Below are positions 1-64,000 of a DNA stretch of 64,000 bases, in pieces (position 1 is the stretch's first letter; every line of letters begins with the position of its first letter). A model generated the notes under the pieces. That model did no database searches. It saw nothing but the letters and a program-made list of their open reading frames with translations, and had not been told where the DNA came from. This DNA comes from Streptomyces sp. NBC_01689 (GTDB lineage: Bacteria; Actinomycetota; Actinomycetes; Streptomycetales; Streptomycetaceae). The position numbers and the translations under genes were made by a program. Location of the stretch: assembly GCF_036250675.1 (NCBI RefSeq), contig NZ_CP109592.1:5580001-5644000 (forward strand). The letters run 5' to 3'.

Positions 1-56
1 GGCCGCGCCCGGCCCCGTGCCGCCGCGGTCCGTCCCGCCCGGCCCGGGGCTCCGGT

Positions 57-1250
57 TCAGCCCGCGGTGCGGCTCCGTCGCGTGGTGCGCGCCACGGCCT
101 TCGCTATCTTCTGCGCGTCCAGGGCGAGTTCGCGGAACATGCCGCTGATGGGGTTGGTGAACCCGGTGAAGTACAGACCGGGTGCGTTCTTCGGGGTGCG
201 TCCGCCGTGCACGACCGGACGGCCCCGTTCGTCCAGCACGCCGAGGTGTCCGACCACGCCCTCCAGCGCGCGTTCGTACCCGGTGGCCGCGATCACCGCG
301 TCGGGGCCGATCCGGGTGCCGTCGGCGAGGACGACCTTGCCCTCCTCGAACCCCTCCACCGCGGCCACGATCTCGACCCGCCCCTTGCGCACGGCGTCGA
401 TCAGGCCGACGTCCTGGACGGGGATCGAGCCCTCCTTGACCCGCGAGTAGAGGCCGGTGGCGGGGCGCGGCAGCCCCTGCGCCGACAGGTCCGGGACACT
501 CGCCTTGGCCATCGGCCCGGCGAGCGCGTCGACCACGCGCACCGGCAGCCGCCGGACGAGGATGCCGGTGAACTGGGCGGCCCAGCCCGCCGTGGAGCGC
601 CGCACGATGTGCGGGGCGGTGCGCACCGCGAGCCGCACCCGGCCGGCGCCGCCCTCCACCAGGTCCACGGCGATCTCGGCGCCCGTGTTGCCGATGCCGA
701 CGACCAGGACGTCCCGTCCCGCGTAGGGCGCGGGCTCGCGGTATGCGCCGGCGTGCAGGAGTTCGCCGCTGTAGGCGTCGCGGCCGGGCCAGTCCGGCAG
801 GCGGGGGGTGTGGTTGGTGCCGGTGGCCACGACGACGGCGCTGCCGGTCAGTTCGCGGCCGCCGGTGGCGTGCAGCAGCCAGGAGTCGCCGGCGCGCTCG
901 ACGCGCGAGACCTCGACGCCCGTGACGATCTCCAACTGGTGGTGCTCGGCGTACTTCTCCAGGTAGCGCACCACGTTGTCGCGCGAGACCCAGCGGCCGA
1001 ACGCGCGGGGCATGGCCAGCCCCGGGAGGGCGGACAGCCGCCGTGTCGTGTGCAGGTGCAGCCGGTCGTAGTGGCGGCGCCAGGAGGCCCCGACGCGGTC
1101 GGACTTCTCCAGCACGACGGCCCGTACGCCCTGGGCGCGCAGCGCGTACGCCACCGCGAGGCCGCCGGGGCCGCCACCGATCACGTACACGGGGCGGTCC
1201 TCGTGGGACGGTACCGGGCGGAGTGTGGAGGAAGCAGTCGAGTCGGCCAT
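57..1250 (-). CDS. Flavin-containing monooxygenase-like FAD/NAD(P)H oxidoreductase
   Basis: The protein has about 397 residues. Near its N-terminus is an FAD-binding Rossmann motif, GGGPGG, and mid-protein a second nucleotide fold, VVGIGNTG, expected to bind NADPH. This two-fold layout is that of single-component flavin monooxygenases of the FMO/YUCCA/Baeyer-Villiger group, which oxygenate small organic substrates in the cytoplasm. I chose the ATG at 1250 because the FAD motif follows about 20 residues later, as is usual; the open frame continues upstream to 1424 but codes for low-quality sequence. The gene is divergent from the DoxX/DUF35 pair and may contribute an oxygenation step to the catabolic regulon. 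The 15-bp dyad at 1456-1470 lies about 200 bases from its start and is better placed for DoxX. The substrate cannot be told from sequence. Confidence 0.85.
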   Translation of the reverse strand: MADSTASSTLRPVPSHEDRPVYVIGGGPGGLAVAYALRAQGVRAVVLEKSDRVGASWRRHYDRLHLHTTRRLSALPGLAMPRAFGRWVSRDNVVRYLEKYAEHHQLEIVTGVEVSRVERAGDSWLLHATGGRELTGSAVVVATGTNHTPRLPDWPGRDAYSGELLHAGAYREPAPYAGRDVLVVGIGNTGAEIAVDLVEGGAGRVRLAVRTAPHIVRRSTAGWAAQFTGILVRRLPVRVVDALAGPMAKASVPDLSAQGLPRPATGLYSRVKEGSIPVQDVGLIDAVRKGRVEIVAAVEGFEEGKVVLADGTRIGPDAVIAATGYERALEGVVGHLGVLDERGRPVVHGGRTPKNAPGLYFTGFTNPISGMFRELALDAQKIAKAVARTTRRSRTAG

Positions 1251-1455
1251 GAGCGCGAGCGTAATCACGTCGTCAATTGATAGGTCTCGGTCAAGCCCGG
1301 AATCGGTTGCGAACTGATCACGACTGCAGGAGGGGCGGGTGCGGTCGGTGGCGTAGGTCACTCGGAACGCGCGGAGTCGGTGGAACGCGCGATCGGGCCG
1401 GGCCGGGAGCGGGTGTGCGCGCACGTCTTGCGTGAGGGTGCCCTCGTCCGCTGAA

Positions 1456-1470
1456 CTGACGTACCGTCAG
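1456..1470. promoter_or_regulatory. Regulon dyad 1: CTGACG-TAC-CGTCAG
   Basis: This is a perfect 6+6 inverted repeat with a 3-base centre, 27 bases before the DoxX start. It belongs to a family of nine near-identical sites in the window and is probably an operator for a dimeric, TetR-type repressor. Confidence 0.75.
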
Positions 1471-1497
1471 AAAACCGCGTCGGCAGGGGGTACGGCC

Positions 1498-1950
1498 ATG
1501 GACACGATCTGGCTCGACGGGGCGCAGTGGCTGGCCGTGCTGCGGATCGGGCTCGGGCTGTGGTGGCTGGAGAGCTGGCGGCACAAGGACCGGGCGGCCT
1601 GGTTCGAACGGGGGACCGGGATCGCGTGGGCCGCGGACGTGGCGGCCAAGCACCGGTGGAGCGCGGTGCGTTCCGGCTTCGAGGCGGTCGTGGCACCACG
1701 CCCCCGGATGATGGCGTACGTCGTCGTCCACGCCGAACTGGCCCTCGGTCTGGGGCTGGTGGCCGGACTGCTGACCCCGGTCGCGCTGGTCGGCGGACTC
1801 CTGCTCAACCTCATGTACTTCACCCTCATGATCCACGACTGGGCCGAGCAGGGGCAGAACGCGATGATGGCGCTGATCTCGGCCGTCGCCCTGTTCGGGA
1901 TGGCCTGGCAGACGTGGTCGCTGGACGACGCGATCGGGCTCTTCCGGTGA
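1498..1950 (+). CDS. DoxX-like integral membrane protein
   Basis: This is a 150-residue polytopic protein with about four hydrophobic helices: one near residues 10-22, then clusters around 75-95, 97-113 and 120-135. The pattern and length fit the DoxX/DoxD family, whose bacterial members are small membrane proteins often found beside redox enzymes. The ATG at 1498 was chosen because regulon dyad 1 and the only sensible leader lie directly upstream; the frame is open to 1432. Its stop overlaps the GTG of the following DUF35 gene (GTGA), so the two are translationally coupled. The sequence does not give an enzymatic role. Confidence 0.8.
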   Translation: MDTIWLDGAQWLAVLRIGLGLWWLESWRHKDRAAWFERGTGIAWAADVAAKHRWSAVRSGFEAVVAPRPRMMAYVVVHAELALGLGLVAGLLTPVALVGGLLLNLMYFTLMIHDWAEQGQNAMMALISAVALFGMAWQTWSLDDAIGLFR

Positions 1951-2387
1951 GCGCCCGGTCCGGCCCGCCCGAGGCCGACGCCTTCACCCGGCCGTACTGG
2001 GACGCGGCCGCCGCGGGCCGGCTGCTGCTGCGCCACTGCGAGGCCTGCGGCCGGGCGCATCACTACCCCCGGGAGTTCTGTCCGCACTGCTGGAGCGAGG
2101 ACGTGCGCTGGCGGGCCGCGAGCGGCCACGCCACGCTCTACACCTGGTCCGTCGTGCACCGCAACGACCTCCCGCCGTTCGGTGAGCGGGTGCCGTACGT
2201 CGCCGCCGTCGTCGACCTCGCGGAGGGGCCGCGGATGATGACCGAGATCGTGGAGTGCGCGCACGGCGCACTGCGGATCGGCATGGAGTTGCGGGTGGCC
2301 TTCCGCGGCGCGACACCCGTCTTCCGCCCCGCCGCCGCGCCCGCGCACCCCCACGGACCACGGGCGCCACGGCCGCCCCGGGGGTGA
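1947..2387 (+). CDS. DUF35 OB-fold / zinc-ribbon protein (acyl-CoA partner)
   Basis: The protein has 146 residues. An N-terminal rubredoxin-like zinc ribbon, with two CxxC pairs about 11 residues apart (CEACG ... CPHC), is followed by a DUF35 OB fold. Such proteins form complexes with thiolase-like enzymes or acyl-CoA hydratases, for example ChsH2 and the DUF35 partner of the Ltp2 retro-aldolase in steroid side-chain breakdown, and help hold the CoA ester. The GTG start lies inside the DoxX stop. The C-terminal 25 residues are rich in Pro, Arg and His and look unstructured. A second DUF35 gene lies at 14972-15424 beside a thiolase; this one has no thiolase in its own operon and may pair with the product of 6310-7482. 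Confidence 0.8.
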   Translation: MSARSGPPEADAFTRPYWDAAAAGRLLLRHCEACGRAHHYPREFCPHCWSEDVRWRAASGHATLYTWSVVHRNDLPPFGERVPYVAAVVDLAEGPRMMTEIVECAHGALRIGMELRVAFRGATPVFRPAAAPAHPHGPRAPRPPRG

Positions 2388-2418
2388 ACTCGGGCGCCCG
2401 ACGCGTTTCAATGGCTGG

Positions 2419-3066
2419 ATGTCCGGTTTCCGTATGACGTCACCCGCCGAGCCCTTTCCCGAGCTGCACGGCCACGGTCTGCTGCTGCGGCCCTGGGACC
2501 CGGAGTCCGATGTCGACGTCGCGGCCTGGCTGCGCGGCGTGTCCGACCCGGAGTTCCAGCGCTGGAACACTCCGCTGCGGCCCGTCCGGGACATCGACGG
2601 CGCCCGCGAGTCGCTGCGCTCGCGCACGGAGAGCGCCACCGACGGCACGGGCGTCTCCTTCTGCGTCCTGGACGAGTCGGACGGTACGACGCTGGGGCAC
2701 ATCGGCATCAACGAGATCGACTCCGTCATGCGCGTCGCCCGCGTCGGTTACTGGGTCCTGCCGGAGGCCCGCGGCCGCCGGGTCGCCCTCCGCGCCCTCG
2801 CCCTGACCTCCCGCTTCGCCTTCGGCGCGATCCGACTGCACCGGCTCGAACTCGGCCACGCCCTCGGCCACGAGGTCTCCTGCCGGGTCGCCGAGCGGTG
2901 CGGGTTCCGCTACGAGGGGACGCTCAGGGGCGCGATGTTCGAGGCCGGGCGGCACGACGCGTTCCGGGACGTCCATCTGCACGCCCGGGTCGCGACCGAC
3001 CGGGCGCCGGATCTGACGGACACGAGCGCCCGCCCGGAACAGGACCCGGAGGCGGGGCGGCCCTGA
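2419..3066 (+). CDS. GNAT-family N-acetyltransferase (RimJ/RimL type)
   Basis: A 215-residue protein with the RimJ/RimL-type GNAT layout: an N-terminal LLLRPW strand, a central GHIGIN strand, then YWVLPEARGRRVA corresponding to the acetyl-CoA pyrophosphate-binding loop, and the late VAERCGFRYEG segment typical of this group. It is expected to transfer acetyl from acetyl-CoA to an amine of a protein N-terminus or a small molecule. The loop reads RGRRVA rather than the classical RGxGxG/A, so binding may be slightly altered. The ATG at 2419 is used; an in-frame ATG at 2434 is an alternative. The C-terminal 25 residues are low complexity. Its neighbours give no clue to the substrate. Confidence 0.82.
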   Translation: MSGFRMTSPAEPFPELHGHGLLLRPWDPESDVDVAAWLRGVSDPEFQRWNTPLRPVRDIDGARESLRSRTESATDGTGVSFCVLDESDGTTLGHIGINEIDSVMRVARVGYWVLPEARGRRVALRALALTSRFAFGAIRLHRLELGHALGHEVSCRVAERCGFRYEGTLRGAMFEAGRHDAFRDVHLHARVATDRAPDLTDTSARPEQDPEAGRP

Positions 3067-3171
3067 ACCCTGTCGCCCCGGCGGGTCCCGTGCCCGGCCC
3101 CGTCCCGCGTCCGGGCCGGCGCGGCGGAAAACCGGAGGCGGCGGACGGGCGGCGGACGGAATCATGGCGGC

Positions 3172-4068
3172 ATGCCTCGTGAGCCGCACGCCTGGGCCGT
3201 CACCCACGACGTGGACGCCTTCCTCGCGCGTGCGGGGGACTTCCTCCGCTCGCGGCCCGTTCTGCACACCGTGCCCCTGACGGTGACCCACGCCCTGCGC
3301 ACCCGGGGGCCGGGGACGTCCGGGGAGCGGGCCCCCGTGCTCGGCCTGCTGGAGCGGGGCGGGGACGTCCGCGCGGCCTTCTTCCACACGCCACCGCGCC
3401 GCCTGAACGTCACCTCCCTGTCCGATGGGGACGCCGACGCACTGGCCGCGCGGCTGGCGGAGCTCGGACACGACCTGCCGGGCGTCACCGCCGACCGGGC
3501 CACCGCGGCGGCCTTCGCCGGGGCCTGGCAGCGGCACCGCCCGGGGGTGAGCGCCCCGCTGTCCCGCCGCGACCGGCTGTACCGGCTGGACACACCGGCC
3601 GTGCCCGGTCCCGTCCCGCCCGGTCGCCCGCGACGTGCCGCGGACGGTGACCGGGAGCTGCTCGCCCGGTGGTACGGCGAGTTCGCCGAGGCGGTCGGCG
3701 AGCGGACCGCGCGGGCCGCCGACGACTGGGCCGCCGCCCGGATCGCCGACGACGGCGTCACGCTCTGGGAGACGCCGGACGGCACGCCGGTCGCGATGGC
3801 CGGCCGGACACCCCGGATCGCCGGGCAGGTGCGCGTGGGCCCCGTCTACACCCCGGCCCCGCTCCGCGGCCGCGGCTACGCGGGGGCCGCCACCGTCGAG
3901 GTGGGCCGGGCCGCGCTGGCCTCCGGCGCGGACGAGGTCCTCCTCTTCACCGACCTCTCCAACCCCACCAGCAACGGCCTCTACCGGCGGATCGGCTACC
4001 GGCCCGTGGCCGACTTCGACGTGTACGACTTCGAGGACGCGCCGCGCCCCGCGAGGACGCCCGCCTGA
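3172..4068 (+). CDS. GNAT-family N-acetyltransferase with long N-terminal domain
   Basis: A 298-residue protein. The C-terminal third is a GNAT domain: VGPVYTPAPLRGRGYAGA is the acetyl-CoA-binding motif A near residue 230, followed by LLFTDLSNPTSNGLYRRIGY, the motif-B strand and helix seen in many actinobacterial acetyltransferases. The N-terminal half (about 1-150) is a degenerate GNAT-like or family-specific domain of unknown role. The substrate is unknown. It runs convergently toward the PNPOx-type oxidase at 4144, with only 75 bases between the stop codons. Confidence 0.82.
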   Translation: MPREPHAWAVTHDVDAFLARAGDFLRSRPVLHTVPLTVTHALRTRGPGTSGERAPVLGLLERGGDVRAAFFHTPPRRLNVTSLSDGDADALAARLAELGHDLPGVTADRATAAAFAGAWQRHRPGVSAPLSRRDRLYRLDTPAVPGPVPPGRPRRAADGDRELLARWYGEFAEAVGERTARAADDWAAARIADDGVTLWETPDGTPVAMAGRTPRIAGQVRVGPVYTPAPLRGRGYAGAATVEVGRAALASGADEVLLFTDLSNPTSNGLYRRIGYRPVADFDVYDFEDAPRPARTPA

Positions 4069-4143
4069 CGGGGGCGGGCGGCCTCCTCCGCGCGAAGACG
4101 ACGCGCGTCCGCGTCCGGTGTCCCCGCCCGGCCCCTCAGTCCT

Positions 4144-4806
4144 TCAGGGCCACAGCAGTTCCCTGCGCCAGTCCGTCCCCGCGCCCGTACGGCGGTAGAC
4201 GAGCCGCACGTGCCGGCGCCGCGCGTCGCCCTGGAAGAACTCCACCTCCTCCGGCTGGAGGCGGTAGAGGGTCCAGGTCGGCGCCACGGCGTCCGGCTCG
4301 CGCCCCGCGCGCTCCCAGGCTGCGTCCGAGGCACGCGCCAACTCCTCCACCGAGCCGAGCACTTCGCTCTGCCTGCCGACCAGGGCGGCGGCCAGCGCGC
4401 CCGTCGAGCGGGCGTGCAGGTCCGCCTGCCCCTCCTCCGGAGGAGCGGCCGTGACCGGGCCGCGCAGCCGGATCTGACGGCCCTGGGCGGGCCAGTAGAA
4501 GTCGAGCGCCGCGTAGGGGCGGGCCCCGAGCTGCCGCCCCTTCCGGCTGGTGGTGTGGCTCGCGAAGGCCCATCCGTCCGCGTCCGCGCCGTGCAGCATC
4601 ACGATCCGTACGTCCGGCAGACCGTCCTCGTCCACCGTCGCCAGCGACATCGTGTGCGGCTCGGTCTGCCCCGCCGCCACCGCCCGCGCGAGCCACTCCG
4701 TGAACAGGGCCAGGGGCGCGGCGGGCGCGGCGGCCGGATCGAAGTCCGGCAGCTCGACGTCCCACACCCGCAGTGACCTCAGCAGTTCGTGAAGATCCGT
4801 TCCCAT
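4144..4806 (-). CDS. Pyridoxamine 5'-phosphate oxidase-family FMN protein
   Basis: A 220-residue member of the PNPOx split-barrel family. Features match PdxH: an early TMSLATVDEDGLPDVRIVML strand, GWAFASHTTSRKGRQL (FMN phosphate-binding region), AALDFYWPAQGRQIRLRG, and a C-terminal dimerisation segment with RLQPEEVEFFQGD and a terminal WRRELLWP. PdxH oxidises pyridoxine or pyridoxamine 5'-phosphate to PLP with FMN and oxygen. The length is normal for PdxH, but Streptomyces also carries paralogues of uncertain substrate, so no symbol is given. The ATG at 4806 was chosen because the upstream frame reads into the next gene. Confidence 0.8.
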   Translation of the reverse strand: MGTDLHELLRSLRVWDVELPDFDPAAAPAAPLALFTEWLARAVAAGQTEPHTMSLATVDEDGLPDVRIVMLHGADADGWAFASHTTSRKGRQLGARPYAALDFYWPAQGRQIRLRGPVTAAPPEEGQADLHARSTGALAAALVGRQSEVLGSVEELARASDAAWERAGREPDAVAPTWTLYRLQPEEVEFFQGDARRRHVRLVYRRTGAGTDWRRELLWP

Positions 4807-4817
4807 GCCTCCGAGTA

Positions 4818-5225
4818 TCACTCGGGGGCCGGGCAGAGCTGCGCCCTCAGCACTCCGTGCAGCAGTTCGGCGTCCACGAACTCTCCGTCCTCGGGCGGGC
4901 CGGCGGCCCAGCCGAGCGGATAGGTGTTGCCCTCCGGCGCGGGGACCCCGATGTACTCGTCCGGTCCGCACCGGGCGAACCGCCGGGCCCCCGGCGGCCA
5001 GTCGTGCTCCGCGCTCTCCCCGGGAGCCAGCAGGAAGTACGTCCACCGGCAGCCGCTCCTCTCCCGTACGACAGGTCCGGGGCGTCCGTCGGTCAGTGCG
5101 CCGAGGTGGTGCAGCACGGCTTCCCCGCGGATGCCGCAGACCCGGACGGCGTCGAAGTGGACCCCGGCGAGTCGTAGTTGAAGGCCTGACTTGGGGACCC
5201 AATTCGGGGTGAGTTCGTTCGTCAT
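4818..5225 (-). CDS. Conserved hypothetical protein, divergent from XRE regulator
   Basis: A 135-residue soluble protein without membrane segments. It contains HFDAVRV, a GALTDGRPGPVV segment and several Trp/Pro-rich loops (WPPGARRF, YPLGWAAGPP). I recall similar short proteins in many Streptomyces genomes near XRE-DUF397 pairs, some faintly like the N-terminal part of primase/polymerase-type proteins, but I would not assign that function. The ATG at 5225 follows the start-site pattern of relatives (MTNELTPNWVP). It is divergent from the XRE gene with about 80 bases between starts, so a shared promoter region is likely. Confidence 0.65.
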   Translation of the reverse strand: MTNELTPNWVPKSGLQLRLAGVHFDAVRVCGIRGEAVLHHLGALTDGRPGPVVRERSGCRWTYFLLAPGESAEHDWPPGARRFARCGPDEYIGVPAPEGNTYPLGWAAGPPEDGEFVDAELLHGVLRAQLCPAPE

Positions 5226-5308
5226 GACTATGAGCGTGACGGTGGTTGCGTAGCGTGACCAGGTGGGCAAGGTCCACATTGCCGGTTGTGGGGAGAGCGG
5301 TGGTTGTT

Positions 5309-6124
5309 GTGGGGGCGAGTGGTGGGGGAGACATGGGGCGGAGGCTGGTGGGGGAACTGCTGCGCATCCAGCGCGGGCGGCTGGGGCTGACCCAGAAGGA
5401 AGCCGGGGAACTGCTGCTGGTCTCCGAGTCCTCCTACGGGGCGTACGAGAGGGCGGAACGCATTCCGCCGATCCAGTTCCTCAAGGACGCCGACCGCGGG
5501 CTGGACGCGCGGGGTGCGCTCGCAGCGTGCGTGGAGATGATGGAGGAGGAGAAGTATCCGCCGAAGTTCGTGGACTGGGTGCGGCTGGAGCGGCTGGCGC
5601 AGATCATCAGCGGGTACGAGGTCATGGTGATTCCCGGCCTCTTCCAGACGGAGGCGTACACGCGAGCCCTGTACGAGTCTCGCGTTCCCGCCTATACGGA
5701 GGAGGAGATCGAGAAGCACGTCGAGGCCCGGCTGGAGCGGCAGACGGTGTTGACTCGAAACCCACCGCCCCGTCTGAGCTTTCTGGTCGAGGAGTCGGCC
5801 CTTGAGCGGCCTTTCGGCAATCCGAAGGTGCTGAGGGAACAGTTGCTGCATCTCCTTGGGTGCATGAGAGCGCTGAACCATCTGACGGTGCAGGTCATGC
5901 CGACCGAACGGCATACGCATGCCGGGCTGCAAGGGCCAATGCAGTTGATGAGCACGGAGGAAGGCCGCAATCTGGTGTTCGCCGAATCCCAGGCAGGCAG
6001 TACGTTGATCACCAAGCCGGACCAAGTCAACGGTTTGTTCGACGTGTTCGGCATGCTACGGGCTCAGGCGCTTACGCCGTGGGAGTCCGCGGCCCTCATC
6101 GAAGGGAAGGCGGAGCAACTTTGA
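5309..6124 (+). CDS. XRE-family regulator with DUF5753 domain
   Basis: About 271 residues. An N-terminal helix-turn-helix (GLTQKEAGELLLVSESSYGAYE) is followed by a DUF5753 domain with the hallmark VMVIPGLFQTEAYTRAL, a central ERQ(T)VL segment and LTVQVMP. Such proteins pair with a small DUF397 protein encoded just downstream and act as transcriptional regulators or antitoxin-like switches; the Scr1/Scr2 pair of S. coelicolor is the characterised example. The GTG at 5309 has GGGAGAG 11 bases upstream; the ATG at 5333 is a good alternative. The stop overlaps the TTG of the DUF397 gene, so the two are coupled. Confidence 0.87.
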   Translation: MGASGGGDMGRRLVGELLRIQRGRLGLTQKEAGELLLVSESSYGAYERAERIPPIQFLKDADRGLDARGALAACVEMMEEEKYPPKFVDWVRLERLAQIISGYEVMVIPGLFQTEAYTRALYESRVPAYTEEEIEKHVEARLERQTVLTRNPPPRLSFLVEESALERPFGNPKVLREQLLHLLGCMRALNHLTVQVMPTERHTHAGLQGPMQLMSTEEGRNLVFAESQAGSTLITKPDQVNGLFDVFGMLRAQALTPWESAALIEGKAEQL

Positions 6125-6303
6125 ACCCGACCGGGCTTGCCTGGACGAAGTCGAGCTACAGCACCAACGAGGGCGGCGCCTGCCTAGAAGTGGCCCCCAC
6201 CCCCGCCACCGTCCACATCCGTGACTCCAAGAACCCGGAGGGCGCCCCCGTCCTCGCCGTCGCCCCCGCCGCCTGGACCGCCTTCCTGCGTACCGTCCGC
6301 TGA
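6121..6303 (+). CDS. DUF397 small protein, partner of upstream XRE
   Basis: A 60-residue protein of the DUF397 family, recognised by WTKSSYSTNEGGACLEVA, the RDSK(N/V)PEG segment and the final AWTAFL motif. DUF397 proteins are encoded next to XRE-DUF5753 regulators and modulate them. The start is the TTG at 6121, whose second and third bases are part of the XRE stop codon; no ATG or GTG fits the usual family N-terminus. The gene ends 7 bases before the convergent thiolase stop. Confidence 0.85.
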   Translation: MNPTGLAWTKSSYSTNEGGACLEVAPTPATVHIRDSKNPEGAPVLAVAPAAWTAFLRTVR

Positions 6304-6309
6304 GAGGGG

Positions 6310-7482
6310 CTACCGGCCCAGCACCACCGTCGCGGACGAGCAGAACCAGCCCCCGGTGCCGGAGGCCACGGCCAGCCGGGGCGGTTCGCCGTCCGGGCGC
6401 CGCACCTGGCGTCCGTCCGCCTCGCCCCGCAGCTGCCGCACGGCCTCGACCAGCAGGAACAGCCCTCGCATACCGGGGTGTTGGGCCGACAGCCCGCCCC
6501 CGTCGGTGTTCACCGGCAGTTCCCCGCCGACCAGCAGCCGCCCCTTCGCCGCGTCCACGAACGCCCCTCCCTCGCCCTTCGCGCAGAAGCCCAGGTCCTC
6601 CAGCGTCACGAGCGTCATGTACGTGAAGGCGTCGTAGATCTCGGCCACGTCGATCTCGTCCGGCCGTATCCCCGCCCGCCCGAAGGCGAGACGTCCGCTG
6701 ACCGCCGCCGGGGACACCGTGAAGTCGTCCCACTCCGACATCGTCGTGTGGGAGACGTGCTCGCCGGTGCCGAGGACCCACACGGGGGCCGTACGGCAGT
6801 CCCGTACGTACTCCTCGCCCACCAGCAGCACCGCCGCGCCCCCGTCGGACCGCAGGCAGCAGTGCAGCCGGGTGAAGGGGTCGGCGATCACCGGGCCGGA
6901 CAGGACGTCGTCGACCGTGATCGGGTCGCGGAACATCGCCTCGGGGTTGACGGCCGCGTTCGCGCGGGCCTGTACGGCGACCGAGGCGAGCTGTTCGAGC
7001 GTCGTGCCGTACTCGTGCATGTGGCGGCGGGCCGCCATCGCGTACTTGGCGATGAGCGTGTGCCCGTAGGGGACCTCGAACTGGAGCGGGCCGCGGGCCC
7101 CGAAGGAGAGGTCGCCCGTGCGGCGGCCCGCCCTGATGTCCGCGCGGGCCGTCGACCCGTACACGAGGAGGACGGCGCGGGCGTGACCGGCCGCGATCGC
7201 GTCGGCGGCGTGGGCCGCCATGACCTCCCAGGTGGAGCCGCCGACGGCGGTCGAGTCGACCCAGGAGGGCCGCAGCCCGAGGTACTCCGCGACCTCGGCC
7301 GGGGGGAGCGTGCCGAGACCGGCCGAGGCGAAGCCGTCGACCCGCGCCCGGTCCAGGCCCGCGTCCGCGAGCGCCCGGCGGGCGGCCTGCGCGTGCAGGG
7401 CGTAGGGGGTGGCGTCGTCCAGCCGGCCGCAGTCGGAGAGGGCGACACCCACCACGGCGACCTTGCGGTTCCCCGGAGTCAT
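6310..7482 (-). CDS. Thiolase-fold protein (lipid-transfer/SCP2 type) lacking nucleophile Cys
   Basis: A 390-residue thiolase-superfamily protein of the lipid-transfer or Ltp group: N-terminal VAVVGVALSDCG, a long central domain, VAEIYDAFTYMTLVTLEDLGFC, and NTDGGGLSAQHPGMRG near the C-terminus. At the position of the normal thiolase nucleophile the sequence reads GGSTW (residue T84), not Cys. Ltp2-like members of this family are retro-aldolases acting on beta-hydroxy-acyl-CoA with a DUF35 partner and do not need the thiolase Cys; that activity is the best inference. It is divergent from the acyl-CoA dehydrogenase, and regulon dyad 2 lies 5 bases before its ATG, overlapping the expected ribosome-binding region. 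Confidence 0.85.
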   Translation of the reverse strand: MTPGNRKVAVVGVALSDCGRLDDATPYALHAQAARRALADAGLDRARVDGFASAGLGTLPPAEVAEYLGLRPSWVDSTAVGGSTWEVMAAHAADAIAAGHARAVLLVYGSTARADIRAGRRTGDLSFGARGPLQFEVPYGHTLIAKYAMAARRHMHEYGTTLEQLASVAVQARANAAVNPEAMFRDPITVDDVLSGPVIADPFTRLHCCLRSDGGAAVLLVGEEYVRDCRTAPVWVLGTGEHVSHTTMSEWDDFTVSPAAVSGRLAFGRAGIRPDEIDVAEIYDAFTYMTLVTLEDLGFCAKGEGGAFVDAAKGRLLVGGELPVNTDGGGLSAQHPGMRGLFLLVEAVRQLRGEADGRQVRRPDGEPPRLAVASGTGGWFCSSATVVLGR

Positions 7483-7486
7483 GAAT

Positions 7487-7501
7487 CTGACGGTACATCA
7501 G
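7487..7501. promoter_or_regulatory. Regulon dyad 2: CTGACG-GTA-CATCAG
   Basis: This inverted repeat has one mismatch and extends to ATCTGACG/CATCAGAT. It begins 5 bases upstream of the thiolase start, so a bound protein would cover the translation and transcription start area. Confidence 0.75.
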
Positions 7502-7570
7502 ATGACGGGTACGGGGGAGGGCGTGCCGCCTCCGTCCCCGCTCTGGGCATCTCCTGTCCGGCGGCCTAAT

Positions 7571-7585
7571 ATGACGGCCCGTCAG
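7571..7585. promoter_or_regulatory. Regulon dyad 3: ATGACG-GCC-CGTCAG
   Basis: This dyad lies 18 bases before the acyl-CoA dehydrogenase start and matches the consensus at 11 of 12 arm positions. With dyad 2 it gives each of the two divergent genes its own site. Confidence 0.75.
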
Positions 7586-7603
7586 ATCAGGAGGGGCCTG
7601 CCC

Positions 7604-8797
7604 ATGGACGCCCGTTTCACCCCCGAACAGGACGAGATCCGCCGTACCCTCCGGGACCTCCTGCTCAAGCGGTGCGGTCCCGACGAGGTGCGGGCGGCCG
7701 TGCGGACCGCCGCCGGACACGACCCGGGCCTGTGGGACACGTTCGCCCGGCAGCTCGGTCTGCCGGGGCTCGCCCTCCCCGAGCGGTACGGCGGAGTCGG
7801 CTGTTCGGTGACCGAACTCGCCCTCGCCTGCGAGGAGTCGGGGCGGGCTCTGGCCCCCTCGCCGCTGATCGCCACGGCCGTCCTGGCCGCCCCGCTGATC
7901 CTGGCCCTCGGCACCGAGGCCCAGCGTGCCGCGCTGCTGCCCCGGATCGCGGACGGCGGACTGACCGCGGCCCTCGTGGTGCCGGGCACCGGGCTGCCCA
8001 CCGCCCTGGGACTCGTCGGCGACCAGTACGGGGACTGGGCGGGCGGAGGCCGCGCCGGCGGGGTGCAGGCCCGCCGGGCCGACGGTGGCTGGCGCCTCTA
8101 CGGGCAGGCGGCCCATGTGCTCGACGGACACAGCGCACGGCTCCTGGTGGTGGCCGCGCACACCGGAGGGTTCACCGGATCACGGACGTCGCTGTTCCTC
8201 GTACGGGCGGGGGCCGAGGGGCTCGTGCGGGTGCGGCAGACCTCGCTGGACGAGACGAGGGCGCAGGCCCGCGTCGAGCTGCGGGACGTGGTGGCCGAGC
8301 CGCTGGGAGAAGACGGGGCCGACACGCTCGGCGCGCTGGCCGGCCTCGGCCGGAGCGCGGCCGCCGTACTGGCCGCGGAGGCCGTGGGCGCGGCCGACCG
8401 GGCCCTGGAACGGACCGTCGAGTACGTCCGGCAGCGGGAACAGTTCGGGCGGGCCATCGGGACCTTCCAGGCGGTCAAGCACCGCCTGGCGGACGTGTAC
8501 GTGCGGGTGCAGGCGGCGCGCTCGGCGGCCTACTACGCCGCCTGGAACGCCGGTGAGGACGGCGGCGGTGAACGGGTCGGGGGTCTCGCGCTCGCCCAGG
8601 CCCTGGAGGCGCTGCGGACCGCCGCGGCCGAGGGCATCCAGCTGCACGGGGGCATCGGCTTCACCTGGGAGCACGAGGCACACCTGTACTTCAAGCGGGC
8701 GTCCGGCGACGAGCTGCTCTTCGGGCCGGTGCACCGGCTGCGGGCGCACGCGGCCGACGACGCGCGCCTCTTCGAGGGCGGGGAGCTGGTGGTCTGA
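7604..8797 (+). CDS. Acyl-CoA dehydrogenase
   Basis: A 397-residue flavoenzyme of the acyl-CoA dehydrogenase family: an N-terminal helical domain (LPGLALPERYGGVGCSVTELALACEESGRAL), a short beta domain, and a C-terminal FAD/tetramer domain with REQFGRAIGTFQAVKHRLAD and QLHGGIGFTWEHEAHLYFKRA. It would introduce the alpha-beta double bond into an acyl-CoA. The second motif ends in WEHE, as in actinobacterial FadE paralogues of steroid-type pathways. ATG 7604 has a GGAGG-like site (AGGAGGGG) upstream. The stop overlaps the next gene by one base, so the Ddn-like protein is co-translated. Dyad 3 lies just upstream. Confidence 0.92.
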   Translation: MDARFTPEQDEIRRTLRDLLLKRCGPDEVRAAVRTAAGHDPGLWDTFARQLGLPGLALPERYGGVGCSVTELALACEESGRALAPSPLIATAVLAAPLILALGTEAQRAALLPRIADGGLTAALVVPGTGLPTALGLVGDQYGDWAGGGRAGGVQARRADGGWRLYGQAAHVLDGHSARLLVVAAHTGGFTGSRTSLFLVRAGAEGLVRVRQTSLDETRAQARVELRDVVAEPLGEDGADTLGALAGLGRSAAAVLAAEAVGAADRALERTVEYVRQREQFGRAIGTFQAVKHRLADVYVRVQAARSAAYYAAWNAGEDGGGERVGGLALAQALEALRTAAAEGIQLHGGIGFTWEHEAHLYFKRASGDELLFGPVHRLRAHAADDARLFEGGELVV

Positions 8798-9285
8798 TGG
8801 CCCGCGGAGCGTCCCCCGGGGTCCGGCTCGTGCGGAAGGTCTCCTCCACCCGTGCCTTCGCCCGCCTCGCACCCCGTCTGGTGCCCGCGGTGGACCGCGC
8901 GGTGCACCGCCTGACCCGCGGCAGGGTGCTGCTCAGCTCACGGATGCTGCCCGGCCTCGTCCTCACGGCGCGCGGTGCGCGCAGCGGGCTGACGCGGCGG
9001 ACACCGCTGGCCTGCCTGCCCGAGGGGACCGACGCGTCGAGCTGGCTGCTCGTCGGCTCCAACTTCGGCCGCGCGGACCATCCGGCGTGGACCGCCAATC
9101 TGCTGGCCCACCCGGACGCCGAGGTGAGCTGGAAGGGCGCGGACGTCCCGGTGACGGCCCGGCTGCTGGCGGGGGAGGAGCGGGACGCGGCCTGGCGGGC
9201 GGTGGTGGCGTTCTGGCCGCCGTACGCCACGTACCAGGCGCGGATCGGCCGCGAGATCCGGCTGTTCCGCGTCACGCGGCGCTGA
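8797..9285 (+). CDS. Ddn-like deazaflavin (F420)-dependent nitroreductase-family protein
   Basis: A 162-residue split-barrel protein of the nitroreductase-family deazaflavin-dependent group (DUF385/Ddn). Diagnostic segments are TARGARSGLTRRTPLACLPEG, VGSNFGRADHPAWTANLLAHPDAEVSW and the late VVAFWPPYATYQARI. Relatives use reduced F420 to reduce quinones, enones or nitro compounds. Translation starts at an ATG that overlaps the acyl-CoA dehydrogenase stop by one base, so it probably acts on the same pathway, for example reducing an enoyl or enone intermediate. FbiC at 34620 would supply the FO part of F420. Confidence 0.87.
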   Translation: MARGASPGVRLVRKVSSTRAFARLAPRLVPAVDRAVHRLTRGRVLLSSRMLPGLVLTARGARSGLTRRTPLACLPEGTDASSWLLVGSNFGRADHPAWTANLLAHPDAEVSWKGADVPVTARLLAGEERDAAWRAVVAFWPPYATYQARIGREIRLFRVTRR

Positions 9286-9305
9286 GGGCCCGAGCCGCCG
9301 GGCCC
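9286..9305. terminator. Hairpin after Ddn-like gene
   Basis: GGGCCCG and CGGGCCC form a 7-bp stem with a 6-base loop directly after the stop codon, between convergent genes. There is no T-run, as is common in Streptomyces. Confidence 0.45.
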
Positions 9306-9437
9306 GGAGGCACGGGGCGGAGCTGCGGTGGGGCCCGTACAGCGCAGCAGGCGGCAGCCCGCCGGAGTGGTCCGTCCGGTGCGGGGCCGCCGCCTGCATG
9401 ACAGGAGGTGGGGGCAGGGAAAAGAGGGAAGGGTCTC

Positions 9438-10085
9438 CTACTTGGCGGGCTTCTTCCCGGTCACGCCGAGGTGCACCAACAGCGCGAGATTCGGCTTGAG
9501 TTCAGCCTGCTTCACACCCCAGGTCTGGAAGCCCTTCTGGTGCGAGGCCACCGCCGCGAGCATCGCGACGAGCGAGCCGGCCATCGCGGCGGGGTTGACG
9601 TCCTTGTCGACCCTGCCCTTGGCCTGCAGCTCGGCGACCGTGTCCGTAAGGGAGTTGTTCACCGAGTTCAGGATCTTCATGCGGATCTTGTAGAACCGCT
9701 TGTCGCCCTCGGCGGCGCCCAGGTCGACCACGCGGAGGATGGCGTCGTTCTTCCGCCAGAACTCCAGGAACCCGTCCACGAGTTCCTGCGCGGTCTGCCA
9801 GCCGGCCTTGCCCGCCCAGGAGCGCCCGTCGAGCAGTTCGGTCAACCCGGCGCCCTCCGCGGCCATTTGCTCCGCGATCTCCAGGACGGCGCCTTCGACG
9901 TCCGGAAAGTACTGGTAGAAAGTCGCCGGTGAAGTGCCCGCCTTACGCGCGACATCAATGACTTTGACGTCCCGGTAGGGCGAGGAGCTGAGCATTTCGC
10001 TGAGGCAGTCGAGCAGTTTCTGCCTGGTCGCCTGCCCACGCCGACCGGCCACGCGGCCGTCGACGGTACGCACTTGTCCTGTCAT
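9438..10085 (-). CDS. TetR-family transcriptional regulator
   Basis: A 215-residue regulator. The N-terminal helix-turn-helix covers about residues 18-65, with GTSPATFYQYFPDVEGAVLEIAE as the recognition helix region; the rest is an all-helical ligand-binding domain. The sequence around TVDGRVAGRRGQATRQKLL is strongly conserved in actinobacteria, and as I recall the S. coelicolor orthologue is SCO4421 beside kbpA. It lies among the regulon genes and is one candidate for the protein that binds the CTGACG-N3-CGTCAG dyads. Its own start is overlapped by a weak version, CTGTCATGCCGTCAG at 10079-10093. That link is inference; a regulator encoded elsewhere is equally possible. Confidence 0.9.
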   Translation of the reverse strand: MTGQVRTVDGRVAGRRGQATRQKLLDCLSEMLSSSPYRDVKVIDVARKAGTSPATFYQYFPDVEGAVLEIAEQMAAEGAGLTELLDGRSWAGKAGWQTAQELVDGFLEFWRKNDAILRVVDLGAAEGDKRFYKIRMKILNSVNNSLTDTVAELQAKGRVDKDVNPAAMAGSLVAMLAAVASHQKGFQTWGVKQAELKPNLALLVHLGVTGKKPAK

Positions 10086-10260
10086 GCCGTCAGCTTACCG
10101 AGGGGTGATCGGAGCGCGATTCGGCCGACTGCAAATGGGGTGCGGTGGGGTGTTGTGGGGCGTGGGTGAGGTGTGAGATGGACGCCGCACGGCCCGTGGG
10201 GCCCCTTCGGCCGGCGCCCGCCACCGCGCGGGGTGCCCGGAACGCCGTTAACTTGGCCGC

Positions 10261-11013
10261 ATGGCCGTATCCCCGGCATCCGGCGCCTCCGACGCGTCCG
10301 GTGCCTTCCCCGAAGGCGTCCCCTGCTGGGTGGAAGCGCAGCTCCCCGACGTGGAGGCGGGCCGGCGCTTCTACGGCGAGCTGTTCGGCTGGACCTTCGG
10401 GGAGGGGTTCGGGCCGGCCGGGACCGGTGTGTGGGCGCGCCACCACGGAGAGCCCGTCGCCGCCCTGGCGCCCAAGGGGGACGGCCGGATGCCCACCGTC
10501 TGGACGGTGTACTTCGCCACCCCGGACGCCGCCGCGCTGGCCGCCCGGATCACCACGGCGGGCGGCGGCCTGATCACCGCGCCCACGCCGGTCGGCTCCT
10601 TCGGCACGACGGCCCTCGCCACCGACCCCGAGGGCGCCGTGTTCGGCCTGTGGCAGGCGGGTGACCATCCCGGCTTCGGCAAGCGGCACGTGCCGGGCTC
10701 GTTCTGCTGGGCCGAGCTGTACGCGCGGGACACCTGGGTCGTCGACGCGTTCTACGGTGCCCTCTTCCACGACGCCCTCTTCGGGGCCGACGCCTCGCCC
10801 GACGTCGGCCGGGCCCCCGTCCTCGACGTCTTCCCGGCGGAGATGCCACCGCACTTCCTGGTCCATTTCGGGGTCGAGGACGTCGAGGCGGTACTCGGAA
10901 CGGTGAACCGGCTCGGCGGCCGGGTCCAGGTGCCCGCCTTCGACACCTCGTACGGAAAAGTGGCCGTCGTCACCGACAATCAAGGGGCGTCGTTCGCCGT
11001 CATCCAGCGGTGA
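10261..11013 (+). CDS. kbpA: KbpA-like VOC/glyoxalase-fold protein, AfsK inhibitor
   Basis: A 250-residue protein made of two vicinal-oxygen-chelate (glyoxalase-like) halves: PCWVEAQLPDVEAGRRFYGELFGW in the first and SFCWAELYARDTWVVDAFYGALF in the second. Its size and its position directly upstream of afsK match KbpA, the AfsK-binding protein of S. coelicolor (about 252 residues), which binds unphosphorylated AfsK and restrains its autophosphorylation. An enzymatic VOC role is not excluded, since the fold also occurs in lyases and dioxygenases. The assignment rests on synteny, length and fold. Confidence 0.82.
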   Translation: MAVSPASGASDASGAFPEGVPCWVEAQLPDVEAGRRFYGELFGWTFGEGFGPAGTGVWARHHGEPVAALAPKGDGRMPTVWTVYFATPDAAALAARITTAGGGLITAPTPVGSFGTTALATDPEGAVFGLWQAGDHPGFGKRHVPGSFCWAELYARDTWVVDAFYGALFHDALFGADASPDVGRAPVLDVFPAEMPPHFLVHFGVEDVEAVLGTVNRLGGRVQVPAFDTSYGKVAVVTDNQGASFAVIQR

Positions 11014-11224
11014 ACGGCCCCGCCCGGTGGCGGTGAAGCTCCGTCCACCGGTGGGAAGAAGCCGTTATATCCCGAGACACCCCGATCCGCACCCGGGTTC
11101 GCAACCGGTGCCGCGGACAGGAAGAATCGGGGTGCGTGCCGCCAAGGCGGTGCGGTGGTGAGACGCTGCACGGGGCCGCGTTCACACGTGGATGACGTGG
11201 CTCGTACGGGGAGGTGGCAGGCAA

Positions 11225-13549
11225 GTGGTGGATCAGCTGACGCAGCACGATCCGCGTCGGATCGGGCCGTTCGAGGTGCTGGGGCGGCTGGGTGCCGGCG
11301 GCATGGGGCTGGTCTATCTCGCGCGTTCGGCCTCCGGCCGTCGGGTGGCGATCAAGACGGTCAGGACGGAGCTCGCCGAGGACCAGCTGTTCCGGGTGCG
11401 CTTCACCCGTGAGGTCGAGGCCGCGCGCGCGGTCTCCGGCTTCTACACGGCGGCCGTGGTCGACGCCGACCCGCGTGCCGCCGTGCCGTGGCTCGCCACC
11501 GCGTACGTCCCGGCGCCCTCCCTCGAGGAGATAGTGAACGAGTGCGGGCCGATGCCGGCCCAGGCGGTGCGCTGGCTGGCCGCGGGCGTCGCGGAGGCGC
11601 TGCAGTCCATCCACGGCGCGGGGCTCGTCCACCGTGACCTGAAACCCTCGAACGTCCTGGTGGTCGAGGACGGGCCGCGGGTCATCGACTTCGGCATCGC
11701 GTCCGGCGTCTCGAACACCCGTCTGACGATGACGAATGTGGCGGTCGGAACGCCCGCGTACATGTCACCCGAACAGGCGAAGGACTCGCGCAGCGTGACC
11801 GGCGCGAGCGACGTCTTCTCGCTCGGCTCGATGCTCGTCTTCGCCGCCACCGGACACGCGCCCTTCCACGGCGCGAACCCGGTCGAGACGGTCTTCATGC
11901 TCCTCCGCGAGGGACCCGACCTCGAAGGCCTCCCGGACGAGCTGAGGCCGCTGATCGAGTCCTGTATGCAGATGGAGGCGGCCGGCCGGCCCAATCCCGC
12001 CGACCTCCAGGCACAACTGGCTCCCCATCTGTTCGGCTCAGGTTCGGACGACAGCGGTACCGCGTCGGCCTGGCTGCCCGAGCGGGCGGTGGGCCTGATC
12101 GAGTCGCGCCGCGGGGGCCGTCCGCCGGTGAAGACCCAGCCGTCCGGCGGCCGCAGCGGCGGCGGCCGCCCGGTCGTGCCCCCGCCTCCGGCGCACGCTC
12201 CCGCGGTCGTCGGCGCGCCCGACACCGGTCCGGTGCGACTGGCCGGCGGCAAGGTGCCCATCGGCCCCGGGCCGCGGGTCGCCGACGCCCGTGCCGCCGC
12301 GGTGAAGGCCCCTCCTCCGGAGGCCGGCCTCGCCGCGTCCTGGTCCCGGCCGCGCGTCGGCGTCAACGGCGCCGACCCGGCACCGGTGCTCGCGCCGCCG
12401 CCCCCGCCGGACTCCCCGTCCGGCTGGCGTCCCTGGCGCTTCCGTATGTCGAACGACGTCTGGGGCACGCCCACGGTCGCGGGCGACCTCGTCTACGTCA
12501 CGTCCTTCGAGGTCCACGCGCTGGACGTGGCGACCGGCCGCCGCAGCTTCAAGACACGGGACGTGGCCTGGTCGATGGCGGTCGCGGACGGCCGTATCCA
12601 CGCCTCCGACGGACCGACGCTGTTCGCCCTGGAGGCCCGGGAGGGCGCCGATCTGTGGCGGCTGGCGACGGACGCCTGGGTCTACTCCCTCAAGGCCGAC
12701 CGGGGGACCGTCGTCACCGGGACGCGCGGGGGCGGTGTGCAGGCCTGGGAGGCCTCCAACGGCCAGAAACTCTGGGAGCTCACCGGCGCCCAGACCGACT
12801 TCGAGTCCCCGGAGGCGGGGCCCGCCGTGCACGACGGTACGGTCTTCGTCTGGAAGGACGCGCGGCTGCGCGCGCTGGAGGCCCGTACGGGCGAGGAACG
12901 CTGGTCGTACCCGATCGGCGACGCCGCGTCCTGCGGCGGCGTGCCGGTCCGGCTGACCCGGGCCGACGACGGCTACGTCTACATCTCCGCCGGCACCCGG
13001 GCGCTCGCCGTCGACGTGGCGAGCGGACATGTGCGCTGGCACTTCGAGGCGCCGGCGGTCTTCCTGTGCCCGCCGACCTTCGTACCGGGGCCCGCGGTCG
13101 CCGGCGGCGGGGTGTACCTCGCGGACTACCTCGGCACGGTGTACGCGCTCGACGCCACCGACGGACGCGACCGCTGGCGCATCGCGACGGAGGCCCGTGC
13201 CTCCATCGACCCGGTGCTCGTCGCCGCGGGGCACGTCCACGTCGGCAGCGGAAAGGGCCTGTACACCCTGGACGCGGTCACGGGCACGCCGAAGTGGCGT
13301 TTCCAGGCGGGCGGCGACATCGTGGGCGCGCCCGCCGTCGCCGAGGGCCGCATCCACTTCGGCTCCACGGACCATCTGCTGTACACGCTGAAGGCCGACG
13401 ACGGGCGCCTGCGCTGGAAGCTGGCGACCGGGGGCGAGATCACCGGCGCCCCCGTCGTCAAGGACGGTGTCGTGTACGCCTGCAGCAAGGACCGCTGTGT
13501 GTACGCCCTGGACGCGGAGAAGGGCACCGGGACGGCTCGCACGACGTGA
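11225..13549 (+). CDS. afsK: AfsK Ser/Thr protein kinase with C-terminal PQQ-type propeller
   Basis: With the GTG at 11225 (GGGGAGG 10 bases upstream) the protein has 774 residues, close to S. coelicolor AfsK. The kinase domain spans about residues 14-280: GRLGAGGMG loop (20-28), VAIK with Lys44, HRDLKPSN (136-143), DFGIAS (155-160). Thr168 falls in the activation loop, exactly where the known AfsK autophosphorylation site lies; this supports both the identity and the start. A Pro/Ala-rich linker (about 280-405) leads to a beta-propeller of PQQ-like repeats (YALDATDGRDRW, YTLDAVTGTPKW, YTLKADDGRLRW). AfsK phosphorylates AfsR at the membrane and links growth signals to antibiotic production. 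Unlike a compact afsK-afsS-afsR arrangement, about 5 kb of other genes separate it from afsS. Confidence 0.95.
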   Translation: MVDQLTQHDPRRIGPFEVLGRLGAGGMGLVYLARSASGRRVAIKTVRTELAEDQLFRVRFTREVEAARAVSGFYTAAVVDADPRAAVPWLATAYVPAPSLEEIVNECGPMPAQAVRWLAAGVAEALQSIHGAGLVHRDLKPSNVLVVEDGPRVIDFGIASGVSNTRLTMTNVAVGTPAYMSPEQAKDSRSVTGASDVFSLGSMLVFAATGHAPFHGANPVETVFMLLREGPDLEGLPDELRPLIESCMQMEAAGRPNPADLQAQLAPHLFGSGSDDSGTASAWLPERAVGLIESRRGGRPPVKTQPSGGRSGGGRPVVPPPPAHAPAVVGAPDTGPVRLAGGKVPIGPGPRVADARAAAVKAPPPEAGLAASWSRPRVGVNGADPAPVLAPPPPPDSPSGWRPWRFRMSNDVWGTPTVAGDLVYVTSFEVHALDVATGRRSFKTRDVAWSMAVADGRIHASDGPTLFALEAREGADLWRLATDAWVYSLKADRGTVVTGTRGGGVQAWEASNGQKLWELTGAQTDFESPEAGPAVHDGTVFVWKDARLRALEARTGEERWSYPIGDAASCGGVPVRLTRADDGYVYISAGTRALAVDVASGHVRWHFEAPAVFLCPPTFVPGPAVAGGGVYLADYLGTVYALDATDGRDRWRIATEARASIDPVLVAAGHVHVGSGKGLYTLDAVTGTPKWRFQAGGDIVGAPAVAEGRIHFGSTDHLLYTLKADDGRLRWKLATGGEITGAPVVKDGVVYACSKDRCVYALDAEKGTGTARTT

Positions 13550-13597
13550 GCGCGGGACCCCCCGAGTGGCTGCCGGGGCCGTGGGTAGGGTGACGGC

Positions 13598-14182
13598 ATG
13601 CAGACGCGGGGGCGCAGACTCAAGTTCACAGCGGTGTCGGCGATGGTGGTGCTGGCCCTGACCGGGTTCTCCACCGGCCGGCACGGCCACAGCCGCCACA
13701 GCGGGGGCGGGAGCGGGGGAGGCTGCAGCAGCTCCCGCCAGGACCACGACAGTTCGTCGTCGACCTCGGGCGGCGGCTCGTACGGCGGCGGTTCGTCCGG
13801 CGGTTCCTCGTACGGCTCCGGTTCGACCGACGACGGCACCGGCGGCACCTACCGGTCGCGGCCCACCCGCCGTTCCACGCCGACCTCGTCCGCCGGTGGC
13901 GGCCGGGCCCTGCAGAGCGGGACCGCGACCCTCGTGAGCTGCGCGTCCGAGAAGGCGCCCTACGCGACGGTCGAGGTCCGGAACCCGAACGGGCGAGCGG
14001 GCGGCTTCGTGGTGTCCGTCGCCTTCAAGGACCGCTCGGACGTCACCGTCGTCGGCGGCTCCGGGCGGGTGCGGGTCTCCGCGAACGGCAGGGCGACCGT
14101 CCGGGTGCCCGTCGGCAGCGCGGGTCTCGCCGGTTCCGTGGACCACTGCCGGGTCGAGCCGCGGGCCACGCCCGAGAGCTGA
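13598..14182 (+). CDS. Secreted low-complexity hypothetical protein
   Basis: A 194-residue protein with an N-terminal export signal (basic MQTRGRRLK, then a hydrophobic FTAVSAMVVLALTGF core), a Gly/Ser/Tyr/His-rich disordered middle (about 30-100), and a C-terminal region of about 90 residues that looks like a small beta-sandwich (VEVRNPNGRAGGFVVSVAF, VRVSANGRATVRVPVG). The latter contains two Cys (SCAS and DHCRV) that could form a disulphide outside the cell. No catalytic motif is seen. It follows afsK by 48 bases on the same strand and may be co-transcribed. Confidence 0.75.
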   Translation: MQTRGRRLKFTAVSAMVVLALTGFSTGRHGHSRHSGGGSGGGCSSSRQDHDSSSSTSGGGSYGGGSSGGSSYGSGSTDDGTGGTYRSRPTRRSTPTSSAGGGRALQSGTATLVSCASEKAPYATVEVRNPNGRAGGFVVSVAFKDRSDVTVVGGSGRVRVSANGRATVRVPVGSAGLAGSVDHCRVEPRATPES

Positions 14183-14195
14183 CGTCCCGCCGGGC

Positions 14196-14975
14196 TCAGC
14201 GTGTCCTGAACCCGTCCGGACGCCGGGCGGAGAACAGGTCCGCCTGCCGGTCCGGGGGCAGGTTGCCCAGGGAGATGAGGTGCGGGGACTGGGCGAACGC
14301 GTGGGCGCGGGCCGCCTCGTGGGCCGTCCACAGGGCGCGCACGGTGCCCTGCACCCCCTCCGGCGGGCAGGCCGCGACGGCCTCTGCGCACCGGACGGCC
14401 GCCGCCAACGCCGCTCCGGGAGCGGTGAGTTCGGAGACCAGCCCGATGTCGTGGGCACGCCGGGCGGACATCCGCTCGGCGGTCCCCATCAGCGCCATCC
14501 GCGCGGCCTCCCCGTACGGCATCCGGTGCGCCATGTACACCGACTCGTACGCGCTGACCATGCCGTACGTCGTGTGCGGATCGAAGAAGGTCGCGGTCTC
14601 GTCGGCGACGACGAACTCCGCCTCCCCGAGCAGATAGAAGGCGCCCCCGCAGGCCATGCCGCGCACGGCGGCCACGACCGGCTTCCACAGGTCGTTGGCC
14701 TTGGGGCCGATGCGCAGGAGCGGATCGTCCACCATGAAGGGCGAGTCCGGCTGCGGCACCTCGGACGCACGGTCGAGCCCGGTGCAGAAGGCCCGCTCGC
14801 CCGCCCCGGTCAGGACGACGGCCCGCACGGAGTCGTCGAACCGGAACGCCCTCCAGGCCGAGGCGAGTTCGGCGGCGGTCTCGACATCGATCGCGTTCAG
14901 CCGGGCGGGCCGGTCCAGGGTGAGGACGGCGACACCGGTCTCCTCGTCGCGGGAGATCCGCAGCCCGCCGCTCAC
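14196..14975 (-). CDS. Enoyl-CoA hydratase/isomerase (crotonase family)
   Basis: A 259-residue crotonase-fold protein: TLDRPARLNAIDVETAAEL, AVVLTGAGERAFCTGLD and VVAAVRGMACGGAFYLLGEAEFVVA, the last holding the oxyanion-hole Gly segments. It would hydrate an enoyl-CoA or carry out a related step. The motif reads CTGLD where hydratases usually have SAGxD, and the usual Glu positions are not obvious, so specificity may differ. The GTG at 14975 overlaps the stop of the upstream DUF35 gene (GTGA). It is last in a three-gene operon, thiolase-DUF35-hydratase, running on the minus strand. Confidence 0.85.
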   Translation of the reverse strand: MSGGLRISRDEETGVAVLTLDRPARLNAIDVETAAELASAWRAFRFDDSVRAVVLTGAGERAFCTGLDRASEVPQPDSPFMVDDPLLRIGPKANDLWKPVVAAVRGMACGGAFYLLGEAEFVVADETATFFDPHTTYGMVSAYESVYMAHRMPYGEAARMALMGTAERMSARRAHDIGLVSELTAPGAALAAAVRCAEAVAACPPEGVQGTVRALWTAHEAARAHAFAQSPHLISLGNLPPDRQADLFSARRPDGFRTR

Positions 14976-15424
14976 GACCGCTCCAGAACCCACTGCGGCA
15001 GCCCCCCGGCACCGAACACGACCCGCACCCGCGCCCCGATCCGGATGCGGTCGGGCGCGAGGGAGCCCAGCGGGTCGCCGGGCCCGGCGACCAGGTTGCC
15101 GACCAGGCGGATGCGCGGGGCGTCGGCGAGTTCGACGACGGCCGCGTTGTACGGCACCAGGGCCGCGTACGCCGGAAGCAGGGGCGGGTGGGGGACGACG
15201 TACGACCAGACCCGGCCGAGCCCGCTCGTCAGGCGCCACCGGCTCCCGAAGGAACGGCAGTGCGGACAGCAGGGCCGGGGCGGGAAGCGCGGCTCGCCGC
15301 AGTCGGCACACGCCTGGATCCGCAGCTCTCCCCGGGCGGCGTACTCCCAGAAGGGCGCGCCGTCGGCGTCCACGACCGGCGGGAGCAGACCTTCCGCGGG
15401 GTCCGGGGTGGGGGCTCGGGTCAT
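14972..15424 (-). CDS. DUF35 OB-fold / zinc-ribbon acyl-CoA-associated protein
   Basis: A 150-residue protein with an N-terminal helix, a zinc ribbon (CADCG ... CCPHC) and a C-terminal OB fold (VWSYVVPHPPLLPAYAALVPYNAAVVEL). It sits 9 bases after the thiolase stop, the arrangement of Ltp2-type aldolase complexes, where the DUF35 protein pairs with the thiolase-fold subunit and may help present the CoA ester. Its stop overlaps the hydratase GTG. It is the second DUF35 protein in the window. Confidence 0.88.
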   Translation of the reverse strand: MTRAPTPDPAEGLLPPVVDADGAPFWEYAARGELRIQACADCGEPRFPPRPCCPHCRSFGSRWRLTSGLGRVWSYVVPHPPLLPAYAALVPYNAAVVELADAPRIRLVGNLVAGPGDPLGSLAPDRIRIGARVRVVFGAGGLPQWVLERS

Positions 15425-15433
15425 CTCGGCTCC

Positions 15434-16594
15434 TCAGGTTCGCAGCAGGACGGCGGAGGTGGGGACCCCTTCCCCGGCCGTGACCAGACAGGTGGCGGCG
15501 CCGGGCACCTGTGCGGTACTGGTCCCCCGCAGCTGCTTCACGCCCTCGGTGATGAGGTTGAAGCCGTGCACGTACGCCTCGCTGAGCCCGCCCCCGCCGG
15601 TGTTGAGCGGCAGCCGTCCGCCGATCTCCAGGGCGCCGCCCTCGGTGAAGGCGGCGCCCTCGCCGCGGCCGCAGAAGCCGTAGCCCTCCAGGGAGAGCGG
15701 TATGAGGGGCGTGAAGGCGTCGTAGATCTGGGCCACGTCGACGTCGTCCGGGGTGAAGTCGGCGTTCTTCCACAGGTGCCGGGCGGCGGTCCAGGCCGGG
15801 CCGGTGAGCGGGTCGTCGTTCCAGTAGTTGACCATGCCGTGGTGCTGGGCTGGCAGGCCCTGGGCGACGGAATGGACGTACACGGGCCGCCGCCGGCAGT
15901 CCCGGGCGCGTTCGGCCGACACGATCACGCAGGCCAGCGCCCCGTCCGTCTCCAGGCAGTTGTCAAAGAGACAGAGGGGTTCGCTGATCCAGCGGGAGGT
16001 CATGTACATCTCGCGGGTGAGCGGGCGGTCGTACATCATCGCGGCGGGGTTCTGGTTGGCCCGGTTGCGGCAGGCGAGCGCCACGTTGAAGAGATGGTCG
16101 CGGGTGGCGCCGTACTCGTGCATGTAGCGGCGCGCCAGCATGCCGATCTCGTCGGCGGGCCTGAGCAGCCCGAAGGGCCGCGTCCACTGCGCCGGGGTCG
16201 GGAGCTGGGCGACCGTGTTCCGCCACGGCCGGGGGCCGCTGCCGCGCTTGCGCGACCGCCAGGCGACCCCGACGCTCGCCTGCCCGGTGGCCACGGCGGC
16301 GGCGAGATGAGCGACCGTCGCGCACGAACCGCCGCCCCCGTACCCGACCTTGCTGAAGAAGGTGAGGTCCCCGAAGCCGAGCGCCTTGGCGACCTCGACC
16401 TCGTCGGTCTCCTCCATGGTGTACGAGGCCAGCCCGTCGACCTCGGAGGGCGCGATCCCCGCGTCGTCGAGAGCGGCCAGGATCGCGCGGCAGGCCAAGG
16501 TCTTCTCGGGCTCGGGGAGTTGCCGGGCGAAGGGGGTCTGGCCGATACCGACGACGGCCGTGGCGTCCTTGATCCCCGCCGTGCTCCGTGCCAT
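15434..16594 (-). CDS. Thiolase-fold protein (lipid-transfer / Ltp type)
   Basis: A 386-residue thiolase-superfamily protein: ATAVVGIGQTPFARQL at the start, YMHEYGATRDHLFNVALACR, VAQIYDAFTPLIPLSLEGYGFCGRGEG, and NTGGGGLSEAYVHGFNLI. In contrast to the product of 6310-7482 it has a Cys (C91, in GGGGSCATV) in the region of the thiolase nucleophile, though family members with DUF35 partners often act as retro-aldolases. It is first in the operon thiolase-DUF35-hydratase. Regulon dyad 4 lies 30 bases upstream, in a region shared with the divergent acyl-CoA ligase. Confidence 0.87.
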   Translation of the reverse strand: MARSTAGIKDATAVVGIGQTPFARQLPEPEKTLACRAILAALDDAGIAPSEVDGLASYTMEETDEVEVAKALGFGDLTFFSKVGYGGGGSCATVAHLAAAVATGQASVGVAWRSRKRGSGPRPWRNTVAQLPTPAQWTRPFGLLRPADEIGMLARRYMHEYGATRDHLFNVALACRNRANQNPAAMMYDRPLTREMYMTSRWISEPLCLFDNCLETDGALACVIVSAERARDCRRRPVYVHSVAQGLPAQHHGMVNYWNDDPLTGPAWTAARHLWKNADFTPDDVDVAQIYDAFTPLIPLSLEGYGFCGRGEGAAFTEGGALEIGGRLPLNTGGGGLSEAYVHGFNLITEGVKQLRGTSTAQVPGAATCLVTAGEGVPTSAVLLRT

Positions 16595-16624
16595 GGGCGC
16601 GCGCCTCCCTGCGTACCGGGGCTG

Positions 16625-16639
16625 CTGACAGTGCGTCAG
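16625..16639. promoter_or_regulatory. Regulon dyad 4: CTGACA-GTG-CGTCAG
   Basis: This dyad lies 30 bases before the thiolase start at 16594 and has one mismatch between arms. It is paired with dyad 5, with 27 bp between centres. Confidence 0.75.
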
Positions 16640-16651
16640 GCTACCGCTAAT

Positions 16652-16666
16652 CTGACGGGTAGTCAG
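16652..16666. promoter_or_regulatory. Regulon dyad 5: CTGACG-GGT-AGTCAG
   Basis: This dyad lies 30 bases before the GTG of the acyl-CoA ligase and is preceded by AAT, giving the extended ATCTGACG arm. With dyad 4 it divides the short divergent promoter region symmetrically. Confidence 0.75.
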
Positions 16667-16696
16667 CTAGCTGTCGTCGGTCCGGGGAGGCCTGCT

Positions 16697-18295
16697 GTGC
16701 GCGGTGACTTGGAGTGGGGCAGCGTCCCGGGGCTGATCCGGTCGGCGGCACGGCGGTTCGCGGACCACGAGGCCGTCGTCGAGGGCCGGACCCGCGTCAC
16801 GTACGCGGAGCTGGGCGCCCGCGTGGAACGCGCCGCGGCGGCCTGTCTCGCCGAGGGGGTGCGCACGGGCGACCGGGTCGCCGTCTGGGCACCGAACACC
16901 CTCGACTGGATCGTCAGCGCGCTCGGCGCGGTCTCGGCGGGCGCCGTCCTGGTCCCCCTCAACACCCGCTTCAAGGGCGCCGAGGCGGTGTACGTGCTGT
17001 CCCGGAGCCGGGCGCGACTGCTCTTCGTGACGGGGACGTTCCTCGGGACCTCGTACGTGGCCGCACTGCGCCGCGCGGCGGGCGAGGGGGACGGCCCCGG
17101 CCCGCTGCCCGGCCTCCCGCACCTGGAGCAGGTGGTGGTGCTGTCGGACGACGCCCCCGCCGACTTCCTCACCTGGAAGGATTTCCTGGCCGCCGGGGAC
17201 GCGGTCGGGCCGGAGCGGACCCGGGAGCGCGCGGAGTCCGTGGCGGGCACCGCTGCGTCCGACATCGTCTTCACCTCGGGGACGACGGGACGGCCCAAGG
17301 GCGCGGTGATCACGCACGCGCAGAGTCTGCGGGGCTACGCGATCTGGAGCGAACTGGCGGGCCTGCGCGCGGGCGACCGCTATCTGATCGTGAACCCCTT
17401 CTTCCACACCTTCGGCTACAAGGCGGGGGTGCTGGCCTGCCTGATGCGCGGCGCGACCATGGTCCCGCAGTCCGTGTTCGACGTGGACACGGTGCTGGCG
17501 AACGTGGCGGCCGAGCGCATCTCGGTCCTCCCCGGACCGCCCACGCTCCACCAGTCCCTCCTGGACCATCCGTCCCGGGACGCCTACGACCTGTCGGCGC
17601 TGAGGCTGGTGGTGACGGGTGCCGCGGTGGTGCCCCTGCGGCTGGTGGAGCGGCTGAGGTCGGAGCTGAGGATCGCCGCCGTGCTCACCGCGTACGGGCT
17701 CTCCGAGGCGAGCGGGATCGTCACCATGTGCCGCCGGGGCGACGAGCCCGCCGTGATCGCCTCCACCTCGGGGCGGGCGATCCCGGACACCCAGGTCCGG
17801 GTGGTGGACGCGGCCGGGGTGCCGGTGGCCCCCGGCACCCCGGGCGAGGTACTGGTCCGCGGCTTCAACGTGATGGGGGGCTACTTCGAGGACCCGGCGG
17901 CCACGGCGGCGGTCCTGGCGCCGGACGGCTGGCTGCGCACCGGCGACGTGGGTGTCCTCGACGCGGCCGGGAACCTGCGCATCACCGACCGGATCAAGGA
18001 CATGTTCATCGTCGGCGGGTTCAACGCCTACCCCGCGGAGATAGAACAACTCCTGGGCCTGCACCCGGACGTGTCGGACGTGGCGGTGGTCGGGGTGCCG
18101 GACGGGCGGCTGGGCGAGGTCGGCAGGGCCTACGTCGTACGGCGCCCGGGCGCCGAACTGACCGGCGGTGACCTGATCGCCTGGTCCCGCCGCGAGATGG
18201 CCAACTTCAAGGTCCCCAGGACGGTCGAGTTCGTGACCGAACTCCCGCGGAACGCGAGCGGGAAGGTGGTGAAGGGGGAGCTGCGGGGGCGGTGA
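16697..18295 (+). CDS. Acyl-CoA synthetase (AMP-forming, FadD-like)
   Basis: A 532-residue ANL-superfamily ligase. The phosphate-binding loop reads VFTSGTTGRPKGAV, the A5 motif TAYGLSEASG, the A7 motif WLRTGDVG, and the hinge and C-terminal motifs RIKDMFIVGGFNAYPAEIE and ASGKVVKGEL, with the catalytic Lys in the last. It activates a carboxylic acid to its CoA ester through an acyl-AMP and would start the pathway served by the dehydrogenase, hydratase and thiolases. The start is the GTG at 16697, preceded by GGGGAGG; the frame is open far upstream but antisense to the thiolase operon. Dyad 5 precedes it. Confidence 0.92.
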   Translation: MRGDLEWGSVPGLIRSAARRFADHEAVVEGRTRVTYAELGARVERAAAACLAEGVRTGDRVAVWAPNTLDWIVSALGAVSAGAVLVPLNTRFKGAEAVYVLSRSRARLLFVTGTFLGTSYVAALRRAAGEGDGPGPLPGLPHLEQVVVLSDDAPADFLTWKDFLAAGDAVGPERTRERAESVAGTAASDIVFTSGTTGRPKGAVITHAQSLRGYAIWSELAGLRAGDRYLIVNPFFHTFGYKAGVLACLMRGATMVPQSVFDVDTVLANVAAERISVLPGPPTLHQSLLDHPSRDAYDLSALRLVVTGAAVVPLRLVERLRSELRIAAVLTAYGLSEASGIVTMCRRGDEPAVIASTSGRAIPDTQVRVVDAAGVPVAPGTPGEVLVRGFNVMGGYFEDPAATAAVLAPDGWLRTGDVGVLDAAGNLRITDRIKDMFIVGGFNAYPAEIEQLLGLHPDVSDVAVVGVPDGRLGEVGRAYVVRRPGAELTGGDLIAWSRREMANFKVPRTVEFVTELPRNASGKVVKGELRGR

Positions 18296-18350
18296 GGAGT
18301 TCGGTTCCGGCTCCAGGGGTGGAGCCGACGCGGCCGCTCCTGGATGGACA

Positions 18351-18387
18351 CGGCGAGGGGGCCGAGCTCGGCCCGGCCCCCTCGCCG
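18351..18387. terminator. Strong hairpin between convergent ligase and peptide gene
   Basis: CGGCGAGGGGGCC and its perfect 13-bp complement flank an 11-base loop. It sits between convergent genes and can serve both directions. Confidence 0.7.
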
Positions 18388-18403
18388 GGATACGACCGCC
18401 GGA

Positions 18404-18550
18404 TCAGGTCGCGTGGACGTTGTCCGTGGTGACGGGGACGTCCGTGGCGTGGACGTTGGCGAATGCAGGGACCGACGTGCCGATCGCAGCCGCAGCCGCA
18501 GCCGGAGCCGCGAACGCGACCGTGATCAGGGCCTTCTTGGTGCGGGTCAT
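18404..18550 (-). CDS. Small secreted peptide with AfsS-like NVHAT repeats
   Basis: A 48-residue product. Residues 1-31 are a clear export signal: MTRTKK, a long Ala-rich hydrophobic core, and a likely signal-peptidase site after AFA. The remaining 17 residues, NVHATDVPVTTDNVHAT, hold two NVHAT units, the second preceded by Asp, close to the DNTHVT units of AfsS encoded 180 bases away. AGGAG lies 7 bases before the ATG. Two strong inverted repeats, at 18584-18601 and 18608-18632, precede the gene, and hairpins bound it on both sides, so it looks like an independent, regulated transcript. The function is unknown. An exported relative of AfsS, possibly a signal or cell-surface peptide, is the most interesting reading; common descent is inferred from the repeat only. 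Confidence 0.75.
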   Translation of the reverse strand: MTRTKKALITVAFAAPAAAAAAIGTSVPAFANVHATDVPVTTDNVHAT

Positions 18551-18583
18551 TCCGACTCCTGTTGAGGGGACTCTCGAACTCCC

Positions 18584-18601
18584 CGTGACGCGAGCGTCAC
18601 G
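18584..18601. promoter_or_regulatory. Perfect dyad CGTGACGC-GA-GCGTCACG in peptide-gene leader
   Basis: These 8-bp arms with a 2-base centre lie 34-51 bases upstream of the peptide start. Flanking CCC and GGGG could extend the stem in RNA. It could be a protein operator or a 5'-leader hairpin. Confidence 0.6.
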
Positions 18602-18607
18602 AGGGGC

Positions 18608-18632
18608 AACTGTTCGAGTGGTTCGAACAGTT
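18608..18632. promoter_or_regulatory. Perfect dyad AACTGTTCGA-N5-TCGAACAGTT
   Basis: The 10-bp arms with a 5-base centre lie 58-82 bases before the peptide start, where the promoter should be. The AT content is higher than in the surroundings. It is probably an operator. Confidence 0.6.
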
Positions 18633-18665
18633 TGAGTCGAAGGTTGACCGGAACCGTCCTCCCGG

Positions 18666-18720
18666 CACACGTCAGCCGCGACGGCTCCCCCTCCGCGCCG
18701 CCGCGGCTGATCCCCGTGTG
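18666..18720. terminator. Terminator after afsS
   Basis: TCAGCCGCG (18672-18680) pairs with CGCGGCTGA (18702-18710), and the outer CACACG/CGTGTG extends the stem. It lies just beyond the afsS stop. Confidence 0.6.
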
Positions 18721-18730
18721 AAATGAAGGT

Positions 18731-18937
18731 CTAGCTGGGCTCGGACGTCACATGCGTGTTGTCCGGGGTGGCCTCGCCCTCGCCGTCGTCGCCGACCTCG
18801 GTGACGTGGGTGTTGAGCGGCTTGATCGGGCTGCTCGTCACATGCGTGTTCAGCGGCGTGATGTCCTCGCCGGCCTCCGCGTCGGTGACGTGGGTGTTGT
18901 CCGGCTCGACAACCGGCTCGTTCTCGGTCGTGCTCAT
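18731..18937 (-). CDS. afsS: AfsS, small sigma-like activator of secondary metabolism
   Basis: A 68-residue acidic protein directly downstream of afsR on the same strand. It has four copies of a (D/L)NTHVT unit, beginning near residues 13, 29, 41 and 59. AfsS of S. coelicolor is a 63-residue protein with three such repeats (DNHxT type); it is the target of phosphorylated AfsR and raises antibiotic production by an unresolved mechanism. GGGGAGGAAGC stands just before the ATG. The promoter region carries an 11-bp direct repeat (19118-19137) at the place expected for AfsR. The fourth repeat is the unusual point. Identity rests on the repeats, size and synteny. Confidence 0.93.
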   Translation of the reverse strand: MSTTENEPVVEPDNTHVTDAEAGEDITPLNTHVTSSPIKPLNTHVTEVGDDGEGEATPDNTHVTSEPS

Positions 18938-19117
18938 GGTGCTTCCTCCCCTTTGGCGGGACCAACTGGACTGCAGGTGGCCCGCCCGGACACTCCCCCG
19001 TGGGTGACCGGGCGGGCCACTCGGGTCGCCCAGCCTAGACTTCGAGCGCGGCGACCTCACCGGCGGTCCGTCTGCCCCCCGACGCGACGGATCGACAAGC
19101 AAGAGACTGCCGGGTCG

Positions 19118-19137
19118 CGATAAACGAACGATGAACG
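19118..19137 (-). promoter_or_regulatory. Probable AfsR/PhoP-type direct repeats upstream of afsS
   Basis: On the minus strand CGTTCATCG is followed 11 bp later by CGTTTATCG (8 of 9 identical). AfsR and PhoP, both OmpR-type binders, recognise 11-bp direct repeats in the afsS promoter of S. coelicolor. Confidence 0.7.
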
Positions 19138-19150
19138 CCCTGGCGGGCTT

Positions 19151-22105
19151 CTAGACAGCCGCGATCGGGGTGAGGAGGGAACGCACCTCCGTGGCCTCCG
19201 GGGAGTCCAGCTTCTCGTAGATGTCGAGGGCCTCGCGCCAGCAGACCTGAGCCCGGCCGGAGTGGCCGATCCCGTCGAGCGCCTTGCCCAGCACCGTGAG
19301 GACGTTGCCACGCCGCCATTCGCCACCGATGCCCCGCAGGACCGTGAGCGCCATCTCGGCGTTGCCCGCCGCCCGCGTGGGCTGGTGCGCCTCCAGGTCG
19401 ACCTCCGCGAGGCGGCACAGGGCCATCCCCTCCCACAGACGCTGGCGGCTGTCACGGAAGATCCGCAGCGCCTCCTCCAGTTGCTCCACGGCGGTGGAGT
19501 GCTGTCCGCTCCTGCCGAGCGCCATCCCGAGCGCGTAACGGCCGTTCGCCACGCGGAGGGAGTGGCCCAGCGTCTCGTAGATCTCCGTCCCCTGGCGGGC
19601 GAGGATGACGGCCGACTCCGCGCGCTCCGTGACCAGGTGAAGACGCGAAAGGTTGCACAGCGAGCTGGCCGAGCCCGGCAGGTCGCCACAGTCGCGGAAC
19701 TCCTCGATGGCTCGGTTGAAGTTCCTCTCGGCGTCCTCGTGGCGGCTCTGGTAGAAGGCGATGCTCCCGAGGATGTTCGCCGCCCAGCACAACGGCAGCG
19801 GGTCCTCGGCGGACTCGGCGAGCCGGAGCGCCTGCTGCGCCTCCTGGTCGGCCTGGTCGAAGAGGCCGGAGAAGAGACGCGCGTTACTCAGGACCACGCA
19901 GGCCCGGCCCTCCGCACGGACGTCCGACGCGGCGCGGGCGGCGTCGCGCAGGGTGGTGGCGACCTCCTCGTACTCCTTCGCGTTGGCTCCCGACTCGGCC
20001 AGGTCGACCGCGGCCCACAGGAGGTCGACAGCACGCCGCAGGGTTGCCGCGCCGGCGGACTGCCGCACACAGGCGAGAAGGGGCACGGCTTCGGAGTAGA
20101 GCCAGTCCCAGGCTCCCTTGCGGTGCGGGAAGACCAAGCCCGGAGTGCTGGTGGGCTGCAGATGCTCCGTCAGCCGGTCGCCGGGCCGCTCGATCGCGTA
20201 CACCCCCGCCGTCGTCGCCAGATAGAAATCCAGCAGCCGCGACAGCGCCGCGTCGCGCTCGCTCGGTGGCTGTTCGTCGCGTTCGGCGCAGGCGCGGGCG
20301 TAGAGGCGGACCAGGTCGTGGTAGCGGTAGCGGCCGGGGGCGGCGGACTCCAGGAGGGAGGTGTCGACGAGGGACTCAAGGAGGTCCTCGGTGTCCTCGG
20401 CGGGCAGGGCGAGGACGGCGGCCGCGGCGGCCAGCGAGATGTCCGGGCCGTCCGCGAGGCCCAGCAGCCGGAAGGCGCGGGCCTGGGCCGGCTCCAGCTG
20501 GCCGTAGCCGAGCTCGAAGGTGGCCTTGACGGCGAGGTCGCCGGCCTGGAGCTCGTCGAGGCGGCGGCGCTCGTCGCCGAGCTTCGCGGCCAGCACCGAG
20601 ACCGTCCAGGTGCGGCGGGCGGCCAGCCGGGACGCGGCGATGCGGATCGCGAGCGGGAGGAAACCGCAGGCGGCGACGACGTCGAGGGCCGCCTCGCGCT
20701 CCGACGCCACCCGCTCCTGTCCGACGATCCTGGTGAAGAGCTGGAGGGCCTCCTCGGGCGACATCACGTCGAGGTCCACCAGATGGGCACCGGCCAGGTC
20801 CACCATCCGCACCCGGGACGTCACCAGGGCCGCGCAGCCCTCCATGCCGGGGAGCAGCGGGCGCACCTGGGCGGCGTCCCGGGCGTTGTCCAGCAGCACC
20901 AGGACCCGGCGGCCGTCGAGGACCGAGCGGTAGAGCGCCGCGCGTTCCTCCAGGGAGTCGGGGATGGAGGAGGCCGGAGTGCCCAGGGCTCGCAGGAAGG
21001 AGCCGAGCACCGTCTCCGGCTCCGCCGCCCGCTGCCCGGCGCCCTGGAGGTCGACGTAGAGCTGTCCGTCGGGGAAGGCGGCCCGTGCCCGGTGGGCGAC
21101 GTGCACGGCGAGGGTCGTCTTGCCCACGCCGCCGATGCCCGCGAGCGCCGAGACCGCCATCACCCGGCCCTCCTCGGTGGAGGCGGCGGCGAGGACGTCA
21201 CTGAGTTCCTGGACGAAGGCGGCGCGGCCGGTGAAGTCGGTGACCGTGGCCGGGAGCTGGGCCGGGCGGATGGGCGCCGCCACGGGCTCCGCGGCCGGGG
21301 CGGACGGCTCGGCGAGTCCCGGGTCCGCCTGGAGGATGCGCTGCTGGAGTTCCTTCAGGCCCGCGCGCGGGTCGACGCCCAGTTCGTCGGCGAGCAGCCG
21401 GCGGGTGTCGGCGTAGACGGCGAGGGCCTCGGCCTGGCGTCCGCTCCGGTACAGCGCCAGCATGAGCAGTTCGCGCAGCCGCTCCCGGAGGGGGTGCGCG
21501 GCGGTCAGCGCGGTGAGCTCGGACACCGCCTCGGCGTGGCAGCCCTGCTCCAGGTCCATGTCGAGCCTGGACTCCAGGAGTTGGAGGCGCCATTCCTCCA
21601 GGCGGGCCCGCTGGGTGTCCGCGTACGGGCCCGGCACGCTCGCCAGGGGTTCGCCGTCCCACAGGACGAGCGCCCGGTTCAGCAGCTCGCGGGCGAGGCC
21701 GAGGTCGCCCGAGTGCTTGGCCTTCTCCGCGTCGGCGGATATCTCCTGGGCCTCGGCGAGGTCCAGCGTGCCCGCGCCCTCGGACAGTCGGATCGCGTAG
21801 CCGCCCGACTCGCTGATCAGCACGCCCGGGTCGAGCGCCTTGCGGAGCCGGGAGGCGTAGGTGCGGACGGCGGCGAGTGCCTGCGAGGGGGGTTCGTCGC
21901 CCCACAGGGCGTCGATCAGCTCGCCGGACGTGGCGGTCCGGCCCTCCCGCAGCAACAACGCCGCCAGCAGCGCGCGTTGCTGGGGGGAACCGGTGGGAAG
22001 CGTCTCCCCGCCGCGCCAGGCGCGCACCGGTCCGAGCACGCTGAAGCGCAACGCCGCCGATTCCTCGGGACGCCGCTGCTCCGGCACTCGCGGTACACCG
22101 TCCAT
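19151..22105 (-). CDS. afsR: AfsR, SARP-NTPase-TPR global regulator
   Basis: A 984-residue protein. Domains in order: OmpR-like SARP DNA-binding domain (about 20-107), bacterial transcriptional activation domain (about 115-260), an NB-ARC-type NTPase starting near 290 with Walker A GIGGVGKTT (323-331) and Walker B RRVLVLLDNA, a winged-helix segment, and C-terminal TPR repeats (about 640-980). Length, N-terminus (MDGVPRVPEQRR) and order match AfsR of S. coelicolor (993 residues). Phosphorylated by AfsK and other kinases, AfsR binds the afsS promoter and stimulates transcription; its ATPase activity is needed in vivo. afsS lies 213 bases downstream. The catabolic genes that follow are divergent and appear to be separately controlled by dyad 6. 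Confidence 0.95.
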   Translation of the reverse strand: MDGVPRVPEQRRPEESAALRFSVLGPVRAWRGGETLPTGSPQQRALLAALLLREGRTATSGELIDALWGDEPPSQALAAVRTYASRLRKALDPGVLISESGGYAIRLSEGAGTLDLAEAQEISADAEKAKHSGDLGLARELLNRALVLWDGEPLASVPGPYADTQRARLEEWRLQLLESRLDMDLEQGCHAEAVSELTALTAAHPLRERLRELLMLALYRSGRQAEALAVYADTRRLLADELGVDPRAGLKELQQRILQADPGLAEPSAPAAEPVAAPIRPAQLPATVTDFTGRAAFVQELSDVLAAASTEEGRVMAVSALAGIGGVGKTTLAVHVAHRARAAFPDGQLYVDLQGAGQRAAEPETVLGSFLRALGTPASSIPDSLEERAALYRSVLDGRRVLVLLDNARDAAQVRPLLPGMEGCAALVTSRVRMVDLAGAHLVDLDVMSPEEALQLFTRIVGQERVASEREAALDVVAACGFLPLAIRIAASRLAARRTWTVSVLAAKLGDERRRLDELQAGDLAVKATFELGYGQLEPAQARAFRLLGLADGPDISLAAAAAVLALPAEDTEDLLESLVDTSLLESAAPGRYRYHDLVRLYARACAERDEQPPSERDAALSRLLDFYLATTAGVYAIERPGDRLTEHLQPTSTPGLVFPHRKGAWDWLYSEAVPLLACVRQSAGAATLRRAVDLLWAAVDLAESGANAKEYEEVATTLRDAARAASDVRAEGRACVVLSNARLFSGLFDQADQEAQQALRLAESAEDPLPLCWAANILGSIAFYQSRHEDAERNFNRAIEEFRDCGDLPGSASSLCNLSRLHLVTERAESAVILARQGTEIYETLGHSLRVANGRYALGMALGRSGQHSTAVEQLEEALRIFRDSRQRLWEGMALCRLAEVDLEAHQPTRAAGNAEMALTVLRGIGGEWRRGNVLTVLGKALDGIGHSGRAQVCWREALDIYEKLDSPEATEVRSLLTPIAAV

Positions 22106-22293
22106 CGCTGTCCCCCTGCCGAACCGTCAGTACAACGAGGCCAGTTTGCCTTGTTCATGGCGGATGCGTCAGCCGTGCGAGACGGCGATCACAGCCGCGC
22201 GCCCGAGGCGGTCGCGGAAGATCACACATCCCTCACACGCTCTCCGCACACGTTCGCACAGAGTCATGGGTTCCCGGGAGCGCTTCCAGACAG

Positions 22294-22308
22294 CTGACGG
22301 GTCGTCAG
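22294..22308. promoter_or_regulatory. Regulon dyad 6: CTGACG-GGT-CGTCAG
   Basis: A perfect 6+6 repeat followed by AT, 21 bases before the amidohydrolase ATG and in the divergent region with afsR. Confidence 0.78.
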
Positions 22309-22329
22309 ATCGGCGCTACCGTGGGCCGT

Positions 22330-23589
22330 ATGGAGACCACCCAGACCCCTTCGACCGCCTCCGACTTCCCCAGGATCATCTCGGTGGACGACCACACCGT
22401 GGAGCCCCCGGGCGTCTGGCGGGACCGCCTCCCGTCGAGGTACCGGGACACCGGCCCCCGCATCGTCCGCGCGCCGCTGAAGGAGATGACCTTCCTCGGC
22501 GGCAGGTTCGCCCCGGTGATGGGACGGCCGGGCGACGACGGGCCGGTCGGGGACTGGTGGGTGTACGAGGACCTGCACCGGCCGCTGACCCGCCTCGACA
22601 CCGCCGTCGGGTACGACAGGGACGAGATACGCCTGGAGGTCATCACGTACGAGCAGATGCGCCCCGGCTCGTACGACGTCCCCCAGCGGCTGGCCGACAT
22701 GGACGTCAACCACGTCCAGTCCGCGCTGTGCTTCCCGACCTTCCCGCGCTTCTGCGGACAGACGTTCACCGAGGCCAAGGACCGTGAGCTCGGACTGCTC
22801 TCGGTGCGGGCCTACAACGACTGGATGGTGGAGGAGTGGTGCGGCCCGCAGGCCGCCGGGCGTCTCGTCCCGCTCACCCTCGTCCCGCTGTGGGACCCCG
22901 TGCTCGCGGCCGACGAGGTGCGCCGCAACGCGGCCCGTGGTGTGCGCGCGGTCGCCTTCTCGGAGATCCCGCCGCACCTCGGACTGCCCTCCGTGCACAC
23001 CGACGACTGGGATCCCTTCCTCGCGGCCTGCGACGAGACCGGCACGGTCGTCGCCATGCACATCGGCTCCAGCAGCAGGATGCCGTCGACCTCGGCCGAC
23101 GCCCCGCCCGCCGTCGGGTCGACCATCACCTTCGCCAACTGCTGCTTCTCGATGGTGGACTGGCTGATGAGCGGCAAGTTCGAGCGCTTCCCGAACCTGC
23201 GGGTGATGTACGCCGAGGGCCAGATCGGCTGGATCCCGTACATCCTGGAACGCGCCGACGTGGTGTGGGAGGAGAACCGCGGCTGGGGCGGTGTCGCCGA
23301 CAAGGTCCACCGTCCGCCGTCCGAGCTCTTCGCCGGGCATGTCTACGGCTGCTTCTTCGACGACGCCTTCGGGCTGAGGAACCTCGACTCCATCGGGGTC
23401 GCGAACGTCCTGTACGAGACCGACTACCCGCACTCCGACTCGACCTGGCCGAAGTCCCGCGAGGTCGGCGAGGCCCAGATGGGCCATCTCGCCCCGGACG
23501 TGGTCGAGCGGATCGTACGGGGCAACGCGATCGAGCTGCTGGGCCTGACGGAGGACGGCCTGTGGCCGGGTCCGGGCGGTGCCCGGTGA
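22330..23589 (+). CDS. Amidohydrolase-2 family metal-dependent hydrolase/decarboxylase
   Basis: A 419-residue TIM-barrel protein of the amidohydrolase-2 group. It opens with IISVDDHTVEPPGVW, where Asp and His begin the metal site, continues with VVAMHIGSSSRMPSTSADAP, and ends with NVLYETDYPHSDSTWPKS, whose Asp-His supply further ligands. Relatives are hydrolases or non-oxidative decarboxylases of aromatic or cyclic acids (ACMS/gamma-resorcylate decarboxylase type). The ATG at 22330 is used; an in-frame GTG at 22321 is possible. Its stop overlaps the GTG of the LLM gene, so the two are coupled. Dyad 6 precedes it and marks it as a member of the regulon. Confidence 0.85.
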   Translation: METTQTPSTASDFPRIISVDDHTVEPPGVWRDRLPSRYRDTGPRIVRAPLKEMTFLGGRFAPVMGRPGDDGPVGDWWVYEDLHRPLTRLDTAVGYDRDEIRLEVITYEQMRPGSYDVPQRLADMDVNHVQSALCFPTFPRFCGQTFTEAKDRELGLLSVRAYNDWMVEEWCGPQAAGRLVPLTLVPLWDPVLAADEVRRNAARGVRAVAFSEIPPHLGLPSVHTDDWDPFLAACDETGTVVAMHIGSSSRMPSTSADAPPAVGSTITFANCCFSMVDWLMSGKFERFPNLRVMYAEGQIGWIPYILERADVVWEENRGWGGVADKVHRPPSELFAGHVYGCFFDDAFGLRNLDSIGVANVLYETDYPHSDSTWPKSREVGEAQMGHLAPDVVERIVRGNAIELLGLTEDGLWPGPGGAR

Positions 23590-24548
23590 CCGGGGACGGG
23601 CTCCGGACGCCCGCGGCCGCGGACGGGCCGCTGAGCTACGGCATCCAGCTCCCCGTCCAGTCGCAGAGCACCCTGTACGCCGAGCGGTGGGAGGCGGGCG
23701 CGGGTCCGGCCGAGCTGGTCGCGGTCGCCCGTGCCGCGGACCGCGGCGGCTTCGCGTACGTGGCGGTCTGCGACCACGTAGCCGTCCCTCGGCGGCTCGC
23801 GGAGGCCATGAGCACGGTCTGGTACGACCCGGTGGCCACCCTCGGCTTCCTGGCGGGCGTGACCGGACGGGTTCGGCTGCTCAGCCATGTCGCGGTCGTC
23901 GGTCTGCGGCACCCGCTCGTCACGGCCAAGCAGTACGCCACCCTCGACCACCTCAGCGGCGGCCGGCTGATCCTCGGGGTCGGCGCCGGGCACGTCCGCG
24001 AGGAGTTCGACGCGGTGGGGGCGGACTTCCGGCACCGGGGCGCGGTGCTCGACGAGTCCATCGACGCGCTGCGGGCGGCGCTGGGGCCGGACGAGTTCCC
24101 CGAGCACCACGGGAAGCTCTACGACTTCGCCGGGCTCGGCCAGCGCCCCCGGCCGGCCCAGCCGCACGTGCCCCTGTGGGTCGGCGGCTCCTCGCCCGCC
24201 GCCGTGCGCAGGGCCGCGCTGAAGGCGGACGGCTGGCTGCCGCAGGGCGACCCGCGCGAGCGGCTGCCGGAGCAGATCGCCACGCTGCGGCGGCTGCGCG
24301 AGGAAGCGGGGGTCCGCGCCCCGCTCACGGTGGGGGCCATCACCGAGCCCCTGTACGTGGGCGAGCCGGGCTGGGCGACCGGGCGGCGCACGCTCAGCGG
24401 GCCGCCCGAGGTCCTCGCCGCGTCGCTGCGGGAGTACCGCGCGATGGGGGTGGACCAGATCCAGGTGCGGTTCCGGTCGCGCGGGAGCGGTGAACTTGTC
24501 GACCAGATGGACGCGTTCGGCGCGGAGGTGGCACCGCTGCTCGGCTGA
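23586..24548 (+). CDS. LLM-class flavin/F420-dependent oxidoreductase
   Basis: A 320-residue luciferase-like TIM barrel: YVAVCDHVAVPRRLAEAM, VGLRHPLVTAKQYATLDHLSGGRLILGVGAGHVREEF and PLWVGGSSPAAVRRAA are typical of the group, which uses FMNH2 or F420. The DHLSGGR(L)xLGVGxG segment resembles F420-dependent dehydrogenases and reductases, but the cofactor is not settled by sequence. The GTG start overlaps the amidohydrolase stop. The SDR gene follows after 100 bases. Confidence 0.88.
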   Translation: MTGDGLRTPAAADGPLSYGIQLPVQSQSTLYAERWEAGAGPAELVAVARAADRGGFAYVAVCDHVAVPRRLAEAMSTVWYDPVATLGFLAGVTGRVRLLSHVAVVGLRHPLVTAKQYATLDHLSGGRLILGVGAGHVREEFDAVGADFRHRGAVLDESIDALRAALGPDEFPEHHGKLYDFAGLGQRPRPAQPHVPLWVGGSSPAAVRRAALKADGWLPQGDPRERLPEQIATLRRLREEAGVRAPLTVGAITEPLYVGEPGWATGRRTLSGPPEVLAASLREYRAMGVDQIQVRFRSRGSGELVDQMDAFGAEVAPLLG

Positions 24549-24648
24549 ACCGCGGGGCCGCCCCGCCGGGGCAGCCGCACCGGCCGCCGGGTGGACGGGC
24601 GGTGGGGAGGGGCGGCGTGGATTGTCGGACACGACCAGGGAGACGGAC

Positions 24649-25434
24649 ATGGGCAAGCTGGACGGACGCGTCGTCCTCATCACCGGCGCGGCACGCGGAC
24701 AGGGCGAGCAGGAGGCGCGGCTCTTCGTTCGGGAGGGCGCCCGGGTGGTCCTCGCGGATGTGCTCGACGACCAGGGGGAGGCGCTGGCCAAGGAGATCGG
24801 CGCGCGCTATGCCCACCTCGACGTGCGCGAGGAGGCCGACTGGCACGCGGCGGTCGCCGCCGCCAAGGAGGCGTACGGGCGGATCGACGGGCTGGTCAAC
24901 AACGCCGGCATCCTGCGCTTCCACGAGCTGGTCGACACCCCGTTGGACGAGTTCCAGCAGATCGTGCAGGTCAACCAGGTGGGGGTGTTCCTCGGGATCA
25001 GGACCGTCGCGCCGGAGATCGCGGGCGCGGGCGGCGGCACGATCGTCAACACGGCCTCGTACGCGGGGCTCACCGGAATGGCCGGGGTGGGCGCCTACGC
25101 CGCGACCAAGCACGCCATCGTGGGCCTGACCCGGGTGGCCGCCCTGGAACTGGCCGCCCAGGGGATCCGGGTCAACGCGGTCTGCCCGGGCGCCGTCGAC
25201 ACGGCGATGAGCAACCCCTCCCAGCTCGACCCGGACGCAGACCCCGCCGACAGCGCGGCGACCTCCCGGGCCCTGGACCAGCTGTACCGCAAGCTCGTGC
25301 CGCTCGGCCGGATCGGGCGGCCGGAGGAGGTGGCCCGCCTCGTCCTCTTCCTCACCGGCGAGGACTCCTCGTACATCACGGGCCAGCCCTTCGTGATCGA
25401 CGGCGGCTGGCTGGCGGGGGTCACAGTGATCTGA
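24649..25434 (+). CDS. Short-chain dehydrogenase/reductase (hydroxysteroid dehydrogenase-like)
   Basis: A 261-residue classical SDR: TGAARGQG (12-19) for NAD(P), NNAG near 84-87, and catalytic Ser137, Tyr150 and Lys154. The Gln in the glycine-rich loop and the C-terminal PLGRIGRPEEVARLVLFLTGEDSSYITGQ segment are common in 3alpha/20beta-hydroxysteroid-type SDRs. It would interconvert a hydroxyl and a keto group on a pathway intermediate. Dyad 7 overlaps its stop codon; it is last in the unit amidohydrolase-LLM-SDR. Confidence 0.9.
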   Translation: MGKLDGRVVLITGAARGQGEQEARLFVREGARVVLADVLDDQGEALAKEIGARYAHLDVREEADWHAAVAAAKEAYGRIDGLVNNAGILRFHELVDTPLDEFQQIVQVNQVGVFLGIRTVAPEIAGAGGGTIVNTASYAGLTGMAGVGAYAATKHAIVGLTRVAALELAAQGIRVNAVCPGAVDTAMSNPSQLDPDADPADSAATSRALDQLYRKLVPLGRIGRPEEVARLVLFLTGEDSSYITGQPFVIDGGWLAGVTVI

Positions 25435-25445
25435 CGAGCCGTCAG
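25431..25445. promoter_or_regulatory. Regulon dyad 7: CTGACG-AGC-CGTCAG
   Basis: A perfect repeat that overlaps the SDR stop codon, 62 bp (centre to centre) before dyad 8. It may cooperate with dyad 8 at the next promoter. Confidence 0.72.
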
Positions 25446-25492
25446 CTATTGACGCCCCGGGGGCCCGGTGCGACAGTCGGCGGACAGCAGAT

Positions 25493-25507
25493 CTGACGGC
25501 ATGTCAG
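25493..25507. promoter_or_regulatory. Regulon dyad 8: CTGACG-GCA-TGTCAG
   Basis: One mismatch between arms; extends to AGATCTGACG and TGTCAGAT. It lies 27 bases before the GTG of the second LLM gene. Confidence 0.78.
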
Positions 25508-25534
25508 ATACGAATGTGGGGACGGTGAACCTCC

Positions 25535-26653
25535 GTGGAATTCGGGCTCTTTGTACAGGGATACGTGGGAAAGCGCGCCGAGACCGACCCGCTCGCGGAA
25601 CACAAGGCGCTGATGGAGGAGACCGAGTACGTCATCCAGGCGGACAGGTCCGGCTTCAAGTACGCCTGGGCGTCCGAGCACCACTTCCTGGAGGAGTACT
25701 CGCACCTCTCCGCCAACGACGTCTACCTCGGCTACCTGGCGCACGCGACCGAGCGGATCCACCTCGGATCGGGCATCTTCAACCCGCTCGCCCAGGTCAA
25801 CCACCCGGTGAAGGTGGCCGAGAAGGTCGCCATGCTCGACCACCTCACAGGCAACCGCTTCGAGTTCGGGTCCGGCCGCGGCGCCGGCTCGCACGAGATC
25901 CTCGGCTTCCTCCCCGGTATCACCGACATGAACCACACCAAGGAGATCTGGGAGGAGACCATCGCCGAGTTCCCGAAGATGTGGCTCCAGGAGGAGTACC
26001 CCGGGTTCCAGGGCAAGCACTGGCAGCTCCCGCCGCGCAAGATCCTGCCCAAGCCGTACGGGAAGTCCCACCCCGCCATGTGGTACGCCGCCGGGTCGCC
26101 GCCCTCGTACGCGATGGCCGCCCGCAAGGGGCTCGGCGTGCTCGGCTTCAGCGTCCAGAAGGTCTCCGACATGGAGTGGGTCCTCGAGCAGTACAAGACG
26201 GCCGTCGTCGAGGCGGAGCCCGTCGGGGACTTCGTCAACGACAACGTGATGGTGACGACCACCGCGATCTGCGCGCCGACGCACGACGAGGCCGTCCGGA
26301 TCGCCGTCAGCGGGGGCCTGCACTACCTGCCCTCCCTCGTCTTCCGCTACCACGACACCTTCCCGCGCCCCGAGGGCTTCCCCGTCTGGCCCGAGACCCT
26401 CCCCGAGTACAACGAGGAGTTCATCGAGCTGCTGATCGCCGAGGAGCTGCTGATCTGCGGCGACCCGGACGAGGTGCTCACCCAGTGCAAGCGGTGGGAG
26501 CAGGCGGGCGCCGACCAGCTCTCCTTCGGCCTGCCGGTCGGGGTCTCGCGCGCATCCACGCTCCAGACCATCGAGCTGATCGGCCGGCACGTGATTCCGA
26601 AGATCGACACGGACCCGGTGCACCGGACCACCCGGTTCCGCCAGGCTTCCTGA
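25535..26653 (+). CDS. LLM-class flavin-dependent monooxygenase/oxidoreductase
   Basis: A 372-residue luciferase-like protein beginning VEFGLFVQGYVGKRAE, with ASEHHFLEEYSHLSANDVYLGYLAHATERIHLGSGI, HPVKVAEKVAMLDHLTGNRFEFGSGRG and a long C-terminal extension. The SEHHF motif and the LDHLTGNRFEFGxGRG motif are those of bacterial luciferase-like FMN monooxygenases, so oxygenation with FMNH2 is somewhat more likely than F420 chemistry; this is inference. It starts with GTG behind dyad 8 and is followed 10 bases later by a D-aminoacylase-like gene. Confidence 0.88.
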   Translation: MEFGLFVQGYVGKRAETDPLAEHKALMEETEYVIQADRSGFKYAWASEHHFLEEYSHLSANDVYLGYLAHATERIHLGSGIFNPLAQVNHPVKVAEKVAMLDHLTGNRFEFGSGRGAGSHEILGFLPGITDMNHTKEIWEETIAEFPKMWLQEEYPGFQGKHWQLPPRKILPKPYGKSHPAMWYAAGSPPSYAMAARKGLGVLGFSVQKVSDMEWVLEQYKTAVVEAEPVGDFVNDNVMVTTTAICAPTHDEAVRIAVSGGLHYLPSLVFRYHDTFPRPEGFPVWPETLPEYNEEFIELLIAEELLICGDPDEVLTQCKRWEQAGADQLSFGLPVGVSRASTLQTIELIGRHVIPKIDTDPVHRTTRFRQAS

Positions 26654-26663
26654 GGGGGCGGCC

Positions 26664-28394
26664 ATGCTCGACCACGTCATCAGGGACGCCACCGTCGTCG
26701 ACGGCACGGGCGCGCCCGGCCGCCGCGCGGACGTCGGCGTCCGGGACGGCCGGATCGCCGTGATCGGCACGGTCACGCAGCCGTCCCGGACGAGCGAGGA
26801 CGCCACGGGTCTCGTCCTCGCCCCCGGCTTCGTCGACCCGCACACCCACTACGACGCCCAGCTCTTCTGGGACCCCTACGCGACCCCGTCCCTGAACCAC
26901 GGGGTCACCACGGTCGCGGGCGGCAACTGCGGCTTCACCCTCGCCCCGCTCCACCCCGAGCGGCCCGAGGACGCCGACTACACACGGCGGATGATGTCCA
27001 AGGTCGAGGGCATGTCCCTGGTCGCCCTGGAGGAGGGCGCGCCCTGGAACTGGCACACCTTCGGCGACTACCTGGACGCGCTGGAGGGGCGGATCGCCGT
27101 CAACGCGGGCTTCATGGTGGGCCACTGCGCACTGCGCCGGTACGTGATGGGCGCGGACGCGGTGGGCGGGCAGCCCACCGGGGAGCAACTGGCGCGGATG
27201 CTCACGCTGCTCCACGAGGCGATGGACGCCGGCGCCTGGGGCCTGTCCACCACCCAGTCCTCCACCCACTCCGACGGGGACGGCAGGCCGGTCGCCTCAC
27301 GGCACGCCCGCCCCGCCGAACTGCTCGCCCTCAGCCGGGCGGTGGGGGAGCACGAGGGCACCCAGATCGAGGCGATCACGGCCGGCTGCCTCGACCAGTT
27401 CAGCGACGCCGAGATCGACCTCTTCGCCGAGATGAGCGCGGCGGCGGGCCGGCCGCTGAACTGGAACGTGCTGACGGTCGACGCCGCCGTGCCCGAACGG
27501 GTGCCGAGGCAGCTGCTGGCGAGCGAACGGGCACGGAAGGCCGGCGGCCGGGTGGTGGCCCTCACCATGCCGATCCTCACCCCCATGAACATGTCGCTGG
27601 GCACCTTCTGCGCGCTGAACCTGATCCCCGGATGGGGCGAGGTCCTCGCCCTGCCCGTCCCCGAGCGCATCGCCAGGCTCCGCGACGCGGACGTCCGGGC
27701 CGAGATGCTGCGCCGGGCCGGCTCCAAGGAGGCCGGTGTCTTCCGGCGGCTCGCGCACTTCGGGCGGTACGTGATCGGCGACACCTACAGCGCCGCGAAC
27801 GAGGGGCTCACCGGGCGGGTGGTCGGGGACATCGCGGCCGAACGCGGCCAGGAGCCCTTCGAGTGCCTGGTCGAGATCTGCGCCGCCGACGGGCTGCGGA
27901 CCGTGCTGTGGCCCATGCCCTCCGACAACGACCCCGCCTCCTGGGCCCTGCGCGCCGAGACCTGGCAGCATCCGGACGTGCTGCTCGGCGGCTCGGACGC
28001 GGGCGCCCATCTGGACCGCATGTGCGGGGCCCCCTACACGACCCGCTTCCTCGGGGACTGTCTGCGCGGCCGGCGACTGGTGCCGCTGGAGCGGGCGGTG
28101 CGGATGCTCACCGACGACCCGGCGCGCCTCTTCGGACTCCGCGAGCGCGGGCGGGTCGCCGAGGGCTTCCACGCGGACCTCGTGCTCTTCGACCCGGAGC
28201 GGATCGACGCGGGCAAGGCCACCCTGGTGCACGACCTGCCCGGGGACAGCCCGCGGCTGGACTCCAGGGCGATCGGCGTGCGCGCGGTGTGGGTCAACGG
28301 GGTCGAGGCGATCCGCGACGACACGGTCACCGGCGCCGTCCCCGGGAAGGTGCTCCGCTCCGGGCGGGACACGAGGACGGTGAGCACCCGGTGA
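26664..28394 (+). CDS. N-acyl-D-amino-acid deacylase-like amidohydrolase
   Basis: A 576-residue amidohydrolase of the D-aminoacylase/dihydroorotase group. The metal motif PGFVDPHTHYDAQLFWDP contains His60 and His62; GVTTVAGGNCGFTLAP, GHCALRRYVMG and LLGGSDAGAHLDRMCG follow, the last with the catalytic Asp; the C-terminus returns to the small beta domain (GRVAEGFHADLVLFDPERI). Family members hydrolyse N-acyl amino acids, cyclic amides or related bonds with zinc. In an operon of oxygenase, hydrolase and aldehyde dehydrogenase it may open an amide or lactam, or cleave a C-C/C-N bond in the pathway substrate. Its stop overlaps the aldehyde dehydrogenase GTG. Confidence 0.87.
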   Translation: MLDHVIRDATVVDGTGAPGRRADVGVRDGRIAVIGTVTQPSRTSEDATGLVLAPGFVDPHTHYDAQLFWDPYATPSLNHGVTTVAGGNCGFTLAPLHPERPEDADYTRRMMSKVEGMSLVALEEGAPWNWHTFGDYLDALEGRIAVNAGFMVGHCALRRYVMGADAVGGQPTGEQLARMLTLLHEAMDAGAWGLSTTQSSTHSDGDGRPVASRHARPAELLALSRAVGEHEGTQIEAITAGCLDQFSDAEIDLFAEMSAAAGRPLNWNVLTVDAAVPERVPRQLLASERARKAGGRVVALTMPILTPMNMSLGTFCALNLIPGWGEVLALPVPERIARLRDADVRAEMLRRAGSKEAGVFRRLAHFGRYVIGDTYSAANEGLTGRVVGDIAAERGQEPFECLVEICAADGLRTVLWPMPSDNDPASWALRAETWQHPDVLLGGSDAGAHLDRMCGAPYTTRFLGDCLRGRRLVPLERAVRMLTDDPARLFGLRERGRVAEGFHADLVLFDPERIDAGKATLVHDLPGDSPRLDSRAIGVRAVWVNGVEAIRDDTVTGAVPGKVLRSGRDTRTVSTR

Positions 28395-29869
28395 GCGGTG
28401 CCACCGGCAGCGGCCCGGGGGCCGGGGCACAGCGGCTGTTCATCGGCGGCTCGTGGGTCGCGCCCGACGACGGGCACTACGCGGTGACCGACCCGGCGAC
28501 CGAGGGGCTCGTCGGGTGGGCGCCGGAGGCCTCCCGGGACCAGGTGCGGGCGGCGGCGGCCGCCGCCCGTGAGGCCTTCGGGCCCTGGTCCCGGACGGCT
28601 CCGGAGGAGCGTGCCGCCGTGCTCGGCCGGGCGGCCGACGCCATCAGGCGCTCCCTCGTCCCGTACGCCGAACTCGCCGCGGCCGAGAGCGGTGCCACGA
28701 CGGCGACCGCGCGCGGGATGCAGGTGGGGGTGGCGGCCGCCCGCTTCCGGCGGTACGCCCGGGTCGAGCCGGCCGAGCAGCCGCTGCCGCCGCAGATCAA
28801 CGAGGCGGGACCGTTCGGCGGGGCGGCCGTGATGAGCGCCCTCGCGGTGCGCCAGCCCGTCGGCGTGGTCACCTGCATCACCTCGTACAACAACCCCTGG
28901 GCCAATCCGGCGGGGAAGGTCGCCCCCGCGCTCGCCATGGGCAACACGGTGGTCGTGAAGCCGGCCCCGCAGGATCCGCTGTCCGTCTACCGGATGGCGG
29001 AGGCGCTGGAGGCGGCGGGTGTGCCCCCCGGCGTGGTCAACGTGGTGAGCGGTTCGCGTCCGGCGGCCGGGGAGGCGGCCGTGGACTGCGAGGACGTGGA
29101 CATGGTCAGTTTCACCGGCTCGACCGCCGTCGGCCGGCGTATCGCCGAGGTGTGCGGCCGCGGGATGAAGCGCCAGCTGATGGAGCTGGGCGGGAAGGGA
29201 GCTGCCCTCGTCTTCGACGACGCCGACCTCGCGGCGGCGGTGTCGGGGATCGGCACCACGTACTCCTTCTACAGCGGTCAGATCTGCACGGCGCCGACCC
29301 GGGTGATCGCGCAACGGGGTGTGTACGACCGGCTGGTCGACGGACTCGCCGCGTACGCCGGGCGGCTGCCGGTCGGCGATCCACGGGAGCCGGGGACGGT
29401 GGTCGGGCCGGTCGTCTCGGCGGCCCACCGGGACCGGATCGAGGCGTACGTCGACCTCGGCCGGAAGGAGGGCGCGCGGGTGGTGGCGGGCGGTGAACGG
29501 CCGCCCTGCGACCGGGGGTTCTACGTCGCCCCCACGCTGCTCGCGGACTGCACGGCGGACATGCGGGTGGTCCGCGAGGAGATCTTCGGGCCCGTCGTCG
29601 TGGTCGTGCCCTTCGACGACGAGGAGGAGGGGATCGCGCTCGCCAACGACAGCGACTACGGGCTGATCGACTACGTGTGGTCGGGCGACGTGGCCCGTGC
29701 CTTCCGGGTGGCCCGGCGGCTCAGGTCGGGCGGGGTCGGGATCAACACCGTCGGCCGCAACATGGAGGCGCCCTTCGGCGGCTTCAAGCGGAGCGGTGTC
29801 GGACGGGACGTGGGCTCCTACGCGCTGCACGCCTACAGCGAGCTGCAGGCCCTCGTGTGGCCGGGGTGA
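28391..29869 (+). CDS. NAD(P)-dependent aldehyde dehydrogenase
   Basis: A 492-residue aldehyde dehydrogenase: VTCITSYNNPWANPAGKVAP (general-base/NAD region with Asn), VSFTGSTAVGRRI, the Glu motif MELGGKG, and the catalytic Cys299 in SGQICTAPTR. The C-terminal EAPFGGFKRSGVGRD is typical. It oxidises an aldehyde to a carboxylate, which the acyl-CoA ligase of the regulon could then activate. Translation is coupled to the upstream hydrolase by a GTGA overlap. It is the last gene of the unit and is followed by the twin-operator hairpin at 29886. Confidence 0.93.
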   Translation: MSGATGSGPGAGAQRLFIGGSWVAPDDGHYAVTDPATEGLVGWAPEASRDQVRAAAAAAREAFGPWSRTAPEERAAVLGRAADAIRRSLVPYAELAAAESGATTATARGMQVGVAAARFRRYARVEPAEQPLPPQINEAGPFGGAAVMSALAVRQPVGVVTCITSYNNPWANPAGKVAPALAMGNTVVVKPAPQDPLSVYRMAEALEAAGVPPGVVNVVSGSRPAAGEAAVDCEDVDMVSFTGSTAVGRRIAEVCGRGMKRQLMELGGKGAALVFDDADLAAAVSGIGTTYSFYSGQICTAPTRVIAQRGVYDRLVDGLAAYAGRLPVGDPREPGTVVGPVVSAAHRDRIEAYVDLGRKEGARVVAGGERPPCDRGFYVAPTLLADCTADMRVVREEIFGPVVVVVPFDDEEEGIALANDSDYGLIDYVWSGDVARAFRVARRLRSGGVGINTVGRNMEAPFGGFKRSGVGRDVGSYALHAYSELQALVWPG

Positions 29870-29885
29870 CCCGGCCGGACCCTCG

Positions 29886-29924
29886 CCGTAGCGGCGCTAC
29901 CCACAAACGGTAGCGCCGCTACGG
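29886..29924. promoter_or_regulatory. Twin operators GTAGCG-N-CGCTAC (22 bp apart) forming a 16-bp stem
   Basis: GTAGCGGCGCTAC at 29888-29900 and GTAGCGCCGCTAC at 29910-29922 are each 6+1+6 inverted repeats. The two together form a perfect 16-bp stem with a 7-base loop. The spacing of two helical turns and the position about 70 bases before the SDR ATG suggest cooperative binding by the TetR protein encoded at the end of the operon. The stem could also end the upstream transcript. Confidence 0.7.
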
Positions 29925-29992
29925 AATCAGTGTTAGCGTTGCTCTCGTCGGGTTGCGAACACCGCTACCCCCGAAGGTCGAGGAGCAACGTC

Positions 29993-30742
29993 ATGAGCGA
30001 ACGGACCGGCACCTCCCCGCGCGTCGCGGTCGTCACCGGCGGATCCCGCGGGATCGGCCGCCAGACCGCCGAACGGCTGGCCGCCGACGGGTACGCCGTC
30101 GTGGTCAACTACGCGGGCAACCAGGCGGAGGCCGACAAGGCCGTGGCCGCGATCACCGACGCGGGCGGCGAGGCCCTCGCCCTGCGCGCGGACGTCGCCG
30201 ACGAGACGGCGATGGCGGACCTCTTCGACACGGTGGAGGCCCGTTTCGGCGGAGTCGACGTCGTCGTGCACGCCGCCGGGGTGATGACCCTCGCGCCGCT
30301 CGCCGACCTCGACCTCGACGCCCTGGACCGGATGCACCGGACCAACGTGCGCGGCACGTTCGTCGTCGGACAGCAGGCCGTCCGCCGGCTGCGCGCGGGC
30401 GGCGCCCTCGTCAACTTCTCCAGCTCCGTACTGGGGCTGGCCATCCCCGGCTACAGCGGATACGCCGCCTCGAAGGGCGCCGTCGAGGCCATGACCCTGA
30501 TCGTCGCCCGCGAGCTGCGCGGCCGGGACGTCACCGTCAACGTGGTGGCCCCCGGGCCCACCGCCACCTCCCTGTACCTGGACGGCAAGGACGAGGAGAC
30601 CATCGCCCGGGCGGCCGCCCAGCCCCCGCTGGAGCGTCTGGGCGTGCCCGAGGACATCGCCGGCGTGGTGTCCTTCCTCGCGGGCCCCGACGGCCGCTGG
30701 GTCAACGGGCAGGTCCTCCGCGTCAACGGCGGCGTCATCTAG
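29993..30742 (+). CDS. SDR-family oxidoreductase (3-ketoacyl reductase-like)
   Basis: A 249-residue classical SDR: TGGSRGIG (15-22), a GGVDVVVHAAGVM strand with HAAG in place of NNAG, and the catalytic set Ser144, Tyr157 and Lys161. It ends GRWVNGQVLRVNGGVI as in FabG-like enzymes. It is preferably NADPH-linked, judged only by the Arg in the loop. It is the first gene of an SDR-SDR-TetR unit; AGGAG lies about 10 bases before the ATG, and the twin operators stand upstream. Confidence 0.9.
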   Translation: MSERTGTSPRVAVVTGGSRGIGRQTAERLAADGYAVVVNYAGNQAEADKAVAAITDAGGEALALRADVADETAMADLFDTVEARFGGVDVVVHAAGVMTLAPLADLDLDALDRMHRTNVRGTFVVGQQAVRRLRAGGALVNFSSSVLGLAIPGYSGYAASKGAVEAMTLIVARELRGRDVTVNVVAPGPTATSLYLDGKDEETIARAAAQPPLERLGVPEDIAGVVSFLAGPDGRWVNGQVLRVNGGVI

Positions 30743-30838
30743 CGGACGGGACCCCACCGCTTCCTCCTCCTCCCGCCGTTCTCCGTCTCCGCCCCTCCTC
30801 AGAAGCAGAAACCCAGAAACAGAACCAGGAGTTCAGCC

Positions 30839-31792
30839 ATGGACACCGATCCGCGTCCTGTTCCCGATGCCGTGTCCGTTCCGCGCAGGACGATCCTCAT
30901 CACCGGCGCCGGTTCGGGCTTCGGCGCCCTGTCGGCCCGTGCCCTCGCCCGCGCCGGACACACGGTGTACGCGGCGATGCGCGACACCGCCGGCCGCAAC
31001 GCGGAGCGGGTCGCCCGCGCCGAGGAGTACGCCACCGCACACGGAGTGGACCTCCGTACCGTCGAACTGGACGTCCTCTCCCAGGAGTCGGCCGACGCGG
31101 CGGTCGCCGAGGTGCTGGCCCGGTCCGGCACCCTGGACGTGCTGGTCCACAACGCCGGGCACATGGTGACCGGCCCGGCGGAGGCCTTCACCCCAGAGGA
31201 ACTGGCCGCGGTCTACGACACGAACGTGCTCGGCACCCAGCGGGTCAACCGGGCCGCGCTGCCGCACCTGCGCGCCCAGGGTCACGGCCTGCTGCTCTGG
31301 GTCGGCTCGACCTCCTCGCGCGGCGGCACCCCGCCCTATCTGGCGCCGTACTTCGCCGCCAAGGCGGCGATGGACGCGCTCGCGGTGTCGTACGCCGCCG
31401 AGCTGGCCCGCTTCGGCATCGAGACCAGCATCGTGGTGCCGGGTGCCTTCACCTCCGGCACGGAGCACTTCGCGAACGGCGGCCACCCCTCCGACGGCGC
31501 GGTGGCACACGCGTACGAGGAGCGCTACGCGGGCCTGACCGACCAGGTCGGCCGCCGCCTCGCCGCTCTCGCGCCCGCCGACGCCGACGCGTCCCTCGTC
31601 GCCGACGCCGTCGTCGGGATCGTCGACGCCCCGGACGGCGAGCGGCCGTTCCGGGTGCACGTGGACCCCTCGGACGACGGCTCGGAGGAGGTCAGCCGGG
31701 TCGCGGACCGTATCCGCACCGAGTTCCTGACCCGGATCGGCCTGGCGGACCTGCTGACCCCGCGTCCGGCCGCACGGGAGGGGGCCGCGTGA
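30839..31792 (+). CDS. SDR-family oxidoreductase
   Basis: A 317-residue SDR, larger than the classical size. TGAGSGFG (22-29), VHNAGHMV, a Ser cluster at 157-160 and Tyr171/Lys175 form the expected catalytic set. The C-terminal 100 residues (about 215-317) form an extension seen in SDRs often annotated as oxidoreductases of unknown substrate. The stop overlaps the GTG of the TetR gene, which couples enzyme and regulator. A 96-base gap with a purine-rich leader separates it from the first SDR. Confidence 0.87.
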   Translation: MDTDPRPVPDAVSVPRRTILITGAGSGFGALSARALARAGHTVYAAMRDTAGRNAERVARAEEYATAHGVDLRTVELDVLSQESADAAVAEVLARSGTLDVLVHNAGHMVTGPAEAFTPEELAAVYDTNVLGTQRVNRAALPHLRAQGHGLLLWVGSTSSRGGTPPYLAPYFAAKAAMDALAVSYAAELARFGIETSIVVPGAFTSGTEHFANGGHPSDGAVAHAYEERYAGLTDQVGRRLAALAPADADASLVADAVVGIVDAPDGERPFRVHVDPSDDGSEEVSRVADRIRTEFLTRIGLADLLTPRPAAREGAA

Positions 31793-32637
31793 ACCCGGCC
31801 GGCGCCGCACCCGTGGGCACCAGGGAACGCATCCTCCAGGTGGCGGCCGACCTGGTCGCCCGGTCACCCGACGGTGACGTCTCGACCCGGGCGGTGTGCG
31901 AGGCCGCCGGGGTCGGCGCCCCGGCGCTCTACCGCCACTTCGGGGACAAGGAGGGTCTGCTGTCGGCGGTCGTCGACCAGGGCTTCGACCGGTACCTGGC
32001 GACCAAGCGCGACCGGACCCCCGGTACGGACCCCGTAGGGGACCTGCGCGAGGGCTGGGACACCCATACGGACTTCGCCTTGCGCAACCCCAACCTCTAC
32101 CGGCTGATGAACTCCCCGGCCATGCGCACCCCGCCCGCCGCGGCCCTGGAGTCCCACCGCATCCTCACCGGGGACCTCCGGCGGGCGGCCGAACAGGGCA
32201 AGCTGCGGCTGGCTCCCGAACTGGCCGCCCAGATGATCATGTCCGCCAACGTGGGCGTCTGCCTGATGCTGGTCTCCCGCCCGGCCACCTTCGACGACCG
32301 GACCCTGTCACGCCGGGTACGGGACGCCGTGCACACCGCGGTCTTCGTACCCGGGGTGATGGCCGACACGGCCACGGACACCGGCACCGGCACCGGGGAG
32401 GCCGGGGCCCCGGGAGGCGGCCGGTCCGGAAGCGGGAGCGCCGCCCCGGCGCCCGGTACCGCTTCCGCCTCCGGCGCGCCGACGGCCGGCAGGGGTGAGG
32501 CGACGGTGCCCGCCGTGGCGGCCCGCCTGGGCGCGCTCCTGCGGGGGACCGCGGGGCCGGCCCTCACCGGCGCCGAGTCCGCGCTGCTCGGCGAGTGGCT
32601 CGACCGGCTCGCCAACGCGACGCCGGACCGGCCGTAG
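31789..32637 (+). CDS. TetR-family regulator with long C-terminal tail
   Basis: A 282-residue protein. An N-terminal helix-turn-helix (TRAVCEAAGVGAPALYRHFGDKEGLLSAVVDQGF) is followed by a TetR C-terminal domain to about residue 185. An Ala/Gly/Thr/Ser-rich linker (about 190-235) leads to a final helical segment (LGALLRGTAGPALTGAESALLGEWLDRL), which is unusual for TetR proteins and could be a dimerisation or partner-binding helix pair. It starts with GTG inside the SDR stop. Co-transcription with two SDRs and the twin operators at 29886-29924 suggest autoregulation with an SDR substrate or product as ligand. Confidence 0.87.
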   Translation: MNPAGAAPVGTRERILQVAADLVARSPDGDVSTRAVCEAAGVGAPALYRHFGDKEGLLSAVVDQGFDRYLATKRDRTPGTDPVGDLREGWDTHTDFALRNPNLYRLMNSPAMRTPPAAALESHRILTGDLRRAAEQGKLRLAPELAAQMIMSANVGVCLMLVSRPATFDDRTLSRRVRDAVHTAVFVPGVMADTATDTGTGTGEAGAPGGGRSGSGSAAPAPGTASASGAPTAGRGEATVPAVAARLGALLRGTAGPALTGAESALLGEWLDRLANATPDRP

Positions 32638-33015
32638 CGGCACTGCTCGGGCCCCGGGCCGCCGCGGCCCGAGCACGACGACGGACGCCGGCCGTTCCCC
32701 GCCCTCCGTGGCGTCGTCGGCATGACGGACACCGACACCACCCGACCCCGGTGCACCCCCTTCGGTGGGCGGCCCTGAGCGTTCTCGGCCCACTACTCGC
32801 CGTCGCCCGCGAGACCTGCCGGGACGGGGTGCGGGCGACGGACTCCGGGGACACGCTCGTCCCGGTCGCCCGGGCCGGGGTGCCGCTCGTCACGCCGGCG
32901 GCGCTCGCCGGGATCTCTCTCCCCGCCCCGGGCGGCGGAGGGCGGCCGGGGCGGGCCGCGCTCATGGTCCTCCTGGTCGTCCCGCCGGCCCCCGGCGAGG
33001 CGGGAAACCCGCCGT
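32638..33015. other. Intergenic region without a supported gene
   Basis: 378 bases between the TetR stop and the convergent PHP hydrolase. It opens with a terminator hairpin (32644-32675). Open frames here have no credible start or family signature. Confidence 0.5.
32644..32675. terminator. Hairpin after TetR
   Basis: TGCTCGGGCC and GGCCCGAGCA form a perfect 10-bp stem with a 12-base loop, 6 bases after the stop codon. Confidence 0.65.
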
Positions 33016-34458
33016 TCAGGCGCCCAGGAAGACCGGGTTGGTGAACGCGGCCAGGGCGCCCGGGACGGGACCCGCCGCCGTCTCGTGCCGCAGCTCGGCC
33101 CGTACGTAGGCAGCGGACCCCGCGGTCGTCCGCCACTCCACGGTGCCCGAACCGGAGACCGGCAGGACGCCACCGGTGAACACGACCCCCTGGTCGGTGA
33201 CGAGCCGGACCCGGCAGCGCGGGGCGCCCGAGACCTCCAGGCGGACCGTCACCGGGGCGTCCGGCGCCACCTCCAACCGGCCGCCGGTCTCGGCGTGTTC
33301 ACCGGCCGGACCGGACGCGGTGAACGCCAGCGCCACCCTCCCGGACTCCGCCACGTAGGAGCGGCCCGCGCGGATGCCCGCCTGGACCGCCTCCCGGGTC
33401 AGGTCGTCGGCGAGGACGACCGTCTGGGGCGTGCCGACCGCGTCCGGGGCCCGGTGGGCGTCGCTGTTGCCCATCGCCGGGGGCCAGGTCCGCGACGCCG
33501 AACGGACGGACGCGACCAGCGTGTTGTCCCACTCGGCGAGGGCCACCTCGTCGTCCGGCGTGTACGGACCGTTCCACACCTCGACCGCGTCCGCCTCCCC
33601 GAACCCGAACTTCCAGCCGCAGCCGACGCAGCCGGCGTGCGGATGCGCCGGGACGACCAGGCCGCCCGCGTCCCGGATCCGGCGGGCGAAACGGCCGAAT
33701 CGGCCGTCGCGGGCGCGGTAGCGCCAGTCGACGAACGTCCCCGGGTCGGTGCCGAGCGCCAGCACATGGCCGTTGCGCGTGGTGACCTCCTCGCCGAGCA
33801 TGATCAGCAGGTCGTCGCCCGCGTGGTCCGCCCAGTGCGGGTGCGAGGAGTGGGTGTTGTGGTCCGAGCTGTTGATGAAGTCCAGCCCCGCCGCCCGGGC
33901 CAGGGCCGCGATCTCCGCCGGGGTGCGGCGGCCGTCCGAGTACCAGGAGTGCAGATGGCAGTCGCCCCGGTACCAGGCACGCCCGCGGCCCCTCGCGCGG
34001 GGCGGCGGGTACACCGGGGCCGGAGCCGCGGCCTGCTCCCCGTGGGAGAGCGTGACGGTGACCTCGTACGACAGGCCCTGGGGTGCCACCGTGTACGGGC
34101 CGAGCGCGATGTGCCAGGTGCCGGGACGGATCCGGCCGGGGAGGTATCCGGGGGTCGCGTCGTCGGCCCGGACGAAGAACTCCGGGCGTGCCCCGCCCGA
34201 CCAGCCGCGGAAGCCCTCGCCGCCCAGCTCCGTGCCGCGTTCGTCGAAGAGGCCGATGTCGAGCGCGTTGCCCGCGGTGCCCGCCGGGACCGGCGGTCTG
34301 TCGTAGTCGTACGCGACACGGATCTCCCGCACCCCGTCCGGGACTTCGACCGGGAGGTACACGTAGTCCGGCGCGCCGACGGGCAGCGTGCCCGACACCG
34401 TCCGGGTCCCGGTACGGCCGTCCGCTCCGGCGCCGCTCGCGAAGGTCACGCCTTCCAA
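33016..34458 (-). CDS. CehA/McbA-type PHP-domain metallohydrolase
   Basis: A 480-residue protein. The N-terminal 150 residues form a beta-rich domain (GVREIRVAYDYDRP, PGTWHIALGPYTV). A PHP domain follows, with RGDCHLHSWYSDGRRTPAE (HxH metal motif), INSSDHNTHSS, GEEVTTRNGHVLALG, PAHPH, VEVWNG and GNSDAHR as successive metal-ligand segments; a C-terminal beta domain completes it. CehA/McbA members hydrolyse carbamate esters, but many genomic members have unknown phosphoesterase or hydrolase activity. No Tat or Sec signal is seen from this start. It is divergent from fbiC with 161 bases between them. Confidence 0.85.
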   Translation of the reverse strand: MEGVTFASGAGADGRTGTRTVSGTLPVGAPDYVYLPVEVPDGVREIRVAYDYDRPPVPAGTAGNALDIGLFDERGTELGGEGFRGWSGGARPEFFVRADDATPGYLPGRIRPGTWHIALGPYTVAPQGLSYEVTVTLSHGEQAAAPAPVYPPPRARGRGRAWYRGDCHLHSWYSDGRRTPAEIAALARAAGLDFINSSDHNTHSSHPHWADHAGDDLLIMLGEEVTTRNGHVLALGTDPGTFVDWRYRARDGRFGRFARRIRDAGGLVVPAHPHAGCVGCGWKFGFGEADAVEVWNGPYTPDDEVALAEWDNTLVASVRSASRTWPPAMGNSDAHRAPDAVGTPQTVVLADDLTREAVQAGIRAGRSYVAESGRVALAFTASGPAGEHAETGGRLEVAPDAPVTVRLEVSGAPRCRVRLVTDQGVVFTGGVLPVSGSGTVEWRTTAGSAAYVRAELRHETAAGPVPGALAAFTNPVFLGA

Positions 34459-34619
34459 CGTAGGCGCCGCGCCCGCCGGTCACCAGCGGCGCGCGCCGGC
34501 CGGTGCCGACCGCGCCCCCGTATCCGCCGCACCGGCCCCGCGCCCGCGCCGCGCCGCCGCGCGACGGGAATCCGCCCGCGCCCTCCGACGCCTGATCACG
34601 GCGATCGTATGCTCGAAGG

Positions 34620-37205
34620 ATGACGACTTCCGCGACTCCCGGGACCGGGCCGACGGCGAACTCCATGCGGCGGGCGCTCCGGCGCGCGCGGGACGGCGTC
34701 GCGCTCGACGTCACCGAGGCGGCCGTCCTGCTCCAGGCGCGCGGCGAGGATCTCGACGACCTCGCCGCGTCCGCCGCGCGGGTGCGGGACGCGGGCCTGG
34801 ACGCCGCGGGCCGACCCGGCGTCATCACGTACTCCAAGAGCGTGTTCGTCCCGCTCACCCGGCTGTGCCGGGACAAATGCCACTACTGCACCTTCGTGAC
34901 CGTCCCGGGCAAGCTGCGCCGGGCCGGGCACGGGATGTTCATGTCGCCGGACGAGGTCCTCGACATCGCCCGGCGCGGGGCCGAACTCGGCTGCAAGGAA
35001 GCCCTCATCACCCTCGGCGACAAGCCCGAGGACCGCTGGCCCGAGGCCCGGGAGTGGCTGGACGCGCACGGGTACGACGACACGATCGCCTATGTGCGGG
35101 CCATCTCCGTCCGCATCCTGGAGGAGACGGGCCTGCTCCCGCACCTCAACCCGGGCGTCCTGTCCTGGACCGACTTCCAGCGGCTCAAGCCGGTCGCGCC
35201 CAGCATGGGGATGATGCTGGAGACGACGGCCACCCGGCTGTGGAGCGAGCCCGGCGGACCGCACCACGGCTCCCCGGACAAGGAACCCGCCGTACGGCTG
35301 CGGGTCCTGGAGGACGCGGGCCGCTCGTCGGTCCCCTTCACCAGCGGGCTGCTCATCGGCATCGGCGAGACGTACGAGGAGCGCGCCGACTCCCTCTTCG
35401 CGCTCCGCCGCGTCTCCCGCGCCTACCACGGCATTCAGGAACTGATCATCCAGAACTTCCGGGCCAAGCCGGACACCGCGATGCGCGGGATGCCGGACGC
35501 GGAACTGGACGAACTGGTCGCCGCGGTGGCCGTCGCCCGGCACGTCATGGGCCCGGCCGCCTGCCTCCAGGCGCCGCCCAACCTGGTGGACTCCGAGTAC
35601 GGGCGGCTGATCGGCGCGGGGATCGACGACTGGGGCGGGGTGTCCCCGCTGACCATCGACCACGTCAACCCCGAGCGGCCGTGGCCGCGGATCGAGGAAC
35701 TGGCCGAGCGGTCCCGTGCCGCCGGCTTCGAACTGCGCGAACGGCTCTGCGTGTACCCGGAGTTCGTCCGGCGCGGCGAGCCCTGGCTGGACCCGCGGCT
35801 GCTGCCGCACGTCCGGGCGCTGGCGGACCCGGAGACGGGCCTGGCCCTGCCCGGCGCCGTCGTCGAGGGACACCCCTGGCAGGAGCCGGAGGAGGCGTTC
35901 ACGGCGTCGGGGCGCACCGATCTGCACGCGTCGATCGACACCGAGGGCCGCACCGGCGACCGCCGCGAGGACTTCGACCTCGTCTACGGCGACTGGGAGG
36001 CGCTGCGGGAGGCGGCGGCCCCCGGCATGGTGCCGTCCCGCATCGACACGGACGTCCGGGCCGCGCTGAGGACGGCCGCGGACGACCCGACGAGGCTGAC
36101 GGACGACGAGGCGCTCGCGCTGCTGCACGCGGACGGACCGGCGCTGGACGCGCTGTGCCGCGTCGCGGACGACGTCCGCAGGTCCGCCGTCGGCGACGAC
36201 GTCACGTACATCGTCACCAGGAACATCAACTTCACCAACGTCTGCTACACCGGCTGCCGTTTCTGCGCCTTCGCCCAGCGCCGTACCGACGCCGACGCCT
36301 ACACGCTGTCCCTGGAGCAGGTGGCCGACCGGGCCGCGCAGGCCTGGGACGTCGGGGCGGTCGAGGTCTGCATGCAGGGCGGCATCCACCCCGACCTGCC
36401 CGGCACCGCGTACTTCGACATCGCGAAGGCGGTGAAGGAGCGCGTTCCCGGCATGCACGTGCACGCCTTCTCCCCGATGGAGGTCGTCAACGGCGCCACG
36501 CGTACGGGGATGTCCGTCCGTGAGTGGCTGACCGCGGCGAAGGAGGCGGGGCTCGACACCATCCCCGGCACCGCCGCGGAGATCCTGGACGACGAGGTCC
36601 GCTGGATCCTGACCAAGGGCAAGCTGCCCGCGGCGACCTGGATCGAGGTCGTCACGACGGCGCACGAACTGGGCATCCGCTCCTCCTCGACGATGATGTA
36701 CGGCCATGTGGACCAGCCCCGGCACTGGCTCGGCCATCTCCGCACCCTGTCGCGCATCCAGCAGCGGACCGGCGGCTTCACGGAGTTCGTGACGCTCCCC
36801 TTCATCCACACCAACGCGCCCGTCTACCTGGCGGGCATCGCCCGGCCGGGTCCGACGGTCCGCGACAACCGCGCGGTGACCGCCATGGCCCGCCTGCTGC
36901 TCCACCCCCACATCCCCAACATCCAGACCAGCTGGGTGAAGCTGGGCACCGAGGGCGCGGCGGAGATGCTCCGCTCCGGCGCCAACGACCTCGGCGGGAC
37001 GCTGATGGAGGAGACCATCTCCCGGATGGCGGGCTCCTCGTACGGCTCCTACAAGTCCGTCAAGGACCTCGTCGCGGTCGCGGCGGCGGCGGGGCGCCCG
37101 GCGAGGCCCCGGACCACCCTCTACGGCGAGGTGCCCGAGGAGCGGCAGCGCGCGGCGGCGGCGTCGGACGGCCACCTGCCGGAACTGCTTCCCGTGCTGG
37201 AGTGA
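34620..37205 (+). CDS. fbiC: FbiC, 7,8-didemethyl-8-hydroxy-5-deazariboflavin (FO) synthase
   Basis: An 861-residue bifunctional radical-SAM enzyme that joins a tyrosine-derived moiety to 5-amino-6-ribitylaminouracil to make FO, the chromophore of F420. Two radical-SAM halves, CofG-like then CofH-like, each have a CxxxCxxC cluster motif: CRDKCHYC (Cys83, 87, 90) and CYTGCRFC (Cys542, 546, 549). The full length is normal for actinobacterial FbiC. The gene is monocistronic in appearance; a hairpin (37243-37266) follows. The Ddn-like and LLM proteins in the window are possible users of the cofactor. Confidence 0.96.
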
Positions 37206-37242
37206 GGGACCGGCGGGCATCCGGGGCGGGTCCGGGCGAGAG

Positions 37243-37266
37243 CCCGGGCCGCGTACCCGGCCCGGG
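37243..37266. terminator. Hairpin after fbiC
   Basis: CCCGGGCCG and CGGCCCGGG form a 9-bp stem with a 6-base loop, 37 bases after the stop. Confidence 0.55.
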
Positions 37267-37311
37267 AGGCCGGGGTCGGCGTTCGGACTCGGCGGCTCAC
37301 AGTACGATGAT

Positions 37312-37356
37312 CCGACCCTCGGTCGAGGGTCGGAAGCTTCGTCAGCCGGAAGCTTC
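37312..37356. promoter_or_regulatory. Dyad plus direct repeat before secreted YkuD-like gene
   Basis: CCGACCCTCG-GT-CGAGGGTCGG (37312-37333) is a perfect 10+10 palindrome. It is followed by two copies of CGGAAGCTTC (37331-37340, 37347-37356), 16 bp apart. Both lie in the 60 bases before the GTG at 37374. Confidence 0.5.
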
Positions 37357-37373
37357 ATGAGCTGAGGAGTTGC

Positions 37374-37946
37374 GTGTCCGTGCCTGCCCGACGGCTTCCC
37401 TCCTGGGTCTGGGTCACCGGTCTGACCGCGGCGGCGCTCGTCGGCGTCACCGCCCTGGCCGCGCAGGCCGACCAGGGCGCCCACCCGGTCGCCTCGGCCA
37501 AGCGGCCGAAGTCCTCCGCCACAGCCGGCCCGCACCCCTCCGCCACGCCCCGGAAGAGCGCGCCGGCCGCGGTCCCCGGTGGGTCCGGAACGGGCCGCCG
37601 CATCGTCTACTCCCTCGCCCAGCGCCGTGTCTGGCTCGTCGACGCGACCGGCGCCGCGAGCCGTACCTTCACGGTGTGGCCGGGCACGGTGAGCCCGGTG
37701 CCGGGCCGCTACGCGGTGTCGTCCACCGACGCCTCCACCACCGGGACGGACGGGAAGAAGGTCGAGAACATCGTCTACTTCACCGTGCGGTCGGGCGTCT
37801 TCATCGCCTTCTCCAACGCCCAGGACGGCTCCTCGCCCCAGCCCTCGCCCGGAGCGAAGACCGGGGCGATCCGGATGCACAGCGCCGACGGGGACGCCGT
37901 CTGGAAGTTCGGCAGCAAGGGGACGGCCGTCTCGGTCGTCGAGTGA
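37374..37946 (+). CDS. Secreted/membrane-anchored YkuD-like (L,D-transpeptidase fold) protein, probably inactive
   Basis: A 190-residue protein with an N-terminal signal anchor (VWVTGLTAAALVGVTALAA) and a Pro/Ala/Lys-rich linker to about residue 70. The C-terminal domain follows the L,D-transpeptidase strand order: RIVYSLAQRRVWLVDATG, TFTVWPGTVSPVPGRYAV, and GAIRMHSADGDAVWKFGSKGTAVSVV. In active enzymes the last motif is SHGC(I/V)RM; here it is TGAIRM, so the nucleophilic Cys and the His are absent, and no HG motif is seen. It is therefore probably a binding or structural relative. The GTG start has GAGGAG 4-5 bases upstream. Outside the cytoplasm it might bind peptidoglycan. Confidence 0.7.
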   Translation: MSVPARRLPSWVWVTGLTAAALVGVTALAAQADQGAHPVASAKRPKSSATAGPHPSATPRKSAPAAVPGGSGTGRRIVYSLAQRRVWLVDATGAASRTFTVWPGTVSPVPGRYAVSSTDASTTGTDGKKVENIVYFTVRSGVFIAFSNAQDGSSPQPSPGAKTGAIRMHSADGDAVWKFGSKGTAVSVVE

Positions 37947-38013
37947 CGAGGACGGCGTCGCCGGTCCGACGAAGACGGCGTCGCCCGTCCGACGAAGACG
38001 GCGTCGCCCGTCC
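37945..38013. repeat. Three tandem 23-bp repeats
   Basis: Three head-to-tail copies of a GACGAAGACGGCGTCG-containing 23-bp unit; the first copy has two differences. They begin inside the stop codon of the YkuD-like gene. Each copy can form a small CGACG/CGTCG hairpin and the array may help end transcription. Confidence 0.6.
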
Positions 38014-38103
38014 AGGCATGACCCGCGCCGTACCCGGCGGTCTGCGCCAGACTGGAGCCCGGACCGGGCGAGCGGTGACGTCGGTGACGGAGGGGACGGG
38101 CGG

Positions 38104-40815
38104 ATGGTGCGGGGGCGGCCGTCGATGCAGGAGCTGATCCGGCAGCGCAGACGGCAGGGGTTCGTGGGACGCGGCGCCGAGCGGGCCGCCTTCCGGGAGA
38201 ACCTGGACCTGCCGCCGGAGGACGAGCGGCACCGGTTCCTGTTCCATGTGCACGGCAACGCGGGAGTCGGAAAGACCTTCCTGGTGAGGGAGTTGGAGCA
38301 GCTCGCCCGGGAACGGGGGGCGCTGACCGCGTACGTCGACGAGGGTGTCGGCAGTGTGCCCGAGGCGATGACGGCGATCAGTGAGTGTTTCGCCCGGCAG
38401 GGACACCGGTTCAAGGACCTCGACCGGCTCCTGGTCACGCACCGGGAGCGCCGGCACGAAGCCGAGGCGGCGGCCCTGGAGACACCCGAACCCCCGGTCG
38501 CCCCGCCGTCGCCGGCCAGTCTGGCCGCCGCCCGCGCGAGCCTGGTCGGGCTCGGCCTGCTGCCCGGCGTCGGCGCCTTCGCGGGAGCCCTCGACCCCAG
38601 CCAACTCGCACTCGGGGCGGACTGGTTGCGGGCCGGGATCGGTGCCCGGCTGCGCAGCCAGGAGGACGTGCGGCTGCTCCGGTCACCGGAACGGGTCCTC
38701 ACCCCGGTCCTGCTCGACGAGCTGACGTCCGCCGCCGACGGCGTCCCCTGGCTCGTCCTGCTCTTCGACACCTACGAGCGCACCGGATTGTTCCTCGACG
38801 GCTGGCTGCACGAGGTGATGACGACCGACCGGCACGGCGCCCTGCCCGCGAACGTCGTCGTCGTCACCGCCGGACAGCGGCCCTTCGACACCGCCCGCTG
38901 GGGCGGCTTCGCCGACTTCGTGGCCGACGTGCCGCTGGCGCCCTTCACCGAGGCCGAGGCGCGGGCCCTGCTCGCCGACCGGGGGGTGGTGGCCGAACCG
39001 GTCGTCGAGGAGGTGCTGCGCCTCACCGGCGGACTGCCGGTGCTGGTGTCCACGCTGGCCGCGGGACGGCCCACCGGACCCGGCGACGTGGGCGATCCCA
39101 GTGCGACCGCCGTGGAGCGCTTCCTGAGGTGGGAGCAGGACCCCGTCCGCCGGGCCGCGGCACTCGCCTGCGCCCTGCCCAGAAGACTCGACGCCGATGT
39201 CTTCCGGGCCGCCGCGCACTGCCCCGAGGACGAGGCCGACGCGCTCTTCGGCTGGCTGCGCGGGCTCCCCTTCGTCAGCGACCGCGGGGACCGGGTCCAG
39301 TACCACGACGTCGTACGGGCCCCGATGCTGCGCCTGCAGCGGCTGCGTTCGCCCCGCGGATGGGCCCGGGGGCACGCCCGGCTGGCGGAGACGTTCGGGC
39401 GGTGGCGGGCCGAGGCGGAGGCCGAGGGCGGCGGCACCGAGGACCTCTGGGCGGACGAGGGACGGCGCGAGTTGCGGCTCGCGGAGACCTACCACCTGCT
39501 GTGCGCGAACGCGCGGACCGCGCTGCCCGCCGCGCTGCGGGAGTTCGTGGACGCCTGCGACGGCGGGGACGTCGCCGCCGGACGCTGGGTCCGCGTCCTG
39601 GCGGAGGCCGGTGAGGACGCGGACGCGGAACCCGTACGGAGCTGGGGACGGGCCCTGTCGGAGGCGTTCGCGGACGGCGGGGTGGCCGCCGCGCTCGGGG
39701 TGCTGCTGGACCGCGGGGGACTGGACGGCCCCGGGCAGGCCCTCGCCCGGGTGGTCCGCGGCGGCGCGCTGCGGCACGACGGCGCGTACGAAGAGGCGCT
39801 GGCGGAGTACGACCGGGCCCTCGCGCCCGGTCCGGGCCCGGCGCGCGCCCACCGCGGCAGGGCCCTCGCCCACAGCGGGCTGCGCGACTACGAGAACGCC
39901 GTCGCCGACCTGGACCGGGCCGCCGCCCTCGACCCGGACGACGCCGGGACGCTCTCCCTGCGCGGTGAGTACCACCGCGTCCTCGGGCAGGACGCCGAGG
40001 CGATCGGCGATCTGGACCGGGCGATCGCGCTCGACCCCGCCGACCACTTCGCCTGGGCGTCCAGGGGAGCGGCCCGGCAGCGGCTCGGACAGCTCGCCGG
40101 GGCCCTCACGGATCTGAACCGCGCGCTGGAGCTCAAACCCGACTACCCGTGGGCGCTGGGCCGCCGGGCCCGGGTCTGGCGGGGCCTGGGGGAGCCGGCC
40201 CGGCAGCTGGCCGACCTCGACCTCGGCCTGCGCCTGCTGCCCGACTGGGGCTGGGGACTGTGCGAGCGCGGCGACGCGCTCCGCTCGGCGGGCCGGCCCG
40301 AGGAGGCGCTCGCCGACTACGACCGGGCCATCGGCATCGACGGCGCCTACGCCTCGGCGTACGCGAGCCGGGGCGTCTGCCACGGCGACCTCGGCCGGCC
40401 CGCCGAGGCGCTCGCCGACCTGGACCGCGCCGTCGCCCTGCTTCCCGAGTACCCCTGGGCACTGCGCCACCGCGCGGAGCTCCGCCTCGGGCTGGGCGAT
40501 CCCGCCGGGGCGCTGTCCGACGCCGACCGGGCGAAGGCGCTGCGGCCCGACGAGGCACCGGTGCTGCTGTGCCGGGCCCGCGCCCTGGTCGCCCTGGGAC
40601 GCCTCGACGAGGCCCGGGCCGACCTGGAGCGCGCCCTCGCGCCCCGCTCCGGGGAGCGGCCGGACGGACGGGCCCTGGACGACCTGTCCCGGGTGCTCGA
40701 CGCCCTGCTGCGCGCGCCCGGGGCCGACCTGGACCGCCTCGCGCCGCTCGCCGAACGCGTCACCGAGGCGCGGGCGGAACCGGACGCGGCGCCGTCCGTC
40801 CCGCGCCCCGGGTGA
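38104..40815 (+). CDS. P-loop NTPase with C-terminal TPR array
   Basis: A 903-residue cytoplasmic protein. Residues 1-50 hold the VGRGAERAAFRENL box that precedes many AAA/STAND modules; Walker A is HGNAGVGKTFL (51-58 core) and Walker B is WLVLLFDTYER near 220. A helical region follows (to about 540), then at least eight TPR-like repeats (ALADYDRAIGIDGAYASAYASRG, ALADLDRAVALLPEYPWALRHRA and others) to about 865. The order NTPase-TPR resembles STAND proteins, in which the repeats sense a ligand. No N-terminal effector domain is present. GGAGGGG stands 7 bases before the ATG. A role in signalling or in defence is possible but unproven. Confidence 0.8.
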   Translation: MVRGRPSMQELIRQRRRQGFVGRGAERAAFRENLDLPPEDERHRFLFHVHGNAGVGKTFLVRELEQLARERGALTAYVDEGVGSVPEAMTAISECFARQGHRFKDLDRLLVTHRERRHEAEAAALETPEPPVAPPSPASLAAARASLVGLGLLPGVGAFAGALDPSQLALGADWLRAGIGARLRSQEDVRLLRSPERVLTPVLLDELTSAADGVPWLVLLFDTYERTGLFLDGWLHEVMTTDRHGALPANVVVVTAGQRPFDTARWGGFADFVADVPLAPFTEAEARALLADRGVVAEPVVEEVLRLTGGLPVLVSTLAAGRPTGPGDVGDPSATAVERFLRWEQDPVRRAAALACALPRRLDADVFRAAAHCPEDEADALFGWLRGLPFVSDRGDRVQYHDVVRAPMLRLQRLRSPRGWARGHARLAETFGRWRAEAEAEGGGTEDLWADEGRRELRLAETYHLLCANARTALPAALREFVDACDGGDVAAGRWVRVLAEAGEDADAEPVRSWGRALSEAFADGGVAAALGVLLDRGGLDGPGQALARVVRGGALRHDGAYEEALAEYDRALAPGPGPARAHRGRALAHSGLRDYENAVADLDRAAALDPDDAGTLSLRGEYHRVLGQDAEAIGDLDRAIALDPADHFAWASRGAARQRLGQLAGALTDLNRALELKPDYPWALGRRARVWRGLGEPARQLADLDLGLRLLPDWGWGLCERGDALRSAGRPEEALADYDRAIGIDGAYASAYASRGVCHGDLGRPAEALADLDRAVALLPEYPWALRHRAELRLGLGDPAGALSDADRAKALRPDEAPVLLCRARALVALGRLDEARADLERALAPRSGERPDGRALDDLSRVLDALLRAPGADLDRLAPLAERVTEARAEPDAAPSVPRPG

Positions 40816-40860
40816 CGCGGGTGACCCGGGGCCATCGAGCACCGCGTGGCGGGGCCCCGA

Positions 40861-40926
40861 GTCCCGTCCCGTACCGAGTCCCGTCCCGTACCGCGTTCCG
40901 TACCGCGTCCCGCGTCCCGTACCGCG
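40861..40926. repeat. Degenerate minisatellite of TCCCGTACCG units
   Basis: About five imperfect copies of GTCCCGTACCG-like units lie between the NTPase-TPR gene and the ADP-ribosylglycohydrolase-like gene. Confidence 0.6.
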
Positions 40927-40999
40927 AACGATCCAGGAGGAGCCGACCGAACGGCGTCCATAAGCGATCACTTGGTTTACTCGGCTCACACTTCACATA

Positions 41000-41019
41000 C
41001 CGTTCACGCCCCTGAACGG
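41000..41019. promoter_or_regulatory. Dyad CCGTTCA-N6-TGAACGG
   Basis: 7-bp perfect arms lie 38-57 bases before the start of the ADP-ribosylglycohydrolase-like gene, in the only AT-richer part of this intergenic region. It is a likely operator. Confidence 0.5.
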
Positions 41020-41056
41020 ACCGTTCCCGGTCGATTACAGTGCTGAGCTGTCGGAC

Positions 41057-42199
41057 GTGCGGACGGTGCCTGGGGAGGTCTCGGTGGGTGCGACAGCCGG
41101 TGCCGTCTGGGGCCGTGCCGAACAGCAGGACTTCCGCAGCCGGGTGCGTGGAACGCTGCTGGGCACCGCCGTGGGCGACGCCCTCGGGACTCCGGTCGAC
41201 GGACTCACCCTGGAGGAGATCCGCCAGGAGTACGGCGCGGAGGGGCTGAACGACCTCACCGAGGGGCACGGCCGCCGGGGCACCGTCACCCATCTCAGCC
41301 AGCTCACGCTCTTCACCCTCGACGGCCTCATCCGCGCCCAGGTGCGCCGTGACACGGGCGCCTGGCATCCGCCGACCGACCTGCACCGCGCGTACCGCCG
41401 GTGGGCCGCGACGCAGAGCGACTGGGGCCCGGACGAGCGCCGCAAGGACGACGGCTGGCTGGCCCGCGAGGAGTGGCTGTACGCCCGGCGCGACCCCGCC
41501 AGGGCCTGTCTGACGGGCTTCGGCGACGAGACCATGGGCACGCTGGACGCGCCCAAGAACCCGGGCGAGCTGGGCCCCGAGGCCGCCGCGCGCTCCGCGC
41601 CGTTCGGCCTGCTGGTCGGCTGGGAGCCGCAGTTGGTGGTGCAGCTGGCGGTCGAGTGCGCGGCGCAGACGCACGGGCACCCCACGGCGTATCTCGCGGC
41701 GGGGGCCTACGCCGTCATCGTGCACGCGCTGGCCCGCGGGGAGAGCCTCGACGGCGCCGTGCAACGGGCGCTCGGGATCCTGGCCGCCAGGCCGGGGCAG
41801 GAGCCCGTCAGCACGGCCCTGCAGCAGGCGCTGGGGGCCGTACGGCAGGGGATGCCGTCGCCGGCCCGGGTGGAGGAGCTGGCGGGGGCGGGTACGGCGG
41901 AGCGGCTGCTCGCGGTCGCCGTGTACTGCGCGCTGGTCGGGGAGGACATCCGGCACGGGCTGTGCCTGGCGGTGAACCACGGCGGGCGCTCCGCGGTGGC
42001 GGGGGCCCTGACGGGAGGTCTGCTGGGCGCCCTGCACGGCGAGACGGCCCTCCCGCCGGCCTGGCTGGCCGAACTGGAGGGCCGTCCCACGATGCTGGTC
42101 CTCGCGGACGACTTCGCGATGGAGATGACGCAGGGAACCGCGCTGCACGGTCCCGGAGCGTCGTCCCCCGGCTGGCTCGCCCGCTATCCGCGGGCCTGA
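41057..42199 (+). CDS. ADP-ribosylglycohydrolase-family protein with degenerate metal motifs
   Basis: A 380-residue all-helical protein of the DraG/ARH fold: RVRGTLLGTAVGDALGTPVDGLT at residues 30-52 and LAVNHGGRSAVAGALTGGLLGALHGE near the end. Active hydrolases bind two Mg ions with a TDDT(Q) motif after the first helix and a late GGDSDS motif. Here the first reads VTHLSQLTLF and the second GGRSAVAG, so the acidic ligands are missing in both. The fold is complete and not truncated, which suggests a maintained non-catalytic ADP-ribose-binding role rather than a pseudogene. The GTG at 41057 is used; other in-frame GTGs follow. Confidence 0.82.
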   Translation: MRTVPGEVSVGATAGAVWGRAEQQDFRSRVRGTLLGTAVGDALGTPVDGLTLEEIRQEYGAEGLNDLTEGHGRRGTVTHLSQLTLFTLDGLIRAQVRRDTGAWHPPTDLHRAYRRWAATQSDWGPDERRKDDGWLAREEWLYARRDPARACLTGFGDETMGTLDAPKNPGELGPEAAARSAPFGLLVGWEPQLVVQLAVECAAQTHGHPTAYLAAGAYAVIVHALARGESLDGAVQRALGILAARPGQEPVSTALQQALGAVRQGMPSPARVEELAGAGTAERLLAVAVYCALVGEDIRHGLCLAVNHGGRSAVAGALTGGLLGALHGETALPPAWLAELEGRPTMLVLADDFAMEMTQGTALHGPGASSPGWLARYPRA

Positions 42200-42237
42200 G
42201 GGCTGTCCCCGGCGTCCCGCGGCCCGGCCCGTCGTCC

Positions 42238-43806
42238 TCAGACGCCCGACGGGCTGGCCGACGCTCCGTCCGCCTGGGCCGGGACCGCCGCGGCGGCCGC
42301 CCCGTCGCCGTCGTCGTCCGTGTTGATCTTCTCGATGATCGCGTCCCGCTCCGGTGTGTCCTCGGGCTTGACCAGGCCGATGAGGATGTACAGGACGAGG
42401 GAGATGACCATCGGGAGGGAGACCTGGTACTCCAGTTTCACGTCCGTGCGCTGGGAGAAGTCCAGGTGGTAGTTGCCGAAGAAGAACGCGAGCAGACCGC
42501 AGGCCCAGCTGGTGAGGGCCGCCGTCGGTCCGGACTTACGGAACGGCCGCAGCAGTCCGAGGATGAACGGGATCGCGATCGGACCCATCAGGCCGGCCAC
42601 CCACTTGATGACCACCGTGATGATGTCCTTGAAGGTCGGTGAGTTGACCTGTGTGGCGACGGCCATCGACAGACCGAGGAACGCCACCGTGGTGACGCGT
42701 CCGGCGATCAGCCCGGCCCGGGTGTCCCAGGCCCGCGCGGCCTTCGAGAGGACCGGTGCGACGTCCCGGGTGAACACGGCGGCGATGGCGTTGGCGTCCG
42801 AGGAGCACATGGCCATCGTGTGGGAGAAGAAGCCCACCACGACCAGGCCCAACAGCCCGTGCGGGAGCAGCTGTTCGGTCATCAGGCCGTACGCGTCGGA
42901 GCCGTCCGGCTTCTTCGCGGTGACGAGCAGCGGCGACAGCCACATCGGGATGAAGAGGATCACCGGCCAGACGAACCACAGGCCGGCCGAGAGGAACGCC
43001 GACTTCGTGGCCTGCTTCGCGCTGCCCGTCGCCATGTAGCGCTGGGCCTGGTTCCACATGCCGCCGTTGTACTCGAAGAGCTTGATGAAGAGGTACGCGA
43101 TGAAGAAGACGGTCAGGTAGGGGCCCGCGAAGCCGTTCGCGTGACCGTGCAGCTTCGGCGAGTCCAGCGCCTTGGACAGGCCGCCCTGATCGGAGATCTT
43201 GTTCAACGCGATGATCAGCATCGACAGACCGGCCAGCAACTGGATGACGAACTGGCCGAGTTCGGTGAGCGCGTCGGCCCACAGCCCGCCGATCGTGCAG
43301 TACACGGCGGTGATGCCGCCGGTGATCAGGATGCCCTGGGTCAGCGTGACCCCGGTGAAGACGCTCAGCAGGGTGGCGATGGCCGCCCACTTCGCGCCCA
43401 CGTCCACGATCTTCAGCAGGATGCCGGACCAGGCGAGCGCCTGCTGGGTCGAGACGTTGTAGCGGTCCTTGAGATATTCGAGCGGCGAGGCCACGTGCAG
43501 CCGGGACCGCAGGCGGTTCAGCCGGGGCGCGAAGAGCCGGGCGCCGAGCAGCACGCCGATGGCGATGGGCAGGGCCCAGGTGACGTACGACGTGATGCCG
43601 TAGGTGTACGCGATACCGGCGTACCCGGTGAACATCACCGCGCTGTAGCCCGACATGTGGTGCGAGATGCCGGACAGCCACCAGGGCATCTTGCCGCCCG
43701 CGGTGAAGAAGTCGCTGACGTCGTCCACACGTTTGTGGGACCAGACTCCGATCGCGGTCATGACGCCGAAGTACGCGACCAGGACGGCCCAGTCGAGACC
43801 GTTCAT
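42238..43806 (-). CDS. Sodium:solute symporter (SSS family)
   Basis: A 522-residue membrane protein with about 13 hydrophobic helices, starting WAVLVAYFGVMTAIGVWS. Family motifs include DFFTAGGKMPWWLSGISHHMSGYSAVMFTGYAGIAY and HTMAMCSSDANAIAAVFTRDV. SSS transporters bring sugars, amino acids, organic acids or vitamins into the cell with Na+. The tail (about 490-522) is Asp/Ala-rich and cytoplasmic. It is single, facing the ADP-ribosylglycohydrolase-like gene. The substrate is unknown. Confidence 0.92.
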   Translation of the reverse strand: MNGLDWAVLVAYFGVMTAIGVWSHKRVDDVSDFFTAGGKMPWWLSGISHHMSGYSAVMFTGYAGIAYTYGITSYVTWALPIAIGVLLGARLFAPRLNRLRSRLHVASPLEYLKDRYNVSTQQALAWSGILLKIVDVGAKWAAIATLLSVFTGVTLTQGILITGGITAVYCTIGGLWADALTELGQFVIQLLAGLSMLIIALNKISDQGGLSKALDSPKLHGHANGFAGPYLTVFFIAYLFIKLFEYNGGMWNQAQRYMATGSAKQATKSAFLSAGLWFVWPVILFIPMWLSPLLVTAKKPDGSDAYGLMTEQLLPHGLLGLVVVGFFSHTMAMCSSDANAIAAVFTRDVAPVLSKAARAWDTRAGLIAGRVTTVAFLGLSMAVATQVNSPTFKDIITVVIKWVAGLMGPIAIPFILGLLRPFRKSGPTAALTSWACGLLAFFFGNYHLDFSQRTDVKLEYQVSLPMVISLVLYILIGLVKPEDTPERDAIIEKINTDDDGDGAAAAAVPAQADGASASPSGV

Positions 43807-44182
43807 GTGCCCCCTCCAGGGGTCCGCCTTGTGAACCTGCAGTTACCGGACGGCACTTCGCCAGTACGCCTGGGTCCCCCCGCTCGGCCGGGGCCGAGTG
43901 TCCGGGGAGGGCGGAGCCCCCGTGCGGGAGCGGGGACTTGGGGGATTGAACCGCCGTTCGGAGGGAGCGGTCAAGACCCTTCGCGGTCATGGATATGAAC
44001 GCAGATCAGAAAGCAGAACGATTTTGCCTCTACTTTACCTCCCGGGCGGTTGTCGTGTCCGTGACGGGGACCACACCATGAGCGGGCACTTCGCCAGCAC
44101 ATCGACAGGACGACCTAGGTGACGACGGGCGTACGGGATGCGGGTCCCGTGCGGCCTGGAAGGGAGGACGGGACGGTCACGG
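43807..44182. other. Intergenic region upstream of symporter
   Basis: 376 bases between the symporter start and the stop of the SDR. It should contain the symporter promoter. A moderately AT-rich stretch near 43985-44040 stands out, but no gene or clear dyad is seen. Confidence 0.4.
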
Positions 44183-44968
44183 CTACCGCATGATCTCGCC
44201 GGCGTTCACGAGCAGGGACTGCCCCGTGATCGCCCGGGCCCGGTCCGAGGCCAGGAACACCGCGGCGTCCGCGACGTCGCCGTCGGTGGCCAGCTCGGGC
44301 AGCGCCATCCGCCCGGTGAGCCGCTCCAGGACGTCGGCCTCCGGCACGCCCTCGGTGTACGCGGTGAACTGGACGTACGCCTCCACCGGCGGCCCCCACA
44401 TCCAGCCGGGCAGCACGGTGTTGACCCTGATCCGGTGCGGGCCGAGCTCCCGCGCCATGGAGTACATCGCGCTCGTCAGCGCGCCCTTCGAGGCCGCGTA
44501 CGCCGCCTGTCGCACCTGTGACGGGGCGGCCACCGACGACTGCGTCCCGATGACGACGACCGAGCCGCCGCACACCTTCAGCGCGGGCAGGCAGGCCCGG
44601 GTCATCCGCAGGGTCCCCAGCAGGTTCACGTCGATGACCGACCGCCAGGTGGCGAAATCCGCGTCCTCCAGGCCGCCGAAGTAGCTGTCCCAGGCCGCGA
44701 CATGGACGACCGCGTCGATCCGCCCGAACCGCTCCGTGGCCAGTGCGGCCAGCGCCTCGCACTGCGCCTCGTCCGTGATGTCCGTGGCCCGGTACGCGGT
44801 GTGCGCGCCGTCCGGGTCGAGGTCGGCGGCCGACTTGGCGAGATTGGCCTCGGTGCGCGCCCCGAGGACCGCGTTCCCCCCGTCGCGCACGACGGCCGCC
44901 GCGACCTGGTGGCCGAGTCCGGCGCCGACGCCCGAAACGACCACGGTCCTGCCCGCGAGCAATGTCAT
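44183..44968 (-). CDS. SDR-family oxidoreductase
   Basis: A 261-residue SDR: SGVGAGLG (12-19) as a variant cofactor loop, VHVAAWDSYFGG in place of the NNAG strand, and Ser144/145, Tyr157 and Lys161 as catalytic residues. The C-terminal ATDGDVADAAVFLASDRARAITGQSLLVNAG closes the fold. It is divergent from the gene at 45116, and regulon dyad 9 lies between them, 95 bases from this start. This places it with the catabolic regulon although it is 14 kb from the next member. Confidence 0.88.
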   Translation of the reverse strand: MTLLAGRTVVVSGVGAGLGHQVAAAVVRDGGNAVLGARTEANLAKSAADLDPDGAHTAYRATDITDEAQCEALAALATERFGRIDAVVHVAAWDSYFGGLEDADFATWRSVIDVNLLGTLRMTRACLPALKVCGGSVVVIGTQSSVAAPSQVRQAAYAASKGALTSAMYSMARELGPHRIRVNTVLPGWMWGPPVEAYVQFTAYTEGVPEADVLERLTGRMALPELATDGDVADAAVFLASDRARAITGQSLLVNAGEIMR

Positions 44969-45063
44969 CGCGGTCTCCCCCTCCCTCGTACGGTCCGGTC
45001 CGTCCCCGGGCCGGAGTGCCCGGCGGCCCGCTCGCCCCGGGGTGCGCGGCTATGGCGCTTTGT

Positions 45064-45078
45064 CTGACGGAGCGTCAG
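45064..45078. promoter_or_regulatory. Regulon dyad 9: CTGACG-GAG-CGTCAG
   Basis: A perfect 6+6 repeat, 37 bases before the GTG at 45116 and in the divergent region with the SDR at 44183-44968. Confidence 0.78.
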
Positions 45079-45115
45079 AGTATGGGCGACCGGCGGAGGA
45101 AGGAAGGGGAACGAC

Positions 45116-45955
45116 GTGAGTGAGGAAACCCGCAGCGAGGTGTACGCGGAACTGGCCGCCCTCGGCCCGTACGGAGTCCGCCCGGGCCACGCGCTGATCA
45201 CCTTGGTCGAGCCGCACCCGGGCCACGAGTACGCGTACAACCGCTGGTACGAGGACGACCACTACTACGCCGGGGCGATGGCCATGCCGTGGATGTACGC
45301 CGGCCGCCGCTGGGTCGCCACCCGCGACCTCCAACTCCTGCGCCTGCCCGAGAAGTCGGCGATCGCCCAGCCCGTCACCGCCGGGTGCTACCTCTCGACG
45401 TACTGGGTCACCGAGGGCCGCTACGACGACCACATGAAGTGGACCGTCGGGATCAACAGGCGGCTGAACCGCGACGGCCGGGTCTACCAGGACCGGACGC
45501 ACGTCTTCACGGCCTTCCAGGACCACGAGGCGACGGTGTACCGGGACGGTGCCGCCGGTCCCCGCGACCACCATGCCCTCGACCACCCCTATGCCGGACT
45601 GGTCCTGGAGGTGATCGACGCCGAAAGCCCTGAGCGGCGGCCCGAGTTGCTGGAGTGGCTGCGCTCCCGGCACCTGCCCCGCCGGCTCGCGCACTCCCCG
45701 GCCGCGATGGTCACGGTCTTCCGCCCCACCCCGCTGCCCCGGGACCGCATGACGTACGTGAAACAGGTCGAGGGCGTCGGCACCCGGCTGACCCTGCTGT
45801 GGTTCCTGGAGACCGACCCGCGCGAGTGCTGGGACGCGCACTTCGCCGGACGCGGGACAGAGGCGGCCGAAGAGGGCCTGGGCAGGGTCGAGTTGATGGC
45901 GCCCTTCATCCCCACGGTGCCGGGGACGGACCGGTACGTGGACCTGCTGCGCTGA
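45116..45955 (+). CDS. Hypothetical protein, possible duplicated EthD-like alpha/beta barrel
   Basis: A 279-residue soluble protein. The first half contains HALITLVEPHPGHEYAYNRWYEDDHYYAGAMAMPWMYAGRRWVA, which has the strand-(WY)xxxH-helix look of EthD/dimeric alpha-beta-barrel proteins; the second half has LTLLWFLETDPRECWDAHFAG, perhaps a second copy. Such domains occur in small oxygenases and accessory proteins of degradation clusters. The GTG is preceded by GGAAGGGGAA. Divergent from an SDR and placed behind dyad 9, it is predicted to belong to the regulon. The fold call is tentative and no catalytic function is claimed. Confidence 0.7.
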   Translation: MSEETRSEVYAELAALGPYGVRPGHALITLVEPHPGHEYAYNRWYEDDHYYAGAMAMPWMYAGRRWVATRDLQLLRLPEKSAIAQPVTAGCYLSTYWVTEGRYDDHMKWTVGINRRLNRDGRVYQDRTHVFTAFQDHEATVYRDGAAGPRDHHALDHPYAGLVLEVIDAESPERRPELLEWLRSRHLPRRLAHSPAAMVTVFRPTPLPRDRMTYVKQVEGVGTRLTLLWFLETDPRECWDAHFAGRGTEAAEEGLGRVELMAPFIPTVPGTDRYVDLLR

Positions 45956-45956
45956 A

Positions 45957-45972
45957 CCGGGGGAGTCCCCGG
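45957..45972. terminator. Short hairpin after 45116-45955 gene
   Basis: CCGGGG and CCCCGG form a 6-bp stem with a 4-base loop, followed by GGGAAA, just after the stop codon. Confidence 0.4.
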
Positions 45973-46084
45973 GAAAGGGCCGAGCCCCCTCGGCCGGGAC
46001 GGCGGGCCAGTCGAGAGGGCTCTGTCTGTGGTGCGTATGCGGTTGGTCGGTGCAGTTGTGGATGTCGGCGAAGATGTCGATGCA

Positions 46085-46294
46085 TCAGGCGAGGTCGAAA
46101 GCCCCCCGGCTCACCTCTGCCACGAAGGCGTTCCACGAGTTCGCGGGGAACGCCAGCGTGGGGCCCTCGGGGACCTTGGAGTCCCGAACGGCCATCGCCG
46201 CGAGAACCGGGGACTTGACCTCGACACATGCGCCGTTGCCGGTCGAGTACGAGGATTTGGTCCACGTGTCCGTGGCGCCTTGCTGGATTGCCAT
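46085..46294 (-). CDS. DUF397 small protein
   Basis: A 69-residue DUF397 protein: TWTKSSYSTGNGACVEV, AVRDSKVPEGPTLAFP and a WNAF motif. It is the partner of the XRE-DUF5753 regulator at 46544, which lies 249 bases upstream on the same strand. The gap between the two is larger than the usual overlap and carries its own dyad (46403-46420), so the DUF397 gene may also have its own promoter. The ATG at 46294 gives the normal family length. Confidence 0.85.
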   Translation of the reverse strand: MAIQQGATDTWTKSSYSTGNGACVEVKSPVLAAMAVRDSKVPEGPTLAFPANSWNAFVAEVSRGAFDLA

Positions 46295-46402
46295 GATTGC
46301 TCCGATAGCCAGTCGTCGAGTTGCTGTCACCGCACCGCGGATCCGCTGGGAACTCGCGGTGCGGTTTACGCCAACGTTGTTGCTTGATGGCGTGATCGAC
46401 GC

Positions 46403-46420
46403 TACTCGCCAACATCGGCG
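46403..46420. promoter_or_regulatory. Dyad CTCGCC-N6-GGCGAG before DUF397 gene
   Basis: Perfect 6-bp arms in the 249-base gap between the XRE and DUF397 genes, about 110 bases from the DUF397 start. It could be an operator or an attenuator hairpin. Confidence 0.35.
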
Positions 46421-46543
46421 AGCGAAGCGACTATTCACTCGACCGGGTGGCATGTTCCAGTGAGGTCTTCCGCCTTTGCGGAGCGAGGGTGTACATTGCT
46501 CCACTTCTCTTTCAGGGGTGCGTGCGCGGCGCGGGAACACGCC

Positions 46544-47401
46544 TCAACGCGCGTACTCCTTGGCGATGTCGGCGATGAGCTGTCGTGACTGCTCGACGTT
46601 CAGCGCCTGCGCCCTCAGGTGCTCGTACATCACGCTGTACTTCTGGACGTCGTTCGCCTTCTCCAGGTACAGGTCGCTGGTGACACCCTCGATGTAGACG
46701 ACGCTGGAGTCCGCCGCGTCGGGGAACTCCAGGATCGCGTACTGGCCGTTGAGGCCCGGGTGCGCGCCCATGTCGAACGGGATCACCTGCACCGTGACGT
46801 GCGGGAACTGGGACTGCTCCACCAGATGCTCCAACTGGTCGCGCATGAGGGAGCGGTTCCCGACCACCCGGCGCAGCGCGGACTCGTCGAGGACGGTCCA
46901 CAGCCGCAGCGGGTTGTCCGGGGCGGAGATGCGTTCCTGCCGTCGCAGACGTACCTGGACACGCTTGTCGATGTCGGCGGGTGCCGTCTCGGGCAACGCG
47001 CCCGCGATCAGCGCCTCCGCGTACGGGCGGGTCTGGAGCAGGCCGGGGACGACCTGGGGGTCGTACACCCGCAGGCTCGCCGCGTCGGTCTCCAGACCGA
47101 TGTAGACGCTGTACGGGATGTCACCGAAGGAGTGCCACCAGCCCTGCTGGCGCGAGTCCTTGGCCATCTGCATCAGCGAGTCGACGATCCGGTGGTCCTC
47201 GACCTCGTAGACCCCGCACAGGTCGCGGACGTCGCGCTGGCTGATGCTGCGCCGCCCGTTCTCCAGCCGGCTGATCTTCGACTGCGAGACCAGCAGACGC
47301 TCGGCGACCTCTTCGGCCGTCATGCCCTTGAGTTCGCGGAGCCGGCGCAGCTCCTGGCCCAGCCGGCGCCGCCGGACGGTGGGATTGACACTTGACGCCA
47401 C
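46544..47401 (-). CDS. XRE-family regulator with DUF5753 domain
   Basis: A 285-residue regulator. The N-terminal helix-turn-helix is GMTAEEVAERLLVSQSKISRLENGRR (about 26-51); the DUF5753 domain contains SLRVYDPQVVPGLLQTRPYAEAL, RRQERISAPDNPLRLWTVLDESALRR and FPHVTVQVIPFDMGAHPG. It is the second XRE-DUF397 system of the window, not closely similar to the first (5309-6303). A perfect dyad at 47440-47457 lies 39-56 bases before the ATG and is a candidate self-binding site. Related pairs (Scr1/Scr2 of S. coelicolor) affect antibiotic production. Confidence 0.9.
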   Translation of the reverse strand: MASSVNPTVRRRRLGQELRRLRELKGMTAEEVAERLLVSQSKISRLENGRRSISQRDVRDLCGVYEVEDHRIVDSLMQMAKDSRQQGWWHSFGDIPYSVYIGLETDAASLRVYDPQVVPGLLQTRPYAEALIAGALPETAPADIDKRVQVRLRRQERISAPDNPLRLWTVLDESALRRVVGNRSLMRDQLEHLVEQSQFPHVTVQVIPFDMGAHPGLNGQYAILEFPDAADSSVVYIEGVTSDLYLEKANDVQKYSVMYEHLRAQALNVEQSRQLIADIAKEYAR

Positions 47402-47801
47402 GGGACGTGCACCTCCGGCTGCGGGCCTCTACTTTGCGTATCTGCTGTTGAGCAGATTGCCACCAAGGTGCTTTCTACCGCTGGGAAACACCGGATATGC
47501 GCTGGGTACGGGCCAGTTCGCGGATTCGGAGGGTCCCGGTGCGCCCCTCGCGCGCCCGCGCGTTCCAGCGGCGCTTACCGGGCGCATATGCGTCCCGGGT
47601 TCGAATGCGGCCGCGCGGGGCGGCGGAGCCGTGTCGTCGTCCGGACGTACGGCCCGCCGCCCCGCGCGAGCCGGCGGCTCCCGAACCGGATCCTGGGGAC
47701 TGCGGTGCGGCGCTGGGTGATGCGGGTGGTGCTCGGCGGTGCTGGGTACTGCGGGTGGTGCGTGCGACGGTGTCCGCCGGTGCGTGCCGTGGGACTGCGG
47801 C
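47402..47801. other. Intergenic region between XRE and GPP34 genes
   Basis: 400 bases. The first 60 hold the XRE leader and dyad; the rest is Ala/Arg-coding-like GC-rich sequence without a start, ribosome site or known family on either strand. Confidence 0.45.
47440..47457. promoter_or_regulatory. Dyad ATCTGCT-GTTG-AGCAGAT before XRE
   Basis: Perfect 7-bp arms with a 4-base centre in AT-richer sequence where the XRE promoter is expected. It is a candidate autoregulatory operator. Confidence 0.55.
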
Positions 47802-48557
47802 TCAGTGGACCACGGCGCGCGCCATGGAACCGTGGCGCGGTTGCATCGGAACACCGCTGGCGGGTTCCGGTACGGACCTGACTCCGGCGGTGGCCGGACG
47901 GCCTGCCGGTGCCGGGCTGCGGCGCGGCTGTGCGGCCGCACCGTTCTGAACGTCCATGACCGCGTGGGCGACGAGGCCGCCCATGGGGTCGTGTCTGATC
48001 AGGTCCCGCAGCCGGGAGCGGGACGAGCGTCCCTCGTTACCCGGGTACAGGTGCTTGCCGAGACCGACCGCATGGGCCAGCGCGGCGAGCGCCGCGGTCC
48101 GCGGGTCCGGCGGTACGCCGGTGCGGATCGCGCTGTCCAGCCGGGACCTGATCTCCCGGCTGATCTCCGTGTCCGTCGCTTGGTAGCGAGTCGTCGGAAG
48201 CACCCCGCACATCTGGCCGGCCACGGCATGGACCATGCCGCACCTCTCCAGATGCGAGAGGTAGGTCTGGCGAAGTCCCAGTCGGGGCCCGCCGATCCAG
48301 TTGACCGCGCGTACGGGTGCTCCGCGTCGGCGAAGCAGTTCCAACGCACAGTCGAGTGTCGGATCTCCAGTCGGCCGTGGTGCCACCACGGCGATACGAT
48401 CCCCGTCTGGGGCTATCCGTCCGGCCAGCGCCAGCTCTACTAGCTGTGCTCCGGCCAGACCGAGGTCGAGCGACTGCGGCTGTGCGGTGGTACCCGTGGT
48501 CGGGTCCAACGCCAGCAGCAGAAGCTCCTCCGGAAGTGTTCTGCGGCTCCTGCCCAT
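47802..48557 (-). CDS. GPP34 (GOLPH3-like) family protein
   Basis: A 251-residue protein of the GPP34 fold: TLPEELLLLALDPTTGT at the start, LGLAGAQLVELALAGRIAPDGDRI, and a C-terminal TAALAALAHAVGLGKHLYPG segment. Eukaryotic GOLPH3 binds phosphoinositides; bacterial members are common in Streptomyces, with no firm function. The final 50 residues are Pro/Ala-rich. It is divergent from the carboxypeptidase gene with about 230 bases between. Confidence 0.87.
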   Translation of the reverse strand: MGRSRRTLPEELLLLALDPTTGTTAQPQSLDLGLAGAQLVELALAGRIAPDGDRIAVVAPRPTGDPTLDCALELLRRRGAPVRAVNWIGGPRLGLRQTYLSHLERCGMVHAVAGQMCGVLPTTRYQATDTEISREIRSRLDSAIRTGVPPDPRTAALAALAHAVGLGKHLYPGNEGRSSRSRLRDLIRHDPMGGLVAHAVMDVQNGAAAQPRRSPAPAGRPATAGVRSVPEPASGVPMQPRHGSMARAVVH

Positions 48558-48788
48558 CCATGCCTCCCCGCGTGGATGAATGACAGGGTGACCCCTCTCA
48601 CAATGGTCTGTCGAGAGTGCGTGACCGGTTCGTAGTGGAACCAGCAGGTATGTCGTTCTCGTCTACCGCTGGGGTTAAGCCCGCACACAGGACACTGGTA
48701 CATGGTTCGGACAGCGATGTCCGGGCAGCGGGTCAAGGGATTCACGGTTCGTTGGGCGCCCGGTGGGTGGCGCACGGAGGAGGCATCG

Positions 48789-51617
48789 GTGGCGGGCGAG
48801 TCCCCCGACAGGTCGAAGCAGCACGAGTCGTCGGCGTCGTCGGCAGAAGCGACGTCGGGAACCCCCGCCGCGGTTCCGGGGCCGATCCGGTCCGCCGCGG
48901 CGGACCCCCGCCTGGCGGTGGCCCGTGAGCGGGCCGCCACGGTACGGGTGGACCAGGCGACGGCGGTGTTCTCGACGCGGGCCCTGGCGGAAGGTTCCGC
49001 CGGATCCGGGGAGAAGGTTTCCGCGGGGGCCGGCGAGAAGGTCTCCGGCGGTTCCGGAGAGCGGACCGCGGGCGGGTCCGGGGAGAAGGCCGCCGGCGGG
49101 TCCGGGGAGAAGGCCGCCGGCGGGTCCGGCGAGAAGGGTTCCGGCGGGGACGCCCGGTTGCGGGCCGTGGTGGCCGCGTGGGTGTCGGGCGCGGAGGAGG
49201 AGTCCGAGGTTCCGCAGAAGGGCGGGAGCGGGGACGTGGGCGCCGGGGAGACGGAGGGGGCCGTCTCGGCCGCGAAGGGCGCGGAGACGGCCGCGGAGGA
49301 CTCGGGGACGGCCGGCGAGGACGCGGACGGGGTGACCGGAACCGGGGACCGGGCCGGCGGGGACGCCACCGGTGCCGGGGATGCCGCGGACGCGGCTGAC
49401 GGAGCGTCGGCCGAGGGATCCGCGGCCGACAACGATGCCGAGGTCGGCTCCGATGCTCCCGACGGCTCCGACGACGCTGGCACCTCGGCCGACACGGAGG
49501 CCGGTGAGGTCGACGCTGCGGCCGAGAGCGAAGCCGCTGCCGATGCCGATCGCGGGGTGGCGGACGGCGCCGAGGCGGACACGGATGTGAACGCGGACTC
49601 CGACGCGGACTCCGACTCCGAGTCGGCCGAGGAGGCCGATCCCTCGGACGCCGTGCCGGTGACCGCCGACGGGGCGAAGGCCGCGGCCGGGGCGAAGTCC
49701 GCCGGCGCCGCTGACGACGCCGACGCCGACGCCGATTCGGACTCGGACTCGGACTCGGACTCGGACGAGGCTTCCGGGTCCGGTGACGACGTCGTCGAGG
49801 ACGCGAAGCCCGCCGCGGAGACCGACGCGGAGCCGAGCCCGAAGGACTCTCCGAAGCCGCTCGTCGACCAGCCCACCGCCGTCTTCAAGACGCCGCGGCG
49901 TCCGGCGGTGGACCAGCCCACCACCATGCTCAAGCTGGGCGACGTGAGGCCGGGCGCGAAGGCGGACGCGAAGCCGGTCACGGACAAGCCCGGAACGAAG
50001 TCCGACGCGAAGCCCGAGCCGAAGTCCGGCGCCGCCGCGAAGGCGGACGCGAAGCCCGACGCGAAGGCCGGGACCGAGCCGAAGCCGGACCCGAAGGCGA
50101 AGGCCGCCGCCGCGGAGAAGACCGCCGCGGAGAAGACCGCCGCGGAGAAGACCGGGGCGGAGGCGAAGTCCGAGGCCGCCGCCGATCCCGAGCGCACCAG
50201 CAGATTCGTCGCCCTCAGGTCCCTGGACGAACGGGCGCCGGCGAAGCCGAGAGCGACCCCCTCCGACGCCACCGCCGCGCTGCCCCAGGTCGGTCCCGAG
50301 CGCACCACCCAGCAGCCGCTTCCGCCGAAGCCGCCGCTGGACCTGCTGGCCGAGCTGACGAACACCCCGCCGCCTCCGCAGACCCCGGTACGGACCCTCG
50401 CGCGCCGCGTGAAGATCTGGACCCCGCTGGTCCTGCTGCTCGCGGTGATCTTCGCGATCGCGCAGGCCGTACGTCCGCTGCCGAGCGCCGCTCTCGGGCT
50501 CAGCGCCGATGACACGTACACCTTCGAGGGCGGCACCCTCGACCTGCCCTGGCCGGGTCACGGGCAGTCGGCCATAGAGGTCGAGGGCGTCGGCAGCCTC
50601 GGCACGGACGGCAAGCAGACGCCGGCCCCCATCGCGAGCGTCGCCAAGATCATGACCGCGTACGTGATCCTCCAGGAGCACCCGCTGAAGGGGAACGAGG
50701 GAGGCGAGAAGATCACCGTCGACCAGCAGGCCGAGGACGAGTCGAAACTGCCGGACGAGTCGACGGCCGCCATGTCGAAGGGGCAGCAGTTCACGGAGCG
50801 CCAGATGCTCCAGATGCTGATGATCCCGTCGGGCAACAACGCGGCGCGGCTGCTCGCCCGTTGGGACTCCGACAGCAAGTCCTTCGTCGCGAAGATGAAC
50901 GCCGCCGCCAAGAAGCTCGGCATGACGAACTCGACGTACACGGACCCGAGCGGTCTGCAGAAGACGACGGTGAGCACCGCGACCGACCAGCTCAAGCTGG
51001 CCAGGGAGGTCATGCGCAACGACGTGTTCCGCGGCATCGTCGGGATGGCCAGCGCCCAGATCCCCGGCCTCGACACCAAGATCTACAACAACAACGACCT
51101 GCTGGTGAAGCAGGTCGGTGTGATCGGTCTGAAGACCGGCTCGTCGACCCCCGCCGGCGGCAACCTGGTGTGGGCCGCCACCAAGACGGTCAACGGCAAG
51201 CAGCAGACGGTCTACGGCGCGGTCCTCGGCCAGAACGCCGGGACCGGCAAGGTCTGGGACAGCCTCCAGCTCGCCCTCTCCAACAGCCAGAAGCTGATCG
51301 ACAAGGTCCAGAAGAGCCTGACCTCCGCCACGGTGGTGAAGAAGGGCGACGTCGTCGGGTACGTGGACGACCAGCTCGGCGGCCGGACCCCGGTCGTCGC
51401 CACCAAGAACATGACGGCGGTCGGCTGGCCGGGTCTGAAGACGAAGCTGTCCATCGGTGCGGGCGACAAGGCGGTCCCGCACACGGGCAAGGCGGGCGAT
51501 CCGGTCGGCGTACTGACGGTCGGCGACGGTTCCAGCCGCGCCGTCCAGATCCCCGTCGCGCTGCAGAAGGATCTCGCCGAGCCGGGCTTCACGTCCAAGC
51601 TGACCCGCGTGGGCTGA
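48789..51617 (+). CDS. D-alanyl-D-alanine carboxypeptidase (PBP5-like) with very long cytoplasmic tail
   Basis: A 942-residue protein. The GTG at 48789 has a perfect GGAGGAGG six bases upstream. Residues 1-540 are disordered: GSGEK repeats (about 72-119), an Asp/Glu/Ala-rich region with an Asp-Ser run, and a Lys/Ala/Pro-rich region. Three VDQ(A/P)T segments occur, at 54, 359 and 374. One membrane helix spans 543-562. The outer domain has the penicillin-binding signatures SVAK (Ser617/Lys620), SGN (681-683) and KTG (782-784), so it should trim D-Ala from peptidoglycan or act as a related peptidase. Such enzymes usually have a cleaved signal peptide; this one is anchored with a tail that may be phosphorylated by Ser/Thr kinases (inference). 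Confidence 0.9.
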   Translation: MAGESPDRSKQHESSASSAEATSGTPAAVPGPIRSAAADPRLAVARERAATVRVDQATAVFSTRALAEGSAGSGEKVSAGAGEKVSGGSGERTAGGSGEKAAGGSGEKAAGGSGEKGSGGDARLRAVVAAWVSGAEEESEVPQKGGSGDVGAGETEGAVSAAKGAETAAEDSGTAGEDADGVTGTGDRAGGDATGAGDAADAADGASAEGSAADNDAEVGSDAPDGSDDAGTSADTEAGEVDAAAESEAAADADRGVADGAEADTDVNADSDADSDSESAEEADPSDAVPVTADGAKAAAGAKSAGAADDADADADSDSDSDSDSDEASGSGDDVVEDAKPAAETDAEPSPKDSPKPLVDQPTAVFKTPRRPAVDQPTTMLKLGDVRPGAKADAKPVTDKPGTKSDAKPEPKSGAAAKADAKPDAKAGTEPKPDPKAKAAAAEKTAAEKTAAEKTGAEAKSEAAADPERTSRFVALRSLDERAPAKPRATPSDATAALPQVGPERTTQQPLPPKPPLDLLAELTNTPPPPQTPVRTLARRVKIWTPLVLLLAVIFAIAQAVRPLPSAALGLSADDTYTFEGGTLDLPWPGHGQSAIEVEGVGSLGTDGKQTPAPIASVAKIMTAYVILQEHPLKGNEGGEKITVDQQAEDESKLPDESTAAMSKGQQFTERQMLQMLMIPSGNNAARLLARWDSDSKSFVAKMNAAAKKLGMTNSTYTDPSGLQKTTVSTATDQLKLAREVMRNDVFRGIVGMASAQIPGLDTKIYNNNDLLVKQVGVIGLKTGSSTPAGGNLVWAATKTVNGKQQTVYGAVLGQNAGTGKVWDSLQLALSNSQKLIDKVQKSLTSATVVKKGDVVGYVDDQLGGRTPVVATKNMTAVGWPGLKTKLSIGAGDKAVPHTGKAGDPVGVLTVGDGSSRAVQIPVALQKDLAEPGFTSKLTRVG
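49002..49145 (+). repeat. GSGEK-type tandem repeats in carboxypeptidase tail
   Basis: About six imperfect 8-residue units (for example AGGSGEKA), encoded by near-identical 24-bp segments around 49075-49140. Copy number may vary between strains by slippage. Confidence 0.7.
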
Positions 51618-51862
51618 GTGGGCGTACCGGTGCGCGGACGAACGGACACACCGGGCGCGCTGGTCACGGCGTACGCCGCGAGCGCCCCGGAACACCACGC
51701 GAACGCGCGGTGAGCACCGCGCGAACGTGCCGCACCCCGTCGGGGTCGCCCCGTCCGGGCGCTCCCCGGCGGGGTGCGTGCTAGCGTCGCGAGATCGGGG
51801 CTGGTCGCGGGTCGCGGGTCCCGGGGCGAACGCGAGGAAACGGGACACAGGAGTGCGTTGCA

Positions 51863-53872
51863 GTGGCGACAGCGGAGCCGACACACGCCGACGACGCCGA
51901 TCCGGGCCCCGAGGCGGGCTCGCGAATACGGCTCCCCGCATGCTCCCCCGACACCGGGACCCCGGACGGCCCGAGCGCCTCGAACGGCCCTGAGGTCCCG
52001 GACGGCGTCGGCGGAACGAGAGGCCGCGACGGATCGGGCGACGGCCCCGGATCGGACAACCGCGACGGATCGGACGACGGGCCGGCATCGAGCGGCCGGT
52101 CCGGATCGAGCGGCCGGGACCGGTCGGGCGGCGCCGACGAGGGGTCGGCGACGCGTACCGCCCGGCTGAGGGGCTTCGTGCACCGGCACCCCGTCGCCGT
52201 CGTCACCGCGCTGGCCGGGCTGCTCCACCTCGCCTGGTTCTTCTCGTTCGCGAACAGTGGCGGGGACCTCGCGGCGCAGGACGCCTGGGCCGAGTTCGTC
52301 GGACGGCACCCGGACTCCGCGTACAACCTCGCCTGGTACGGCGGCATGCACCCGGTGTCGTACAGCGTCGTGTCGCCGTATCTGATGTCCGTGCTCGGCG
52401 TCCGGACCACGATGATGATCGCGGGGACGCTCTCCGCCGGGCTGCTGACGATGATCCTGATCCGCAGCCGCGCGGTGCGTGAGCCGCTGTGGCCCGCGCT
52501 CGCCGGAGTCTTCGCCCTGCTGTGCAACGCGGCGTCGGGCCGTGTCACGTACGGCCTGGGCATGGTGTTCGCGCTCGCCGCGGCCGCCGTCGTGTTCTGC
52601 TGGCCCTACCGCTGGCGCCACAAACGCTGGGCGAAGGCCCTGTGCGCGGCGCCGCTCGCCGCGCTCGCCACCGCCGCGTCGCCGGTGGCCGGACTGTTCG
52701 TCGGCCTGGTCGCGGCAGCCCTCTTCCTCCAGAAGCGGCGCCCGGGGGCGTACGCGCTCGGGATCGCGCCGACCCTCGTCGTCGCCGCGTCGGCCTGGCT
52801 GTTCCCCTTCTCCGGGACCCAGCCGATGTCCCTGGGCTCGGCCTCGCTGCCGCTGGTCTACTCCGTGCTGGTCTTCGCGCTCGTGCCCAAGGAGTGGAAG
52901 ACGGTACGGATCACGTCGGCGGTGTACGGCCTCGGCGTCCTCCTCGTCTGGCTGATCAACTCGCAGATCGGCTCCAACATCACCCGGCTGGCGATGCTGT
53001 TCGCGGGAGTGGTGCTGCTCGCCGCCCTTCCCTTCACGGTGCCGAAGACCCGCAAGTGGTACGTGACCGTCGTCGCCATCGCCGGTTTCACCGGGTGGAT
53101 CGGGTTCAAGTCCGTCGACGACATCGTGCACACGACACCGGCGGCGTCCTGGGCGCGGGAGCTCGCGCCCCTGGTGAACCAGCTGCAGGTGGTCGGCGCC
53201 GAGAAGGGCCGCGTCGAGGTCGTACCGGCCCGCTCGCACCGGGAGGCGTCCGCCCTCGCGCCGTACGTGAACCTCGCCCGCGGCTGGAACCGGCAGGCGG
53301 ACATGGAGCGCAACCCGCTCTTCTACGACGACACCCTCAACTCCGCGAACTACCACGACTGGCTCCAGCGCTGGGCCGTCCACTACGTGGTGCTGCCCAA
53401 GGGGGAGCCGGACGGCAACGGCGGTGAACGCGAACGGCAGCTGGTCCAGCGCGGCATGCCCTATCTCCGGCAGATCTGGGGCGACGCGAACTGGCAGCTC
53501 TTCGCGGTGACCGATCCGACGCAGCTCGCCGACCCGCCGGCCGTCGTCGACCGTGCCGAGCAGGGCGAGCTGACCATCGAGGTGAAGAAGGCCGGCCGAG
53601 TCCTCATCCGCGTTCCCTACTCACCGTGGCTGGGCCTCGTCGACGCCGACGGCAAGAGCGTGAAGCCGCCCCAGGAGACGGAGAAGTCCAAGCACCGGGC
53701 CGACGGCACCCCGAAGACGTACGACAACCTCAACGGCTGCCTGATGGAGACCCAGGAGAACGCCTCCGGCGACAAATGGACGGAGCTGCTGGCACCGGGG
53801 CCCGGAACGTATCGCCTGGCGGCGCCTTACCAGCTGCCCCGGGGCACCCCGTGCCCCGAGGAACTCCGCTGA
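51863..53872 (+). CDS. Polytopic membrane protein with extracytoplasmic C-terminal domain (GT-C-like)
   Basis: A 669-residue protein. The first 100 residues are a disordered Asp/Gly/Ser-rich cytoplasmic segment. About ten hydrophobic helices follow (residues 110-415), with a SGGDLAAQDAWAEFVGRHPDSAYNLAWYGGMHPVSYSVVSPYL loop after the first. The C-terminal 250 residues are extracytoplasmic and beta-rich. This architecture resembles GT-C glycosyltransferases of the actinobacterial envelope; the acidic DLAAQDAW loop is a candidate active site, but this is inference. It follows the carboxypeptidase on the same strand after 245 bases. Confidence 0.8.
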   Translation: MATAEPTHADDADPGPEAGSRIRLPACSPDTGTPDGPSASNGPEVPDGVGGTRGRDGSGDGPGSDNRDGSDDGPASSGRSGSSGRDRSGGADEGSATRTARLRGFVHRHPVAVVTALAGLLHLAWFFSFANSGGDLAAQDAWAEFVGRHPDSAYNLAWYGGMHPVSYSVVSPYLMSVLGVRTTMMIAGTLSAGLLTMILIRSRAVREPLWPALAGVFALLCNAASGRVTYGLGMVFALAAAAVVFCWPYRWRHKRWAKALCAAPLAALATAASPVAGLFVGLVAAALFLQKRRPGAYALGIAPTLVVAASAWLFPFSGTQPMSLGSASLPLVYSVLVFALVPKEWKTVRITSAVYGLGVLLVWLINSQIGSNITRLAMLFAGVVLLAALPFTVPKTRKWYVTVVAIAGFTGWIGFKSVDDIVHTTPAASWARELAPLVNQLQVVGAEKGRVEVVPARSHREASALAPYVNLARGWNRQADMERNPLFYDDTLNSANYHDWLQRWAVHYVVLPKGEPDGNGGERERQLVQRGMPYLRQIWGDANWQLFAVTDPTQLADPPAVVDRAEQGELTIEVKKAGRVLIRVPYSPWLGLVDADGKSVKPPQETEKSKHRADGTPKTYDNLNGCLMETQENASGDKWTELLAPGPGTYRLAAPYQLPRGTPCPEELR

Positions 53873-53923
53873 CCCCTGGGGGCTCCGCACCCAGACCCCC
53901 GTGTCGGCCTGGACGGCCTCGCC

Positions 53924-53970
53924 CTCAAGCGCCGGACGGGCTGGGTATGTCAGCCCGTCCGGCGCTTGAG
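53924..53970. repeat. Streptomyces-type long palindrome (20-bp stem, 7-base loop)
   Basis: Arms 53924-53943 and 53951-53970 are perfect complements containing GCGCCGGACGGG. I recognise this as a motif that recurs between convergent genes in many Streptomyces genomes. Here it lies between the membrane protein and the convergent MerR gene and probably acts as a two-way terminator. Confidence 0.75.
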
Positions 53971-54000
53971 GACGAGCCCTTCGGGCGAAGGCGGGGATCC

Positions 54001-54015
54001 GGGGGCGGAGCCCCC
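54001..54015. terminator. GGGGGC-GGA-GCCCCC hairpin
   Basis: A 6-bp GC stem with a 3-base loop, downstream of the long palindrome and part of the same repeat block (GGGGGCGGAGCCCCC is frequent in Streptomyces intergenic DNA). Confidence 0.55.
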
Positions 54016-54078
54016 AGGTACGGGATGGGTCGGGTAGGGGCGGCGGGGGCGGACGAACACCCCCGCACCCCCCGGAGG

Positions 54079-54945
54079 TCACGTCACCGGAAACGCCACA
54101 TCGCACACCGCGTCCTCCGGCCCCGCCGCGTCCCAGTCCGCGAAGTACACCTCACGGCAGGGCCCGTCGACCACGAGCCCCCGCTCCCGCACCCACACCT
54201 CCACCGCCTCGAACGCCGCGACGATCTGCGGATGAGCCACCTGCGCCTTGGCGATCCGCGTGTACGCCAACCGCCGCGCCGGCTCCACCCGCACGCCGAC
54301 CCCCGACCCCCGCCCGCACCGCTCGGCCCAGCTCCGCGCCGCCTCCTCGTCGGCGACGGGCACACACGACTCGGCGGGTCCGTCACTCTCCATGCTGACC
54401 TCGGCGTAGTAGACGACGAAGGGCGCACCGGCGGTCCCCCCGCACTCCCGCGCCCCCTCCTCCAGCCGCCCGAGGGAGGCGGGGATCCACACCGGCAGCT
54501 CATCGGCCAGCGTGTGCCGCCGCTCCGTCAGCACCACCCGCTCCGGCACGTCCACGGTCTCGACCACGAACTTCCCGTACATCTCGGAACTCCTTCCCGA
54601 CAGACGTCCACGGAGGTACTCGGCCAGCGTCCGCTGCGAGGCGAACCGCGTCTCGGCCTCGGCCCAGTAGGCGTCGAGCCGCGCGGCACCGACCGCGCCC
54701 CCGGCCTCCACCACCTCGGCGATCCGCGCGAGCGGCATGTCGAGGCGGCGCAGGAGCGCGACCGTGCGGGCGCGTTCGACCTGGTCGGCGCGGTAGTAGC
54801 GGTAGCCGCTGACCTCGTCGACGTGGGCCGGGGCGAGCAGTCCGAGGCGGTCGTACAACCGAAGTGCCTTCGGCGAGAGCCGCGCGCGGGCGGCGAAAGC
54901 GCCGATGGTGAGCAGATCCTGATGCACGGGCCCATCCTCCGTCAC
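54079..54945 (-). CDS. MerR-family regulator with GyrI-like effector domain
   Basis: A 288-residue protein. The N-terminal winged helix is LTIGAFAARARLSPKALRLYDRLGLLAPAHVDEVSGYRYYRADQV (about 11-55), followed by a coiled-coil dimer helix and a C-terminal GyrI-like small-molecule-binding domain (about 125-288). BmrR and TipA-type members sense drugs or lipophilic cations and activate transporters. No adjacent transporter is obvious, so it may act on its own promoter or on a remote one. A small repeat, CCCTGCCCCAGGGGCAAGG, lies just upstream. Confidence 0.9.
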   Translation of the reverse strand: MTEDGPVHQDLLTIGAFAARARLSPKALRLYDRLGLLAPAHVDEVSGYRYYRADQVERARTVALLRRLDMPLARIAEVVEAGGAVGAARLDAYWAEAETRFASQRTLAEYLRGRLSGRSSEMYGKFVVETVDVPERVVLTERRHTLADELPVWIPASLGRLEEGARECGGTAGAPFVVYYAEVSMESDGPAESCVPVADEEAARSWAERCGRGSGVGVRVEPARRLAYTRIAKAQVAHPQIVAAFEAVEVWVRERGLVVDGPCREVYFADWDAAGPEDAVCDVAFPVT

Positions 54946-55136
54946 CGGACGAGGTCCGCCCGGTGACGAGGAACGCTGGCCCCTGCCCCAGGGGCAAGGT
55001 CAAACCTTCTACGGGCCGAAGGCCACGACCACGGCCCCGCGCCCGCCCGCAGCGGGCCCGGCCCGCGGCCGCCCCCGTCCCCGGCGTGTCCGTGCGGAGC
55101 CCCACCCGGCGCGAGGGCGGCGTACCCGGGCGCGAC

Positions 55137-55634
55137 CTACGCGAGCGCCTTCTCCACCGCCGCCACGACCTCCACCGACTCCGGCTCGACCTGCGGCGAG
55201 AACCGCGCCACCACATCGCCGCCCGGCCCGATCAGGAACTTCTCGAAGTTCCAGCGGATGTCACCGGTGTGGCCCTCACCGTCGGCGGTGTCCACCAGCC
55301 GCTGGTACAGCTCGTGCCGCGCGTCCCCGTTCACCTCGACCTTCTCGGTCATCGGGAAGGTCACCCCGTAGGTCGCGGAGCAGAACTCGGCGATCTCCTC
55401 CGAGGTACCGGGCTCCTGCCCCATGAACTGGTTGCAGGGCACACCGAGCACGGTGAAGCCCTGGTCGGCGTACCGCTCGTGCAGCCGCTCGAGACCCGCG
55501 TACTGCGGGGTCAGCCCGCACTTGGAGGCCACGTTCACGATGAGCACGGTCTTGCCGCGGTACTGCTCCAGATCCGCGGAGCCGCCCTGCAGGGAATCCA
55601 TCCGGACGTCGAACACAGAGTTGTCAGTAGTCAT
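55137..55634 (-). CDS. Glutathione peroxidase-family (thioredoxin-fold) peroxidase
   Basis: A 165-residue protein with all signature blocks: VNVASKCGLTPQY with peroxidatic Cys39, LGVPCNQFMGQEPG with Gln and a possible resolving Cys, and WNFEKFLI with Trp. The peroxidatic residue is Cys, not selenocysteine. Streptomyces lacks glutathione, so thioredoxin is the likely reductant. In the cytoplasm it would remove hydrogen peroxide and organic peroxides. The start at 55634 is supported by the family N-terminus. It stands alone on the minus strand between MerR and an ArsR-like gene. Confidence 0.94.
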   Translation of the reverse strand: MTTDNSVFDVRMDSLQGGSADLEQYRGKTVLIVNVASKCGLTPQYAGLERLHERYADQGFTVLGVPCNQFMGQEPGTSEEIAEFCSATYGVTFPMTEKVEVNGDARHELYQRLVDTADGEGHTGDIRWNFEKFLIGPGGDVVARFSPQVEPESVEVVAAVEKALA

Positions 55635-55681
55635 GGACGGATGCTAACTCCGCCCGGTACGGCCCGGTGCGCCCGCCCGCC

Positions 55682-56647
55682 TCAGCCGCTCTGAGCCTTC
55701 ACGAGCACCTCGCCGGCGGCCGTACGGGAGTACAGGACCGACCGCCCGGCACGCCGCCGCTGGATCAGCCGGGCGTCCAGCAGCACCTTCAGATGCCGGC
55801 CGACCGAGCCCAGCCCCTGCCCGGTCAGCGCCACCAGCTGGGTCGTGCTGAGGGGAGAGCCGAGGAGGACGAGGACCCCGGCGCGCGCGGGACCGAGCAG
55901 CGCGCCCAGGCTCTCCGGCACGGCATCGGGCCCGGCGTGGGCGAGCGCCCCGGCGCACGGGTAGACCACCGCGTACCGGTGCGGCTCCTCCCACGACACC
56001 CATCCGTGGGTCTGCGGTGTGACCGGTACGAAGTACAGCTCGGCACCCGAGATCTCGCGCGGCGGGTACTCGTGCGCGTTGACCTGCAGCCGGTTGTCGC
56101 CGAGCCAGCGCATCCCGGGCCGCAGCGTGTCCAGCGCGGTCGCCCAGCCGCCCTGGCTGAGCTGCGCGCTGCGGGCGACGACGTCGGCCTCCAGGACGCG
56201 CCGACGCCGCGCCCAGTAGGGGCGTACGGTCTCGGCCCAGACGTCGGTGAGGAGATCGGCGGCCCGTTCCGGAAGGTCGTCGCGGTGCAGGGCGGCCGGG
56301 AGCGGCCCGCGCAGGGACATGGCGAGATGGGCGCGGGCGTCCGCGGCCGGCACCGCCCTGACCCGTGCGACCTCCTCCTCGAAACCGGCCTCGCCACGCG
56401 GCGCGGGTGTCAGGAAGTCCGCGATCCACTCCCGGCCCAGCCCGGAACGGATGAGCAGCGCGGTGACGGGATCCTCGGCGAGCCGGCGGCGGTACGCGGA
56501 CAGATGGACGTCGAGCCAGGCCCGCTCCCCGGGGTGCGCGGCCTGGCCCGACTGCAGCACCTTCAGGCTGGCGAAGGTCTCGGCGAGCGGCGAGAGCACG
56601 AAGCGGCTGCGGGCCAGAGTGTCGGCGTTGACCTGCCACCACCCCAT
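55682..56647 (-). CDS. ArsR-like winged-helix regulator with N-terminal sensory domain
   Basis: A 321-residue protein. Residues 1-225 form an alpha/beta region without a named family that I recognise (SRFVLSPLAETFASLKVL at the start is typical of actinobacterial DUF5937-type regulators). The C-terminal 75 residues are an ArsR-type winged helix: GSPLSTTQLVALTGQGLGSVGRHLKVLLDARLIQRRRAGRSVLYSRT. The ATG at 56647 was preferred over 56734 because homologous N-termini begin near MGWWQVNADTLARSRF. It is divergent from the MFS transporter at 56971 and may control it. Confidence 0.88.
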   Translation of the reverse strand: MGWWQVNADTLARSRFVLSPLAETFASLKVLQSGQAAHPGERAWLDVHLSAYRRRLAEDPVTALLIRSGLGREWIADFLTPAPRGEAGFEEEVARVRAVPAADARAHLAMSLRGPLPAALHRDDLPERAADLLTDVWAETVRPYWARRRRVLEADVVARSAQLSQGGWATALDTLRPGMRWLGDNRLQVNAHEYPPREISGAELYFVPVTPQTHGWVSWEEPHRYAVVYPCAGALAHAGPDAVPESLGALLGPARAGVLVLLGSPLSTTQLVALTGQGLGSVGRHLKVLLDARLIQRRRAGRSVLYSRTAAGEVLVKAQSG

Positions 56648-56970
56648 GACCCGCTCCCCGTCCCTTCCGTCGTACCGGCATCGAGGCACGGCCCGGCCGG
56701 AACATGTTCTCCCGGTCCCCGTGCCGGTCCGCACCTGGCCCCCAGGCGTGGTCCTGCCCAGCCGGTCGCCCCGGCATCCCTCCGGTCCCGGGATTCCTCC
56801 GGGCCCGGCATCGTCGCTGGTCCCGGGCGTCCCGGCGTCCCGTCCGCGCGGTGAGGCCGGGCCGGACGCCCGAGGGCCGCGGGACAGCGTCGTACCGACC
56901 CGCGCACCCTTGCTTTCGCCGCTCGGCGAAACAATAACGACGACCCCGTGCTCCGCCCGAGACTGCGCCC

Positions 56971-58242
56971 ATGCGCAGCTACTCCGACCTCTTCCGCACC
57001 CCGGAGTTCACCCCGCTCTTCCTGACGTCCGCGCTCCAGGGAGCGGCCTCGACGGTGGGCGGCCTGGCCCTGGGCACCCTGGTCTACCGGGCGACGGACT
57101 CGCCCCTGCTCTCCGCCCTGAGCATGTTCGGCCCGTCCCTCGCCCAGGTCCTGGGCGCGACCACACTGCTCTCCGCCGCGGACCGGCTGCCGCCCCGCGC
57201 CACGACGACAGGCATCGCCCTCGCCTTCGCGCTCGGTACGGCGGCGGTGGCGCTGCCGGGTCTCCCGGTGGCCGCGATCTTCGGCATCCTCTTCGCACTC
57301 GGCCTCGTCGCGTCCCTGGGCGGCGGGGTCCGCTGGGGTCTGCTGAACGAGATCCTTCCCCGCGACGGCTATCTGCTGGGCCGCTCCGTCTTCAACATGA
57401 TGAACGGCCTCACCCAGGTCGCCGGGTACGCGGCGGGCGGTGTCCTGGTGGCGGTCGTGTCCCCGCGTGTCGGACTCCTGACGGCGGCCGCGCTGTATCT
57501 GGCGGCGGCGGCCGGGACCCGCTTCGGCCTGACGCGCCGCGCGCCCCGTGCCTCCGGCCGTCCGTCGATCGCCCGGACCTGGCGGACGAACGCCCTCCTG
57601 TGGTCCGACGGTCCCCGCCGCACGGTCTATCTGCTCCTCTGGATCCCCAACGGCCTGGTCGTCGGCTGCGAGTCCCTCTTCGTCTCCTACGCTCCCGAGC
57701 ACGCGGGCGTGCTCTTCGCCTCCGCGGCCTTCGGCATGCTCGTGGGCGACGTGACCACGGGCCGGCTCCTCGCACCGCGCGTCCGGGCACGGCTGGGCGT
57801 CCCGTTCCTGCTGCTCCTGGCGACGCCGTACCTCGTCTTCGTCCTCCGCCCGGGCATCGTGGTGTCCGCGGCCTGCGCCGCCGTCGCCTCCGTGGGCTTC
57901 GGGTCGAGCCTGATCCAGCAGGAGCGCCTGATGGCGCTGACCCCCGACGAACTCGCCGGCCACGCCCTCGGGCTGCACTCCTCCGGGATGCTGACCCTGC
58001 AGGGCGTCAGCGCGGCCCTGGCGGGCTCGATCGCCCAACTGGCCTCGCCCGGCGCGGCGATGACGGCGATGGCGGCGGCATCGGTCGCCGTCACGGCGGC
58101 GGTCACGCTGACGGCGCCGGTGCCGGGTTCCCGGGGGAGCGCCACCGGAACCGCCACCGGAACCGCCGCCGGAACCGCCGCCGGACCCGCCGCCGGACCC
58201 GCGCCCGAGCCGACGCCCGGCCGGGCGAAGCCCCGCCCTTAG
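56971..58242 (+). CDS. MFS transporter
   Basis: A 423-residue membrane protein with about 12 helices. It starts with MRSYSDLFRTPEFTPLFLTSALQGAASTVGGLALGTLVYRATDSPL and has a central loop (about 185-215) between two six-helix halves. No drug-specific motif is certain; proton-driven efflux of a small molecule is the usual role for such single Streptomyces MFS genes. The C-terminal 30 residues are a TATGTA(A)GTAAG repeat region. It is divergent from the ArsR-like regulator, separated by 323 bases. Confidence 0.9.
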   Translation: MRSYSDLFRTPEFTPLFLTSALQGAASTVGGLALGTLVYRATDSPLLSALSMFGPSLAQVLGATTLLSAADRLPPRATTTGIALAFALGTAAVALPGLPVAAIFGILFALGLVASLGGGVRWGLLNEILPRDGYLLGRSVFNMMNGLTQVAGYAAGGVLVAVVSPRVGLLTAAALYLAAAAGTRFGLTRRAPRASGRPSIARTWRTNALLWSDGPRRTVYLLLWIPNGLVVGCESLFVSYAPEHAGVLFASAAFGMLVGDVTTGRLLAPRVRARLGVPFLLLLATPYLVFVLRPGIVVSAACAAVASVGFGSSLIQQERLMALTPDELAGHALGLHSSGMLTLQGVSAALAGSIAQLASPGAAMTAMAAASVAVTAAVTLTAPVPGSRGSATGTATGTAAGTAAGPAAGPAPEPTPGRAKPRP

Positions 58243-58373
58243 CGGACGGGTCCGCGCGATCCACGTCACGTACGCGCTGCTCCGCGCACCCCGCCCCCGT
58301 GACCCCGCGTTCCTCCCGACGGCGCCCCGGACGCATCCTCTGGGCGGCGTCCCCGGGCTTCGTAGAGTTCGCC

Positions 58374-59168
58374 ATGGAGCGGATACGGATCCGCCGGGGA
58401 GGGGAACGCGCGATGGGCGGCAGACCGGATCAGGGGCGGGCGGGCGGCGGACCGGCCGACCCCGAGCAGATGATCGCGGAGGCGCGGAAGGCGTTCTTCG
58501 TGATGTTCGGGTTCCTTGTGGTCGTCTGGACCGTGCAGTTGGCCAACTCGACCGGCCACTACGCCCTTTCACGGGACTACGGGGTGGTCTCCGGAGACCT
58601 GGGGACGCTGCCCGACATCCTCAGCGCGCCCTTCCTGCACTGGAGTTGGGCACACATCGAGAGCAACTCCGGCCCGCTGTTCGTGTTCGGGTTCCTCGCG
58701 GCGTACCGCGGTGTCGTCCGCTTCCTCGGGCTGAGCCTGCTCGTGGCGGTGACCAGCGGACTCACGGTCTGGTTCTTCGAGCGGGGCGGCGTCGACACGG
58801 TGGGGGCCAGCGGTCTGATCTTCGGGTACTTCGGCTACGTCGTGGTCCGCGGGATCTTCGACCGCCACCTGATCGACACGCTGATCGGCATCGTGATGGG
58901 GGCCTCCTTCGCCTATCTGCTGACCGTCGCCGTCCCCGGGACACCCGGGGTGAGCTGGCTCGGTCATCTCGGCGGGCTGATCGGGGGCCTGCTGGGGGCG
59001 TGGCTCTTCCGGGACCGGCGCCCGGGATCGGTGCCGGCCTCCCCGTCCGGAGGCGGGGCAGGCGGCGACGGGAGAGGCGGGGGAGCGGGCCGCCGCGCCC
59101 CGCGGACGGACGCCGGCAACCCGCGCGCGGACCTGCACAAGGAACTCGGCGACCTGGGCCTTCTCTAG
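58374..59168 (+). CDS. Rhomboid-like intramembrane protein
   Basis: A 264-residue membrane protein with six helices. Rhomboid features are present: LHWSWAHIESNSGPLFVFGFLAAYRG (helix 2 region with HxxxN-like residues), GASGLIFGYFGYVV with Ser146 as the nucleophile candidate, and GHLGGLIGGLLGAWL with His198 as its partner. It should cleave membrane helices of unknown substrates if active. The C-terminal 50 residues are cytoplasmic and Gly/Arg-rich. ATG 58374 is used; ATG 58413 is the alternative. Confidence 0.85.
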   Translation: MERIRIRRGGERAMGGRPDQGRAGGGPADPEQMIAEARKAFFVMFGFLVVVWTVQLANSTGHYALSRDYGVVSGDLGTLPDILSAPFLHWSWAHIESNSGPLFVFGFLAAYRGVVRFLGLSLLVAVTSGLTVWFFERGGVDTVGASGLIFGYFGYVVVRGIFDRHLIDTLIGIVMGASFAYLLTVAVPGTPGVSWLGHLGGLIGGLLGAWLFRDRRPGSVPASPSGGGAGGDGRGGGAGRRAPRTDAGNPRADLHKELGDLGLL

Positions 59169-59224
59169 GCCCGCCGGCCGACCCGTACCCCCGGTCCCCC
59201 TGCTGCCGACGCCCCGGGTCTCCC

Positions 59225-59767
59225 TCAGCCCCGGGCGTCCGGCTTCCAGTCCTGGACCAGAAGTCCGAGCAGGACCTCGTCCAGGAACTCGCCCATCACC
59301 CAGGCCGCGGACCGCAGCACACCCTCGCGGACGAAGCCGTTGCGCTCGGCGGAGCGCAGCATCGCGGTGTTGTCCGACAGCGTCTCGATCTGCAGCCGGT
59401 GCAGACCGCGGACGACGAACCCGTACCGGCAGAGCACGGCGACCACGTCGGTGCCGTAGCCCTTGCCGCGGCAGGACGGCAGCAGCCCCAGCCCGATGTG
59501 CGCGGACCGGTTGTGGGTGTCGATGTTCCACAGCACCGCGCTGCCGACCAGGGTGCCGCCGTCCAGCTCGACCACGGAGAACGGGACGTGCCCTTCCTCC
59601 GTGTCGTCCACGATCAGCCGCGAGTGCTTCGAACCGGGCGTGATCGGCCGCCAGGGCCGGCTGTCGGACCGCGAGTGGTTGACCACGTCGTCGTGGAGTT
59701 CGGCCTGAAGGACCGGGATGTCGTCCTCGTGCCGGGCCCTGAGCCCGACCTTGCTGCCACTAAGCAT
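59225..59767 (-). CDS. GNAT-family N-acetyltransferase
   Basis: A 180-residue acetyltransferase of the RimJ/RimL type: KVGLRARHEDDIPVL at the start, GSAVLWNIDTHNRSAHIGLGLLPSCRGKGYGTDVVAVLCRYGF with the acetyl-CoA loop CRGKGYGTD, and RLQIETLSDNTAMLRSAERNGFVREG. The motif is intact. It may acetylate a protein N-terminus or a small amine. It is single and convergent with the rhomboid-like gene. Confidence 0.9.
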   Translation of the reverse strand: MLSGSKVGLRARHEDDIPVLQAELHDDVVNHSRSDSRPWRPITPGSKHSRLIVDDTEEGHVPFSVVELDGGTLVGSAVLWNIDTHNRSAHIGLGLLPSCRGKGYGTDVVAVLCRYGFVVRGLHRLQIETLSDNTAMLRSAERNGFVREGVLRSAAWVMGEFLDEVLLGLLVQDWKPDARG

Positions 59768-60119
59768 GCGAGCTTCCTATCCGACCGGCTCGGCGGCCGA
59801 CAAACGAATTAGCGGGCCGAGATCCATGGCACCCGGCGGGCGTGGGGTCCCAGACCTTCCGGACCGCACACCCGAGCACCTCCGTCCATGTCTCGGCGAG
59901 CGTCGTGAACGCGGTTTCGGAGCCCTCGGTACATCCGGACCGGACCGCATTCCCCGAGATGTCCCTCCGTTCCCCCGCTGTTCCTCCGCTTCATCTGGTG
60001 GACTTGTGGCGCGTACCCGGACCCGTTCGTCGTGCCGGGTCCGCATCGAGAAACAAGTCCGTCCCAGCGGGCCCTTCCAGGACGGGTGGTCCGGCTGCCG
60101 CATACGAGGAGACAGCTGA
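59768..60119. other. Intergenic region with leader of the frameshifted gene
   Basis: 352 bases divergent from the GNAT gene. The part near 59795-59815 (GACAAACGAATTAGCG) is AT-richer and may be a promoter. GAGGAG at 60106-60111 serves the gene at 60120. No further gene is seen. Confidence 0.45.
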
Positions 60120-60466
60120 GTGGACACCCTCTCGGTGACCCTGGTCTCGGCCTTGACCTCAGGCGCGATCTCCATGGCCGCCTGTGACGTCTACTACGCG
60201 ACGCAGTCCAGCATCGGCACCGACGTCCTCCTCGCCCCCCCGAAGGACGGCTGAGGAGCTACAGGGAATTCTGCGAGCTCCTCTCGCGGCCAGACCAGCG
60301 GGTGTTGGCCGACCCCCTCATCTGGTTCCACCTCGCCGTCGCCAAGGGCGAGCGTCGCCAGAACCTGCAGCGCGCCCTGGACGCCCTCCAGGAGTTGTCC
60401 GGGTTCCTCGACGACAGCCTTGCCGGCGGCGCGTCACTGCGGGCGCGCTGGAACGCGGAGCTCTAG
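60120..60466 (+). pseudogene. Small hypothetical gene split by a frameshift at a C7 run
   Basis: A GTG at 60120 has GAGGAG with an 8-base spacer. Frame 1 encodes 44 residues (VDTLSVTLVSALTSG ... LLAPPKDG) and stops at 60252. The -1 frame continues at once with good codon use: LRSYREFCELLSRPDQRV ... FHLAVAKGERRQNLQRAL ... RARWNAEL and a stop at 60464-60466. A run of seven C (60235-60241) sits just before the first stop. Restoring the frame gives about 115 residues, the second part helical and charged. A single-base indel, a sequencing error, or -1 slippage at C-CCC-CCG are the options. I do not recognise the family. Confidence 0.6.
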
Positions 60467-60522
60467 AGCAGACGGCCGGGGAGGACGCGTCCTCATCAGG
60501 CCGGTCACAGAGACCCGTGACT

Positions 60523-60559
60523 CGGAAGGGGCGCCGCCGCCTGGACAGCGCCCCTTCCG
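60523..60559. terminator. Hairpin between convergent genes
   Basis: CGGAAGGGGCG and CGCCCCTTCCG form an 11-bp stem with a 15-base loop, ending 5 bases before the lipoprotein stop codon. Confidence 0.65.
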
Positions 60560-60563
60560 GGCG

Positions 60564-61490
60564 TCAGCCGACGTGCAGGGTCAGCGCGGCGGTGTGGAGC
60601 TTGCCGCCGGTCTGGAACTGCAGGAACAGTCGCCAGTCGCCTGCGGTGGGGAGTTCGGCGTGGAAGGCCAGGTCCGGGCCTCCACTGTCACCGGTGACCT
60701 TGGTGGTCGGGTGGAGATGAGCGAACTCCTGGTTGCCCTCACGGAAAGCGGTCAGGTGGGCGTAGGTCTCCAGGTAGGGCTGGAGGTCGGTGACCGGCCT
60801 GCCGTCCTTGGACACGCTGACGCTCAGGGGGTGGGCCATGCCGGCCATCGGTTCGCCCTCGACGGTGACGGTGTACCCGTCGACCTCCGCGGTGGTGGCC
60901 GGCGCGGGCAGCGGGGTCCTCGTCGCGTTCCCGGGGACGGTGACAGTACGGCTGAGAACGAAGCCCTTGCCCTTCCCCGTCCCGCTGTCGGGGGTGAAGC
61001 TCGCGAATGTGCGCCAGGAGCCGGGTGCCAGGGCGGTCAGATCGGCGGTCCAGGTGCCATCCGGGGCCATCGTGGGGTGGATGTGCTGGAAGCCGGTCAG
61101 GTCGGAGCGGATGGCGTAGAAGTGCATCCGCTTGGTCTGGTCGAGGGCGAAGCCGGTGACCGGTTTGCCCCCTGCGCCGGTGACCGTGAACCGGTAGACG
61201 GCCTGCTCGCCGGACGGCAGGGTCGTGTCCTTCGAGGTGAGGCGGTAGCCGTCCCGGGTGTCGGACAGTCCGTTTCCGTCGGACGTGTTGTCCATGCCCG
61301 GCATGTCACCCATCGAGGGTGACGCGCTCCGCGACGACGACACGGAGGGCCTGTCGCCATGGTCCATGCCGGGCATGGACGAGGAGTCGTCCGAGGACCC
61401 GCAAGCGGCCAGAGTCAGCGCGAGAGCAACTGCCGTACCGGCCACGGCGACAGCACGGCGGCGCACGGTGGAACGAGATGAAGTGAACAT
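60564..61490 (-). CDS. Met/His-rich secreted lipoprotein, probably copper-related
   Basis: A 308-residue protein. The lipoprotein signal has VALALTLAAC as lipobox, with Cys about residue 31. The next 45 residues contain MPGMDHGD and MGDMPGMDN, the Met/Asp/His clusters of periplasmic copper or silver binders. Two beta-sandwich-like domains follow with HFYAIRSDLTGFQHIHP and ETYAHLTAFREGNQEFAHLHP, each ending in an HxHP element. It is likely to bind or sequester Cu at the outer face of the membrane. It lies 103 bases downstream of the DUF6153-like gene and probably shares its CsoR-type promoter. Confidence 0.85.
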   Translation of the reverse strand: MFTSSRSTVRRRAVAVAGTAVALALTLAACGSSDDSSSMPGMDHGDRPSVSSSRSASPSMGDMPGMDNTSDGNGLSDTRDGYRLTSKDTTLPSGEQAVYRFTVTGAGGKPVTGFALDQTKRMHFYAIRSDLTGFQHIHPTMAPDGTWTADLTALAPGSWRTFASFTPDSGTGKGKGFVLSRTVTVPGNATRTPLPAPATTAEVDGYTVTVEGEPMAGMAHPLSVSVSKDGRPVTDLQPYLETYAHLTAFREGNQEFAHLHPTTKVTGDSGGPDLAFHAELPTAGDWRLFLQFQTGGKLHTAALTLHVG

Positions 61491-61593
61491 CGAACGGTGG
61501 TCTTTCCGGGTGGGCGCACCACACCGGTGGCGCGCGAGAGTGAGCAGGACACGGGGCCGAACCGGCCGTTGCCGAAGTTCGGCGTCGTGTCTG

Positions 61594-62040
61594 TCACGTC
61601 CGCGCGACGCACGCCTGAAGCAGGAGATCTCGCCCGCCGGTCGGAGGACCGCGCCGCCCCGTCCGGCTGATCGCCGCCCGAAGTCCCGCGGGCATCCAGA
61701 AAGCCGACACCGCGACAGCGGCCACCGCGAGCAGGCCCGGTGCCGGCAGAGGGATCCGCTTGGGCGCCGGCGTGGACACGCACAGCTCCCCGGACATCCC
61801 CGAAGCATCCGCATGGCGCAGGCTCAGGCCCGGCTGATGCGTGTCCGGCGCCGCATGGCGCATGGCCGCCGGGGCGAGGTCATGGCCACCGGACATCGAC
61901 GAGGACGTCGCCGGCATGGACCCGTGGCAGCCGCCGGCGGCGGTGGCCGGAGCGCCATGCATGAGGAACAGCCCGAACAGGACCGCGCACACCGCGAGCA
62001 GCCGGGTCACTCCCCGGTCGCCCGCCTGTCCGCCGCCCAC
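61594..62040 (-). CDS. DUF6153-like small membrane protein, copper-associated
   Basis: A 148-residue protein with a first hydrophobic segment (TRLLAVCAVLFGLFLMHGAPA), a His/Met-rich loop (GCHGSMPATSSSMSGGHDL ... MRHAAPDTHQPG), and a second hydrophobic segment (PAPGLLAVAAVAVSAFWM). The FLMHG...GCHG pattern is that of DUF6153 proteins, which I recall from copper-linked loci. The GTG at 62040 was chosen because GGAAGGGGAG precedes it; the GTG at 62010 lacks a proper spacer. The CsoR-like operator at 62089-62105 lies about 50-65 bases upstream, which predicts induction by Cu(I). Confidence 0.78.
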   Translation of the reverse strand: MGGGQAGDRGVTRLLAVCAVLFGLFLMHGAPATAAGGCHGSMPATSSSMSGGHDLAPAAMRHAAPDTHQPGLSLRHADASGMSGELCVSTPAPKRIPLPAPGLLAVAAVAVSAFWMPAGLRAAISRTGRRGPPTGGRDLLLQACVART

Positions 62041-62365
62041 AGTCGCTCCCCTTCCTTCCTCGCCGTCCGCGTACCGCCCCACCGGACCATACCCGGGCAG
62101 GGTATCCCTGACCCGCGTCCCTCGCATCCGGAGTCACACACGGACGGTCCGCTCGCATCACCCGTCACCCACCACCCACCACGCGCATCAGCTAGGGAAA
62201 CCGTGATCACCTGGGCGGTTCGATCACTGGTCAAGGTGAAAGGCCGTGGCGCGGCTTCGTCGGGCGCGGTCGCTTTCATCATGGTCCCCCGCTGTTCTCC
62301 GATCGAGCTGGTGCGCTTCTCAGGTCCCCTTGGAACATCACCGACATGTTAACGCTTGCATTAAC
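62041..62365. other. Divergent control region of copper operon and higBA
   Basis: 325 bases holding the CsoR-like dyad (62089-62105) toward the copper genes and the HigA-type dyad (62345-62368) toward the toxin gene. No gene is seen between. Confidence 0.6.
62089..62105 (-). promoter_or_regulatory. CsoR-type copper operator ATACCC-N5-GGGTAT
   Basis: Perfect 6-bp arms with a G-rich 5-base centre. CsoR sites of Streptomyces have ATACCC/GGGTAT-like arms around G/C-rich centres. It lies upstream of a His/Met-rich protein pair. Confidence 0.72.
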
Positions 62366-62368
62366 ATG
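62345..62368 (+). promoter_or_regulatory. Operator CATGTTAA-N8-TTAACATG overlapping the toxin start
   Basis: Perfect 8-bp arms; the right arm contains the ATG at 62366-62368. AT-rich against the GC-rich background. It is a probable binding site of the antitoxin for autorepression. Confidence 0.75.
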
Positions 62369-62752
62369 GCGGCCGTGGCTCAATGGGAAGTGGTCCTTGT
62401 CGGGGAGGTCGCGGCGTGGTTCGAGGCGCTGGCCGAAGCGGACTGGGACAGCGCTGAACAGGTAGAAGACGCTATCGACATGCTGACGGTCACGGGTCCT
62501 ACGCTCGGCCGTCCCCTGGTCGATCGAATCAAGGGTGCCGAGAATCATCACCTGAAGGAGCTGAGGCCGGGATCGTCCGGGAGCAGCGAGATCCGCATCC
62601 TCTTCGCCTTCGACCCGGTGCGCCGGGCGGTATTGCTGGTGGCCGGCGACAAGGCTGGGAACTGGCAGCGCTGGTACGACATCAACATTCCGCTCGCTGA
62701 GGAGCGGTACCGGACGCATCTGGCCGATCTTGAAACAAGGGAGTACGAATGA
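62366..62752 (+). CDS. HigB/RelE-superfamily toxin
   Basis: A 128-residue protein: WEVVLVGEVAAWFEALAEAD at the start, LGRPLVDRIKGAENHHLKELRPGSSGSSEIRILFAFDP and AVLLVAGDKAGNWQRWYDINIPLAEERY. This is the phage-derived Gp49/HigB-like branch of the RelE/ParE family, ribosome-dependent mRNA nucleases. The gene order toxin-antitoxin is typical of HigBA. The ATG lies inside the right arm of the operator dyad, which points to a short or absent leader. The stop overlaps the antitoxin ATG (ATGA). Confidence 0.9.
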   Translation: MAAVAQWEVVLVGEVAAWFEALAEADWDSAEQVEDAIDMLTVTGPTLGRPLVDRIKGAENHHLKELRPGSSGSSEIRILFAFDPVRRAVLLVAGDKAGNWQRWYDINIPLAEERYRTHLADLETREYE

Positions 62753-63087
62753 GTGCCGTGAGCTGGGAGGAGACCAAGCGCAAGGCGCGCGAGCGGCGTG
62801 CGGCCACTGGGCTGCCGGTGCGGTCGGACCAGGAGAAGCAAGCGGCAATGGACCGGCTGACCGCTGAAGTGCGTGCTCACAAGCTCGCAGAGGTCAGGCG
62901 TGAACAGGCGCTGACTCAGCGCCAAGTGGCCGCGTCGATGGGGGTCTCGGCACCTCGGGTCTCCGCGATCGAGCATGGTGAGCTGGATCGCGCGGAGGTC
63001 GCGACTCTCCGGGCCTACGTGGAAGCGCTCGGCGGTCGGCTGCGTGTGGTCGCGGACTTCGGGGACGCCGAATACACCGTCGCCTGA
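62749..63087 (+). CDS. HigA-type XRE antitoxin
   Basis: A 112-residue protein. Residues 1-50 are helical and charged (the likely toxin-binding part); the helix-turn-helix LTQRQVAASMGVSAPRVSAIEHGELDRAEVATLRAYVEALGG covers about 58-98. It would neutralise the HigB-like toxin and repress the operon through the dyad at 62345-62368. Translation is coupled to the toxin. Confidence 0.9.
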   Translation: MSAVSWEETKRKARERRAATGLPVRSDQEKQAAMDRLTAEVRAHKLAEVRREQALTQRQVAASMGVSAPRVSAIEHGELDRAEVATLRAYVEALGGRLRVVADFGDAEYTVA

Positions 63088-63461
63088 GACGCTTGCCGCC
63101 GGCGGCCGTGGAGTTGGGTCCAGCGGAGGCCGACGCTCTCGATGAACAGGAAGGCTCGGGTCTGTGACCTGGCCCATTGCTCGTGACCCAGGTGTGGGAG
63201 CCCGGCGCGGTGTTGTCCGCCGCACGTAACCTCACCGGGCCCACCCGTCGACGCGCAACCAGATTGTCCTGCCGTCACGTCAGTCACGACTGATCCCCGC
63301 GCGGCCGTGGCCTCTGGCCGTCCTGTCGGTGCAACGTCCTGCTAGGCCGGATCGACGAGGCTGCCTGACCGAAAGTACGAGGCGTACGTCCGGCGCCACC
63401 TTGTGCCAGAAGTGAATGCCGAAGGCCCCGGACCACGATCGGTCCGAGGCCTTTCCCCATG
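63088..63461. other. Gene-poor region between higA and tRNA-Arg
   Basis: 374 bases with no supported gene. It has no clean reading frame on either strand and may hold degraded mobile-element DNA. The tRNA terminator lies at 63424-63451. Confidence 0.4.
63424..63451 (-). terminator. Terminator of tRNA-Arg
   Basis: GGCCCCGGACC and GGTCCGAGGCC form an 11-bp stem with one mismatch and a 6-base loop; it is placed just past the 3' end of the tRNA on the minus strand. Confidence 0.6.
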
Positions 63462-63534
63462 TGCCCCCGGCAGGATTCGAACCTGCGACACCCGCTTTAG
63501 GAGAGCGGTGCTCTATCCCCTGAGCTACGAAGGC
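63462..63534 (-). tRNA. tRNA-Arg (anticodon CCU, reads AGG)
   Basis: A 73-base cloverleaf on the minus strand: acceptor GCCTTCG/CGGGGGC (two G-U pairs), D-stem GCTC/GAGC, anticodon stem CCGCT/AGCGG with loop CTCCTAA, and T-arm GCAGG-TTCGAAT-CCTGC. CCA is not encoded. AGG is a rare codon in Streptomyces, and such minor tRNA genes are frequent integration sites; the toxin-antitoxin pair lies 375 bases away. Confidence 0.96.
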
Positions 63535-64000
63535 GGGGATCTGTCGGAAAACGTGTCTGAAAAGTCTACCGAGATCGGCGGACCGCTCAGGCCTGCTTGG
63601 CGACAGGTCGTGGTGGCAGCCGTGAGGGCGTAGCCACCGCGGTCAGTGTAGCGGGTGGTGTCTGATCCGAGGGAGGAGAGACGTGCGCACCGGCTCAGAC
63701 GACGAGCGCGTGGGTGGATCTTGGGTCGGGCGACGGAGTTGCTCAGCCAGGCGCAGCCGATGGGGGCCAGCAGCGCGACCTCTGGCCCGTCGGCAGGGAC
63801 TCTCTCGCGGGCGCAGCTCCGGTCGAAGCGGGAGCGCGGGACCTCGCTGTCCTGGCGGAAGTCCTTGAGCCGGCGGCCGGCACGGGTGTCCGCCGGTATC
63901 CGCCTCAGGCGCTCGGTGCGGTTGAAGCGCTCCCGCTCGGTCGAGAGGGCGGGTGCGAGCACTTCGATCGTCTACCGGGTCGGCACGGGAGCAGCCTCGG
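63535..64000. other. Region upstream of tRNA-Arg without a supported gene
   Basis: 466 bases to the window edge. It should contain the tRNA promoter near 63540-63620. A 145-codon open frame on the minus strand (63525-63962) overlaps the tRNA at one end and has no recognisable family, so it is not called. Confidence 0.45.

Follow-up and report, generated by a model that had tools for sequence, protein, structure and literature searches.

What holds together the catabolic genes that lie scattered among antibiotic-regulator and cofactor genes around afsK and afsR in Streptomyces sp. NBC_01689, and which protein controls them? The window analysed here (the whole stretch of 64,000 nucleotides) carries repeated copies of a 15-bp dyad with the consensus CTGACG-N3-CGTCAG, usually extended to (A/T)2-CTGACG-N3-CGTCAG-(A/T)2. 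Judging from sequence comparison, this dyad is likely the operator of the TetR family regulator encoded at 9438..10085, which would use it to repress a catabolic regulon for an alicyclic or branched acid. A preliminary description had listed nine dyads in the window, and all nine are where it placed them, four exact and five with a single mismatch. They are given here together with a degenerate copy at the TetR gene (no strand is assigned unless stated).

1456..1470, exact dyad, candidate operator of 034-035 (DoxX-like, DUF35)
7487..7501, dyad with 1 mismatch, 5 bp ahead of thiolase 042
7571..7585, dyad with 1 mismatch, 19 bp ahead of acyl-CoA dehydrogenase 043
10079..10093, minus strand, degenerate dyad with 2 mismatches, spanning the ATG of the TetR gene
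16625..16639, dyad with 1 mismatch, 31 bp ahead of thiolase 051
16652..16666, dyad with 1 mismatch, 31 bp ahead of FadD3-type ligase 052 and 27 bp from its partner site at 16625
22294..22308, exact dyad, 22 bp ahead of the amidohydrolase operon 056-058
25431..25445, exact dyad, over the stop of 058 and 90 bp ahead of 059
25493..25507, dyad with 1 mismatch, 28 bp ahead of the LLM operon 059-061
45064..45078, exact dyad, between SDR 071 and 072

Eight of the nine had been placed shortly before a start codon, and by our own gene calls they end 5-38 bp ahead of predicted starts; the ninth, at 25431, does run across the stop of the SDR gene that precedes it, and the next site follows 62 bp further on. 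With up to one mismatch allowed, the window holds 12 matches, i.e. these nine and three more (22116, 49396 and 63269) that look like chance: 49396 lies within a gene, and 22116, 29 bp before afsR, lacks A/T flanks and has no counterpart before afsR in two further regulon-bearing genomes (G009 and G013). The earlier statement that no core gene has a dyad is correct in general, the exception being this weak match ahead of afsR. First-order Markov simulations of the window (mean of 60) yield 0.05 exact and 0.60 one-mismatch copies, and the excess over this expectation has a Poisson p of ~8e-7 and ~3e-12, respectively. That the motif might be equally frequent in random DNA is contradicted by these simulations together with its intergenic placement. 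At up to three mismatches there is no excess in the window (60 observed vs 75 expected in shuffles), so that meaning is confined to near-perfect copies.

The genes concerned are the following.

9438..10085, minus strand, TetR family regulator, proposed reader of the dyad (PF19352 TetR_C_38 and PF00440), two genes from afsK
1498..1950, plus strand, 034, DoxX-like, a weak match (PF07681 below cut-off)
1947..2387, plus strand, 035, DUF35/ChsH2-type
6310..7482, minus strand, 042, thiolase-like
7604..8797, plus strand, 043, acyl-CoA dehydrogenase, best NCBIfam match IpdE2, under cut-off (206 vs 450)
8797..9285, plus strand, 044, F420H2-dependent quinone reductase-like
14196..14975, minus strand, 049, enoyl-CoA hydratase family
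14972..15424, minus strand, 050, DUF35/ChsH2-type
15434..16594, minus strand, 051, thiolase-like
16697..18295, plus strand, 052, FadD3-family acyl-CoA ligase (NF005801, 787.8 bits, cut-off 657)
22330..23589, plus strand, 056, amidohydrolase, PF04909, the regulon marker gene
23562..24548, plus strand, 057, LLM oxidoreductase
24649..25434, plus strand, 058, SDR
25535..26653, plus strand, 059, LLM oxidoreductase
26664..28394, plus strand, 060, amidohydrolase, PF07969
28391..29869, plus strand, 061, aldehyde dehydrogenase
44183..44968, minus strand, 071, SDR, with an orthologue in G013 and none in G009
45116..45955, plus strand, 072, without Pfam match; relatives (54-62%) near the TetR gene in four loci of family f18

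Two of the identities proposed earlier are less secure: the DoxX call scores 18.6 bits against a PF07681 cut-off of 23.6, and the protein called EthD-like matches nothing in Pfam up to E 1. The extent first proposed, 1456..45078, also proved too narrow. In the genome that served as reference for the regulon (G000), the linked set comprises ~15 predicted transcription units with 29 genes, spread over 5.561-5.626 Mb with its dyads falling within 5.563-5.625 Mb, and further dyad-bearing operons lie elsewhere in the genome (DUF35-thiolase, LLM oxidoreductases, a P450/thiolase pair, an aldehyde dehydrogenase). Of the site centres, 17/18 are intergenic in G000, 16/17 in G009 and 14/14 in G013 (47/49 in sum), and several promoters have paired sites spaced 24-27 bp apart.

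Conservation across the genus points the same way. Footprints were measured for three regulon promoters: a site is present in the divergent 042/043 promoter in 43/43 named Streptomyces loci, in the divergent 051/052 promoter in 42/42, and within 200 bp upstream of 034 in 21/21 (exact in 20). Among core controls in named Streptomyces, by contrast, the dyad occurs in none of 58 TetR/glyoxalase and none of 71 afsK promoters, and in 2 of 24 promoters of gene 033. S. griseus (L329) and S. noursei (L283) have dyads at their TetR locus. The 150 Streptomyces congeners together hold 1848 exact dyads, as against 52 for the reversed control. With amidohydrolase 056 as marker and four genomes having only a paralogue set aside, the median number of exact dyads is 15 in the 101 marker-positive genomes and 6 in the 45 marker-negative ones (p 3e-13), 13 of the latter having at least nine; two genomes rich in dyads, G044 (31) and G051 (19), miss the regulon at the afsK locus. 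The gene set can be missing as a whole: orthologues of the 29 genes at the locus number 26 in G009, 29 in G013 and 0 in both G027 and G010, where the interspersed core genes are kept, in order, and G118 and G136 likewise have no regulon genes there. A single dispersed catabolic regulon under the dyad, as originally suggested, is therefore strongly supported by the statistics, the footprints, the fact that the genes are missing together at the locus, and the relatives.

Several intragenic exact matches off the cluster, which have no A/T flanks, were put down to chance. No TetR gene was seen directly behind the off-cluster exact sites examined, where the family search covered some of the genes. 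Flavin reductase 030, considered as the missing regulator, belongs to PF01613 and is not one; an exact dyad stands ahead of it (5576426), and it is missing in G010 and G027. Another TetR protein, 064 (31789-32637), was dropped as reader because neither the G009 nor the G013 region has an orthologue of it, and L364_004, first thought to be a P450, is assigned by Pfam to DUF7064.

Which protein, then, reads the dyad? TetR 9438-10085 matches PF00440 (TetR_N helix-turn-helix) with 26.7 bits (cut-off 24) and PF19352 with 246.6 bits (cut-off 23.9); its best NCBIfam match, the SlmA equivalog NF007015, reaches 31 bits vs a cut-off of 120. It is found in 149/150 Streptomyces, those without the regulon included, being missing in the fragmented G139 only, and its DNA-binding part is almost invariant even in regulon-free genomes, where it must consequently have another role. 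Within 200 bp upstream of its gene, none of 72 named Streptomyces loci has a dyad with up to one mismatch, and the start context is the same over 20 bases in 123/142 loci (some sharing a genome). Such ubiquity irrespective of the regulon, and a degenerate site of its own, would suit a different arrangement, in which the dyad is the true operator of one regulon read by another, unlinked regulator, the TetR being a bystander from the core gene set that has targets of its own. We find this unlikely, because outside Streptomyces the protein follows the abundance of the dyad and its relatives carry dyads in their own promoters.

The sample consisted of 268 genomes of the class, Streptomyces excluded. 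At least six exact dyads were found in 15/25 genomes with a relative of the TetR, compared with 1/243 without (p 4e-17); with family f13 left out, the count among TetR-bearing genomes is still 10/20 (p 5e-12). The other ten of the 25 have 0-4 exact dyads only (one in G203, none in G170 and G179), and TetR-negative G291, 68% complete, has 10. Of the relatives with at least 47% identity, 10/12 have a dyad in the 150 bp ahead of their TetR gene, as against 1/8 below that cut, which was chosen after the loci had been inspected; for other genes at these loci the figure is 27/314. The two closer relatives without a counted upstream dyad are in G160, whose one-mismatch dyad overlaps the called start, and G262. 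These neighbourhoods lack the afsK/afsR gene order. In Actinomadura sp. K4S16 (L294) dyads come after the TetR orthologue (56%) and stand ahead of relatives of 032 (64%) and 019 (72%), the best match ahead of the TetR gene itself having two mismatches; in family f18 the neighbours of the TetR gene include relatives of 057 and 072, again with dyads; and in Frankiales it is found, with dyads, at an operon resembling echA20-ipdA-ipdB-ipdC. The proposal that TetR 9438-10085 is the reader thus gains from the comparison outside Streptomyces and loses from the presence of the protein in regulon-free Streptomyces. Rates of change add a little: at equal AfsK-kinase distance (0.03-0.08; 50 genomes minus G031) the median TetR p-distance is 0.126 in regulon-bearing (246 pairs) vs 0.177 in regulon-free genomes (56 pairs), with 13 and 9 rows left in a length-filtered version, weak support since pairs are non-independent, G031 was dropped and the helix-turn-helix is near-invariant in both groups.

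Family f13 stands apart. There each genome has 109-218 copies of the exact dyad (5/5 genomes sampled), 7/10 sampled copies are inside genes, and no A/T flanks accompany the copies seen; the TetR relative is ~40-49% identical, and two aligned f13 proteins share the presumed recognition helix. One might imagine that this TetR lineage, that of SCO4421 of S. coelicolor, uses the dyad in more than one way, for chromosome-wide binding in f13 (akin to SlmA nucleoid occlusion) and for a catabolic regulon in Streptomyces, Frankiales and Actinomadura, a very improbable scenario in our opinion.

With TetR 9438-10085 as the reader, we infer binding, repression rather than activation, an inducer and a substrate. 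A dimer of the protein would bind dyads in or near promoters and repress the linked units together with the unlinked operons; the inducer that releases it would be an intermediate of the pathway, probably an acyl-CoA thioester; and the enzymes would activate an alicyclic or branched carboxylic acid, to be followed by beta-oxidation-like and retro-aldol or thiolytic breakdown. Where a cyclic or branched acid or amide had been proposed, the cyclic acid fits the CoA-ligase, the acyl-CoA dehydrogenase, the thiolase/DUF35 genes and the Ipd-type links, while the amide has no specific support, as genes of the amidohydrolase superfamily need not act on amides.

Should one rather see here conventional steroid degradation of the cholesterol type? 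The FadD3-family ligase, the Frankiales operon and the distribution of IpdA, with an orthologue in 23/23 marker-positive vs 1/8 marker-negative genomes (31 searched), all lean that way. Against it, the ring-opening hydroxylase KshA is missing in G000 (no match to PF19298, KshA_C), the family being over cut-off in 7/31 genomes and strong (E ~1e-89) in 2/31. Moreover, at 12/12 Streptomyces loci, from genomes other than G000, the ipd operon promoter has no dyad and another conserved palindrome instead; the KstR2-type consensus was not found upstream of these 12 operons. Steroid pathways are also reported as missing in 55/57 Streptomyces genomes in the accessible part of one survey (PMC4810484). 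A steroid regulon is on balance distinctly unlikely, and with KshA lacking in G000 an alicyclic acid, rather than simply a steroid, is the probable substrate. The contrast between an ipd-type ring-cleavage operon with the dyad in Frankiales and with a different palindrome in Streptomyces suggests rewiring.

The operators of KstR2 and of KstR both differ from the present dyad. The best PDB relative of the TetR (profile of 11 relatives) is EthR, and none of the 38 PDB matches of that profile is named KstR2, although several carry generic names. The KstR2 regulon, which serves HIP catabolism in mycolate actinobacteria, shares with this one TetR-family control of FadD3, acyl-CoA dehydrogenases, thiolase and SDRs (PMC5380842), as well as, in Frankiales, the ipd-like operon beside the regulator gene; it differs in that the Streptomyces ipd operon lacks the dyad and that LLM, amidohydrolase and F420-type genes are absent from the KstR2 table in the accessible part of that source. 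KstR too controls a big lipid-degradation regulon as a TetR protein (PMC1995591), but it is another regulator, and the regulon described here varies in presence among species of the genus.

A site before a regulator's own gene is common in autorepression, and many TetR relatives have one, which speaks against the protein acting as activator or dual regulator. So does the fact that 14/15 regulon sites in G000 end 5-58 bp ahead of the predicted start, a position from which a bound protein would tend to obstruct transcription. The paired sites could suit cooperative binding, and some TetR proteins are described as activators (PMC12093943, as far as accessible); activation nevertheless seems to us very unlikely. 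A reading of the sites as chance matches or as a non-regulatory repeat, which the missing excess at three mismatches and the f13 copies could suggest, has practically nothing left to commend it, being contradicted for Streptomyces by enrichment, intergenic placement and footprints vs core controls.

In the open-licence literature searched, no earlier publication of the motif and no earlier description of the regulon was found among the matches listed. Judging by position, TetR 9438-10085 is the same regulator as SCO4421 of S. coelicolor, a TetR gene near afsK (SCO4423) that is up-regulated in sporulation and whose deletion had no phenotype; no targets or motif are given in the accessible part of that source (PMC3878966). 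A protein present in nearly all sampled Streptomyces, with a spore-active counterpart, would so gain a testable job, and, persisting without the regulon, it may have kept a second, non-catabolic function. The 29 genes would become one likely pathway, tying together many unassigned enzymes, with its marker gene in 101/150 Streptomyces. Another Streptomyces TetR protein, Sco4385, likewise adjoins CoA-ligase and enoyl-CoA hydratase genes (sco4383-4386), but at a separate locus and with its own 23-bp consensus (PMC12093943, accessible part). As a minor observation, G027 has a ligase/hydratase/dehydrogenase set that is 29-36% identical to genes here.

All nine copies of the 15-bp dyad CTGACG-N3-CGTCAG reported in the preliminary description (1456, 7487, 7571, 16625, 16652, 22294, 25431, 25493 and 45064) were found in the window, four of them exact and five with one mismatch. 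The window holds twelve matches with at most one mismatch, those outside the nine (22116, 49396 and 63269) lacking A/T flanks or lying within a gene. A frequency like that of random DNA, which would have spoken against a regulon, is contradicted by a Markov model, where the mean for the window is 0.05 exact and 0.60 near matches; with three mismatches the window displays no excess of dyads (60 against 75 expected). In the whole genome of Streptomyces sp. NBC_01689 (G000), the exact dyad occurs 13 times and the reversed pattern twice, and the A/T-flanked dyad with at most two mismatches 66 times against 2 for the reversed control, which carries fewer CG steps and understates chance. For this reason the Markov test and the dyad-poor Streptomyces are better baselines: 22 of the 45 congeners without amidohydrolase 056, our marker of the regulon, have 0–5 exact dyads. 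The one-mismatch match at 22116–22130, which lacks A/T flanks, is located 29 bp upstream of afsR; no counterpart of it was seen ahead of afsR in two regulon-bearing congeners, G009 and G013.

Within the regulon regions, site centres are intergenic in 17/18 cases in G000, 16/17 in G009 and 14/14 in G013, while intergenic DNA makes up 14–17% of these regions; several promoters have paired sites spaced by 24–27 bp. Orthologous promoters near the TetR gene of named Streptomyces keep the dyad: a site is present at the promoter of thiolase 042 and acyl-CoA dehydrogenase 043 in 43/43 loci, at that of thiolase 051 and FadD3-type ligase 052 in 42/42, and at DoxX-like 034 in 21/21. With fixed 200-bp windows, the counts are 55/56 at 042 and 41/42 at both 051 and 052. 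Among the controls, the TetR/glyoxalase region has a site in none of 58 loci, the afsK upstream region in none of 71 and core gene 033 in 2 of 24; since 033 diverges from 034, these two matches may be the 034 site itself.

The regulon extends past the window on its upstream side, with dyads at genome coordinates 5562960, 5563037, 5568701, 5576426, 5579711 and 5579735.

Genes behind the upstream dyads
018: CoA ligase
019-021: amidohydrolase and two acyl-CoA dehydrogenases
023: PF04199 cyclase-family gene
024-027: SDR, acyl-CoA dehydrogenase, Zn-alcohol dehydrogenase, MFS transporter
030: flavin reductase
032-031: ATP-grasp acyl-CoA synthetase and enoyl-CoA hydratase

Adding the genes of the window brings the total to 29, arranged in about 15 predicted transcription units, as called by a purpose-made codon-usage caller (starts are approximate). 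Further dyad operons come from 40 chosen off-cluster stretches of other genomes and from chosen stretches of G000. There the dyad accompanies a DUF35 gene in six genomes (with a thiolase after it where read), one LLM oxidoreductase in four (in one, the site lies inside the called gene) and a second LLM oxidoreductase in three. Two genomes have it at a P450/thiolase pair, and it also accompanies an aldehyde dehydrogenase near 6.727 Mb.

Genes and dyads tend to be absent together. With an orthologue threshold of at least 45% identity, 26/29 regulon genes are at the locus in G009 and 29/29 in G013. The count is 0/29 in G027 and G010, which keep afsK, afsR, fbiC (called from radical SAM and CofH_C), the TetR gene and other interspersed genes in the same order; no dyad was found in 80 and 60 kb of the locus in these two genomes, nor were marker 056 and IpdA, the two genes searched for elsewhere in them, found. 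G118 and G136 have the same pattern at the locus. In 150 congeners the marker is present as an orthologue in 101, as a paralogue only in 4 and absent from 45, with a median of 15 exact dyads in marker-positive against 6 in marker-negative genomes (p 3e-13). There are exceptions: 13 of the 45 marker-negative genomes have at least nine exact dyads, and G044 and G051 have 31 and 19 genome-wide, the regulon being absent from their afsK–fbiC region. The afsR region of another congener (G105, locus L134) displays three AfsR-like genes, 59–63% identical to that of the window.

The TetR protein (9438–10085, minus strand) is encoded two genes away from afsK. According to PMC3878966, SCO4421, a TetR gene near afsK (SCO4423), is up-regulated when the organism sporulates and gives no phenotype when deleted. 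The TetR is present in 149/150 Streptomyces genomes, and its presence therefore cannot assign the regulator within the genus. Outside Streptomyces, the presence pattern can assign it as a candidate reader of the dyad: a relative (E 1e-15 or better) occurs in 25 of 268 genomes of the class, and at least six exact dyads are found in 15/25 genomes with a relative against 1/243 without (p 4e-17), the remaining ten having 0–4. Five genomes of family f13 (G161, G183, G200, G215 and G230) have 109–218 exact dyads each, the reversed control giving 0–1; in a 474-kb sample (L395–L414, L252, L254, L255 and L263), 7/10 exact copies lie within genes (coding fraction 0.88), and none of the copies seen has A/T flanks. 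With f13 omitted, at least six exact dyads are found in 10/20 TetR-relative genomes (p 5e-12). At 20 non-Streptomyces loci, the 150 bp ahead of the TetR gene contain an exact or one-mismatch dyad for 10/12 relatives at 47% identity or more and for 1/8 below, a cut chosen post hoc, compared with 27/314 other genes at those loci. In family f18 the TetR gene is near relatives of LLM oxidoreductase 057 (60–62%, five loci) and of 072, a gene without Pfam match (54–62%, four loci). After the TetR gene of Actinomadura sp. K4S16, dyads precede relatives of 032 and 019, while the best match in front of that TetR gene has two mismatches. In 30 Streptomyces loci the roughly 57 bp before the TetR gene (10086–10142) are nearly invariant, while bases further upstream vary freely; the start codon sits within a degenerate dyad.

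At a Frankiales locus, L250 (contig JAICXJ010000001.1, shared with L264), the TetR has neighbours of ipd type.

TetR neighbours at L250
enoyl-CoA hydratase: NF005925, 406.9 bits (cut-off 260)
CoA-transferase-A-like protein: 58.9 bits (below cut-off 128.5)
235-residue protein: no NCBIfam match
FabK-like flavoprotein: 247 bits (below cut-off 453)
SDR: NF005893, 364.9 bits (cut-off 255)
IpdE2-like dehydrogenase: 236.7 bits (below cut-off 450)

Their order and types agree with echA20-ipdA-ipdB-ipdC and ipdF in the table of PMC5380842, where IpdC is also called FabK-like; the names IpdA, IpdB and IpdC are putative and given here by order, family and cross-comparison. Regulon-bearing Streptomyces also have an echA20-ipdABC-type operon, unlinked to the regulon, with an IpdA orthologue in 23/23 marker-positive against 1/8 marker-negative genomes (31 searched). 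The four-gene order is kept in all 12 ipd loci sampled (L379–L390, from Streptomyces other than G000). No dyad was found in the operon promoter in these 12 loci, the sole near match being inside the ipdB-like gene of L381, and the palindrome ACCTAACAAAYGTTTGGT stands upstream of the operon in 12/12, followed by GGAAAGGTAGC in 11/12. The Streptomyces ipd operon thus seems to be under another regulator, of which these two elements are likely the operator and promoter. As for the substrate, KshA has no match in G000 and is strong in only 2/31 genomes, and 55/57 Streptomyces lack a steroid pathway according to PMC4810484, so that an alicyclic acid is favoured over a whole steroid.
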